A stretch of 41,413 bases of DNA from Allobrachymonas sp. (GTDB taxonomy: Bacteria > Pseudomonadota > Gammaproteobacteria > Burkholderiales > Burkholderiaceae_C). This document shows positions 1-41,413 of this stretch, piece by piece (within the stretch, counting starts at the first letter, position 1; each line of letters opens with the position of its first letter). The position numbers and the translations under genes are program-made. The notes beneath the pieces were generated by a model. It searched no databases. It was not told where the DNA came from and saw only the letters and a program-made list of their open reading frames with translations. The DNA lies in NCBI GenBank assembly GCA_030529505.1, contig JAUMWT010000017.1:1-41413 (forward strand), read 5' to 3'.

Positions 1-53
1 TTCAATCAATGATGTTGCTGCAGTTTAACCGCCTCTCGTGACGACATGATCTA

Positions 54-292
54 GAGTCTGTTTAAAGTCTTTCCATGTGTGCGCAAGCGCAACAAATGGA
101 CAGGCTCTTTGTTGCACGCTTTGCCAAGACAGCGAGTCTTGGCAAGGCGTGCGCCGCGATCCTGGCCATTTGCTGCCTTGCAAATGCGCGCCGGGCGGCT
201 GGTCCGTTCGTGCCCTGTGCTTCGTGCTTTGCGCCTTGCGGCTACTGCCTGTGCCAGGCAAGGCACACGATGCGAAGATTTTGAACAGGCTC
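54..292 (-). mobile_element. MITE-like element, family A copy 1
   Basis: Non-coding element of about 239 bp. Read on the minus strand it begins GAGCCTGTTCAAAATCTTCG and ends in an imperfect inverted copy near 54-72 (GAGTCTGTTTAAAGTCTTT). It aligns along most of its length with the copy at 34577-34798. It contains a perfect hairpin, TTGCCAAGAC/GTCTTGGCAA, at 121-145. The right boundary touches TTA (293-295), which is the stop codon of the leftward gene; the left flank is CTA (51-53), an imperfect TNA duplication. The termini resemble the left end of the IS5-family element at 40989, so mobilisation in trans by that type of transposase is inferred. Short open frames inside overlap one another and look random. 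Confidence 0.75.
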
Positions 293-2983
293 TTATAACT
301 GATGCGTCACGATCTTGAAGTCGGGGTCTTCTTCATAGGTGTTGATGCTGAAGCCCAGGCTGGTCATGAGGCGCAGCATGCCGGTGTTTTTGGCCAGCAC
401 CAGGCCGATGATTTCGCTCAGGCCTTTCTCGCGCGCCACGTCCATGATGGAGCGCATCATGCGCGAGCCGATGCCTTTGCCGGCAAAGTCGTCGGCCACG
501 AGCAGCGAGAACTCGCAACTGCTGCTGTCGGGGTTGGTGATGTAGCGCGACACGGCGATGATGCGGTCGGGCTGGCGGTCGGCCTCATCGGCTTCGTCGC
601 CCAGCCGGGTGTTTTGCAGCACGGCCACCAGCGCCATTTCGCGGTCGTAGTCGATCAGCGTGAGGCGCGAGAGCATGCTCGGCGGCATTTCGGTGATGGA
701 CGAGGCGAAGCGGTTGTAGCGGCTTTCGGGGCTGAGGCCGCGCACCAGCTCTTGCAGCATCTGCGCGTCGTCGGGGTGGATGGGGCGCACGGTGTAGGTG
801 CTGTCGCCCGGCAAGGGCCAGGATTGGTGAAAGCGCGCAGGGTAGGGCAGGATGGAGAGGTGCTGGTAAGGCCGCGGCGTGGAAACGTTGTCGACGATGA
901 TGCGCGCATCCACGGCCACGGCGCCGTTTTCGTCCACGATGATGGGGTTGATGTCCATTTCGCGCAGCTGGGGCAGTTCGCACACCATTTCGGATACGCG
1001 CAGCAGGACTTGCTCCAGCGCCTCTTGATTGACCGGATTGGCCCCGCGCCATGCGCCCATGATTTGCGCCACGTTGGAGTGTTCGATCATCTGCCGCGCC
1101 AGGAACTGGTTGAGCGGGGGCAGTTCCATCGAACGCTGGCCGTACAGCTCCACGGCATGGCCGCCAGCGCCAAAGGCGATGACCGGGCCGAAGGGCGCTT
1201 CGGTGCTCATGCCGATGTACAGCTCTCGCCCGCGCGTTTGGCGCGCCATGCGTTGCACCGATACGCCGTTGATGCGTGCGTTGGGCATTTGGCGCGCCAC
1301 GCTTTTCATCATGCGCTCGAACACATCGCGCACGGCCACGCCATTGCTCACGTTCAGCACCACGCCGTCCACGTCGGATTTGTGCGCAATGTCTGGTGAA
1401 TCGATCTTGAGAGCCACGGGGTAGCCCAGTTGGCTGGCCAGCATCACGGCCTCGCTGGGCGTGCGCGCCAGAATGGTTTGCGTCACCGGTATGTGAAAGG
1501 CCGAGAGCAGGGCCTTGGACTCCATTTCGGTGAGTACGTAGCGGCGCTGGGCCAGCACGCCTTCGATCAGCATGCGCGCGCCTTCCACGTCGGGAGCGGC
1601 CAGGTGGGTCAGGGGCGGCGGCGTTTGCTGCAGGGATTGCTGGTTGCGGTAATAGGCCGAGATGTTGCCAAAGGCGTTGACGGCTGCGTCGGGCGTGCGG
1701 AAGGTGGGGATGTTGGCATCCACCAGCAGGGCGCGCGCGGCTTCGACCGAGACGCCCCCCATCACGCAGGCCAGCAGCGGCTTGCGGCCGCTTGTGCGCG
1801 CCTGAATCAGGGCTTGTGCCAGGGCGCTCATGTCCACGCCCGGCTTGGGCGACTGGATGACGAGGATGCCGTCCAGGCCCGGGTCGCGCGCGGCTGCGGC
1901 CAGTGCGGCGGCAAAGTGTTCGGGCGTGGCGTCTTCGGTCAGATCGATCAGATCGCACAGGGTGGCCTTGGGCAGCACTTGCGCTTGCAGTTCTTGGGCG
2001 CGCTCTGCGCCCAGCCGTCCCAGTTGCAGGCCCAGATTGGCGGCGCGGTCGGCCGCCAGCACGCCTGGCCCGCCGCCGTTGGTGATGATGCCCAGCCGGT
2101 TGCCCACCGGCTGGTAGCGGGCGGCCAGGCATTGCACCGCCGAAAACAAATCGCTGAACGAATGGATGCGCACGGCCCCCCCGCGGCGCAGGGCGGCGTC
2201 AAACACTTCGTCACTGCCCACGATGGCGGCCGAGTGGGTCAGGGCGGCGCTTTGGCCATCTTCGCTGCGGCCGGCCTTGAGCACCACCACGGGCTTGCTG
2301 TTGGCGGCCACGCGCAGCGCGCTCATGAAATGGCGCGCGTCGGGAATGCCCTCCAGATACACCACGATGCTCTGGGTGTGCGGGTCATTGGCCAAAAAAT
2401 CCAGCGCATGCGCCAAACCCACGGCGCTGTGCTGGCCCAGCGTGATCACGCTGGAAAAGCCCACGCGGTTTTGCTGCGCCCAATCGATGATGGATGCGGT
2501 AAGCGCGCCCGATTGCGACACCAGCGCCAGCGCCCCTGGCTTGACCAGCGGGCCCAGGGTGCTGGCGTTCAGCCCTTGCCGCGGGCGCTGAAAACCGCGC
2601 CCGTTGGGGCCGATCATCCACATGCCATGCTGGCGCGCCACGTGGTGCAGATGCCGGGCCTGCTCGGCGTCGATACCGTTGGCAATCACCAGCGCGGCCT
2701 TGCAGTTGATGCGCCCGGCCAGTTCCAGCGCGGTGGCGATCTTGTCGTGCGGCAAGGCCACAACGGCCAGATCAGCGCCCGTGTGCACCAAATCGGCCAG
2801 CCGCCCTTCGGTGGTGTCGATGTCCATGAAGGTGATGCGACCGCTGTAATGGGCAGAGCTGATCGCCTCGTGCAAGAGGGCCGCATCGGCATAGGCCGGA
2901 TCGTTTGCGCGCGCAGTGGGGCTGCCGGCGAACACCGCCACCGAAGACGGTGCCAGCAGGGAAGTGAGATAGTGCCTGTCCAT
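293..2983 (-). CDS. Acetate--CoA ligase (NDP-forming)-like / GNAT acetyltransferase fusion protein
   Basis: About 896 residues. Domains in order: an N-terminal CoA-binding Rossmann domain (SSVAVF near residue 10), succinyl-CoA-ligase-like domains (GPNGRGF, SQSGALTASIIDW, TNGGGPGVLAAD), an ATP-grasp domain (VALKIDSPDIAHKSDVDGV, about 490-700) and a C-terminal GNAT domain (about 730-890, FAGKGIGSRMM is the acetyl-CoA loop). Domain order and length match the Pka/Pat protein lysine acetyltransferases that control acetyl-CoA synthetase. The segment ALTHSAAIVGSD keeps the His that is phosphorylated in active ADP-forming acyl-CoA synthetases, so ligase activity is not excluded. I start at the ATG at 2983 (MDRHYLTSLLAPSS), where the family homology begins; an upstream in-frame TTG at 3031 would add 16 residues. 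The stop codon TAA directly abuts the MITE-like repeat at 54-292. The gene stands alone. Confidence 0.88.
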   Translation of the reverse strand: MDRHYLTSLLAPSSVAVFAGSPTARANDPAYADAALLHEAISSAHYSGRITFMDIDTTEGRLADLVHTGADLAVVALPHDKIATALELAGRINCKAALVIANGIDAEQARHLHHVARQHGMWMIGPNGRGFQRPRQGLNASTLGPLVKPGALALVSQSGALTASIIDWAQQNRVGFSSVITLGQHSAVGLAHALDFLANDPHTQSIVVYLEGIPDARHFMSALRVAANSKPVVVLKAGRSEDGQSAALTHSAAIVGSDEVFDAALRRGGAVRIHSFSDLFSAVQCLAARYQPVGNRLGIITNGGGPGVLAADRAANLGLQLGRLGAERAQELQAQVLPKATLCDLIDLTEDATPEHFAAALAAAARDPGLDGILVIQSPKPGVDMSALAQALIQARTSGRKPLLACVMGGVSVEAARALLVDANIPTFRTPDAAVNAFGNISAYYRNQQSLQQTPPPLTHLAAPDVEGARMLIEGVLAQRRYVLTEMESKALLSAFHIPVTQTILARTPSEAVMLASQLGYPVALKIDSPDIAHKSDVDGVVLNVSNGVAVRDVFERMMKSVARQMPNARINGVSVQRMARQTRGRELYIGMSTEAPFGPVIAFGAGGHAVELYGQRSMELPPLNQFLARQMIEHSNVAQIMGAWRGANPVNQEALEQVLLRVSEMVCELPQLREMDINPIIVDENGAVAVDARIIVDNVSTPRPYQHLSILPYPARFHQSWPLPGDSTYTVRPIHPDDAQMLQELVRGLSPESRYNRFASSITEMPPSMLSRLTLIDYDREMALVAVLQNTRLGDEADEADRQPDRIIAVSRYITNPDSSSCEFSLLVADDFAGKGIGSRMMRSIMDVAREKGLSEIIGLVLAKNTGMLRLMTSLGFSINTYEEDPDFKIVTHQL

Positions 2984-3031
2984 AAGCTGAGCCCTTGTTT
3001 TGAAGTGGGTTTGCGGCTTGTTGGCGCGCAA

Positions 3032-3574
3032 TGCACGTGCATGGCTACATTGTCACAACAGCAGCGAACATATTAATGTGATTTGCCTCTGTAGCCGATT
3101 CAGCAAGGGCAGGCAGCTGCTGCAGATGTGGCTTGGCTTGAGTGAATTAGCAGCCAGGCCGTTTTTGCTCAAACCCTGCCAACCGTACGCGGCTTGGGCG
3201 GGCGTTGGGGTGAATATCAAGCGCCCGTGAGGAGATCGTAAACAGGTTCTAAATGCCAGCGCCTTGATTTGATGCGCGCGCCTAGCCTTCTTTCAAGGGA
3301 CAGTTGGGCTCATCAGGAAAATCATCGCTTGGAGCGGGCAGTGAATACAGCCAATTGATACGGCGGACTTGCAAAAGCCTGAAAAGACGGGCTGTACGGC
3401 AGGCTGTGACTGGTTTCACACCATTAACAAATTATTTCTTTATGGTGAACTTTGCTGGCCGGGCCGCTTGCTAAATCGGGCTTTTCTCTATTAGGATTGC
3501 TCTCCTGTTGGCTAGGTGGCGCATGCAAATGCAGCTGCTGTTATCAATGATTCCTAATTGAGAAAAGGAAAATT
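3032..3574. other. Intergenic region with a repeat remnant
   Basis: A 543-base gap between the divergent acyl-CoA ligase/GNAT gene and the SWIB gene. It must hold both promoters, but I see no convincing -35/-10 pair. It contains a 33-base repeat remnant (3217-3249) and a relatively AT-rich stretch near 3420-3445 (ACCATTAACAAATTATTTC), which could be an upstream element for the SWIB gene. No credible gene was found. Confidence 0.5.
3217..3249 (-). repeat. Solo end of MITE-like family B
   Basis: TCAAGCGCCCGTGAGGAGAT followed by CGTAAACAGGTTC matches the outer end of family B as read at 37350-37385 (TCAAGCGTCCGCGAGGAGAT, then TTTGAACAGCTTC). It is followed by TAA, the TNA-type flank seen at other copies. 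The rest of the element is missing, so this is a decayed or truncated copy. Confidence 0.6.
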
Positions 3575-3868
3575 ATGGCTACCTCGAAAACTGCAACAGA
3601 TAAACCCGCAGCCAAAAAGCGCGCGCCCAATGCGGCCTTCATGAAGCCGCTGACCCCCAGCGCCGAGCTGGCCGCCGTAGTGGGCCCTGCACCCCTGCCG
3701 CGCACCGAAGTCATCAAGAAGCTGTGGGACTACATCAAGGCCCATAATCTGCAAGATGCGCAAAACAAGCGCAACATCAATGCCGACGACAAGCTGAGCA
3801 AAGTGTTCGGCAAAAAACAGGTCACCATGTTCGAAATGGCTGGTCTGGTGGGCAAGCACCTGTCTTGA
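3575..3868 (+). CDS. SWIB/MDM2 domain-containing protein
   Basis: A 97-residue protein. Residues 1-20 are a Lys/Ala/Thr-rich basic tail (TSKTATDKPAAKKRAP). Residues 22-97 form a SWIB/MDM2 fold: FMKPLTPSAELAAVVG, LPRTEVIKKLWDYIKAHNLQDAQNKRNINADDKL and VTMFEMAGLVGKHLS are the family signatures. SWIB domains are best known from eukaryotic SWI/SNF complexes and also occur as small stand-alone proteins in some bacteria, where their role is poorly defined; a nucleoid or DNA-associated role is inferred only from the basic tail. The ATG has a good Shine-Dalgarno (AAAAGGAAAATT before it). The gene is monocistronic and ends in a strong terminator at 3911. Confidence 0.88.
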   Translation: MATSKTATDKPAAKKRAPNAAFMKPLTPSAELAAVVGPAPLPRTEVIKKLWDYIKAHNLQDAQNKRNINADDKLSKVFGKKQVTMFEMAGLVGKHLS

Positions 3869-3910
3869 GCCAATCCTTCCGCAGGCCCTGTTTCGACTGG
3901 GCCTGGCAGA

Positions 3911-3945
3911 AAAACCGGCATGCTGCAAAGCCTGCCGGTTTTTTT
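3911..3945 (+). terminator. Rho-independent terminator of the SWIB gene
   Basis: Stem AACCGGCA / TGCCGGTT with a short loop, preceded by A residues and followed by a run of seven T, 43 bases after the SWIB stop codon. Confidence 0.85.
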
Positions 3946-4132
3946 ATGGGCGCGTGACCAGGCAAACGGTAGAGCTTGGCTTCTTTCTGTTTGCAAGCTG
4001 TTGGCCAACGATAGAAGCCGGCGCTTGACAGGCGCTTTGCACGAGGGCTGAGGCCGTTCTCTTACCGGACCAAAACAAACGCCGCATGGAGCATCGCGGT
4101 AAGGGCGGATGGACACAGCAGATGCCGGCAAC

Positions 4133-4166
4133 AAAAAACGGGCCAGCTCAATCGACTGGCCCGTTT
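4133..4166 (-). terminator. Rho-independent terminator of clpB
   Basis: Perfect 11-bp stem AAACGGGCCAG / CTGGCCCGTTT with a 9-base loop. On the minus strand the stem is followed by a T run (the A run at 4133-4138 on +). It lies 20 bases past the clpB stop codon. Confidence 0.88.
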
Positions 4167-4185
4167 GTGAGACATGCTCTTGTGC

Positions 4186-6795
4186 TCAGTGTGCCTGATC
4201 GGTGCGCTCAAACTCGAACACGCCCGGGTTCTTGACCGGATCGACCGTGACGCGAATGGTCGATTTGGGCGGGAATTGGCCTTCGAGCAACGCTTTGGAC
4301 AGCGGGTTTTCAATCCGCTGCTGAATGGCGCGCTTCAGGGGCCGTGCGCCAAACACGGGGTCGAAGCCGACCTTGGCCAGTTCCTCCAAGGCAGCCGGGG
4401 TCACGTCAAGCGCCAGATCCATTTTGTGCATGCGCTGCTCCAGCACGTGCAGCTGGATCTTGGCGATGTTGGCGATGTGCGCTGCGTCCAGGCCGTGGAA
4501 GACCACGATCTCGTCAATCCGGTTGAGAAACTCGGGCCGGAAGTGGGTTTTGAGTTCTTCCCACACGGCGTCCTTGATCTCGTCTTGCGGCTGACCGGCC
4601 ATCTGCTGGATGATGGGCGAGCCGATATTGCTGGTCATGACGATGACGGTGTTCTTGAAGTCCACGGTGCGGCCCTGGCCGTCGGTCAGGCGCCCGTCGT
4701 CCAGCACTTGCAGCAGGATGTTGAACACATCGGGGTGGGCCTTTTCGATTTCGTCAAACAGGATCACGCTGTAGGGCTTGCGGCGCACGGTTTCGGTGAG
4801 ATACCCGCCTTCGTCGTAGCCCACATAGCCGGGCGGCGCGCCAATCAGGCGGGCTACGCTGTGCTTTTCCATGAACTCGCTCATGTCGATGCGGATGAGC
4901 TGCTCTTCGCTGTCGAACAAGAAGCCGGCCAGCGCCTTGGTGAGTTCGGTTTTGCCCACGCCCGTGGGGCCGAGGAAGAGGAAGGAGCCCGTGGGGCGGT
5001 TGGGGTCGCTCAGGCCCGAGCGCGAGCGCCGAATGGCGTTGGCCACGGCCGAGATGGCCTCGTCTTGTCCCACCACACGCTCGTGCAGCTTGGCTTCCAT
5101 CAGCAGCAATTTTTCTCGCTCGCCCTGCATCATCTTGGCCACGGGAATGCCCGTGGCGCGGCTCACCACTTCGGCGATTTCTTCCGCGCCCACCTGGGTG
5201 CGCAGCAGCTGGTTGCCTTTGCCCCGGCCGTCTTCGGCATTCTCTTTGGCTTGCGCTTCTTTCAGGCGCTGCTCCAGCTCGGGCAGCTTGCCGTATTGCA
5301 ACTCGGCCACTTTGTTGAAGTCGCCTTTGCGAGTGGATTCCTCGATCTGGAACTTGAGTTTGTCCAGCTCTTCGCGCACCTGCTGGCTGCCCTGGGCGGC
5401 GGCTTTTTCGCTTTTCCAGATTTCTTCCAGATCGGCGTATTCCTTTTGCAGGGCGGTGATTTCCTGCTCGATCACCTCCAGGCGTTTTTGCGAGGCTTCG
5501 TCCTTTTCTTTCTTCAGGGCTTCGCGCTCGATCTTGAGCTGGATCAGGCGGCGGTCGAGCTTGTCCATCGCCTCGGGTTTGGAGTCGATTTCGAGCTTGA
5601 TTTTGGCTGCGGCCTCGTCGATCAGGTCAATCGCCTTGTCGGGCAAGAAGCGGTCGGTGATGTAGCGGTGGCTCAGCTCCGCAGCGGCCACGATGGCGGG
5701 GTCGGTGATCTCCACGCCGTGGTGCACTTCGTACTTTTCTTGCAGGCCGCGCAGAATGGCGATGGTGGCTTCCACTGTGGGCTCGCCCACCAGCACTTTC
5801 TGAAAGCGCCGCTCCAGTGCCGCGTCTTTTTCGATGTATTTGCGGTATTCGTCCAGCGTGGTGGCGCCCACGCAGTGCAACTCGCCGCGCGCCAGGGCCG
5901 GCTTGAGCATATTGCCCGCGTCCATCGCGCCATCGGTTTTGCCCGCGCCCACCATGGTGTGCAACTCGTCGATGAAAAGGATGGTTTGGCCCTCGTCACG
6001 CGCCAATTCCTTGAGCACGTTTTTCAACCGCTCTTCAAAGTCGCCGCGGTATTTGGCACCGGCCAGCAGGGCGGCCATATCCAGCGCCAGCACGCGCTTG
6101 CCCTTCAATGTGTCGGGCACTTCACCAGCCACGATGCGCTGGGCCAAGCCTTCAACGATGGCGGTTTTGCCCACGCCGGGCTCGCCAATCAGCACGGGGT
6201 TGTTTTTGCTGCGGCGTTGCAGCACTTGAATGGTGCGGCGGATTTCGTCGTCGCGGCCAATCACGGGGTCGAGCTTGCCCTGGCGCGCGCGTTCGGTCAG
6301 ATCCAAGGTGTATTTTTTCAGGGCTTCGCGGTTGCTTTCGGCATCGGCGCTATCCACGCTTTGCCCGCCGCGCACAGCGTTGATGGCGGATTCCAGGGCC
6401 GAGCGGTTCAGGCCATTGGCGCGGGCGATATCGCCGATATCGCCTTTAGCGTCGGCGGCGGCCAGCAGAAACAGCTCGCTGGCAATGAACTGGTCGCTGC
6501 GTTTAATGGCTTCTTTCTCGGTGGCTTGCAGCAGCTTGATCAGATCGGGCCCGGGTTGCACCTGATCTTGCCCTTGCACCTGTGGCAGGCGGTTGACCGC
6601 GCCTTCAAGCGCAGCCGCCAAACCGGCCACATTGACGTTGGCGCGCTGCAGCAGCGAGCGCGGGCCGTCGTCTTGCTGCAGCATGGCCAGCAGCACGTGC
6701 GCAGGTTCGATGTAGGCATGGTCTTTGCCCAGAGCCATGCTTTGGGCGTCGGCCAGGGCTTCTTGGAACTTGCTGGTGAATTTGTCGATTCGCAT
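4186..6795 (-). CDS. clpB: ATP-dependent chaperone ClpB
   Basis: 869 residues, full length for ClpB. It is a cytoplasmic AAA+ disaggregase that works with DnaK/DnaJ/GrpE to rescue aggregated proteins after heat stress. Domains: an N-terminal Clp_N domain ([18 protein letters not shown]), NBD1 with Walker A GEPGVGKT (about residue 200) and Walker B ILFIDELH, a coiled-coil middle domain (about 400-520, [20 protein letters not shown]), NBD2 with Walker A GPTGVGKT (about 605) and [15 protein letters not shown], and the C-terminal domain ending near [10 protein letters not shown]. The ATG at 6795 gives the canonical family N-terminus and has GGAG upstream; an in-frame upstream start would add 15 non-homologous residues. 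A sigma32-like promoter lies at 6839-6866 and a terminator follows the gene. Monocistronic. Confidence 0.97.
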
Positions 6796-6838
6796 GAATG
6801 ACTCCGTTTCAGGATTTTTTGAAAAGTAACTGATCAGC

Positions 6839-6866
6839 AACTGGGTGCATGGCCTGGCTTTTCAAG
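6839..6866 (-). promoter_or_regulatory. Putative sigma32 (heat-shock) promoter of clpB
   Basis: On the minus strand, CTTGAAA (6866-6860), a 13-base spacer, then ACCCAGTT (6846-6839). The sigma32 consensus is CTTGAAA-N13-15-CCCCATNT: the -35 matches fully and the -10 matches at most positions. Transcription would start near 6832, about 37 bases before the clpB ATG. The match to a known clpB regulator strengthens the call. Confidence 0.72.
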
Positions 6867-6917
6867 GGCAGCAAGCTACCCCTTCAAAGCCCGGTTCGTA
6901 TGCTGCGCGCGCCCATG

Positions 6918-6956
6918 AAAAAACGCCCCGGTGTTGACTGGAACGGCGGGGCGTTT
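6918..6956 (-). terminator. Rho-independent terminator of the NlpE-like gene
   Basis: Stem AAACGCCCCG (6921-6930) / CGGGGCGTTT (6947-6956), followed on the minus strand by a T run (As at 6918-6923). It lies 20 bases past the lipoprotein stop codon. Confidence 0.85.
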
Positions 6957-6975
6957 GAAGAAGCATTGGGCGTGC

Positions 6976-7449
6976 TTACTTTTTGAGAATGAAACGATAG
7001 GCATCGGGCCCGCTGACGGGCTGCCCGTCTTTGCCCAGCATGCGCAAGCGGTTGGGCGGCAGGATGTCGAAACTGCGGTTTTGGCCGTTGGCATCCAGCA
7101 TGATGCGGGTTTCTTCATTGTTGAAGGTGAAGCCGCCGCGCCGCGTGATGGGCGGCCGGTTGGTGCCCAGCTCATGCGTGAGCAAGTCGTAAGTCGCATC
7201 GCGGTACAGGGTCAAATCCAGCCGGATGCCTGCGCAATGGTTGCAGGGCAGCACGGTGCGGTAGGTGCCGGTCCAGCTGGCCACGGGGCCGCTGGGGGCT
7301 GGCGGCGCGATCGGCTGCTGCGGGTGCGAAATGACGGGCGGCGAATACGTGGTGACGACGGTACAGCCAGAGAGCGCCATGAGCGCAGCGGCGCAAAAAA
7401 CACCGCCCCAACGCAGGCGGTTGCCAGAAAGCCGAAGACGTGTTTTCAT
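6976..7449 (-). CDS. NlpE-like N-terminal domain lipoprotein
   Basis: 157 residues. The signal peptide has a basic start (MKTRLRLSGNRLRW), a hydrophobic core and a lipobox LSGC at about residue 29, so it is a predicted lipoprotein. The mature part carries the copper-resistance NlpE N-terminal fold: WTGTYRTVLPCNHCAGIRLDLTLYRDATYDL, with the CxxC typical of this domain, and ends GPDAYRFILKK. In E. coli NlpE signals surface contact and lipoprotein stress to Cpx and has a second C-terminal domain; that domain is absent here, as in many short NlpE-like proteins. Function in this organism is unknown. It is followed by its own terminator and lies convergent with nothing; clpB is downstream on the same strand but has its own promoter. 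Confidence 0.82.
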   Translation of the reverse strand: MKTRLRLSGNRLRWGGVFCAAALMALSGCTVVTTYSPPVISHPQQPIAPPAPSGPVASWTGTYRTVLPCNHCAGIRLDLTLYRDATYDLLTHELGTNRPPITRRGGFTFNNEETRIMLDANGQNRSFDILPPNRLRMLGKDGQPVSGPDAYRFILKK

Positions 7450-7595
7450 GCCCCTATCCTTTCAAGAGAAGACAGCTGGATTGTAGGACGCCGCCATTGG
7501 GCACCGGCCAGGGCTGGACTGTTCGGCTTGTAACGGGGCGTTGGGATGTGTGCAGGGAGCCAAGGCGGCAGACTTGACCGTGCGTCCTGCCTTGC

Positions 7596-9020
7596 TTACG
7601 CAATGTGCTGGGTCATGAAGGCCTTGACCTGCTCCACATCGGCGGGCAGCACCTGCACGCGGCGCGGCAGGTTTTCGATGCCTTCCAAAGCTGCGGGGCG
7701 CTCGGGCTCGCGGCCCAGGGCTTCGCGGATGGTGGCGGCGAATTTGATGGGCAGGGCGGTTTCCAGCACGATCATGGGCACGCCGGGGCGCTGGTGCTGG
7801 CGCGCGACTTTCACGCCGTCGGCGGTGTGGGTGTCGATCATCACGCCGTGCTGCTCGTACACGTGGCGGATGGTGGCCAGGCGGTCGGCATGGGTGCTTT
7901 TGCCGCTGGCCCACAGTTGCCCGCGATCGCGCCAGGCTTGCAGCTCGGCGGGCAGGCTGAACTGGCCATCGCGCGCCAGCGCGTCGGCAAACAGGGCCTT
8001 GACGCGCGCGCCGTCACGGTTCAGCACATCGGCCACGAAGCGCTCGAAGTTGCTGGCCTTGCTGATGTCCATGCTGGGGCTGCTGGTTTCAAACGTGTCG
8101 GCGCTGCCGCGCACGCGGTAGCGGCCGGTGCGGAAGAACTCGTCCAGCACGTCGTTTTCGTTGGTGGCAACGACGAGCTGGCCAATGGGCAGGCCCATCA
8201 TGCGCGCCACGTGGCCGGCGCAGACGTTGCCGAAGTTGCCGCTGGGCACGGTGAAATCGACGTGCTCGTCATCAGCCTGCGTGGCCTGGAACCAACCCGC
8301 GAAGTAGTAAACGACTTGCGCCAGCAGCCGCGCCCAGTTGATGGAGTTGACGGTGCCGATCTGGTGCTGGCGCTTGAAGGCCAGGTCGCCACTGACGGCC
8401 TTGACGATGTCCTGGCAGTCGTCGAACACGCCCTCGATGGCGATGTTGTGGATGTTGGCGTCTTGCAGGCTGAACATCTGCGCCTGCTGGAAGGCGCTCA
8501 TGCGCCCGTGCGGGCTGAGCATGAAGACGCGGATGCCCTGCTTGCCGCGCATGGCGTATTCGGCGGCGCTGCCGGTGTCGCCGCTGGTGGCGCCCAGGAT
8601 GTTGAGCTGCTGGCCGCGCCGCTTCAGCTCGTACTCGAACAGGTTGCCCAGCAGCTGCATGGCCATGTCCTTGAAGGCCAGCGTGGGGCCGTTGGACAGG
8701 GCCTCCAGGTAAAAGCCGTCGCCCAACTTCTTCAGCGGCGTGATTTCAGCCGTGCCGAAGGCTTGCCGTGTGTAGGTCTTGTCGCAAATGGCGCGCAGGT
8801 CGGCGGCGGGGATGTCGTCGATGTAGAGGCTCAGGAGCTCGAAAGCCAGCGCGGCATAGCCTTGCTGCTGGTATACGCCGCGCAGGTGCGCCAGGTCGGC
8901 CGTGCTCAGCTGCGGATAGCGCTCGGGCAGGTACAGGCCGCCATCGGGCGCCAGCCCTTCGAGCAGGATGTCGCAGAACTGGTGGGGGGTGGCGTCGCCA
9001 CGGGTGGAAAGGTAGCGCAT
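7596..9020 (-). CDS. thrC: Threonine synthase
   Basis: 474 residues. A PLP-dependent enzyme converting O-phospho-L-homoserine to L-threonine, the last step of threonine synthesis. The N-terminus MRYLSTRGDATPHQFCDILLEGLAPDGGLYLPE is the long-form threonine synthase signature. The PLP lysine lies in SNGPTLAFKDMAMQLLG (K117), followed by the phosphate-binding GATSGDTGSAAEYA and the VPSGNFGNVCAGH block. I start at the ATG at 9020; an in-frame TTG at 9035 would add five residues. Homoserine dehydrogenase (hom), often directly upstream in beta-proteobacteria, is not adjacent here, so the pair has been separated or hom lies elsewhere. Confidence 0.96.
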   Translation of the reverse strand: MRYLSTRGDATPHQFCDILLEGLAPDGGLYLPERYPQLSTADLAHLRGVYQQQGYAALAFELLSLYIDDIPAADLRAICDKTYTRQAFGTAEITPLKKLGDGFYLEALSNGPTLAFKDMAMQLLGNLFEYELKRRGQQLNILGATSGDTGSAAEYAMRGKQGIRVFMLSPHGRMSAFQQAQMFSLQDANIHNIAIEGVFDDCQDIVKAVSGDLAFKRQHQIGTVNSINWARLLAQVVYYFAGWFQATQADDEHVDFTVPSGNFGNVCAGHVARMMGLPIGQLVVATNENDVLDEFFRTGRYRVRGSADTFETSSPSMDISKASNFERFVADVLNRDGARVKALFADALARDGQFSLPAELQAWRDRGQLWASGKSTHADRLATIRHVYEQHGVMIDTHTADGVKVARQHQRPGVPMIVLETALPIKFAATIREALGREPERPAALEGIENLPRRVQVLPADVEQVKAFMTQHIA

Positions 9021-9244
9021 GGTGGGCTTGGGCAAGAAAGGGATTCAGCAAAGATGAAGGGTGGTTGCGCGTCTGCGTATAGGCAATTGGGGCGTTGGGG
9101 CCAGACATGCGTAGCTTGTCTGGCCCATTTGCGGCTGGCTTGGGGCCCCGCAATCGCATGAGGTGAATTGCACAGCCAGCTTGCACAGCCCAGCGATTCT
9201 AGCGGGCGGCTGCCGTGGGATAAGGCTTGTGCTTTGCTTCGAAA

Positions 9245-9279
9245 GCCTGCGCCTGGCCGCTGCGGCTGGAGGCGCAGGC
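9245..9279 (-). terminator. Possible terminator after the ABC operon
   Basis: Perfect 10-bp inverted repeat GCCTGCGCCT / AGGCGCAGGC with a 15-base loop, located 9 bases after the ATPase stop codon on the minus strand. Only TTTC follows the stem, so it is a weak intrinsic terminator or an mRNA-stabilising hairpin. Confidence 0.5.
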
Positions 9280-9287
9280 CCTGTGAA

Positions 9288-10079
9288 TCAAGCGCCTTTG
9301 CGGTGGTGCAGCAGCTCGGCCGCAGTGGCGTTGGGTGGTGTTTGCAGCAGCTGGGCAGGGCTATCGTTTGCAACGATGTGCCCTTGGTGCAAGATGACCA
9401 ATTGGCTGCCCAGCGCCAGGGCTTCGTCAATATCGTGGGTGATGAAGACGATGGTGCTGCCCGTGTGTTGCTGGATGTGCTTGATTTCTTCTTGCAGGGC
9501 GCGGCGGGTGATTTCATCCACGGCGCCAAAAGGCTCATCCATCAGGATCAGATCGGGGCGTGCCGCCAGGGCACGGGCAATACCCACGCGCTGGCGCTGC
9601 CCGCCCGAAAGCTGATGCGGGTAGCGGCCCAGCAGATCGGGCGCGAGGTGGACGATGCCCAGCAACTCTTCCACACGCTGCTGGATGCGATCGGGCGGCC
9701 ATTGCAGCAGGGTGAGCACGTAGGCGATGTTGGCGCGAATGTTCATGTGCGGAAACAGGCCCGACTCCTGAATCACGTAGCCGATGCTGCGCCGCAGCTG
9801 CACCAGGTCGGTCTGGGCCAGGTCTTGCCCGCGCACGATCACGCGGCCGCTGTCGGGCTGGATCAGGCCATTGAGCAAACGCAGCAAGGTGGTTTTGCCG
9901 CTGCCCGACTGGCCGATCACCGTGGTGAAGCTGCCTGCAGCGATATGCAGGTTGATGTCGTGCAGCACGGTTTTGCCGTTGAACTGCTTGCTGACGTGAT
10001 CCAGTTGAATCATGGGGGCAGCAGCGTGAGCCGTTGTTGGGGGTGCCGAGCAGGCACCGGTGATGACGCGTTCGGTCAT
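9288..10079 (-). CDS. Osmoprotectant/quaternary-amine ABC transporter, ATP-binding protein
   Basis: 263 residues. The cytoplasmic ATPase of an OpuC/YehX-type importer for glycine betaine, choline or similar compounds. Motifs: Walker A GQSGSGKTTLL (about residue 57), Q-loop VIQESGLFPHM, signature LSGGQRQRVGIARAL (about 156), Walker B LILMDEPFGAVD and the H-loop FITHDIDEAL. The segment GAVDEITRRALQEEIKHIQ is characteristic of the glycine betaine ATPase group. No C-terminal CBS domains are present, unlike ProV/OpuAA. The start ATG overlaps the stop of the binding-protein gene (ATGA), showing translational coupling in a permease, binding protein, ATPase operon. Confidence 0.92.
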   Translation of the reverse strand: MTERVITGACSAPPTTAHAAAPMIQLDHVSKQFNGKTVLHDINLHIAAGSFTTVIGQSGSGKTTLLRLLNGLIQPDSGRVIVRGQDLAQTDLVQLRRSIGYVIQESGLFPHMNIRANIAYVLTLLQWPPDRIQQRVEELLGIVHLAPDLLGRYPHQLSGGQRQRVGIARALAARPDLILMDEPFGAVDEITRRALQEEIKHIQQHTGSTIVFITHDIDEALALGSQLVILHQGHIVANDSPAQLLQTPPNATAAELLHHRKGA

Positions 10080-10981
10080 TGCGGAATCAGCCCCTTGCGG
10101 CGCAAGAAGTCGGCGGCCACGTCTTTTTCGTTGCGCTTTTCGCTTTCAACGGCGTGGTTCATGGCAATCATGTCGGCGTTGCTGATGAGCTGATCCATCT
10201 TCATCAGAATGGCTCGCAGTTCGGGGTGCTGTTGCAGGGTGGCGCTGCGCGCCACGGTGCCGGCGTAGTAGTTGGGGTAGAGGCGCTTGTCGTCTTGCAG
10301 CACAGTGATGGGGGCCACGCCCAACTGGCCATCTGTGGTGAAGATGTTCATCGCGTCGATTTGCCCCTTGCTAATGGCGGCGTATTTCAGGCCAATGTCG
10401 AGATCGCGCTTTTCTTTGAAAGCCAAGCCGTAGGTTTTGGCCAGCGCCTCGTAGCCGTCGCTGCGTTCGTAAAAGTCGTACTCTGCGCCAAAGCGGTAGC
10501 TGGCCGAGTGCGGGGCCAGGTCGGAATAGGTTTTCAGGCCGTGTTTGTCGGCCACCTCTTTGCGCACGGCCAGGCCGAAGGTGTTGTTGAAGCCGTAGCG
10601 CCCTACCCATTCAAGCGCAAACTCTTTCTGGTAAGCCTCGTTCAGTTGCTTGAAAAGCGCGGCTTCGTCAGCCAGCGGTGGTTTTTTCAACACATACAGC
10701 CACGAGGTTCCGGTGTATTCGGGGTAGAGGTCGAACTCGCCCTTGAGCAGCGCCGGGTGAATATTGGCCGTGCCGCCGCCAATGCCTTTGCTGATGTTCA
10801 CCTTCAAATCGCTGTGCGCTTCGATCAGCAGGCCCAGCATTTCGGCCAGGATGAACTGCTCGGTCATGGGCTTGCTGGCGATGTTGATGGTCTTGCTGGT
10901 CGTCGGCTTGGGGCCGCAGGCCACGAGCAGGGCCGTTGCCAGAGCCGCCAGCGCATGCAACAGGCGTTTTTTCCACATCAT
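10076..10981 (-). CDS. Osmoprotectant ABC transporter, substrate-binding lipoprotein
   Basis: 301 residues. Signal peptide [23 protein letters not shown] with a lipobox LVAC, so it is a lipid-anchored or periplasmic OpuAC/OpuCC-type binding protein. Conserved blocks: [58 protein letters not shown] and [13 protein letters not shown]. Substrate is inferred (glycine betaine, carnitine or choline); the sequence does not decide which. GGAGG lies 5 bases before the first ATG of a double ATGATG start; the second ATG at 10978 is equally possible. The start overlaps the permease stop and the stop overlaps the ATPase start. Confidence 0.92.
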
Positions 10982-11637
10982 CTTTTCCTCCAGGGGATTT
11001 GCTTTTCCAGCAGCAGGCACAGGCTGTCGGCGGCAAAGGCCAGCAGCATGATGAGCAGGCTGCCGGCCACGGTCAGCGCCATGTTGTTGGTGGTGATGCC
11101 TCGATAGATGGCCACGCCCAGGCCGCCCGCGCCGATGAACGAGGCGATGCCCGCCAGCGAAATCGTCATCACCAGCATGGTGCGCAAGGCCGCCACGATC
11201 ACCGGCAGCGCCAGCGGCAGCTTGATGCGCCACAAAATTTGCCCGCGCGAACTGCCCATGCCCTGGGCGGCGTCGATCACGGCGGGGTCGATGTTCTGGA
11301 TGCCGCTGTAAGTGTGCCCAATCATCGGCAGCAGCCCGTAAACGGTCAGTGCCACCACGGCCGTGAGGTTGCCGATGCCGGTGAACGGAATCAGTAGGCC
11401 GAACATCGAAATGGCGGGAATGGTGTAAAGCAGGTTGTTGCCCTGCATCACCCAGGGGGCCAGGCGCCGGTATTCGCTGATCAGCACCCCCAGCGCCACG
11501 CCCAGCACAGCGGCCAGCAGGGCGGCGCTGCCGGCAATCAGCAGGTGCTCGCCCAGCAGTTTGATGAAGAACGCCGGGCGTTGGATGAAGACATCGGCAA
11601 TCTCGCGCAACAAAGGTTTTTCCTCATGCAAGGGCAA
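10978..11637 (-). CDS. Osmoprotectant ABC transporter, permease
   Basis: About 219 residues. An inner-membrane permease of the OpuCB/YehW type with five or six hydrophobic segments ([66 protein letters not shown]) and the EAA-like loop [24 protein letters not shown] that contacts the ATPase. First gene of a three-gene operon. The start is uncertain: the open frame begins with TTG at 11637, but GAGGA lies 8 bases before a second in-frame TTG near 11613 and no ATG is available near the N-terminus. Only one permease gene is present, whereas some OpuC systems have two. Confidence 0.9.
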
Positions 11638-11764
11638 AACAAGCAGCCGCCATCATAAATTGCCCGGGATTTTTCGGATATGAAAGGGTTTTGCAAGTTT
11701 TTTGCGGCGCTTGAAAAGGATGGTGGCGGCGGCTTGGCGGGCTATTGCTGTATTCAGAGGGGTT

Positions 11765-12280
11765 TTATCGACATTCTCTAAACCGCCGATCACTCAACTT
11801 GCGCCTTTGCTCGTTGAGCTTGCTCATGCTGGATGCGCTTTGCGGCTGGCGCATCCGCTTATCGAGGCGCTTTATCTGCTCAGCGATGCTTTTGCAGTTC
11901 GGTGTTTTTGCTTTGTCGATCTGGCCGGGCGCGATGCCGAGGGCGCTGCGCTGCTCATGTTCATTGATGTTGCGCCTGCCTTGCTTGCGCATTTCGACGA
12001 TGTAGATTTTGTCTTTGACGGACAGGTTTGCGGGCACCGGATGGCGGGCGATTTGTTGATAGTCTTCCGGGCATTCCGTGGTGTCGTACCAAATGTGTCC
12101 GTCGTCTTTTCTGCATTCAAGCAGGATGTCTTGTACGTCAACACCGCCTGAGGCACTTCTTATCTTGACTGTCTGCGCCCCTTGGCAAGGCTTGTCTGTG
12201 TAAGTACGGCCGCATTTGTAGATGCTGGCATGCGCTGGAAAAATGGCGGCAATCACTGCCAGAAAAATCAGTTTTTTCAT
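11765..12280 (-). CDS. Secreted DUF4124-like protein of unknown function
   Basis: 171 residues. A clear Sec signal peptide, MKKLIFLAVIAAIFPAHAS, is followed by IYKCGRTYTDKPCQGAQTVKI, which resembles the DUF4124 N-terminal motif of small periplasmic proteins. The rest is hydrophilic and basic, with scattered Cys (ECRKDD, TTECPEDY, TPNCKSI) and a helical, charged C-terminal half (IAEQIKRLDKRMRQ ... LNEQRRKLSDRRFRECR). Role unknown. I start at 12280, which yields the signal peptide and has AAGG upstream; the frame stays open upstream only into repeat sequence. The upstream neighbour is a truncated MITE-like copy and then ychF, all on the minus strand. Confidence 0.72.
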   Translation of the reverse strand: MKKLIFLAVIAAIFPAHASIYKCGRTYTDKPCQGAQTVKIRSASGGVDVQDILLECRKDDGHIWYDTTECPEDYQQIARHPVPANLSVKDKIYIVEMRKQGRRNINEHEQRSALGIAPGQIDKAKTPNCKSIAEQIKRLDKRMRQPQSASSMSKLNEQRRKLSDRRFRECR

Positions 12281-12329
12281 TGGCCTTGCAGATGGTAAAA
12301 GACAGTCAGGTCGTGATCTTGCTGACGTC

Positions 12330-12426
12330 GCACGGGCCATGCGCTTCGCCATGTACCAAAGTTTGCGCCTTGCATCCCGTCCCGCGCGACCTCCAGTCAT
12401 CATACGATGAGATTTTGAACAGGTTT
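12330..12426 (+). repeat. Truncated MITE-like family B copy abutting ychF
   Basis: The right part of family B: GCACGGGCCATGC, TTGCGCCTTGCATCCCGTCC and ACGATGAGATTTTGAACAGG align with the copy at 24338-24498. The left end is not recognisable, so the start is approximate. The outer end is followed immediately by TCA at 12427-12429, the complement of the ychF stop codon TGA. Confidence 0.65.
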
Positions 12427-13524
12427 TCAGACGTTGAACAGGAAGTTCATCACATCCCCATCTTTCACCACATAGTCCTTGCCCTCGGCGCGCATTTTTC
12501 CGGCTTCCTTGGCGCCTTGTTCGCCTTTGTATTGGATGAAGTCGTCAAACGAGATGGTTTGCGCGCGGATGAAGCCGCGCTCAAAGTCGCCGTGGATGAC
12601 GCCTGCGGCTTGTGGCGCGGTGTCGCCTTGGCGAATGGTCCAGGCGCGCACTTCCTTGACGCCAGCGGTGAAGTAGGTTTGCAGGCCCAGCAGCTGGTAG
12701 CCTGCGCGGATGAGGCGGTTCAGGCCGGGTTCTTCCTGCCCCAGCTCTTGCAGGAATTCGGCGCGGTCTTCGTCGCTCATTTCTGCCAGCTCGGCTTCGA
12801 TTTTTGCGCAGATGGCCACCACGGGCGCGTTGCCGTTGCTTTGGGCAAATGTCTTGAGGCGATCGAGCAGCGGGTTGTTCTCGAAACCGTCTTCGGCCAC
12901 ATTGCCCACGAACATGGCGGGCTTGGAGGTGATGAGGCAAAGCGGTTTGAGCAGGGCTTTTTGCTCGGCCGAGAGGTCAAGAATGCGCACGGGCTTGCCT
13001 TCGAGCAGGCCGGCTTGCACCACTTCCAGCACTTTGAGCATGGCAGTAGCTTCTTTATCGTGGCCGGATTTGGCGGCCTTGGTGTAGCGCTGCACGGCTT
13101 TTTCAACGGTGCCCAGGTCGGCCAGGCAGAGTTCGGTCTGGATGACTTCGATGTCGGCAATGGGGTCAACGGTGCCGGCCACGTGCACGACGTTGGGGTC
13201 TTCAAAACAGCGCACCACGTTGACGATGGCATCCGTTTCGCGGATGTGCGCCAGAAACTGGTTGCCCAGCCCTTCGCCCTTGCTGGCGCCAGCCACCAGG
13301 CCGGCAATGTCCACGAATTCGACGATGGCGGGCAGCACCCGTTCGGGTTTGACGATTTCGGCCAGTTGCTGCAGGCGGGGATCGGGCACTTCGACGACGC
13401 CCACATTGGGTTCGATAGTGCAGAAGGGGTAGTTTTCAGCCGCGATGCCGGCTTTGGTCAGGGCGTTGAACAGGGTGGACTTGCCCACATTGGGCAGGCC
13501 CACGATTCCGCATTTCAGGCTCAT
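12427..13524 (-). CDS. ychF: Redox-responsive ATPase YchF (Obg-family P-loop protein)
   Basis: 365 residues, normal length for YchF/Ola1. A ribosome-associated P-loop protein that prefers ATP over GTP, implicated in translation and oxidative stress. Motifs: G1 GLPNVGKST (residues 8-16), [25 protein letters not shown] (G3 and switch region), the atypical G4-like region around [10 protein letters not shown], and the C-terminal TGS-like domain ([42 protein letters not shown]). The ATG lies after GAGGAAAAACA. pth, a frequent upstream partner, is not present. A MITE-like end touches its stop codon. Confidence 0.96.
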
Positions 13525-13967
13525 TGTTTTTCCTCTTTGGCGTGTGCTTGGGGGGCGTGTGTAACGCTGAACGCAAGCGCAGTTTCTGCAGCGCGTGCTG
13601 GCAAACGAGTAAGTGTATGCGATGGGGTGGGCGCAGAGCGGCGCGAATGAGAGGGCTGTGAAGCAAGGCTATCGATTCCTCGTACCCGGCGTGACTGGCG
13701 GTGGGACCATGCGTGCCAGCGAATTGGTTGCAAAAAGCCGAAGAGGAGGCAGGCAACTTTGGGCGCAGCCATTGGCCGGATGTGCAATGCATTCAGAGCG
13801 AAGGAATTGCAGGAGCGGACCTCTGCGTGGCATGGCTGCCGCCGCTGGGCTGGTACTGAGTCATGGGCTGTGTGTTTGGCGGTGATGGTAGGGCGCTGGT
13901 GCTGGGCGGCGATGAGCGCGTCATCTCGCCTCATGGCTGCATGGCCAGCCTTCGCTTGCTGGCAGCG
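13525..13967. other. Intergenic region, nothing recognised
   Basis: 443 bases between the ychF start and the glnE stop, both on the minus strand. Short open frames occur in several phases but none has family resemblance or a convincing ribosome-binding site. It must contain the ychF promoter; I could not assign one. Confidence 0.4.
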
Positions 13968-16900
13968 TCAGCAAGCACAGCGGCTTTGCCCAAACACCGC
14001 CTGCCACAGGGCGCAGATGGCCTGGGCCTGTGTTTGCACGTTATCGCTTGGGCATTGCGCAGTTTCCTCGTTCAGGCGGGCGCGGTGCTGCAGGCGGCGC
14101 AGGTCGCGGTAGGCTTTGGCCGCAGCGTGCCCCAGTTGCTGGCCGGTGGGCAGGATGCCCAGATCATCGGCTCGCTCCAGCAGGGCGATGTTGCCGCGGT
14201 TTTCAAGCATGCTGAGGTGTTGGGCGCTGTGCAGCAGCACCAGGTATTGGGTGACGAATTCGGCGTCGATCATGCCGCCGGGGCTGTGCTTGAGGTCGAA
14301 CACGCCCGCTTTTTCGGCGTGGGCCTGACTCACACGCTGGCGCATGGCGACGATTTCGTGTTGCAGGCTGGCAGCGTCGCGCGGGGCGGTGAGCACCTGC
14401 TCGCGGATGCGATCGAACAACTGATGCAGGCGCGGGCTGCCAAAGCAGCAGCGTGCGCGGGTCATGGCCTGGTGTTCCCACACCCAGGCGGTGTTGCTGC
14501 CGCGTTGCAGTTGGTAGTTTTCAAAAGCGCTAACCGTGGTGGTGAGCAGGCCCGAGTTGCCGTTGGGGCGCAGGGCGGTGTCGATTTCGTACAGATCGCC
14601 TTCGCCGGTTTTGGTGGTGAGCCACATGATGAGTTTGCGCACCAGCGTGGCGTAGATTTCGCCTGCGCGTTCGTGGCTGTCTTCGTACAAAAAGACCAGA
14701 TCCAGATCGCTGCCGTAGCCCAGCTCCAGTCCGCCGAGCTTGCCGTAGGCGATGATGGCGAAGTGGTCGGGCAAATCGTCTGGCGACACATCGCCCAGCC
14801 CTGCGGCGCGTGCCTTGGGCAGCAGGCGCTGCCAGCACCAGCGCGTGGCGACTTCGAGGGTGGCATCGGCCAGGGCGCTCAAATCGTCGGCCACTTGTTC
14901 CACGCTCAGTTGCCCGCCCAGATCGCGCGCCAGCGTGCGAAAGGTTTCGGCGTGCATGGCGCGGCGCAGCAGGTTGAGCACGTTCTCTTCATCGTCTTCG
15001 CCGGTGGCTTGCAGGGATTGCAGGCGCAGGGCGAGTTTGAGTTTGAAAGCCTCAGGCTCGAAACGCTGTTGCAGCACGGCGCTGTGGGCCAGCTCGTCGA
15101 TCACGCCGGGGTTGCGCATCAGGTAGCGCGCGGGCCAGCGCGCCAGCGCCAGCATGTGCAGCAGGTGGGTGTGTACGGCGGGTTGTTCCAGCATCAGCGC
15201 CAGATAGCTTTGGCGGCGCAAGATGGTTTCGAGCCAGTCGATGAAGCGCAGCACGGCCACTTCTTTGTCCGCTTCAGTCAGCAGCGGGCGGGCGGGCTTT
15301 GCGTCACGTTCAGTGCTTTCATCGTTTGCATGGCTGGATGCGGCTTGCAGCCATTGCAGGCTGTTTTGCAGCAAGCGCCAGACCAGCGTGCGGGCGTAGG
15401 GGCGCAGGGCCGCCACGCGCGGCAGGTCCTGCCAGGCCAGCAGGCGCTGCTGCAGGGCGGCGTGGCCTTGCTCGGCGGCCTGGGCGGCCAGCACGGCAAA
15501 GCTGGCTTGATCGGCCGGGCTGGCTTGTGCATGGCTGTTGTTGCTAGTGGGTTGGCCAGCACGGCTCGGCTTGCAGCAGCAAGTGGGGCAGCTGCCGGTT
15601 TCGCGGCTGAGCAGGGTGTCGAACTCGCGCGCGACGATGTCGCGGTGGCAGAGCAGCTCTTGCATGAAGCAGCAGGTGTGCTCGTAGCCCATGGTCTGGG
15701 CGATCCAGAGCAGGTCGTCATCATCCGTGGGCAGCACGTGGGTTTGTTGGTCATCCAGGTACTGGATGCGGTGTTCCACGCGGCGCAAAAAGATGTAGGC
15801 CTGGGCCAGGGCTTCGGCCACGGCCTCGCTCATGAAGCCCGCGCGCGCCAGGTGCTGCAAGGCGGCCAGCGTGGGGCGCCGCCGCACTTCAGGGAACTGC
15901 CCGCCGCGCACCACTTGCAGCAGTTGCACGATGAATTCGATTTCGCGGATGCCGCCGCGCGAGAGTTTGACGTCGTTGGCGCGCTCGGGCCGGCCCGCGC
16001 TGCGGGCGATGGCGTGGTTGCGAATTTGGTCATGCAGCACGCGCAGCGACTCGTACACATTGAAGTCGAGGTAGCGGCGAAACACGAAGGGCAGCACCAC
16101 CTGGCGCAGCTGGCGGCCCGATTGGTTGGCAATGGCCGTGCGCGGGGCAACGATGCGGCTTTTCATCCAGGCAAAGCGTTCCCACTCGCGGCCCTGCACC
16201 TGCAGGTAGTGGGCCAGCGAATCGAGCGAGGCCACCACCGGCCCCGAGTTGCCATTGGGCCGCAGCGCCAGGTCGATGCGAAAGACGAAGCCGTGCTCGG
16301 TCGTTTCGCCAATCAACTGGTGCAGGCGCTTGGCCACCTTGGCGAAATAGTCTTGAAAGCTGATGCCGCTCCCGCCCGCAACCCCGCTTGAAACAGCACT
16401 GGCTTGGCTGCCCGGGCTGCCGCCGGGCTTGATGGTTTTGCCTGCGGTTTGGCCATCGGCCTCGTACAGATAAACCAGATCGATGTCGCTGGACACGTTC
16501 AGTTCGCGCGCGCCCAGTTTGCCCATGCCCACGATCCAGAAGTTGACGCGGCTGCCATCGGCCTTGAGCGGTGGGCCGTAAAGTGCATCGAGTTGCTCAA
16601 ACGCGTGCTCGCAGGCCACATCCAGCGACAGCTCGGCCAAATCGGTCATGCAGGCGGTAACGGCTTGTAAAGGCGCTTGGCCGTCGCAGTCGAGCACGGC
16701 CAGGCGTTCCAGCACCAGTTGGCGCAAGATGCGCAGGGCCGCGCCCAGCTCGTGGCCTTGCTCTTGCAAGGCCGCCAAAGTGGCTTGCAGGCTGGCTGTA
16801 TCGGGCAGGCCGGGCGGCAGCAAGGGCAGCACATCGGCGTAGCGGCGGTGCAGGCGCTGCACCATGCGGCTGTGCAGGGCCTTGTCAGCCCGGGGCGTGG

Positions 16901-17006
16901 CGGGCGGCGGCGCATCGTGCATGCACGGCGCAGGCTGGGATAATGCCCCTGCTTCCACCAGGGAAGTGGGTGACAGGCCGGTGTGGGTGCTGCCTGCGCT
17001 GCTCAT
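13968..17006 (-). CDS. glnE: Bifunctional glutamine synthetase adenylyltransferase/adenylyl-removing enzyme
   Basis: Up to 1012 residues. GlnE attaches and removes AMP on glutamine synthetase under control of PII (GlnB), tuning ammonium assimilation. Both nucleotidyltransferase domains are intact: the N-terminal adenylyl-removing centre GMGKLGARELNVSSDIDLVYLYE (about residue 157-179) and the C-terminal adenylyltransferase centre AYGKLGGLELGYGSDLDLVFLYED (about 740-763), each with DxD. An extra Gly/Ser-rich loop (AGKTIKPGGSPGSQASAVSSG) follows the first centre. The 5' end is uncertain: the first 28 or so residues look non-homologous, and starts at 17006, 16922 (MHDAPPP) or about 16865 (MVQRLHRRY) are possible. 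It is divergent from yhdP, with the two possible ATGs only 11 bases apart. Confidence 0.94.
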   Translation of the reverse strand: MSSAGSTHTGLSPTSLVEAGALSQPAPCMHDAPPPATPRADKALHSRMVQRLHRRYADVLPLLPPGLPDTASLQATLAALQEQGHELGAALRILRQLVLERLAVLDCDGQAPLQAVTACMTDLAELSLDVACEHAFEQLDALYGPPLKADGSRVNFWIVGMGKLGARELNVSSDIDLVYLYEADGQTAGKTIKPGGSPGSQASAVSSGVAGGSGISFQDYFAKVAKRLHQLIGETTEHGFVFRIDLALRPNGNSGPVVASLDSLAHYLQVQGREWERFAWMKSRIVAPRTAIANQSGRQLRQVVLPFVFRRYLDFNVYESLRVLHDQIRNHAIARSAGRPERANDVKLSRGGIREIEFIVQLLQVVRGGQFPEVRRRPTLAALQHLARAGFMSEAVAEALAQAYIFLRRVEHRIQYLDDQQTHVLPTDDDDLLWIAQTMGYEHTCCFMQELLCHRDIVAREFDTLLSRETGSCPTCCCKPSRAGQPTSNNSHAQASPADQASFAVLAAQAAEQGHAALQQRLLAWQDLPRVAALRPYARTLVWRLLQNSLQWLQAASSHANDESTERDAKPARPLLTEADKEVAVLRFIDWLETILRRQSYLALMLEQPAVHTHLLHMLALARWPARYLMRNPGVIDELAHSAVLQQRFEPEAFKLKLALRLQSLQATGEDDEENVLNLLRRAMHAETFRTLARDLGGQLSVEQVADDLSALADATLEVATRWCWQRLLPKARAAGLGDVSPDDLPDHFAIIAYGKLGGLELGYGSDLDLVFLYEDSHERAGEIYATLVRKLIMWLTTKTGEGDLYEIDTALRPNGNSGLLTTTVSAFENYQLQRGSNTAWVWEHQAMTRARCCFGSPRLHQLFDRIREQVLTAPRDAASLQHEIVAMRQRVSQAHAEKAGVFDLKHSPGGMIDAEFVTQYLVLLHSAQHLSMLENRGNIALLERADDLGILPTGQQLGHAAAKAYRDLRRLQHRARLNEETAQCPSDNVQTQAQAICALWQAVFGQSRCAC
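16936..16944 (+). promoter_or_regulatory. Possible extended -10 promoter for yhdP
   Basis: TGGGATAAT fits an extended -10 (TGn followed by GATAAT). Transcription would start near 16951, about 67 bases before the yhdP ATG at 17018. No good -35 is visible. It overlaps the 5' coding region of glnE if glnE starts at 17006, which favours a later glnE start. Confidence 0.42.
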
Positions 17007-17017
17007 GTGTGTGCTCC

Positions 17018-20000
17018 ATGCAGAAAAAGGTTTCCGCCTCGAATCTGGTTGATCTCATCAAGCGCTTGCCGCCGGTTTTTGGGCGCAGGCTGCTGCGCGT
17101 GGCGGCCTGGGGCTTGGGGGCTGTGGCCGTGTTGCTGCTGGCTGCCTTGTTGGCTTTGCATGCCTGGATTCTGCCGCGGATCAACGATTTTCGGGTGCAG
17201 GTGGAGCAAAGCGCCTCTTCGGCGCTGGGGTTAAGGGTCAGGGTGGGTGAAATCGCCACCCTCAAGCAAGGGCTGCAGCCAGCCGTGCAGCTGCGCCAAC
17301 TGCGCTTTCTGGACGAAGCCGGCAACGAGGGCCTGCATGTGGATGCGGTGGAGGCCGAGGCCTCGCTCTGGTCGCTCTTGCACGGGCGCTTTGCCCGTTT
17401 GGCCGTGCTGCGGCCCGTATTGCATGCCTGGCGCCAGGCCGATGGGCGCATTTACGTGGCGGGCTTGCCTTTGCCACAAGGCCCCAAAGACGCACAGCCT
17501 GCGGCTGAAAGCGCAGAGTCCGACACGGCATTGAACTGGTTGCTGGCGCAGCACAGCCTGGAAATTGTGGATGGCAGCGTGCAGTGGAGCGACGCCCAGC
17601 GCCAGGTGCCGCCGCTGGCCATTTCGCAGGTGCAGGCCAAGCTCACAAACAGCGGGCGGCAGCACCGACTGCAACTGGCGCTGACGCCGCCAGCGGGCTG
17701 GGGCCGGCCCATTGCGGCCACGGCCGAATGGCAGCATGGCCTGTGGCAAGCGCCTGCGCGCTGGAACAAATGGTCAGGCAGCGTGCAGGCCGATATTGCC
17801 GAGATCGATGTGTCGCAACTGCGGCAATACGTGGACTTGGGCCGGCACGTGGCCTTGCGCCAGGGGCAGGGCCGCTTGCAGGTGCAGGCCGAATACCGCG
17901 AGGGGCTGCGCAGCGGCCTGACGATTCAAGCCGCCCTGCAAGCGGTGGACATCACCCTGGGCAAGGGCCTGCCGCCGCTGGCGCTCAAAGGCCTGGAAGG
18001 CACTTTCAAGGTTCGCTACAAGCAAGGCAGCGAGCGCGACAGCTACACGCTGGCGACCGAGGGCCTGGCGTTTGAAACGCTGGAGGGCCTGCGCTGGTCG
18101 GGCGGGCAGGTGCAGGTGGACTACCACGATGCCGAAAGCCCCGGCGCGCGCGGCGGCGAGATCCGGGGCAAGGATTGGGACATCGGCATCATCAGCCAGT
18201 TGGCGGGCCGCCTGCCGCTGGGCGAAGCGGCACTCAAGGCCCTGCGGCGCTACCAGCCGCAAGGCCGGGTGCACGACTTGCACGTGACCTGGCAAGGCGA
18301 CATCAACGCCCCCAGCGCCTACAGCGCGCGTGGCCAGGCCAGCCAGATCGGCTGGCGGGCGCAGGCAGCAGGGACAGCAGCCACGCCAGATGCAGCAGCA
18401 AGTACACGTGGCGAATCGAATCAATCGGCCGCATCAGGCGGCAAGGGCCAGGGGCACGCAGCGGCTGCGGCAGCCAAGGCGCCGCCGCAATCAGCCCAAT
18501 TGCAGCCACCGTCGTCATCCCCCGGCATCGGCACGCCAGGCGTGCAGGGCGCGCAGATTGATTTCGACTTCAATCAGGCGGGCGGCAGCATGCGCTTGAA
18601 TCTGGACAAGGGCAGCGCCGAATTTCCCGGCGTGTTTGCCCAGCCGCGGCTGGACTTTGACACCTTGCAAACCCAGGTGCAATGGCGCATCAACAAGCAG
18701 CAGATTCGGGTGACGCTGCCTGAGGTGCGCTTTGCCAACCGCGATGCCCAAGGCACGGCGCGCGTGGCCTGGCGCACCCACGATGGGGCCAAGGGGGAGG
18801 AGCGCTTTCCCGGCGTGCTGGATTTGCAAGGCCACTTTCAGCGCGCCCGCGCCGAGCAAGTGGCGCGCTACCTGCCGCTGAGCCTGGGATCGGATGCGCT
18901 GGACTACGTGGGCAGCGCCGTGCGCAGCGGCGACATTCGCAATGCGCGTGTGCGCATCGAGGGCGACCTCAATCACATCCCTTTCGGCACCGATGCACAA
19001 GGCGTGACGCACCCGGGCACCTTCCGCTTCGATGTGCCGCTGGCCAATGCCGAATACCGCTTCGTGCCGCGCTATTTGCAAGGCGCAGACGAAAAGCCCT
19101 GGCCCGCGCTCACGCAGCTCAATGGCCTGCTGGTGATCGACAAGCTCTCGCTTTCGGTCATCAATGCCACGGCGCGTTTCAGCAGCGCGCCAGACATTGC
19201 GGTGAACAAGCTCTCGGCCCACATCCCACGGCTGGACGAGAACCTGAGCGTGGGCATTGCCGCCAGCATGCACGGCCCGCTGGAGCAGGCCTTGGCGCTC
19301 ACCAACCAGTCGCCCCTGGCCGACATGATCGACAACAGCCTGGCGCAGGCCACGGCCAGCGGCCAGGCCGACATCACGCTGGCGCTGGGCCTGCCCATCA
19401 TGCGCATGGAAAAAGCCATCGTCAAAGGCAGCGTGGCCCTGCAAAACAACGATGTGCGCATCTCGCCCGATTCGCCCCTGCTGGCGCACAGCCAGGGCAA
19501 GGTGCTGTTTCACGACAAAGGCTTTGCCCTGCAAGACGTGAGCGCCACCTTGCTGGGCGGCAAGGCCACGCTCAAGGGCGGCAGCCTTGCCACGGCGCGG
19601 CGCGATGGCAGCCACCCGGTGCGCATCGAAGCGCAGGGCGACTTCACCGGCGAAGGGCTGCGGCAAGAGCCATCGGTGGGCAGCATTGCCCAACTGGGAC
19701 GTTTTTTGCAGGGGCGCAGCGCCTACCGCGCCACCTTGCTGGTGGACCGGGGCGCGTCAGAGCTGAGTATCGATTCCGATCTGAACGGCATGGCAGTCAA
19801 ACTGCCTGCGCCACTGGGCAAGGCTGCCAGCGGCAAGTTGCCTTTTCACTTCGCCAGCCGCATCACGCAAACGCAGCGCGCGCCCGGCGGTGCCGAAACG
19901 GCCACGCAAGACGAGCTGGACATTCGCTTCGGCCACGTGGTGCTGGCCCAATACGCACGCGACCTGCGCCACGGCCATCACGGCGATGCGCCCCGGGTGT

Positions 20001-22180
20001 TGCGCGGCCGCGTGGCCGTGGGGCCGCAGGCCGTGAAGCAGGCCCCGCCCATGCCCGATGCAGGCGTGCACGCGCTGGTGCTGATGGATCGCGTGGATGC
20101 CGACGCCTGGACCCAGGTGCTGGAAAGCGGCTGGGGCGATCAGGTGCATCCAGCGCCGTCTGCTGCGCCATCGCTTGCAGCCAGCGTTGCCCAAACGGCC
20201 AAAGGCCGAGCCGCTTCGGCTCAAGCTGTATCCGGCCAAAAACCGACCCAGGGGGCGCCGGGCAGCGTTGCAGTGGGCCTGGCCAAAACGCCTGCCGCTC
20301 AATCGCCAAGCGATGGCACGGGTGTGGTTCAAGCAACGGCGGCAACGCCAGCTGGCCTGGCCCGTCAGACCCCAACGGGTGGCCGAGCCCAGGCAGCGCC
20401 CAACGCTGCCAACGCGTCTGCTAACACGTCCACCCACACGGAGGCGACCAGTGCGGCCGCAGAAACCGCCGCGGGTAGCTATCTGCCCGATCAGTTCGCC
20501 ATGCAAACCCCGGCGCTGGTGCTGGCCAAGCGGGTGTTCGAATCGCTGGTGGTGGGGGGCACGCGCGAGGGGCGGCTGTGGAAGCTGTCGCTTGCGGCCA
20601 AGCAGCTCAACGGCTATGTGGAATATCTGCAATCGGCCACGGGCGGGCCGGGCGGCGTCAAGGCCCGCCTGCAGCATCTCACCCTGGCGCCAGCCAACGT
20701 GGAAGAGGTGGGCGACTACGTGCGCCAAACGGCCGACCCGCAAACGCTGCCTGCGCTCGATATCGATGCGGCCAATGTCGATTTGGTGGGTTACAAGTTC
20801 AATCGCATCGCCTTGCGCGCCAGCAACAGCGCGCAGGCCCGCCCGGCTGGGGCCGATCTGGTGGACGATGCCGGGAATCACGCCGCGCGCAGCGCCTGGC
20901 GCATTCATGAACTCACGGCGCAAATGCCGCAAGCCCGCTTGCAAGGCAGCGGGGTCTGGGGCATTCGCCCGGCCAACGTCGCCAACGGCGAGGGCAGGGG
21001 ATTGAACCCGGCCGATTTGGCCCGGCGCTTCGTGTCTTTGCAATTGAACGTGCAAACAGACGACCTGGGCAGCACGCTCGATCATTTGGGGCACAAGGGC
21101 CTGGTCAAGGCCGGGCAGGGCAGCGTGGCGGGCACCCTGCGCTGGCAAGGCTCGCCCGTTGCTTTCGATATGGAAACGCTGGCGGGCGAACTGCGACTGG
21201 ACGTGCGGCGCGGCCACATCACGCGCATCGACCCCGGCGCTTTCAAACTCATCAGTCTGCTGAGTCTGCAGGGCCTGACGCGCCTGGGCAGCATCGCCGA
21301 AAAAGGCTTTGCCTTTGACCGCATCGACGGCAGCCTGCGCGTGGCGCGCGGCGTGGCCACAACCGACAACCTGGCCATTGCCGGTGCCATGGCCGATGCC
21401 AAGCTGAGCGGCCAAATCGCCCTGGCGCCCCAAACCATTGATCTGCACGTGGTGGTGCAGCCCAAGGTGGACTTGAGCACGGCGGCCCTGGCCGCAGGCG
21501 TCATCAACCCGCTGGTGGGGGTGGGCAGCTACGTGGCGCAATGGGTGTTGAGCAAACCGATCAGCGCCATGGCCACGCAAACCTTGCACGTGCAAGGCCC
21601 CTTGGGCGATCCGGCAATGACGCGCCTGCAAGGCAGCCAGGCCGCAGCCATCGAGCGGCAGGTGCTCAAGGTGCATGCTGCGCCTGCGGCTTTCAATCCC
21701 TTGTGGGACTGGACGCCCATCACTGGCCGCCGTTTGCAAGCGGAGGGGCAAGGGGGGCAGCCAGGGGAGCCAATCCAGCCGCCCGCCGAAACGCCAGCAG
21801 AATGGGATGAAGGGCCGCCAGAGCAGGACGTGCCGTCTGATGCTGCATCCGCGCCCCTACCAGCGCAACCGCATTCGCAATCTTCATCACGAGACGGGCC
21901 GCAGGGGAATCAGCCCCAAGCCCAGCAGCCAGCAGCGGCCGCGCCCAACGCCGTTGCTGCATCCGCCCAAGAAGCGGCGGGAGCCAAGGCAGCGCCTGCG
22001 GCCAGCCATCCAGCCGGGGCCGCGGGTGGGGCTTCAGCAGCGTCCGCCTTGCCAGCGTCCGCTGTTTCTGCGGCTTCCGTGCCTGCATCTGCTGCTGCGG
22101 TCTTGCCTGCTTCTGCTTTTGTATCTGCACCCGCTGCGGCTCCTGCCATGCGCGCCAAACGGACGCGAACATGGCCGTGA
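17018..22180 (+). CDS. yhdP: YhdP family AsmA-like envelope protein
   Basis: 1720 residues. One N-terminal membrane anchor (about residue 22-45, AAWGLGAVAVLLLAALLALHAWI) is followed by a giant periplasmic beta-rich region of the DUF3971/AsmA type. Family marks include DFNQAGGSMRLNLDKGSAEFPGVF, LRLDVRRGHITRIDPGAFKLISLLSLQGL and the C-terminal MADAKLSGQIALAPQTIDLHVVVQPKVD. YhdP-class proteins are proposed bridges that move phospholipid between inner and outer membranes. It is longer than usual because of three Ala/Gly/Ser/Pro/Gln-rich low-complexity segments at about residues 448-508, 1041-1153 and 1574-1720 (the C-terminus). I start at 17018 (MQKKVSAS); an upstream in-frame start would add 25 Cys-rich residues overlapping glnE. 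Divergent from glnE. Confidence 0.92.
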   Translation: MQKKVSASNLVDLIKRLPPVFGRRLLRVAAWGLGAVAVLLLAALLALHAWILPRINDFRVQVEQSASSALGLRVRVGEIATLKQGLQPAVQLRQLRFLDEAGNEGLHVDAVEAEASLWSLLHGRFARLAVLRPVLHAWRQADGRIYVAGLPLPQGPKDAQPAAESAESDTALNWLLAQHSLEIVDGSVQWSDAQRQVPPLAISQVQAKLTNSGRQHRLQLALTPPAGWGRPIAATAEWQHGLWQAPARWNKWSGSVQADIAEIDVSQLRQYVDLGRHVALRQGQGRLQVQAEYREGLRSGLTIQAALQAVDITLGKGLPPLALKGLEGTFKVRYKQGSERDSYTLATEGLAFETLEGLRWSGGQVQVDYHDAESPGARGGEIRGKDWDIGIISQLAGRLPLGEAALKALRRYQPQGRVHDLHVTWQGDINAPSAYSARGQASQIGWRAQAAGTAATPDAAASTRGESNQSAASGGKGQGHAAAAAAKAPPQSAQLQPPSSSPGIGTPGVQGAQIDFDFNQAGGSMRLNLDKGSAEFPGVFAQPRLDFDTLQTQVQWRINKQQIRVTLPEVRFANRDAQGTARVAWRTHDGAKGEERFPGVLDLQGHFQRARAEQVARYLPLSLGSDALDYVGSAVRSGDIRNARVRIEGDLNHIPFGTDAQGVTHPGTFRFDVPLANAEYRFVPRYLQGADEKPWPALTQLNGLLVIDKLSLSVINATARFSSAPDIAVNKLSAHIPRLDENLSVGIAASMHGPLEQALALTNQSPLADMIDNSLAQATASGQADITLALGLPIMRMEKAIVKGSVALQNNDVRISPDSPLLAHSQGKVLFHDKGFALQDVSATLLGGKATLKGGSLATARRDGSHPVRIEAQGDFTGEGLRQEPSVGSIAQLGRFLQGRSAYRATLLVDRGASELSIDSDLNGMAVKLPAPLGKAASGKLPFHFASRITQTQRAPGGAETATQDELDIRFGHVVLAQYARDLRHGHHGDAPRVLRGRVAVGPQAVKQAPPMPDAGVHALVLMDRVDADAWTQVLESGWGDQVHPAPSAAPSLAASVAQTAKGRAASAQAVSGQKPTQGAPGSVAVGLAKTPAAQSPSDGTGVVQATAATPAGLARQTPTGGRAQAAPNAANASANTSTHTEATSAAAETAAGSYLPDQFAMQTPALVLAKRVFESLVVGGTREGRLWKLSLAAKQLNGYVEYLQSATGGPGGVKARLQHLTLAPANVEEVGDYVRQTADPQTLPALDIDAANVDLVGYKFNRIALRASNSAQARPAGADLVDDAGNHAARSAWRIHELTAQMPQARLQGSGVWGIRPANVANGEGRGLNPADLARRFVSLQLNVQTDDLGSTLDHLGHKGLVKAGQGSVAGTLRWQGSPVAFDMETLAGELRLDVRRGHITRIDPGAFKLISLLSLQGLTRLGSIAEKGFAFDRIDGSLRVARGVATTDNLAIAGAMADAKLSGQIALAPQTIDLHVVVQPKVDLSTAALAAGVINPLVGVGSYVAQWVLSKPISAMATQTLHVQGPLGDPAMTRLQGSQAAAIERQVLKVHAAPAAFNPLWDWTPITGRRLQAEGQGGQPGEPIQPPAETPAEWDEGPPEQDVPSDAASAPLPAQPHSQSSSRDGPQGNQPQAQQPAAAAPNAVAASAQEAAGAKAAPAASHPAGAAGGASAASALPASAVSAASVPASAAAVLPASAFVSAPAAAPAMRAKRTRTWP

Positions 22181-22455
22181 ACACGGCCAAACCGCTCGCC
22201 CCAAGCCGTGCCTGGGCGCGCTCTTCCCGCTTCGGCCGCCGTGCAATGAAGCGCGTTCGTTTTTCCAGCAGTCATTTCCTCGGGAACGGCATTAGGCCTC
22301 ATTCTCGGACGAGTCTCCATGCACAGCAGCAATGATCACGGCATGTGCAGGCTGTATGGGGCAAGGCGGGCCATCCCCTACAATCGGCAGCAACCTAGGC
22401 TTCAGGCGCTGGCAGCAGGCATGGCGTGAGCTGGTCTGTTTGCCAACCATCCCAC

Positions 22456-22950
22456 ATGAACACTTCGCTGACCCCCCTTTCTCTGGACCAGGTGGCCGAT
22501 CATCTGGAGCGCATGCTGTTGCGCTATGAAGAGTTGCAAAAATCCAATGCCCTGCTGCAAGCCCAGTTGCTGGAAGTGACGCAAGAACGTGACACCTTGC
22601 GCTCGCGCCTGGCATCGGCACGCGCGCGGGTGGATACCCTGCTGGCGCGCATGCCTGTGGGCGACGCAGCGCCTGCGGCCAGTCATCCGGCTGCCTTTGT
22701 TGCGGGCGCAGGCAGTGGCAGCGGTTTGGCAAGTGGTGGCGTTGCTGCCAGTGCAGCAGGCGTTCGCAGTGCCGCGGGGGCTGCCGCAGTCCAAGCGGCC
22801 TTTGGCGCCAGTGGCAACAAAGGGCCGCAACAGCAGGAGCCTGCCGTTGCGTCCACTTCGCTGCAGACGGCTTTGACGGCAGGTTCGGCCAGCGGCAAGC
22901 CTGAACCGGGAGTGGCGCCCTCTTCTGCATGGGGCGAGGACAAGGCATGA
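22456..22950 (+). CDS. ZapB-like coiled-coil protein upstream of zapA
   Basis: 164 residues. The N-terminal 65 residues form a leucine-zipper-like coiled coil (LSLDQVADHLERMLLRYEELQKSNALLQAQLLEVTQERDTLRSRLASARARVDTLLARM), like the small ZapB/TIGR02449-type proteins often encoded just before zapA. The remainder (about 75-164) is Ala/Gly/Ser/Val/Gln-rich low complexity without recognisable domain. A role in the Z ring with ZapA is inferred from the coiled coil and from the four-base overlap ATGA with zapA. The ATG at 22456 gives MNTSLTPLSL. A -10-like TACAAT lies at 22379-22384, about 72 bases upstream, without a clear -35. Confidence 0.78.
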   Translation: MNTSLTPLSLDQVADHLERMLLRYEELQKSNALLQAQLLEVTQERDTLRSRLASARARVDTLLARMPVGDAAPAASHPAAFVAGAGSGSGLASGGVAASAAGVRSAAGAAAVQAAFGASGNKGPQQQEPAVASTSLQTALTAGSASGKPEPGVAPSSAWGEDKA

Positions 22951-23306
22951 GCATGAAACAGATCGAAGCCCAAATCATGGGGCAAACCTATGTGCTGAGT
23001 TGCCCCGAGGAGGCTGAAGGGCAGATGCAGCAATCGGTTCAGCGCGTGGACGCAGCCATGTGCAAGATCCGCGACGCAGGCAAGATCCGCGCGCGCGATC
23101 GCATCGCCGTGCTGGCGGCCTTGAATCTGGCTTTTGACCTGGTGGAGCGCGAGCAGCAGGGCGGCTTCAATGGCTCTTCTGGCACTGCCGATGCGGCTGC
23201 TGTGCAGGCAGTTCAATCGCCAACCGATGCGCTGTTGCATCCACGCATGCAAGCGCTGCTGCAACGCATGGAAGATTTGCTCGCTGAAGACGGCAAACTG
23301 CTGTGA
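22947..23306 (+). CDS. zapA: Cell division protein ZapA
   Basis: 119 residues. ZapA binds FtsZ and promotes bundling of protofilaments at the Z ring. The sequence MSMKQIEAQIMGQTYVLSCPEEAEGQMQQSVQRVDAAMCKIRDAGKIRARDRIAVLAALNLAFDLVERE shows the globular FtsZ-binding head and the start of the long helix; the C-terminal RMQALLQRMEDLLAEDGKLL is the coiled-coil end. A short Gly/Ser/Ala linker (GGFNGSSGTADAAAV) interrupts the helix. Its start overlaps the stop of the ZapB-like gene. As in many proteobacteria the 6S RNA gene follows, but here two MITE-like elements separate them. Confidence 0.92.
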   Translation: MSMKQIEAQIMGQTYVLSCPEEAEGQMQQSVQRVDAAMCKIRDAGKIRARDRIAVLAALNLAFDLVEREQQGGFNGSSGTADAAAVQAVQSPTDALLHPRMQALLQRMEDLLAEDGKLL

Positions 23307-23405
23307 TTGGGTGAGGCGCTTCTTTTATCCGGTACGGCTGGCGCGCAGCAACGCCGGGTCTTTTCGGGGCTTGAAGCCTCGCCCTCGACCCCAGTGGCCT
23401 GTCTG

Positions 23406-23600
23406 GGGAGCATGCAGAATCGCAACGAAAGGCGATTGAAGATGGCGCGGGCGGGGATGCAAGGCGCCCGACAAAACGCATGCCGAGGTGCATGCGCCCG
23501 TGCGGCAGGAACAAGATGGGCTACAAGATTTGCGGCAGCGTAGGTCGGTTCATAGCCGCCCGTGTTCAAGCGCCCGCGAGAGGGAATCTGCAGCAGCTTC
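23406..23600 (-). repeat. Diverged MITE-like family B copy
   Basis: Aligned in the same orientation as the copy at 37198-37385: GGGATGCAAGGCGCCCGAC, the CATAGCCCGTGCGACAT-like section GTGCATGCGCCCGTGCGGCA, ACAAGATTTGCGGC and TTCAAGCGCCCGCGAGAGG. Termini are mutated (GGGGAGCATGCAGAATC at left, GGAATCTGCAGCAGCTTC at right), so it is an old copy. Boundaries are approximate. Confidence 0.6.
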
Positions 23601-23675
23601 TTGAAGCCGATTGCACACCAGCCGCCTGCGGGCGGCTGTGTTGTTTGCGTCGTTGCCTTTGAAGCGGAATGGCCA

Positions 23676-23955
23676 GGGCCTGTTCACGCTCCTTTGAACG
23701 ATGCCTTGCGCTTCAAAAGCTCACTCGTCAAGGCGGCAGCTGCCGCCAGGGTTTGCTCCTTGGCCAAGCTGGCAACGCAGACGATGGTCTTTTGAGCGCA
23801 ACCCGAAGAAGGGGAGCAGTCTGTCAGGGCCTCGCTCCTTGTGGTGCTTCTTGCGCGACACACCCGGTCTGCGCTGCTATTGCATACATTTTTCTACGCC
23901 TCGATTGATGCCCTGGCAGAGAACTTCGCATCATCAAAGGAGCGTGAACAGGCCC
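23676..23955. mobile_element. MITE-like element, family C
   Basis: A 280-bp non-coding element bounded by a perfect 22-bp terminal inverted repeat starting GGGCCTGTTCACGCTCCTTT (23676-23697 and 23934-23955). The core differs from families A and B, but the terminal GCCTGTTCACG matches the left end of the IS5-family element at 40989 (GAGCCTGTTCACGATC). The right flank is TAA, a TNA target; the left flank is CCA, so no intact duplication is visible. It contains no credible gene. Confidence 0.78.
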
Positions 23956-24070
23956 TAATGGATAGCCTGAGTAAAGGCCGGATCAGTAATTGATGGGTGT
24001 TTGCCACGCATGCTCTGTTTGGGGCTGACATATACATGGCGCGGGATGGTGCGGGGCTTTAACTTTCCTT

Positions 24071-24076
24071 TAAAAT
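24071..24076 (+). promoter_or_regulatory. Possible -10 box of the 6S RNA gene
   Basis: TAAAAT lies 7 bases before the predicted RNA 5' end at about 24083, within an AT-rich patch TTTAACTTTCCTTTAAAATAA. The -35 region (near 24048) is poor. Confidence 0.45.
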
Positions 24077-24082
24077 AAGCCT

Positions 24083-24251
24083 GTCTGCAGCGAGCTTGGC
24101 TTTATATTTCCTTGAACCAATGCTCTTGGAGCACGGGCTTGGAACATCGCCTGGCAAGTGTGATCATCTCGCGTTAGATGAACCCGACGCCTTGCTGACC
24201 TCGCCCACCTGAACCCTTCCGTTCAGGATGCGGGCCATCTCTGCTGCAGAC
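24083..24251 (+). ncRNA. ssrS: 6S RNA
   Basis: About 169 nt with the 6S architecture. Closing stem GTCTGCAGC (24083-24091) pairs perfectly with GCTGCAGAC (24243-24251) and continues as GAG/CTC and TGG/CCA. A large central bubble follows. The 3' strand of the bubble has the hairpin CTGAAC/GTTCAG (24209-24214/24221-24226), as known for 6S RNAs. The terminal arm includes GGGC/GCCC (24135-24138/24203-24206), GGCAAG/CTTGCT and an apical hairpin CATCT/AGATG. Position downstream of zapA is the classic ssrS location. 6S RNA mimics an open promoter and sequesters sigma70-RNA polymerase in stationary phase. The 3' end may run further to the terminator at 24265 before processing. Sequence identity to a reference could not be checked. 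Confidence 0.8.
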
Positions 24252-24264
24252 ACCTGATTGCTTG

Positions 24265-24297
24265 AAATGCCGAATGCGCCAGTGTTCGGCATTTTTT
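24265..24297 (+). terminator. Rho-independent terminator of 6S RNA
   Basis: Nine-bp stem AATGCCGAA / TTCGGCATT with a 10-base loop, followed by a T run (TTTTTT at 24292-24297). It faces the + strand and lies directly after the predicted 6S RNA. Confidence 0.9.
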
Positions 24298-24337
24298 ATG
24301 CCCGCGCCCCTTGTGCTTGAAAAGGGCTGTGGTCCGG

Positions 24338-24498
24338 GAACCTGTTCAAAATCTCCTCGCGGGCGCTTGAAAATGGAAGCGGGCGGTCTGTTGCGTTGCA
24401 AATCTTGTCCATAGCACGGGCCATGCACTGCAATTTGCGCATTGCATCCCATTCCGCTCTACTTCCAATCACTTCACGATGAGATTTTGAACAGGTTC
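24338..24498 (+). mobile_element. MITE-like element, family B copy (intact)
   Basis: A 161-bp element with near-perfect 18-bp terminal inverted repeats: GAACCTGTTCAAAATCTC at left and GAGATTTTGAACAGGTTC at right. The core has GGCGCTTGAAAATGGAAGCG, TTGCAAATCTTGTCCAT and TTGCGCATTGCATCCCATTC, all shared with the other family B copies. The right flank is TGA, a TNA site; the left flank CGG does not match. It lies between the 6S terminator and the 3' end of hemN. Confidence 0.8.
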
Positions 24499-24648
24499 TG
24501 AGAACTTGCACAGTCGCTTCAAGCGCCATGAGCTTGGGCTGCAGCAGGGTGAGGCGCGGTGGTAGCGAAGGGGGAGGTGCGTATCGTGTGCGCGCAAGGC
24601 AAGCGCAGAGGCGCCAAGCAGCTGCCGCTGCAGATTGGCTGGCCGGCG

Positions 24649-26121
24649 TCAAAGAATCTTGGAAAAACGCACAGGCTGCTCGGCGCAGTCCGCCAGATGG
24701 GGGGAGCTGGTTGGGGCGCTTGCGGCTTTTGCGCGGGCTGTTTGCAGATGATGGTCAAAGACCATGGCCACGGCGCGAACGAAGTACCAGCCCATGTCGG
24801 TCACGCAAAAGCGGTCGCCATGCAGGGTGAGCAGGCCTTGTTCTTGCAATTGCGCCAGGCGTTGGCATTCGGCGGCGAAGTGGCTGGCAAAGTCGATTTG
24901 CCAATCGCGCCGCAATGCGTCAAACAGCACTTCGCCCTGGCACATGATGGACATGATCACGGCGTGGCGAATCTGGTCGTCGCGCGTGAGTTGCAGGCCG
25001 CGCTCAACGGGCAGTTGATCGTTTTCGAGCAATTCGCCATAGGCATCGAGCGTTTTGGCGTTTTGGCTGTAGCAAGCGCCGATGCGGCTGATGGCCGATA
25101 CGCCCAGGCCGATCAGGTTCTGGTCGGGGCGGGTGCTGTAGCCCTGAAAGTTGCGCTGCAACTTGCCCTGCTGCTTGGCGCGCGCCAGCTCGTCGTCGGG
25201 CAGGGCGAAGTGATCCATGCCCACATACACATAGCCCGCCTGGCGGAAGTGTTGCAGCGCCATGGCCAGCAAGTGGATTTTGTCGTTGCCCGTGGGCAGG
25301 GTTTGAGAATCCAGGCGGCGTTGCGCCTTGAAGCGTTCGGGCAGATGGGCGTAGGCATACAGCGCGATGCGATCGGGGCGCAGGGCGCAGATTTGCTCCA
25401 GCGTGTGGGTGAAGGAGTCCGTGCTCTGGTGCGGCAAGCCGTAAATCAGGTCGGTGTTGATGGAGGCAAAACCCGCCGCGCGTGCGGCTTGCACCAGCGC
25501 AAACACCTGCTCGGCCGGTTGCACGCGGTGCACGGCTTGCTGCACGGCGGCATCAAAGTCCTGAATGCCAAAGCTCACGCGGTTGAAGCCCAATTGCTTC
25601 AAGTGCTGCATGCGCTGGGCATCCACCGTGCGCGGATCCACCTCGATCGAAAACTCGCCGCCTGCTGCATCGAAATGGAAAAAGCCTTGCAACAGGCGCA
25701 TGAGCTGGGCCAGCTCCTCGTCTGACAAAAAGGTGGGCGAGCCGCCGCCCAAATGCAATTGGGTGACGGTGGGGCGCGATGCGGTTCCAGCCAGCTGCTT
25801 CAGATAGGGCTGGTACAGACTCAACTCTTGTTCCAGATGCTGCAGGTAATCAGCCGCCCATTCGCGGTGCCGCGTGATGATCTTGTTGCAGGCGCAGAAA
25901 TAGCACAGCGACGCACAAAACGGAATGTGCACATACACCGACAAGGGCTGCGGCGTGCTGCCCATAGCAGCGGCTTGCTGCTGCAAGGCCTGGATCAGAT
26001 CGCCACAGCCAAAGGCCGGCGTGAAACGGTCGGCCGTGGGGTAGGAGGTGTAGCGAGGCCCCGCGATGTTGTAGCGGGCCAGCAGATCGGGGGTGATGGA
26101 AAGGGGGGCTTGTGCGCTCAT
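24649..26121 (-). CDS. hemN: Oxygen-independent coproporphyrinogen III dehydrogenase
   Basis: 490 residues. A radical SAM enzyme that decarboxylates coproporphyrinogen III to protoporphyrinogen IX without oxygen. The [4Fe-4S]-binding motif is PFCASLCYFCACNK (CxxxCxxC, about residue 70-80), preceded by the HemN signature YNIAGPRYTSYPTADRF and followed by TQLHLGGGSPTFLSDEEL, SIEVDPRT, RVSFGIQDF and DLIYGLPHQS. The C-terminal HemN domain (GYVYVGMDHFALPDDELA, GYSTRPDQNLIGLGVSAIS) identifies true HemN rather than HemW. I start at 26121 (MSAQAPLSITPDLLARYN); the frame is open 65 residues further but without homology. A -10-like TACAAT lies 11-16 bases before the ATG (26132-26137 on the complement); no FNR box was found. 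Confidence 0.95.
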   Translation of the reverse strand: MSAQAPLSITPDLLARYNIAGPRYTSYPTADRFTPAFGCGDLIQALQQQAAAMGSTPQPLSVYVHIPFCASLCYFCACNKIITRHREWAADYLQHLEQELSLYQPYLKQLAGTASRPTVTQLHLGGGSPTFLSDEELAQLMRLLQGFFHFDAAGGEFSIEVDPRTVDAQRMQHLKQLGFNRVSFGIQDFDAAVQQAVHRVQPAEQVFALVQAARAAGFASINTDLIYGLPHQSTDSFTHTLEQICALRPDRIALYAYAHLPERFKAQRRLDSQTLPTGNDKIHLLAMALQHFRQAGYVYVGMDHFALPDDELARAKQQGKLQRNFQGYSTRPDQNLIGLGVSAISRIGACYSQNAKTLDAYGELLENDQLPVERGLQLTRDDQIRHAVIMSIMCQGEVLFDALRRDWQIDFASHFAAECQRLAQLQEQGLLTLHGDRFCVTDMGWYFVRAVAMVFDHHLQTARAKAASAPTSSPHLADCAEQPVRFSKIL

Positions 26122-26487
26122 CTGCGCCGTGATTGTAGGCGCGGCCCTGTGAGCTGGCATGGGCTGGCTGAATAAACACCAAGCCATGCATGTGTATGCG
26201 GCGCTGGCGCTGCCTGTTGCGCCGTTTGGTGCTTGGCATTTGCCCCGTGCCAGACAAGCCAGAGCATGAGCTGTATTGGCTGATTGCGCCTGGAGCCGAG
26301 ACTTGCGGTTTGTCAAACTGCTTTCAAGGCATGGCGAAGGCGCTAGCCGACCAAGGATGTTGGCCGTGCCTGATTTGAATTGTTCTGCTTTTTAATGGAT
26401 TTGTTTCAACGCGCTTTTTGGGTGATGGCGGTGGAATGTTTCGTGCCTGCTCTGTACCACGCACAGGTTCCGAACAGCAGCGGTGGA
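26122..26487. other. Intergenic region, nothing recognised
   Basis: 366 bases between the hemN start and the argH stop, both on the minus strand. It contains the hemN promoter region at its left end. No gene, repeat or hairpin with a T tract was found. Confidence 0.4.
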
Positions 26488-27933
<1,446 letters not shown>

Positions 27934-28393
27934 GGCGTGTTCGGCTGAGGGTGAAAGGTTGAAAAAGGCGCCCGTGTGGCGAAGGGCAAACATCAAAGAA
28001 AGGCAAGGCGTGGCGTAAATAGGTGACGGAATCGCCAGACGGCAAAAACGCGCGCCGCAAATACGGGCACAATCTGTAAGAACTTGTCCAAAATCTCCTC
28101 ACGGGCGCTTGAATATGGATGCGGGCGGTCTGCGGCGTTGCAAATCTTGTCCATCGCTCAAGCTATGAACTTCAATTTGCGCCTTGCATCCCATCCCGAT
28201 CCCTATCCAAATCGCCTCACGATGAGATTCTGAACAGGTTCTAATGAAAGATGACTGGCTTGAGGTGGTTTGGCTAGGCATTGCACGGTGAGATGGCGTG
28301 CTTGCCGGCAAATGCCAAACGCCGTGCTTCCCAACTTTTCCAATCGGTGTTCAGCCTCGTTTTTCCGAACTGCGATCGCCTGTATTCATCACC
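27934..28393. other. Divergent intergenic region argH / algZ-like
   Basis: 460 bases that must hold the promoters of argH (minus) and of the kinase/regulator operon (plus). A complete MITE-like element occupies 28080-28241, so each gene keeps about 150 bases of private upstream DNA. I see no convincing promoter hexamer pair or ARG box. Confidence 0.5.
28080..28241 (+). mobile_element. MITE-like element, family B copy with TAA duplication
   Basis: A 162-bp element collinear with 24338-24498 (GGCGCTTGAATATGGATGCG, TTGCAAATCTTGTCCAT, TTGCGCCTTGCATCCCATCC). The ends are GAACTTGTCCAAAATCTC and GAGATTCTGAACAGGTTC, slightly mutated inverted repeats. It is flanked on both sides by TAA (28077-28079 and 28242-28244), a 3-bp TNA target-site duplication, which is direct evidence of transposition. 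Confidence 0.85.
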
Positions 28394-29452
28394 ATGCCTG
28401 CGCCCAACGCATCGTCTTCGCGCATTGTAGCCAGCGGCTCTGCCCGGGCGGCTGGGCCCATGTCGTTTGATGTGTGCAACAGCAGCGTGGTGCTGCGCGC
28501 CGTGCTGCTGGTGGCCATGAGTGTGCTGACCACCAGCCTTTTCATTCCCATGCAGCATGAGGGCTGGAAAGGCTGGGCCATGCACGCGGGCTTGGGAATG
28601 GCCTGTGCGCAGCCCGCCGTGCTGCTGTGGCTGATGGTGGTGTGTTTGGCCAAGCATTGGCTGGCGCGCCAAACACAGCAACTGCAATGGCTGTGCTGCA
28701 TCGCCGCAGGGATGGCTTGCGGCCTGTTTGCCGGGGCTTTGCTGGCCAGCGTGCGCGATATGACGTGGGTGCTGTGGTTGGGCTGCCTGCTGGGCGGGGG
28801 CCTGCTGGCGGCGCTGCTGGTGTCCCTGTTGATGCTGCGCTGGCAATTGCAGGCGCCGGGCAATGTGCAGGCCCAGCTGGCCGAGTTGCAGGCGCGTATT
28901 CGGCCGCACTTCTTGTTCAATGCCCTCAACAGTGCCATTGCGCTGGTACGGGTAGATCCTGCGCGGGCTGAAGCCGTGCTCGAAAATCTGGGCGATCTGT
29001 TTCGCCACATGCTGCAAGACGTGCGCCATGCCAGCACCCTGGGCGACGAGCTGGAGCTGGCCAAACGTTATCTCGCCATTGAAGAAGTGCGCTTTGGCGA
29101 ACGCCTGCGTGTGCGCTGGGAGATTGACCCCGCCGCCAGTCTGGCCAGCATGCCCACGCTGATCTTGCAGCCCTTGCTCGAAAACGCCATCCGCCACGGC
29201 GTGGAGCCCAGCCAACTGGGCGCCGACGTGCTGATCCGCACCCGGATGCGCGGCAACACCGTGCGCGTGATCGTTAGCAACACCTTTCCCGGTGGGCCTG
29301 GCAAGCGCGGCAACGGCATGGCGCTGGAAAATGTGCGCAGCCGCCTGCAATTGCTGCACGATATGGAACTGCATTTTTCCGCCAAAGTGGTGGCAGACCG
29401 TTTCGTCGTTCGCATGGACGTGCCCATGCAGGTACAGGAGGAAGCCGCATGA
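28394..29452 (+). CDS. LytS/AlgZ-type sensor histidine kinase
   Basis: 352 residues. Four hydrophobic segments in the first 150 residues (VVLRAVLLVAMSVLTTSLFI, LGMACAQPAVLLWLMVVCL, LCCIAAGMACGLFAGALLA, WLGCLLGGGLLAALLVSLLML) are followed by a His_kinase (PF06580-type) domain with the phospho-acceptor LQARIRPHFLFNALNSAIALVR (His near 172) and an ATPase region with LILQPLLENAIRHGVEP and GNGMALENVRSRLQLLH. It is the AlgZ/FimS class found with AlgR. Signal and targets are unknown. The ATG at 28394 is chosen; upstream in-frame sequence is not homologous. It overlaps the regulator gene by four bases (ATGA), so the two are co-translated. Confidence 0.88.
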   Translation: MPAPNASSSRIVASGSARAAGPMSFDVCNSSVVLRAVLLVAMSVLTTSLFIPMQHEGWKGWAMHAGLGMACAQPAVLLWLMVVCLAKHWLARQTQQLQWLCCIAAGMACGLFAGALLASVRDMTWVLWLGCLLGGGLLAALLVSLLMLRWQLQAPGNVQAQLAELQARIRPHFLFNALNSAIALVRVDPARAEAVLENLGDLFRHMLQDVRHASTLGDELELAKRYLAIEEVRFGERLRVRWEIDPAASLASMPTLILQPLLENAIRHGVEPSQLGADVLIRTRMRGNTVRVIVSNTFPGGPGKRGNGMALENVRSRLQLLHDMELHFSAKVVADRFVVRMDVPMQVQEEAA

Positions 29453-30435
29453 ACGGCATGAACCCGCAAGCACCCGCACACCTGCCATCTGCGTCAACAC
29501 CAACGGCCGCCTGGCGCGTGCTGTTGGTTGACGATGAGCCCTTGGCGCGCAGCCGCCTGCGCAGCCTGCTGGCCGATATCAGCCGGCCCGCCACCGAAGT
29601 GTGCGGCGAAGCAGGCAGCGCCGCGCAAGCCATTGAGTTGCTGGAAAGCGCCCAGCCCCACATCGTGCTGCTGGACATCAACATGCCCGGCATGGATGGC
29701 ATGCAATTGGCGCAAAGACTGAAGCAGCGCCTGAGCCCGGTGGGCCGCCCGCCGCCGCAAATCGTGTTCGTGACGGCGTCGAGCGACTTTGCCCTGCAAG
29801 CCTTTGATGTGGCTGCGGCCGACTACCTGACCAAACCCGTGCGGGCCGAACGCCTGCAGCAAGCCCTGCTCAAAGCCACTGCGGCCTGGGCCATGCAGCA
29901 AGAGGCCTTGGCCGGTGCGGGAAGCGCACAGCCTGCTGTTCAGAGCACCCCCAACGGGATGATTGCCGGGCAAATGCCTGTTGCCATGAACGGGCCTGGC
30001 CAGGGCGTGTCGGGCCTGGCAGCAGCGGGTATCGGTGGTGCAGTGGCAGGCAGCGGCCTGATGCCAGGCGCAACAACGCCGCCTGCCCAGTCGCCCAGCT
30101 TGCTGATCCAAGAGCGCGGCCTGAGCCACCGCCTGGATTTGAACGATATTCTGTACGCGCGGGCCGAGCAGAAATACGTCATCCTGTACACCCGCCTGGG
30201 GCGCGAATGGGTGTGGGATGGCAGCCTGATCCAGCTCGAAGACAAATACCCCCAATTCTTCGTGCGCATCCACCGCAGCACCCTGGTGCAACGCCAACTG
30301 CTGCGCCAACTCAAGCACAGCGTGCAGGCCGATGGCAGCGAGGGCTGGCTGCTGCAAATCGAAGGCGTGACCCACTGTTTGCCCGTATCGCGCCGCCAAC
30401 TGCCCGCCGTGCGCCAGGCCATGCAGACCTTGTGA
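29449..30435 (+). CDS. LytTR family response regulator (AlgR-like)
   Basis: 328 residues. The receiver domain (about 20-140) has the acidic pair LLVDDEP, phospho-acceptor Asp in IVLLDINMPGMDGM (about residue 75), TAS (switch Thr/Ser) and TKP (Lys about 130). The C-terminal LytTR DNA-binding domain (about 220-326) includes LNDILYARAEQKYVILYT and FFVRIHRSTLVQRQLL. The linker (about 150-215) is unusually long and Gly/Ala/Pro/Met-rich. In pseudomonads AlgR controls alginate and pili; here targets are unknown. The gene follows the kinase with a four-base overlap. hemC, the usual next gene in related genomes, is absent; aceK follows. Confidence 0.88.
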   Translation: MNGMNPQAPAHLPSASTPTAAWRVLLVDDEPLARSRLRSLLADISRPATEVCGEAGSAAQAIELLESAQPHIVLLDINMPGMDGMQLAQRLKQRLSPVGRPPPQIVFVTASSDFALQAFDVAAADYLTKPVRAERLQQALLKATAAWAMQQEALAGAGSAQPAVQSTPNGMIAGQMPVAMNGPGQGVSGLAAAGIGGAVAGSGLMPGATTPPAQSPSLLIQERGLSHRLDLNDILYARAEQKYVILYTRLGREWVWDGSLIQLEDKYPQFFVRIHRSTLVQRQLLRQLKHSVQADGSEGWLLQIEGVTHCLPVSRRQLPAVRQAMQTL

Positions 30436-30664
30436 GAGCATTGAAAAAAGTATTGGCTGAGCTTGGCGTTATGAGTGTTGATTTTGTTGAGCGCGGTATT
30501 GACACGGGGCTCTTTTCTTCTAAACAGATCGCCTGAAGCTGTTTCTTGAACATGCAAACTGTGCTGCCGCCAAACGGAAAGCTGCGCGGCTGGCCCAACT
30601 TGGCCTGCATCAGCTGCTCGCATAATCAGGCGGTTTGCTGATTTGCGCGATTGGCTGGCTGCCC

Positions 30665-32533
30665 ATGTCTGCTCTCACACCCGTTTCTTTCGCTTCACAG
30701 GCCCGAGAGATTGCCCAGGCCGTGATGGATGGCTTCGATCGGCATTACCGCTTGTTTCGGGCCGAGTCGGCCCAGGCCAAGCAACGTTTCGAGTCGCAAG
30801 ACTGGCACGGCCAGCAGCGTGGCCATCGTGAGCGCATCGCCTTTTACGACCTGCGCGTGCAAGAGTGCGAAGCACAGTTGAAGCGGCAACTCGCCATCGA
30901 CAACTTGCCGATGGAGGTCTGGCGTCAGGCCAAGCAGCAGTACATCGCGCTGCTGGTCGATCATTTGCAGCCCGAGCTGGCCGAGACTTTTTTCAACTCG
31001 GTGATGACGTCCATCCTGCTGCGCCATTATTACTACAACGATTTCATCTTCGTGCGCCCGGCCATCAGTACGGAATACATCGAAATTCGCAACGGCGTGC
31101 AAACCTCGTATCGCGCCTACTACCCCAGCCCCGAAAATTTGCACGAAACCTTTGCCGCCATCGTTCAAGACTATGGCTTGCGCGTGCCCTTTGCCGATTT
31201 GCCGGGCGATATCGAGCTGGTGGTGCAGCAGCTGCGCCAGCAGGTGGACGAAAGCCGCCTGCGCGCCAACTTTCAGGTGCAGGTGCTGGCCAATCTGTTC
31301 TTTCGCAACAAGGCGGCCTATGTGGTAGGCAAGATCATCAACAGCTTTCGCGAAACGCCTTTTGCGCTGCCCCTGCTTTTCAACGACGAGGGTCAGGTGT
31401 ACATCGACACCGTCTTGCAGGGCGAGGCCGACATGCTCTCGCTCTTCAGCTTTGCGCGGGCCTACTTTCAGGTGGATATGGAAATCCCCTCGGCCTATGT
31501 GCAGTTTCTGCGCAGCCTCATGCCGCGCAAGCCGCGGGCCGAAATCTACAACGCCCTGGGCCTGGGCAAGCAGGGCAAAACGCTGTTCTTTCGCGACTTT
31601 TTATTCCACCTGCGCCACAGCACCGACAAGCTGCGCATCGCGCCGGGCATCAAGGGCATGGTGATGCTGGTGTTTGATCTGCCGTCTTTTCCTTACGTTT
31701 TCAAAATCATCAAAGACTTTTACCCACCGCAAAAAGACACCACGCGCGAGCAGATTCGCGGCAAATACCAGTTGGTGCGCCAGCACGACCGCGTGGGTCG
31801 CATGGCCGACACCATGGAATACCGCGAAGTGGCCTTTCCACTGGATCGTTTCGAGCCTGAATTGCTGCAGGAGCTGAAAACCCATGCGCCCAGCCAGATC
31901 GAGTTTTCCGATCGCAACGGCGACGGTGTAGCCGAGGTGGTGATCAAGCACCTCTACATCGAAAAGCGCATGATCCCGCTCAATATGTATTTGCAAGAGG
32001 CATTTGACATGGACCTGGATAATCCCCGCGCGCGCCAGCAGATCGAGCACGCCGTGATCGAATACGGCAACGCCATCAAAGATATGGTGGCGGCCAACAT
32101 CTTTCCAGGCGATATGTTGTGGAAGAACTTTGGCATCACCCGCTTGGGCAAGGTGGTTTTTTACGATTACGACGAGATCGAATACATCACCGACTGCAAC
32201 TTTCGCAAAGTGCCGCCGCCGCGCAATGAAGAAGACGAGTTGAGCGGCGAAATCTGGTACAGCGTAGGCCCGCACGACGTATTCCCAGAAACCTTTGGCC
32301 CCTTTCTGCTGGGCCACCCCTATGTGCGCGAAGTATTCATGCAGCACCACGCCGATTTGCTGGAGCCCGAGTTCTGGCTCACGCACAAGGCCCGCATCGA
32401 GCGCGGCGAAGTGCTTGACGTTTTTCCCTACGAGCAAAACAAGCGCTTCGGGTACAGCGCCCAAACTGCGCCAAACGCAGGTACTACTTTAGTCGCTAGC
32501 TCGGCTGATGACTTGTTTCAGGACGAGATTTGA
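30665..32533 (+). CDS. aceK: Isocitrate dehydrogenase kinase/phosphatase
   Basis: 622 residues. A bifunctional enzyme that phosphorylates isocitrate dehydrogenase to divert carbon into the glyoxylate bypass and reverses it. Family blocks are intact: the N-terminal regulatory region ([22 protein letters not shown]), the ATP-binding loop [32 protein letters not shown] (about residue 325-355), [65 protein letters not shown] (catalytic loop, about 475-515) and [12 protein letters not shown]. The ATG at 30665 gives [12 protein letters not shown]. aceA/aceB are not adjacent. The stop codon overlaps a possible TTG start of the next gene, suggesting coupling. Confidence 0.96.
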
Positions 32534-33240
32534 GCGGAGCCGCGCCCATGCCAAGCCCAAGCACAACATCCGTAACGCCACTCATCCAGCCCGTCACAGA
32601 CTCCGCTGCGTGCCCAGCCACCTATTCAAGCGATTCTCCGGCCACTCAAGCGGCCCAACCTTGCCGTTCGCAGCCTTTGTCCCAGATTAAGCTCCAGCAG
32701 CCATCCCCAGCCGGGCAGGGCGCAGCGCTACTTGCCGCATCGCCAGCTGCTGCGGCCGCCGCCGTGAATAGGGCGGATGCCACGGATACAACCGATACAG
32801 CACGGGCGGCAGCGGCAAGCGTGGCCCCAAGCCTGCTGCCAGATACCGCCCCTTGCCCCTGTGGGCGTACTGTGCCTGCGGCCAAACGTCAGCCGCGCCC
32901 CTTGTCGTTCGGCCAATGCTGTGGCCCCTTGCTGCGGGGCGAGCAAACAGCGGCCGATGCGCAAGCCCTCATGCGATCGCGCTACAGCGCTTATGTGTTG
33001 GGCGATGTGGCCTACCTGCGCCGCAGCTGGCACCCCAGCACCTGCCCGCCAGGCCTGAGCCTGGACGACAACGTGCAATGGCTGGGCTTGAAAATCGAGC
33101 GCTACCTTCCCATCAGCGATAGCCAGGCAGAAGTCGTTTTTGTGGCGCGTTACCGCAACCAGGGCCACGCCCTCCGCTTGCACGAACACAGCCGATTTGT
33201 GCGCGAGCAGGGGCGTTGGTTGTATTTGGATGCCAAGTAA
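32530..33240 (+). CDS. YchJ family (UPF0225) protein with long N-terminal extension
   Basis: Up to 236 residues. The conserved part begins at about residue 107: CPCGR and [48 protein letters not shown] are the SEC-C zinc-binding and YchJ signatures, followed by a cystatin/NTF2-like domain ([51 protein letters not shown]). Function is unknown. Family members usually start just before CPCG; here about 105 residues of Ala/Ser/Pro/Thr/Gln-rich low complexity precede it. The start is therefore uncertain: TTG at 32530 (overlapping the aceK stop), ATG at 32548 (MPSPSTTS), or GTG codons near 32764 and 32821 closer to the conserved core. Likely cotranscribed with aceK. Confidence 0.8.
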
Positions 33241-33277
33241 ATGCCACTCAAAGCATTTTTTATCAAAAAGGGTTGAA

Positions 33278-33502
33278 ATGGAAAAATTTTATTGGTTTTT
33301 ATATATCGCAATAATGATTTTGTTTATTTGGTGGCCGGTTATTGTTTTTGCAGTGTTGCTTTTATTGTTTGTTGCTTTTTCCGTCAAATATTTTTTCTTT
33401 AAAAGCACTCAAAAGGTGACGGTGCTGATGTTGTTGCTGCTTCTTTTGGTTTTTTCTTTCCCTGCCTTCATGACGATTTCATCTTTTTTGAACAAAAAAT
33501 AA
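33278..33502 (+). CDS. Small AT-rich-encoded membrane protein of unknown function
   Basis: 74 residues, almost entirely hydrophobic: segments at about 4-37 (FYWFLYIAIMILFIWWPVIVFAVLLLLFVAF) and 49-68 (VTVLMLLLLLLVFSFPAFM) would form two or three membrane helices, with a short Lys-containing loop (KYFFFKSTQK) and a Lys-Lys C-terminus. AAAAGGG lies 7 bases before the ATG, so translation is plausible. Base composition is far more AT-rich than the neighbours and codons such as TTT, TTA, ATA are common, which suggests recent acquisition. I do not recognise the family. It lies between the YchJ-family gene and the HAD gene on the same strand. Confidence 0.55.
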   Translation: MEKFYWFLYIAIMILFIWWPVIVFAVLLLLFVAFSVKYFFFKSTQKVTVLMLLLLLLVFSFPAFMTISSFLNKK

Positions 33503-33599
33503 CTAAAAGCAATACAAATAAAAGAGCTTTTGAAATTGAAGGTTGTTCAAAATTTTAAAAAATAGACTACTCCTTGTTTTGCCTTTGTTTTTATTTCTC

Positions 33600-34313
33600 A
33601 TGTATCAAGCTGTACTCTTTGATTGCGATGGCGTCTTGGTCGATAGCGAGCCGCTCACCATGCAGGTGCTGCGCGATTTGCTGGCTGAGCGTGGCTGGGA
33701 GATGACACTCACCGAATGCATGCGCCTGTTCGTGGGCAAGGCCACGCGCGATGAAGCCGCCTTGATCGAAGCCCGCACCGGCCAGCCATTCACGCAAGAG
33801 TGGTTGGCATATTTCTGGGCCGAGCGCGACAAGGCCCTGCGTCAGCATCTGCAAAGCGTGCCGGGCGCGGCCGAGGCAGTAGCCCATGCCCATGCTTTAA
33901 CGGCTGGGCGCATCGCCTGCGTATCGGGGGCGGATCGCGCCAAAATCCATTTGCAGTTGCAAAAAACCGGCTTGCTGCCCTGGTTTGAAGGGCGCATCTT
34001 CAGCGGGCACGAAATGCCACGCAACAAACCCGCACCCGATGTGTACCAAGCCGCCATGCGGGCCTTGCAAGTGCAGCCCGAGCACTGCCTGGTGATTGAA
34101 GACACGCCCACCGGCGTGCGTGCGGCCGTGGCAGCGGGCGCGCAAGTGATTGGCCTGTGCCTGCTCGCCAACCCCATCGTGAAGGTGGATGATTTATTGC
34201 AGGCGGGCGCCAGCCGCACCATCACCAGCATGCAAGAGATGTTGCCCTTCATCACGGCTTTTGCTTCTGCCTTTCAAAGCGGGCAGCCGCTGTGCGAGCG
34301 GCAACATATTTAA
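33600..34313 (+). CDS. HAD-IA family phosphatase (beta-phosphoglucomutase/phosphoglycolate phosphatase-like)
   Basis: 237 residues. All four HAD motifs are present: FDCDGVLVDSEP (nucleophile Asp and acid Asp, residues 7-11), CVSGADR (motif II Ser, about 104), RNKPAPDVY (motif III Lys, about 142) and VIEDTPTGVRAA (motif IV acid pair, about 165). The helical cap between residues 16 and 85 makes it subclass IA. Substrate cannot be told from sequence; small sugar phosphates are typical. The ATG at 33600 (MYQAVLFDCDG) matches the family start, although it has no good Shine-Dalgarno and the frame stays open 19 hydrophobic residues upstream into the AT-rich patch. Confidence 0.87.
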   Translation: MYQAVLFDCDGVLVDSEPLTMQVLRDLLAERGWEMTLTECMRLFVGKATRDEAALIEARTGQPFTQEWLAYFWAERDKALRQHLQSVPGAAEAVAHAHALTAGRIACVSGADRAKIHLQLQKTGLLPWFEGRIFSGHEMPRNKPAPDVYQAAMRALQVQPEHCLVIEDTPTGVRAAVAAGAQVIGLCLLANPIVKVDDLLQAGASRTITSMQEMLPFITAFASAFQSGQPLCERQHI

Positions 34314-34576
34314 AGCCAGGCGGCGAAACGTTTTGCCGCTTCATGTATTGGCTGAACAGCCGTGCGGGGGCAGTTTCGATGATGTTTCCTGCTGTGGGTG
34401 AATGCCATTTCTTGCCTGCCGCTGCGCAGATGCCGGTTGATGGACATGTGGGCGATGGCTTGGCGCACAGGGCAGGGCGCTATGCCTGATGCATGGGCAC
34501 ATGCCTTGTGCCATGAACAAAAAAGCGGCTGCGTGCAGCCGCTTTCGTGCCCACTGCCATTCATGCCGATGTTTCA
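34314..34576. other. Intergenic region holding the prfA terminator
   Basis: 263 bases between the HAD gene and the MITE-like element. The only feature I can support is the minus-strand terminator at 34519-34545. A GC-rich imperfect inverted repeat just after the HAD stop (GGCGGCGAAACGTTTTGCCGC, 34321 on) lacks a T tract. Confidence 0.5.
34519..34545 (-). terminator. Rho-independent terminator, probably originally of prfA
   Basis: Perfect 11-bp stem AAAGCGGCTGC / GCAGCCGCTTT with a two-base loop and, on the minus strand, a T run (A run at 34519-34524). It faces the minus strand and is now separated from the prfA stop codon by a 222-bp MITE-like insertion. Confidence 0.85.
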
Positions 34577-34798
34577 GAGCCTGTTCAAAGTCTTCGCATC
34601 GTGTGCCTTGCTTGGCAAAGGCAGTGGCTGCAAGGCGCAAAGCACGAAACACAGGGCACGAACGGGCCAGCCGCCCGGCGCGCGTTTGCAACGCAGCAGA
34701 TGCAGCCTTTGCAGAGCAAGCCTTCGGGCAAGGCAGCAAATGACCAGGCTCTTTGTTGCACACCTTGCCAAGACGGGCAGTCTTGGCTGAACAGGCTC
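34577..34798 (+). mobile_element. MITE-like element, family A copy 2 with TCA duplication
   Basis: A 222-bp element collinear with the minus-strand reading of 54-292 (GAGCCTGTTCAAAGTCTTCG, AAGGCGCAAAGCACGAAACA, CAGGGCACGAACGGGCCAGC). The right end is GGCTGAACAGGCTC. It is flanked on both sides by TCA (34574-34576 and 34799-34801), a TNA duplication, and the right TCA is the complement of the prfA stop codon TGA. An internal hairpin CCAAGAC/GTCTTGG lies near 34767-34785. Confidence 0.85.
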
Positions 34799-35902
34799 TC
34801 AGGCATTGATTTCCAGCTCTTTCAACTGCTCGGCTTCGCGTGCGTGGCGCAGGGCTTGCAGCACTTCGCCCAGGTCGCCTTCCATTATCTGGCCCAGCTT
34901 GTAAAGCGTGAGGTTGATGCGGTGGTCGGTCAACCGCCCTTGCGGGAAGTTGTAGGTGCGGATGCGGTCGCTGCGGTCGCCGCTGCCGATCAAGCCCTTG
35001 CGCGTGGCGGCCTCTTTGGCGGCGCGCTCGCTGCGCTCCTTTTCTTGAATGCGCGCTTGCAGCACTTGCAGAGCCTTGGCCTTGTTGCTGTGCTGGCTGC
35101 GGCCGTCCTGGCATTCGGCCACGATGCCCGTGGGCAAATGCACCACGCGCACGGCGCTGTCGGTTTTGTTGATGTGCTGGCCGCCCGCGCCGCTGGCGCG
35201 AAAGGTGTCGATGCGCAAATCCGCCGGGTTGAGCGTGATGGCTTGCGCGGGGTCGGGCTCGGGCATCACGGCCACGGTGCAGGCGCTGGTGTGCACGCGG
35301 CCTTGCGATTCGGTGGCTGGCACGCGCTGCACGCGGTGCCCGCCCGATTCGAACATGAGCGTGCCGTACACGCCCGTGTGGGTGTCGGCGCTGTCGGCCC
35401 CTTCCATGCGCAGCACGATTTCCTTGTAGCCGCCCAGCTCGGCCGGGCTGGCGCTCATGGTTTCCACGCGCCAGCCTTGCGCTTCAGCGTAGCGGGTGTA
35501 CATGCGCGCCAGGTCGCCCGCAAAGAGGGCCGATTCATCGCCGCCCGTGCCCGCTCGAATCTCTACATAGGCCGGGCGTGCGGCATCGGGGTCTTTGGGC
35601 AGCAGCAGGCGCTGCAATTCGTCTTCGAGCTTGGCAAGTTCGGTCTCCCCACTGCTGATTTCTTCCTGCGCCAGCTCGGCCATGTCGGGGTCGGCCAGCA
35701 TTTCGCGCGCATCGGCCAGATGGCTTTCCAGCTGCTGATAACGCTGCCAGCGCCCGGCGATTTGCGTCACCTCATTGTGCTCGCGCGACAGGGCCAGGAA
35801 CTTGTCCATGTCCTGCATGATGTCTTCGCGGCTGAGCAAAAAGTCCAACTCGCCCAAGCGTTCGGCATAGCGGGCGAGCTGGCTGCGGAGGAAGGGCTTC
35901 AC
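34799..35902 (-). CDS. prfA: Peptide chain release factor 1
   Basis: 367 residues. RF1 terminates translation at UAG and UAA. The catalytic GGQ is in [25 protein letters not shown] (about residue 236) and the codon-reading PAT tripeptide in [18 protein letters not shown] (about 190), which marks RF1 rather than RF2. The N-terminal helical domain and C-terminal [23 protein letters not shown] are complete. The annotated start at 35902 gives [16 protein letters not shown], as in other RF1 proteins. hemA lies upstream on the same strand, but a GYF/DUF805 gene and about 750 bases of non-coding DNA separate them; prmC/hemK is absent downstream. A MITE-like element sits exactly at the stop codon. 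Confidence 0.96.
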
Positions 35903-35958
35903 AATGGCAATATCAACTCAAATCGATGCTGAAAATCGGTTATTGGTTTTGTAGCCCT

Positions 35959-36687
35959 TTATTCAGGGTAACCGTATTCGTTGGCATCGTCATCGCCTTC
36001 CTTGATGTACCAGTAGAGCAAGAAAAAAATACCAATACCCGTAAAGGCAATCAACTGCCACCATCCGCTGCGGCCTGTGTCATGCAGGCGGCGTGCGGCC
36101 ACGGCGGTATTGGGAATGAACAGGGCCAAATTGACAATATCCGCCAGTCTTTCGATAGATGCGCTTTCTCCTCCTGTGGCGATAATCAATATCGCAAAAG
36201 GGATGCTGATCAGAATATTGAACAGAAAAAAATACCAAAACTCCGCCCGACCGGCACGCCCAGAAAAATCAAAGTATTTTTTGAAGCAGCGCTCAACGGC
36301 CTTTTTGAAGGTCATTTCTTCGCGTGGCGGCAGTTCTTCTTCGTATTCATCTTCTTCAGGCCAAGTCGATGCTTGCGGTGCAGGCGGTGGGGTAAAGCCA
36401 CCGAACTGCTGATCTGGCTGCGGCATGGGGGGCACTGGAGGCAGGCTGGCGCCGATTGACGAGGCAGAAGCGGGCAGAGGCGGCGCAGCCGGTGGCGTGG
36501 CGGGCAGGTTTTGCCACAGGCCCTTGATGCGGCTGGCTGGTACCCAGTCGGCCATGCCTTCTTTCCAGACCAGGGTGTCGGGAAAGACTTTGCCTTGGGC
36601 GACCAAGTCCATCAGTTCGGCGCTGGAGCAGGGGCCGACTTTGGTTTGGCCCACGGCATACCACCAGGTTTTTCTTGCGTTTGTCAT
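35959..36687 (-). CDS. GYF_2 and DUF805 domain membrane protein
   Basis: 242 residues. The N-terminal GYF_2-type domain (WWYAVGQTKVGPCSSAELMDLVAQGKVFPDTLVWKEGMADWVPASRIKGL, residues 6-57) is followed by a Pro/Ala/Gln-rich linker and an acidic patch (EEDEYEEELPPREE, about 108-122), then a DUF805 membrane domain (about 127-235: FKKYFDFSGRAGRAEFWYFFLFNILISIPFAILI, NLALFIPNTAVAARRLHDTGRSGWWQLIAFTGIGIFFLLYWYIKEG). GYF_2 domains are thought to bind Pro-rich peptides; DUF805 function is unknown. GGAG lies 9 bases before the ATG at 36687. It sits between hemA and prfA with only 56 bases to prfA, so it may now supply prfA transcripts. Confidence 0.88.
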   Translation of the reverse strand: MTNARKTWWYAVGQTKVGPCSSAELMDLVAQGKVFPDTLVWKEGMADWVPASRIKGLWQNLPATPPAAPPLPASASSIGASLPPVPPMPQPDQQFGGFTPPPAPQASTWPEEDEYEEELPPREEMTFKKAVERCFKKYFDFSGRAGRAEFWYFFLFNILISIPFAILIIATGGESASIERLADIVNLALFIPNTAVAARRLHDTGRSGWWQLIAFTGIGIFFLLYWYIKEGDDDANEYGYPE

Positions 36688-37432
36688 CGGGTTCTCCGAA
36701 AAATTTTTTAATCGTTGTTGAGCCAAGGGATGGCCAATCGTCAATAGCAGCAAAAAACATGCCTGTTTGGCAGGCTGGCTGGAAATAGGCGGCAAAAAAG
36801 CTCGCTCAAGCGCGATCAGATGCAGCGGCGTGCTTGCGCAGGCCCAAGTCACAGCGTGCGCTTGAGGCAGGCGGGCGATGAAGTAAGCAAGCCATACAAG
36901 CAGCAAGGGCGGCGATCAGGGCTTGCTGATTCGCTCCTTGATGAGCGTTGGATGGGCGAGTGATGGGGCAGGGGTTGAACAGACCGAGGCCGTTTTGCCC
37001 AGCCAATCACGGTTTTATTGACTGGCCGATAACAAACGCTGCCAAACACGCCACAAACCATGCGTGAAAAATGCGTTGGAAGCTTATTCCGCTATGCGAA
37101 CCCAGAGGCCCTAGATGAGTACACCGCTAGAGCCTGCTTTGCCTTGCCCCAATGCCGCTGCGTTGAGATCATCAACAGGCGCTGAAACGCCACGTAAGAA
37201 GCCGTTCAAGATCTCAGCATAAGGCGATTGGGCTAGGGAACGGGATGGGATGCAAGGCGCCCATCAAAGTACATGGCACAGTGCATAGCCCGTGCGACAT
37301 GCGCAAGAGGGTTGACAAGATTTGCAACGCCGCAGACTACCCGCTTCCATTTTCAAGCGTCCGCGAGGAGATTTTGAACAGCTTCTCAACATTTGCAGAG
37401 CAGGGCCGATTGTGGGGCAACAACGCCTCAAT
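36688..37432. other. Intergenic region between hemA and the GYF/DUF805 gene
   Basis: 745 bases on the downstream side of hemA. It contains a complete MITE-like copy (37198-37385). The remaining sequence (36688-37197) shows no recognisable gene, tRNA or terminator. It must contain the promoter of the GYF/DUF805 gene. Confidence 0.45.
37198..37385 (-). mobile_element. MITE-like element, family B long copy
   Basis: A 188-bp element, inverted relative to 24338-24498. Ends are GAAGCCGTTCAAGATCTC and GAGATTTTGAACAGCTTC. The core shares GGGATGCAAGGCGCCCATC, GACAAGATTTGCAACGCCGC and TCAAGCGTCCGCGAGGAGAT, with about 25 extra bases in the middle. The flanks are TAA (left) and TCA (right), both TNA. 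It lies 47 bases past the hemA stop codon. Confidence 0.78.
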
Positions 37433-38725
37433 TCACGGGCGATGCTGCAAAAAAAGCCTTTGCATCAAATCGGCGGTTGGCAGCTGGGCGTCTGGCTCGG
37501 GGTGGTGCAGTTCGCGCAGGGCGCCATGCAGCATTTTGTTGCTGAGGCGGCGGCTGAGATGCTCAAGCACCGCCTCGGCCGATTCGCCGCGCGCCAGTTG
37601 CTTGCGGGCGCGGGCTAGTTCTTGCGCGCGCCAATGGTCGGTCTGCTGGCGCACCTGGCAGATCAGCGGCACCAGGCCCGCGCCGGGGTCGCGCTGCTGC
37701 AGCCAGTGCATGAAGCGTTGCACGCCGTTGTCGATGATGGCTTCGGCCTGGGCCACGGCAGCCTGGCGGCTGGCCTGGCCGGTTTGCACCAGGGCGGCCA
37801 GATCATCCACGGCGTACAGATGCACGCCGGGCAGGTCTTTGACTTCGGGCTCGATGTCGCGCGGCACGGCCATATCCACCAGCAGCATGGGGCCTTGGCT
37901 GTTTTGCCGGCGTGCGTGCACGGCGCGCTCCATTGCGCCCAGACCGATCAGCGGCAGGGTGCTGGCGGTGCAGCTCACCACCACGTCAAATTCGTGCAGG
38001 CGCTGGGGCAACTCGGCCAGCGGCATGCTGTGGCCGTTCACGCGCGCGGCCAGAGCGGCACTGCGTTCGCAGCGACGATTGGCAATGGTGATGTGGCGTG
38101 GCGATTGCGCGGAAAAGTGCGTGCAGGCCAGCGCAATCATTTCGCCTGCGCCCACGAACAGGATGCGCGCCTGGCGCAAATCGCCCAGGTGCTGCGCGGC
38201 CAGTTTGACGACGGCTGCGGCCATGCTGATGCTGTGGCTGCCAATGGCGGTGCTGCTGCGCACCTCTTTGGCAATGGCAAAGCTGCGCTGAAACAGCTGG
38301 TTGAGCGTGCGCCCCAGGCTGCCTGCGCTTTGCGCGGTGCGTACGGCGGTTTTCATCTGGCCCAGTATTTGCGGCTCGCCCAAAACCATCGAGTCCAGCC
38401 CGCTGGCCACGCGAAAGGCGTGGCGGGCGCTGTCGTCCTCTTGCCAAATGTAGGTGTGATTACGCAAGGCGGCGCTGGGCACGCGCCCTTTTTGCGCCAG
38501 CCAGTGCAGCGTCGTTTCAATGGCGCTGGGCTCGCCCGCGCAATAGATTTCGGTGCGGTTGCAGGTGGAGACGATGGCGGCCTCAACGGGCGCACTGCGC
38601 TGTTGTTGGGGCTGTTGGCGCAGTTCGTGCAGGGCGGTTTCGATTTGCTCGGGCACGAATGCAAAGCGGCTCCGCAAATCAAGCGGAGCCGTTCGGTGAT
38701 TCAAGCCCAGGGTCCAAACTGCCAT
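37433..38725 (-). CDS. hemA: Glutamyl-tRNA reductase
   Basis: 430 residues. Reduces glutamyl-tRNA(Glu) to glutamate-1-semialdehyde with NADPH, the first committed step of C5 tetrapyrrole synthesis. The N-terminus MAVWTLGLNHRTAPLDLRSRFAF and the active-site STCNRTEIY (Cys55) are intact, as are GLDSMVLGEPQILGQMKTA, the NADPH-binding VGAGEMI, LLVDMAVPRDIEPEV and the C-terminal dimerisation helices. The start at 38725 is firm because the family N-terminus is exact. A TATAAT box ends only 8 bases before the ATG, so the mRNA may be leaderless. prfA, usually next in the operon, is displaced. Confidence 0.96.
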   Translation of the reverse strand: MAVWTLGLNHRTAPLDLRSRFAFVPEQIETALHELRQQPQQQRSAPVEAAIVSTCNRTEIYCAGEPSAIETTLHWLAQKGRVPSAALRNHTYIWQEDDSARHAFRVASGLDSMVLGEPQILGQMKTAVRTAQSAGSLGRTLNQLFQRSFAIAKEVRSSTAIGSHSISMAAAVVKLAAQHLGDLRQARILFVGAGEMIALACTHFSAQSPRHITIANRRCERSAALAARVNGHSMPLAELPQRLHEFDVVVSCTASTLPLIGLGAMERAVHARRQNSQGPMLLVDMAVPRDIEPEVKDLPGVHLYAVDDLAALVQTGQASRQAAVAQAEAIIDNGVQRFMHWLQQRDPGAGLVPLICQVRQQTDHWRAQELARARKQLARGESAEAVLEHLSRRLSNKMLHGALRELHHPEPDAQLPTADLMQRLFLQHRP

Positions 38726-38726
38726 G

Positions 38727-38762
38727 GCGCGAAATTATAGAATCGGCCCATTTTTTCGCCAG
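38727..38762 (-). promoter_or_regulatory. Putative sigma70 promoter of hemA, close to the start codon
   Basis: On the minus strand CTGGCG (38762-38757), a 17-base spacer and a perfect TATAAT (38739-38734). The predicted start of transcription is near 38727, about two bases before the ATG. The -35 is weak. Confidence 0.52.
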
Positions 38763-38833
38763 CCGCCAAGGGGTACCTGGGCGCTGCATGGGGCTTTGGC
38801 CGCTGTCTTTTGCCCGCAAAAACAAAAACCGAT

Positions 38834-39121
38834 ATGTGGTTTTTCACGCTGATTCTTCACCTGCTCAATTTCGTGGCTTCGGCAGCCTGGCTGGCCACGG
38901 GTTTGCTGGCCTTGCATTGGCTGGGCCACAAGCGCACGGCGAGCGCGACTGTGTTTCACTGGAAGCGCCATTGGCTGTATTTGTTTGCCAGCGGCGTGGC
39001 CGTGTTGCTGGCGGGCCTGCTCATCTTTGGGCGCGACGGCAAGATGCTGACTTACGTGGCGCTGATGCTGGTGATGGGCGTGGTGCAGGCAGGCCTGGCC
39101 CGTGCGGCTGCGCGCAGCTGA
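38834..39121 (+). CDS. Small conserved-type membrane protein, unknown function
   Basis: 95 residues with three predicted membrane helices: about 1-30 (MWFFTLILHLLNFVASAAWLATGLLALHWL), 45-63 (WLYLFASGVAVLLAGLLIF) and 69-90 (MLTYVALMLVMGVVQAGLA), with a basic loop (GHKRTASATVFHWKRH) between the first two. No enzyme motif is visible and I do not recognise a named family. It is divergent from hemA. The Shine-Dalgarno is weak; a TTG eight codons upstream (38810) is an alternative start. Composition matches the chromosome. Confidence 0.65.
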   Translation: MWFFTLILHLLNFVASAAWLATGLLALHWLGHKRTASATVFHWKRHWLYLFASGVAVLLAGLLIFGRDGKMLTYVALMLVMGVVQAGLARAAARS

Positions 39122-39154
39122 TAGGCGGCTAGGTCAAAGGCAAATCCCAGGGCC

Positions 39155-39184
39155 AAAAAACTGAGCCAGCCCAGGGGCTGGCTC
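39155..39184 (-). terminator. Rho-independent terminator of the parvulin gene
   Basis: GAGCCAGCCC / GGGCTGGCTC stem with a very short loop, followed on the minus strand by a T run (AAAAAA at 39155-39160 on +). It lies about 87 bases beyond the parvulin stop codon. Confidence 0.75.
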
Positions 39185-39270
39185 CTTTGGACGGGCATGG
39201 GCAATCATGGGCAATGAATGAGCCTGCTATCCAATCAATAAAAATCAAAGCATCAAAAGCCAGATTGAAT

Positions 39271-40110
39271 TCACTGAATCCGCGCTTTCTTTTCCAGTTC
39301 GCTCAGGTATTTTTCAAACTCGGCGGCTTGCCCGCTTTGCATTTGCTGCTTGATTTGCTCTTTCACCGTTTCAAAGGCGGGGGGTTGGGGTTTGCGGCTG
39401 TCTTCCAGACGGATGATGTGATAGCCAAACTGGGTTTTGACTGGCGCGGATGTGGTTTGGCCTTTTTTGAGCTTTTTCAGGGCGTTGGCAAAGGCGGGCA
39501 CATAGGCTTCGGCTTGCGACCAGCCCAGATCGCCCCCCTGTTTGCCCGAGCCGGGATCAATCGAATGTTTGCGCGCCAGCGCCTCGAACGATTTGCCTGC
39601 GGCCAGTTCGGCCTGCAGCTTGCGGGCTTCTTCTGCGGTTTTGACGAGGATGTGGCGTGTCTTGTATTCCAGGGCGCCCTTGGCGGCATCGGGCAGGCTG
39701 GCCAGCACGCGGTCGTATTCGGCCCTGGCGGCGGCATCGCTGATGGGGTGGTCTTTTTTGTATTGCTCGAACAGCATACTGGCCAGAATGGCGCCGCGGG
39801 CGCTGGCCATTTTGTCGGCGTATTCGGGCGTGAGGTGCAGTTTGCGGCTTTCGGCCTGCTGCACGATCACGGCTTCTTTGATCAGGTGGGCGCGGATTTG
39901 CGCTTCCAGATCGGGGGGCAGGGGTTGCTGGCTGCGCGCAGCGTCTTCTTTGAATTGTTCCAGGGCGGCATCCAGCCGCGCTTTGGGAATGGGCTTGCCG
40001 TTGACGACGGCGACGTTTTGCGCCAGGGCGGCGGTGCTGCAAGCGGCACAAGCAATCAGCAGGGCCGATGCACAGAGTTGGCGAAGCGAAGCGTTTGGCG
40101 TACGGATCAT
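39271..40110 (-). CDS. Periplasmic parvulin-type peptidyl-prolyl isomerase
   Basis: 279 residues. Signal peptide MIRTPNASLRQLCASALLIACAACSTAALAQ with cleavage after ALA-Q expected. The N-terminal SurA-like chaperone part (VNGKPIPKARLDAALEQFKEDAARSQQPLPPDLEAQIRAHLIKEAVIVQQAE) is followed by one parvulin domain (about 140-245: YKTRHILVKTAEEARKLQAELAAGKSFEALARKHSIDPGSGKQGGDLGWSQAEAYVPAFANAL ... FGYHIIRLED). It is a PpiC/PrsA-like foldase for envelope proteins. The ATG at 40110 gives the signal peptide; the open frame extends 16 residues upstream. It lies 85 bases after bolA on the same strand, a common pairing in Burkholderiales. Confidence 0.93.
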   Translation of the reverse strand: MIRTPNASLRQLCASALLIACAACSTAALAQNVAVVNGKPIPKARLDAALEQFKEDAARSQQPLPPDLEAQIRAHLIKEAVIVQQAESRKLHLTPEYADKMASARGAILASMLFEQYKKDHPISDAAARAEYDRVLASLPDAAKGALEYKTRHILVKTAEEARKLQAELAAGKSFEALARKHSIDPGSGKQGGDLGWSQAEAYVPAFANALKKLKKGQTTSAPVKTQFGYHIIRLEDSRKPQPPAFETVKEQIKQQMQSGQAAEFEKYLSELEKKARIQ

Positions 40111-40195
40111 GGTTTTGCAGAAAGGGCGGGTGTGATTGGAATGAGTGAAAACGAACAAAAGCTGAAGCGGGCCAAGGGTATTGACTGGGCGCGGT

Positions 40196-40495
40196 TCAGC
40201 TTTTGACGATCTCGATGGCCAGGGCGTGCAAGCCTTGGCTCATGAAGGGGCGCAGCGCATCATACACAAGGCGGTGGCAGGCCACGCGCGGCTGCTGGGC
40301 AAAGGCAGGTGCGGCAATGCGCACGCGAAAATGCGTGCCGTAGCCCAAGCCATTGGCCCCGGCATGGCCGGCGTGCTGGCCGCTTTCGTCGATCACTTGC
40401 AGGATGCTGGGCTGCAGGGCGGATTGCAAAGCGGCTTGCAACTGGGCGGCGGTTGGAATGGACGGCCTGTTTTCTGTTGTGCTGGATGGGTTCAT
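40196..40495 (-). CDS. bolA: BolA family protein
   Basis: 99 residues. The BolA/IbaG class II KH-like fold: LQAALQSALQPSILQVIDESGQHAGHAGANGLGYGTHFRVRIAAPAFAQQPRVACHRLVYDALRPFMSQGLHALAIEI. The conserved ESGQHAGH region and the His in RVACHRLVYDAL suit Fe-S coordination with a monothiol glutaredoxin. Roles in Fe-S handling and stress morphology are known for the family. The ATG at 40495 gives MNPSSTTENRPSIPTAAQ. The upstream neighbour usual in related genomes, an IspZ/YciB septation gene, is missing; an IS1595-type remnant begins about 30 bases upstream. Confidence 0.92.
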   Translation of the reverse strand: MNPSSTTENRPSIPTAAQLQAALQSALQPSILQVIDESGQHAGHAGANGLGYGTHFRVRIAAPAFAQQPRVACHRLVYDALRPFMSQGLHALAIEIVKS

Positions 40496-40522
40496 GCGAG
40501 CCAATCAATATCAAAAAAGTTT

Positions 40523-40988
40523 GGGGCTTAGGAAGCAAACGCATCAAAGAGGGTCATCTCTGAGCAGTTCAAGCAATGTCTTGTAGAGATCAAGGTGTCG
40601 ATGGTTGAAGCGAAACTCGCTCTCCTTGAGATGCAGCTCGAACTTGTCACGTCGCACGCCATGAAACTGCGCCAGTCGATGTTTGGCATAGCTCCAGAAA
40701 GACTCGATGCCGTTGACGTGCCTGCAGCCTTTGACGAACTCGTTGTTGCCGTGATTGACCCGAAAGTGCTTGTCCAAGCCCCAATCAACCAGCCCATCGT
40801 AACCTCGCCAGCCGTCGGTGTGGATGCTGCTGCTGGGGTCCACTTTGCCGCGGATGATGGCTTGCAGCGTGGCTTTGGAGGCATCGGGGACGATCTCGGT
40901 ATAGACACAATTTTGAATGGCGGTAGTACTTGTTTTTATTTGTAATTTCATTAGGTTGGCATGTGACTGACGCATGTTTGCTTCCTAA
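40523..40988 (-). mobile_element. Internally deleted IS1595-type element, interrupted by IS5-family insertion
   Basis: An inverted pair bounds this segment: CTTAGGAAGCAAACGCATCA at 40527-40546 and, on the complement of 40967-40989, CTTAGGAAGCAAACATGCGTCA-like sequence (first 14 bases identical). Between them lies only the C-terminal half of an IS1595-family transposase. The right inverted repeat is cut at CCTAA by the IS5-family element that starts at 40989. Interpretation as an internally deleted, non-autonomous copy is inferred. Confidence 0.65.
40544..40975 (-). pseudogene. IS1595 family transposase, N-terminally deleted
   Basis: The open frame encodes 143 residues. SSIHTDGWRGYDGLVDWGLDKHFRVNHGNNEFVKGCRHVNGIESFWSYAKHRLAQFHGVRRDKFELHLKESEFRFNHRHLDLYKTLLELLRD is the C-terminal catalytic part of an IS1595-family transposase (second Asp in HTDGWRGYD and the N/E region GIESFWSYAKHRL). 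The zinc-ribbon and the first catalytic Asp, roughly the first half of a normal 230-310-residue transposase, are missing, so the product should be inactive. The ATG used by the frame lies inside the terminal repeat. Confidence 0.82.
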
Positions 40989-41028
40989 GAGCCTGTTCAC
41001 GATCTTTTGCTGCGTGCATACTGAGGCC

Positions 41029-41409
41029 ATGCGCCAAAGAACCTACCCCGGCGACATCAGCCGTGAGCAGTTCAAACAGATCCTTCCCATTCTGGAGCAG
41101 GCCCGCAAACGCACCAAGCCTCGCAGCGTGGATCTGTACGAGGTGTTTTGTGCCGTGCTGTACTTGCTGCGCACCGGCTGCCAGTGGCGGGCTTTGCCCA
41201 GCGACTTTCCCAAATGGCCAACGGTACATGCATACTTTGCCAAATGGAGCGAAGTGAATGCTGAGGGGGTGAGCCTGCTTGAGCAGGCTTTAAAAAAATC
41301 AAGTTGGCGCGGCCCGAGACAGACAGGGGCGCAACGCATGCAGCACCTTCTTGATCGTGGACGCGCAGAGCGTGAAGAACACGGACACGGCCTCTCAAAA
41401 GGGCTATGA
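41029..41409 (+). CDS. IS5-family transposase, first reading frame (orfA)
   Basis: 126 residues. MRQRTYPGDISREQFKQILPILEQARKRTKPRSVDLYEVFCAVLYLLRTGCQWRALPSDFPKWPTVHAYFAKWSE is the N-terminal domain typical of IS5-family transposases (DUF4096). After residue 87 the frame loses homology. Homology resumes in the next frame (+1): NQVGAARDRQGRNACSTFLIVDAQSVKNTDTASQKGYDA, which has the first catalytic Asp in IVDAQSVKNTD. The junction is a run of seven A (41292-41298), a plausible programmed frameshift site. The rest of orfB is outside the window. Confidence 0.85.
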   Translation: MRQRTYPGDISREQFKQILPILEQARKRTKPRSVDLYEVFCAVLYLLRTGCQWRALPSDFPKWPTVHAYFAKWSEVNAEGVSLLEQALKKSSWRGPRQTGAQRMQHLLDRGRAEREEHGHGLSKGL

Positions 41410-41413
41410 CGCC
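41282..41413 (+). CDS. IS5-family transposase, second reading frame (orfB), partial
   Basis: The frame following the A7 run encodes KNQVGAARDRQGRNACSTFLIVDAQSVKNTDTASQKGYDA and is open to the window end. IVDAQSVKNTDTA is the DDE-domain block with the first catalytic Asp. It probably has no independent start and is made by frameshifting from orfA. The exact left limit is unknown; there is a stop codon in this frame at 41291-41293. Confidence 0.75.

Follow-up and report, generated by a model that had tools for sequence, protein, structure and literature searches.

The 41,413-nt contig analysed here, referred to as the window, carries short elements with IS5-family ends and the left part of an IS5-family IS. 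Family A is represented by a 239-bp MITE on the plus strand (54–292; core motif 177–238), whose right flank TTA doubles as the stop codon of the minus-strand gene ending at 293, and by a 222-bp MITE on the minus strand (34577–34798; core 34631–34692) with a TCA/TCA duplication at the stop codon of prfA. Family B comprises a 161-bp MITE (24338–24498, plus; core 24395–24444), a 162-bp MITE with a TAA/TAA duplication (28080–28241, plus; core 28137–28186), a 188-bp long variant with an enlarged apex (37198–37385, minus; core 37253–37328), a degenerate copy (23406–23600, minus; profile match 23415–23600), a remnant without its left end (12285–12426, plus), whose right flank TCA serves as stop codon for the minus-strand YchF gene (12427–13524), and a terminus fragment (3216–3249, minus; B profile match, E 6.7e-05). 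The family C element measures 280 bp (23676–23955, plus) and ends in GGGCCTGTTCACGCTCC; the core was not found in it. The IS (40989–41413, plus) starts at 40989 after TAA, has its first frame from 41029 and contains seven consecutive A; the contig end truncates it at 41413. Window flanks are non-identical at 54 (CTA/TTA), 23676 (CCA/TAA), 24338 (CGG/TGA) and 37198 (TAA/TCA). Profile searches recovered all nine places that a sequence-only reading had proposed as element copies or remnants, although its coordinates needed adjustment at two of them: the copy given as 12330–12426 reaches left to about 12285, and 3217–3249 is an end fragment only. The terminal pattern GAGCCTGTTCAAAATCTT with up to three mismatches occurs 9 times in the window, where 0.01 sites would be expected.

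The window proved to be part of a large population, as the sequence-only reading had supposed. Profile searches of 829 kb of the host genome found 126 loci with IS5-family ends, amounting to 2.75% of bases, and the 2.39-Mb draft contained 173 sites matching GAGCCTGTTCAAAATCTT with up to two mismatches, while the same pattern read backwards as a control gave none. The window, said to be dense, has 2.2 loci per 10 kb compared with 1.5 across the whole sample. In the sample, 61 of 64 terminus pairs from all families spanned 152–295 bp, and no called gene spanned an element in any of the 64, in line with the claim that the elements are gene-less. Terminus pairing chose an inner terminus at 34577–34751, and three window copies (54, 28080 and 37198) are absent from the 64 pairs because one end of each has too many mismatches. 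There was a mild excess of elements between convergent genes (16 of 63, compared with 77 of 505 gaps of at least 30 bp). No such locus was detected in five genomes of the same genus. Contamination of the bin was considered for the window contig and rejected: its RF1 shares 87–90% identity with RF1 in five genomes of the same genus, two of these matches being partial, compared with 54–82% for other genomes whose best match is prfA. A phage or viral carrier was also rejected, since one search gave no match and another gave 11 weak matches, none covering more than 80% of the query and the lowest E being 0.9. The exact gapped core pattern was absent from the viral contigs searched.

Where intact, the target duplications are mostly TNA. 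TNA lay on both sides in 28 of the 64 pairs of the 829-kb sample, although it makes up 3.1% of positions, and the flank triplets were identical in 23 of 64, 20 of these being TNA. One family B copy has inserted into a copy of an IS and is flanked by TCA left and right. The family A copy occupying the prfA stop codon was compared with prfA loci in other genomes, and all eight loci read out of the 12 given, two of them from the same genus (the other four include three same-genus loci), have prfA ending without an element there. Targeting of stop codons was rejected for the host genome: a stop codon directly adjoins 7 of the 64 elements, compared with 7.6% of non-genic TNA sites, and enrichment is therefore absent there. 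As a separate observation in genome G025, 10 of 21 elements, three of the 21 being TNA-type, abut a stop codon; the non-genic YTAR sites give an expectation of 15% (P 0.0004), which keeps element-adjacent sites and relies on simple gene calls of our own.

The ends of the elements are common to IS5-family elements resident in the genome. The window IS has ends CACGATCTTTT, and a second resident IS subtype (C63:1974, C4, C30, C2) carries an exact 18-bp end, which family A matches exactly over 18 bp and family B with one or two differing bases. The window IS, previously taken as the counterpart of the MITE ends, is thus not their best match, because the second subtype fits better. IS5 transposase domains (NF033580, PF13340, PF01609) were found in the resident IS; for NF033580, the second transposase part, from C95, scored 145.6 bits against a cut-off of 110, and the first part, taken only from the window, reached 91.7 bits, below that cut-off. 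Features relevant to the subgroup (IS1031 or IS427 type) are the TNA duplications of 3 bp seen with the MITEs and the seven-A run, a possible frameshift site. Neither a population lacking inverted repeats or never flanked by TNA nor a genome without a matching IS5-family transposon was found. Matching ends and TNA duplications suggest that families A and B are very probably MITEs which resident IS5-family transposases would move in trans into TNA sites. The proposal that one IS group drives them thus stands as to the resident transposases, ends and duplications, with the movement itself a matter of inference.

The families had been described as three unrelated ones. This is not supported for A and B because they share a core: the motif GTTGCAAA...TTTGCGCCTTG was present in 12 of 12 A copies and 45 of 47 B copies examined, and it stops exactly 54 nt short of the right end in 10 of 12 A copies and at least 28 of 45 B copies. 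Families A and B are related through this common central motif; family C, which remains separate, is without it, three of four C copies having no match and the fourth a weak one with three mismatches at another position. The comparison excluded an A fragment of 63 bp and a B pair of 351 bp, used the full-length copy at 34577 and included three further copies from the window (54, 28080 and 37198). The apices are altered in A copies and in long B copies.

Beyond the host genome, the 46-nt core was found in 144 of 399 genomes of the bacterial family and in 69 of 141 genera, with a control count of zero. The sequence-only reading was too narrow in scope, because the B core recurs in these genera with other ends. 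Four of 122 loci given (L345, L339, L340, L357) lacked the core at up to five mismatches and a further eight were dropped as repeats or for too little flank, leaving 110, of which 15 were not full-length-like; 29 of the remaining 95 had unclassified ends. The elements that carry it are about 160 bp long, with the core at their centre; their ends fall into about ten kinds and their targets into two, TNA and YTAR. Among the 66 elements whose ends could be classified, 64 have the core 55–59 nt from the left end and 56–58 nt from the right; the targets of the 66 are TNA in 34 (26 identical) and YTAR in 32 (27 identical). Between end classes, with 3 of the 66 elements fitting no class, ungapped identity was 84% in the core, 32–46% in arms and ends and 26–27% outside, compared with 25–29% in shuffled sequences; gapped identity was 87% in the core (shuffled 61%) and 61–62% in the inner arms (shuffled 58–59%). 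The core values are inflated because the cross-genus set was gathered by similarity to the core. G025 was searched by ends, blind to the core, yet with both end patterns derived from core-bearing elements; the core was present in 18 of 18 class g pairs (161–162 bp) and 3 of 3 class a pairs (159–162 bp for both classes together). Class g end matches numbered 144 in G025 (29–33 in shuffles), only 36 of which belong to the 18 pairs, many being unpaired. A search of the literature found no description of the core element. The ends look exchangeable and the middle kept, because the small hairpin recurs in related bacteria within elements with quite different ends; judging from these alignments, it is highly probable that the core is common to the classes and that the ends have been exchanged.

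The 46-nt core folds as a hairpin in which 98.5% of cells are paired across cores. Seventy cells were changed on both sides compared with 17.8 after shuffling, a value reached in 0 of 500 shuffles; the counted cores were also those from which the fold was built, and related sequences can exceed shuffles. Double-sided paired changes occurred at five core positions. Identical cores within one genome may reflect recent copying. The core is probably under selection as a hairpin. A competing explanation is common descent, according to which the ends of one old MITE drifted with diverging IS5 transposases, and a functionless core persists only through recent interspecies spread. The TNA-type ends indeed form a graded series (GAGCCTGTTCA, GAACCTGTGAAC, GAGGCTGAGAG), and those of Comamonas denitrificans track the local IS: its MITEs (element obtained at 21 of 22 loci) have the variant end GAACGTGTTC, with which an IS5-type IS next to one of them also starts. 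The core is also not specially conserved in host family B, at 1.33 bits compared with 1.29 and 1.21 for the arms, and selection is therefore invisible at that depth. However, comparison across classes puts the arms close to the shuffled level and the core at 84–87% identity, and the double-sided changes at five positions are unexpected under neutral drift. We consider this explanation unlikely, though far from negligible.

The hairpin could instead act in transcripts, where it would stabilise, end or regulate neighbouring messages and be kept by host selection. The elements are located between genes, and RNA folds of one copy per family were better than 200 of 200 shuffles (z −5.5, −8.1, −8.9), scores to which the terminal repeats alone contribute; single-strand DNA folds of partial elements (first 150 nt of B and C, last 150 of A) were ordinary (z −0.69, −1.81, 0.05). 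G-T cells (6 of 1207) and A-C cells (5 of 1207) are similarly infrequent in the core and give no strand signal, which counts against a role in RNA. The core direction relative to tandem genes leans only weakly (19:11 in the host genome, 8:5 in G025), and no Rfam family was found. A role in RNA thus appears improbable.

The fold is asymmetric, with unpaired T residues invariant at positions 2, 3 and 34 and nearly so at 9 and 12, as might be expected if the core were the recognition hairpin of another enzyme, comparable to REPs and RAYT transposases, with IS5-type ends added around it. In a few cores the best inverted repeat lies at 79–91 bp; outer ends may exist in these cases too, because only the best-scoring repeat was recorded. 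The equal distance to both ends in 64 of the 66 classified elements and the absence of the REP-type GTAG/GTGG head, judged from the sequences available in PMC2817692, make this quite improbable. Among 80 IS loci, four cores were found, each within an element having its own ends, and in L260 a core element adjoins an IS with TAA alone separating them. That A, B and C are merely decayed internal-deletion copies of the resident IS is very improbable, since the ends are common to the IS over 11–18 bp but the printed IS ends and A/B arms, judged by eye, agree in terminal repeats only, and the same core is found under unrelated ends.

The best overall explanation, which we regard as likely, is that trans-moved MITEs here belong to a wider group of hairpin MITEs that retain a common centre but have different ends. 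Families A and B would be local members of this group of elements of about 160 bp. Terminal repeats and target (TNA or YTAR) would differ between classes, and presumably the serving IS5-type transposase too, a driver IS having been identified for none of the ten other end classes. The terminal repeats may have been replaced, or may drift, while the elements follow a helper IS, and selection for a base-paired DNA hairpin may hold the centre. Such a hairpin would most likely help the element itself to move, for instance by allowing both ends of so short a DNA to come together; a specific role in synapsis of the ends is possible but doubtful. More broadly, we tentatively propose that the 46-nt DNA hairpin is a portable chassis, required for movement, on which elements of nearly fixed length (about 160 bp) in bacteria of the Burkholderiaceae/Comamonadaceae type could swap ends for other IS5-type transposases and targets. 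Usual MITEs keep their ends, and the middle is filler; across the genera here it is the middle that is conserved and the ends that change, the reverse of that pattern. The elements therefore offer a test case both for helper-transposase switching by non-autonomous elements and for a DNA hairpin aiding the movement of very short transposons, and a repeat occurring in 144 of 399 sampled family genomes gains a name.

Several known systems resemble these elements in part. Integron attC sites have the consensus boxes RYYYAAC ... GTTRRRY; they were rejected as a candidate, since GTTGCAA, read by eye in the core alignment, does not fit GTTRRRY. ERIC/IRU elements have a conserved centre and one kind of end, with another sequence and another host group. 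The enterobacterial ERIC/IRU is a palindromic element of about 127 bp in the portion of PMC2229807 consulted; it is alike in palindromy and conserved centre and differs in its single end type, sequence and hosts. REP/BIME elements with RAYT similarly occur as many intergenic imperfect hairpins per genome, but the elements here have terminal inverted repeats and target duplications instead of the GTAG/GTGG head. Correia elements have Neisserial ends and a TA target, whereas the elements here end in GARCCTGTTCA and have a TNA target. In the excerpts of PMC2229807 and PMC2817692 used, the Correia elements of Neisseria are about 155 bp long, have inverted repeats, are mostly intergenic and are related to IS630, and their long form contains an internal stretch of some 50 bp, including an IHF site that could help transposition (PMC2229807). 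They are thus alike in length, inverted repeats and intergenic siting, and the internal stretch can be likened to our core, but the elements here have a covarying central hairpin and many kinds of ends. MITEAba12 of Acinetobacter, as far as the part of PMC6382973 consulted describes it, is short, is proposed to be mobilised by an IS of the same genome whose ends match its own, makes 9-bp duplications and is conserved mainly in its terminal repeats; it resembles the elements here in shortness and in sharing ends with a coresident IS, whereas here the centre is kept across classes and the ends vary.

The window is one contig (C56) of a 2.39-Mb draft genome with 100 contigs and a completeness of 83.5%. 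Five same-genus genomes have prfA products 87-90% identical to that of the contig (two of the matches being partial), and in other genomes in which prfA was the best match identity is 54-82%, indicating that the contig belongs to the genus. All nine places at which the sequence-only reading had recognised MITE-like sequence were found to be element copies or remnants. The end pattern, allowing up to 3 mismatches, occurred at 9 sites in the window against 0.01 expected, and with up to 2 mismatches at 173 sites in the genome against 0 for the backward-read pattern. In a sample consisting of the window and 40 stretches of the same genome (828,675 bases), 64 convergent pairs of ends 60-450 bp apart were obtained, clustering into families B (46), A (12) and C (4) and two singles. 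TNA was present on both flanks in 28 of the 64 pairs, TNA making up 3.1% of positions, and the flanking triplets were identical in 23, 20 of them TNA. None of the 64 elements was spanned by a called gene, as judged with a simple codon-usage caller that covers 77% of the sample and could show an element-split gene as two called pieces; a few overlapped a called gene end, by at most 57 nt. Iterated profile searches of the sample yielded 126 loci (22.8 kb, 2.75% of bases, 1.5 per 10 kb). Nearest-neighbour identity of B copies ranged from 74% to 98.7%, so that some B copying is recent.

The A copy at 34577-34798 is placed exactly on the prfA stop codon. Empty sites in relatives, envisaged in the sequence-only reading, do exist here: in a comparison covering 8 of 12 prfA loci, all eight loci read out, including the same-genus L305 and L306, have a single stop codon at the end of prfA with no element after it. 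The transposase of the resident IS is IS5-type (NF033580; PF13340 in its first part and PF01609 in its second), and 10 of 15 transposase-start matches were no more than about 400 bp away from the end of a contig, as expected for repeats in a draft. The IS copy on contig C73 carries a B element flanked by TCA on both sides, measures 840 bp after this element is subtracted, and has a seven-A run at the end of its first frame. IS ends fall into two subtypes, CACGATCTTTT (window, C63:38.7 kb and C95) and CAAAATCTTTT (C63:1974, C4:198, C30:16157 and C2:23949), and the family A ends agree with the second over the full 18 bp. It appears from these ends, duplications and insertion that the elements move in trans.

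Several other structures were also observed. On contig C51 (L139), an IS copy is apparently broken by a sequence with IS-type ends at the internal position that is also interrupted in the C73 copy. At the end of contig C2 (L031) and at about 9790-9960 of L260 in Comamonas denitrificans, a B-type element adjoins an IS end with TTA and TAA alone between them, respectively, as though the target duplication of one had been used by the other. Immediately upstream of the IS5-type IS lies an IS1595-family transposase fragment (window 40544-40951, minus strand; NF033547, 105 bits). Judged by eye, window positions 1-53 look like the beginning of contig C95, where the same IS1595 element seems to be present; a 337-aa open frame there (L137, C95:1-1077) unites IS1595-like and IS5 transposase parts and is either an assembly chimera or a true fusion after a deletion.

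End sites were found in 22 of 399 genomes. None occurred in the five same-genus genomes, and many in genomes of other genera, such as G263 (102), G188 (83), G359 (66), G086 (51) and G326 (43); match coordinates in G263 and G326 equal those in the genomes to which named loci of Vandammella animalimorsus and Allofranklinella schreckenbergeri belong. B-like matches, with 67-79% identity among the matches listed, were detected in G263, G326, G086, G359, Comamonas denitrificans and a Comamonadaceae MAG; G188 gave a single weak match, and four same-genus genomes, G384 and two further genomes gave none. A paired-end element of 160-162 bp was recovered at 21 of 22 B-like loci, 17 with identical TNA triplets. 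The Comamonas denitrificans elements end in the variant GAACGTGTTC, and the IS5-type IS adjoining one of them, with TAA alone between, begins with the same variant, indicating that element ends follow the local IS.

The sequence-only reading had taken the cores of the three families to be unrelated, which does not hold for A and B. These have a common motif, GTTGCAAA...TTTGCGCCTTG, found in 45 of 47 B copies and all 12 A copies examined, with a background of 187 loose occurrences outside elements in 829 kb (a chance expectation of about 0.06 in 250 bp). In 10 of 12 A copies the motif ends 54 nt from the right element end (in the remaining two, 48 and 55 nt), as it does in at least 28 of 45 B copies. 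Three of four C copies lack a match, and the fourth matches at a different position, with 3 mismatches. Within family B of this genome, the core is no more conserved than the arms, and A copies and long B copies have a core with an enlarged or substituted apex.

When plasmids were searched with a B-like element, its middle alone matched on three plasmids; on Cupriavidus basilensis pRK1-5 it lies inside an element of 162 bp whose ends are quite different and whose flanks are CTAG/TTAG. A 46-nt pattern of this middle, the core, was present with up to 3 mismatches in 144 of the 399 genomes of the family (69 of 141 genera; at most 168 matches per genome), and its reversed control in none. The genome of the window had 0 matches to this pattern and 19 to a gapped one, which we read as spacing off by one base. 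The gapped core pattern was found in 4 of 399 genomes of the wider order, and another gapped B pattern, searched in 369 genomes of the class, in that of the window alone. Named hosts also include Xenophilus and Comamonas denitrificans. With a class c element as the query, a plasmid search matched 5 records, again in the core stretch alone. The alphaproteobacterial Martelella mediterranea plasmid pMM593 (L356) has one core, with the best inverted repeat at 87 bp and none of the usual kinds of ends seen.

Collection by core gave 110 distinct elements across genera, and in the 95 that were full-length-like the best inverted ends start 47-66 nt away from the core, to its left as well as to its right. 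Target duplications were recognised in 66, 34 of type TNA (26 identical) and 32 of type YTAR (27 identical); in 64 of these the core is separated from the left end by 55-59 nt and from the right end by 56-58 nt, and element length is nearly constant. Ten end classes, some probably related to each other, hold 63 of the 66: two TNA classes (GAGGCTGAGAG and GAAGGTGTGAAC) and eight YTAR classes (TACAGCAACCCGG, TACTCCGTTCC, TGCAGTGTTCGA, GGACCCTCTGCAC, GGCAACGCTGAAC, TGTCCTGAATTG, and, with one member each, GGCCTGCTCGGA and TGTGGTGCTGC). The ends in the window's genome are an additional TNA type. Ungapped identity between classes was 84% in the core, 44-46% in the inner arms and 32-35% in the outer arms and ends, against 26-27% in outside sequence and 25-29% in shuffles. 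To allow for length differences of a few bases between classes, the comparison was repeated with gaps on up to 4 elements per class, giving 87% in the core (shuffled 61%) and 61-62% in the inner arms (shuffled 58-59%). The ends seem to have been exchanged, or to have drifted, around a common core.

Because these elements had been collected by core, 666 kb of G025 was searched by ends without requiring the core, using both end patterns derived from core-bearing elements of that genome. Class g gave 26 loose pairs: all 18 of 161-162 bp contain the core (up to 6 mismatches) against 0 of 200 random windows, and of the other 8, seven lack it and one spans a member of the 18. Class a gave three pairs (159 bp), all with the core, against 3 of 200 random windows, which may themselves be real elements. 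One genome therefore hosts two end classes with the same core. Single class g ends matched 144 times against 29-33 in shuffles, with 36 in the 18 full-length pairs, indicating many real ends outside them. In G025 (L470-L501), 10 of 21 hairpin elements abut a stop codon exactly, compared with 15% of non-genic YTAR sites, the stop being recreated by the target duplication; such abutment in the window's genome (7 of 64 elements) is not enriched.

In 74 distinct cores, 98.5% of cells are paired in the proposed fold compared with 91.6% after shuffling, and sliding the structure lowers pairing to 30-41%. Five pairs are altered on both sides (2.9 in shuffles; 12 of 500 reach five), as are 70 cells (17.8 in shuffles; 0 of 500 reach 70), the fold being derived from the same 74 cores and the shuffles ignoring relatedness. 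Pairs 10-38 and 16-31 each occur as G-C, C-G and A-T. Unpaired T is invariant at core positions 2, 3 and 34 and nearly so at 9 and 12. This pattern suggests selection on the core hairpin, against which stand the equal conservation of core and arms within family B of the window's genome and the altered apices of A copies and long B copies. G-T and A-C cells, at 6 and 5 of 1207, are similarly rare, giving no sign, with little power, that one strand acts as RNA. Rfam gave no match at gathering score in the window and, for 12 loci, four matches at E ≤1, all below family gathering scores. Core direction leans weakly relative to tandem genes (19:11 in the window's genome and 8:5 in G025).

In the literature searched, mainly open-access and without ISfinder, we found no description of families A, B and C or their core, nor of one MITE core with many ends. 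The most economical function for the core, which we offer tentatively as a possibility on the doubtful side, would be a role in the element's own movement, helping the ends meet. An element of about 160 bp spans roughly one persistence length of DNA, so a central bend, cruciform or host-protein site would help to bring its ends together. The proposed role can be likened to that of IHF in the 155-bp Correia elements, where passages in PMC2229807 suggest that IHF may help in this way.
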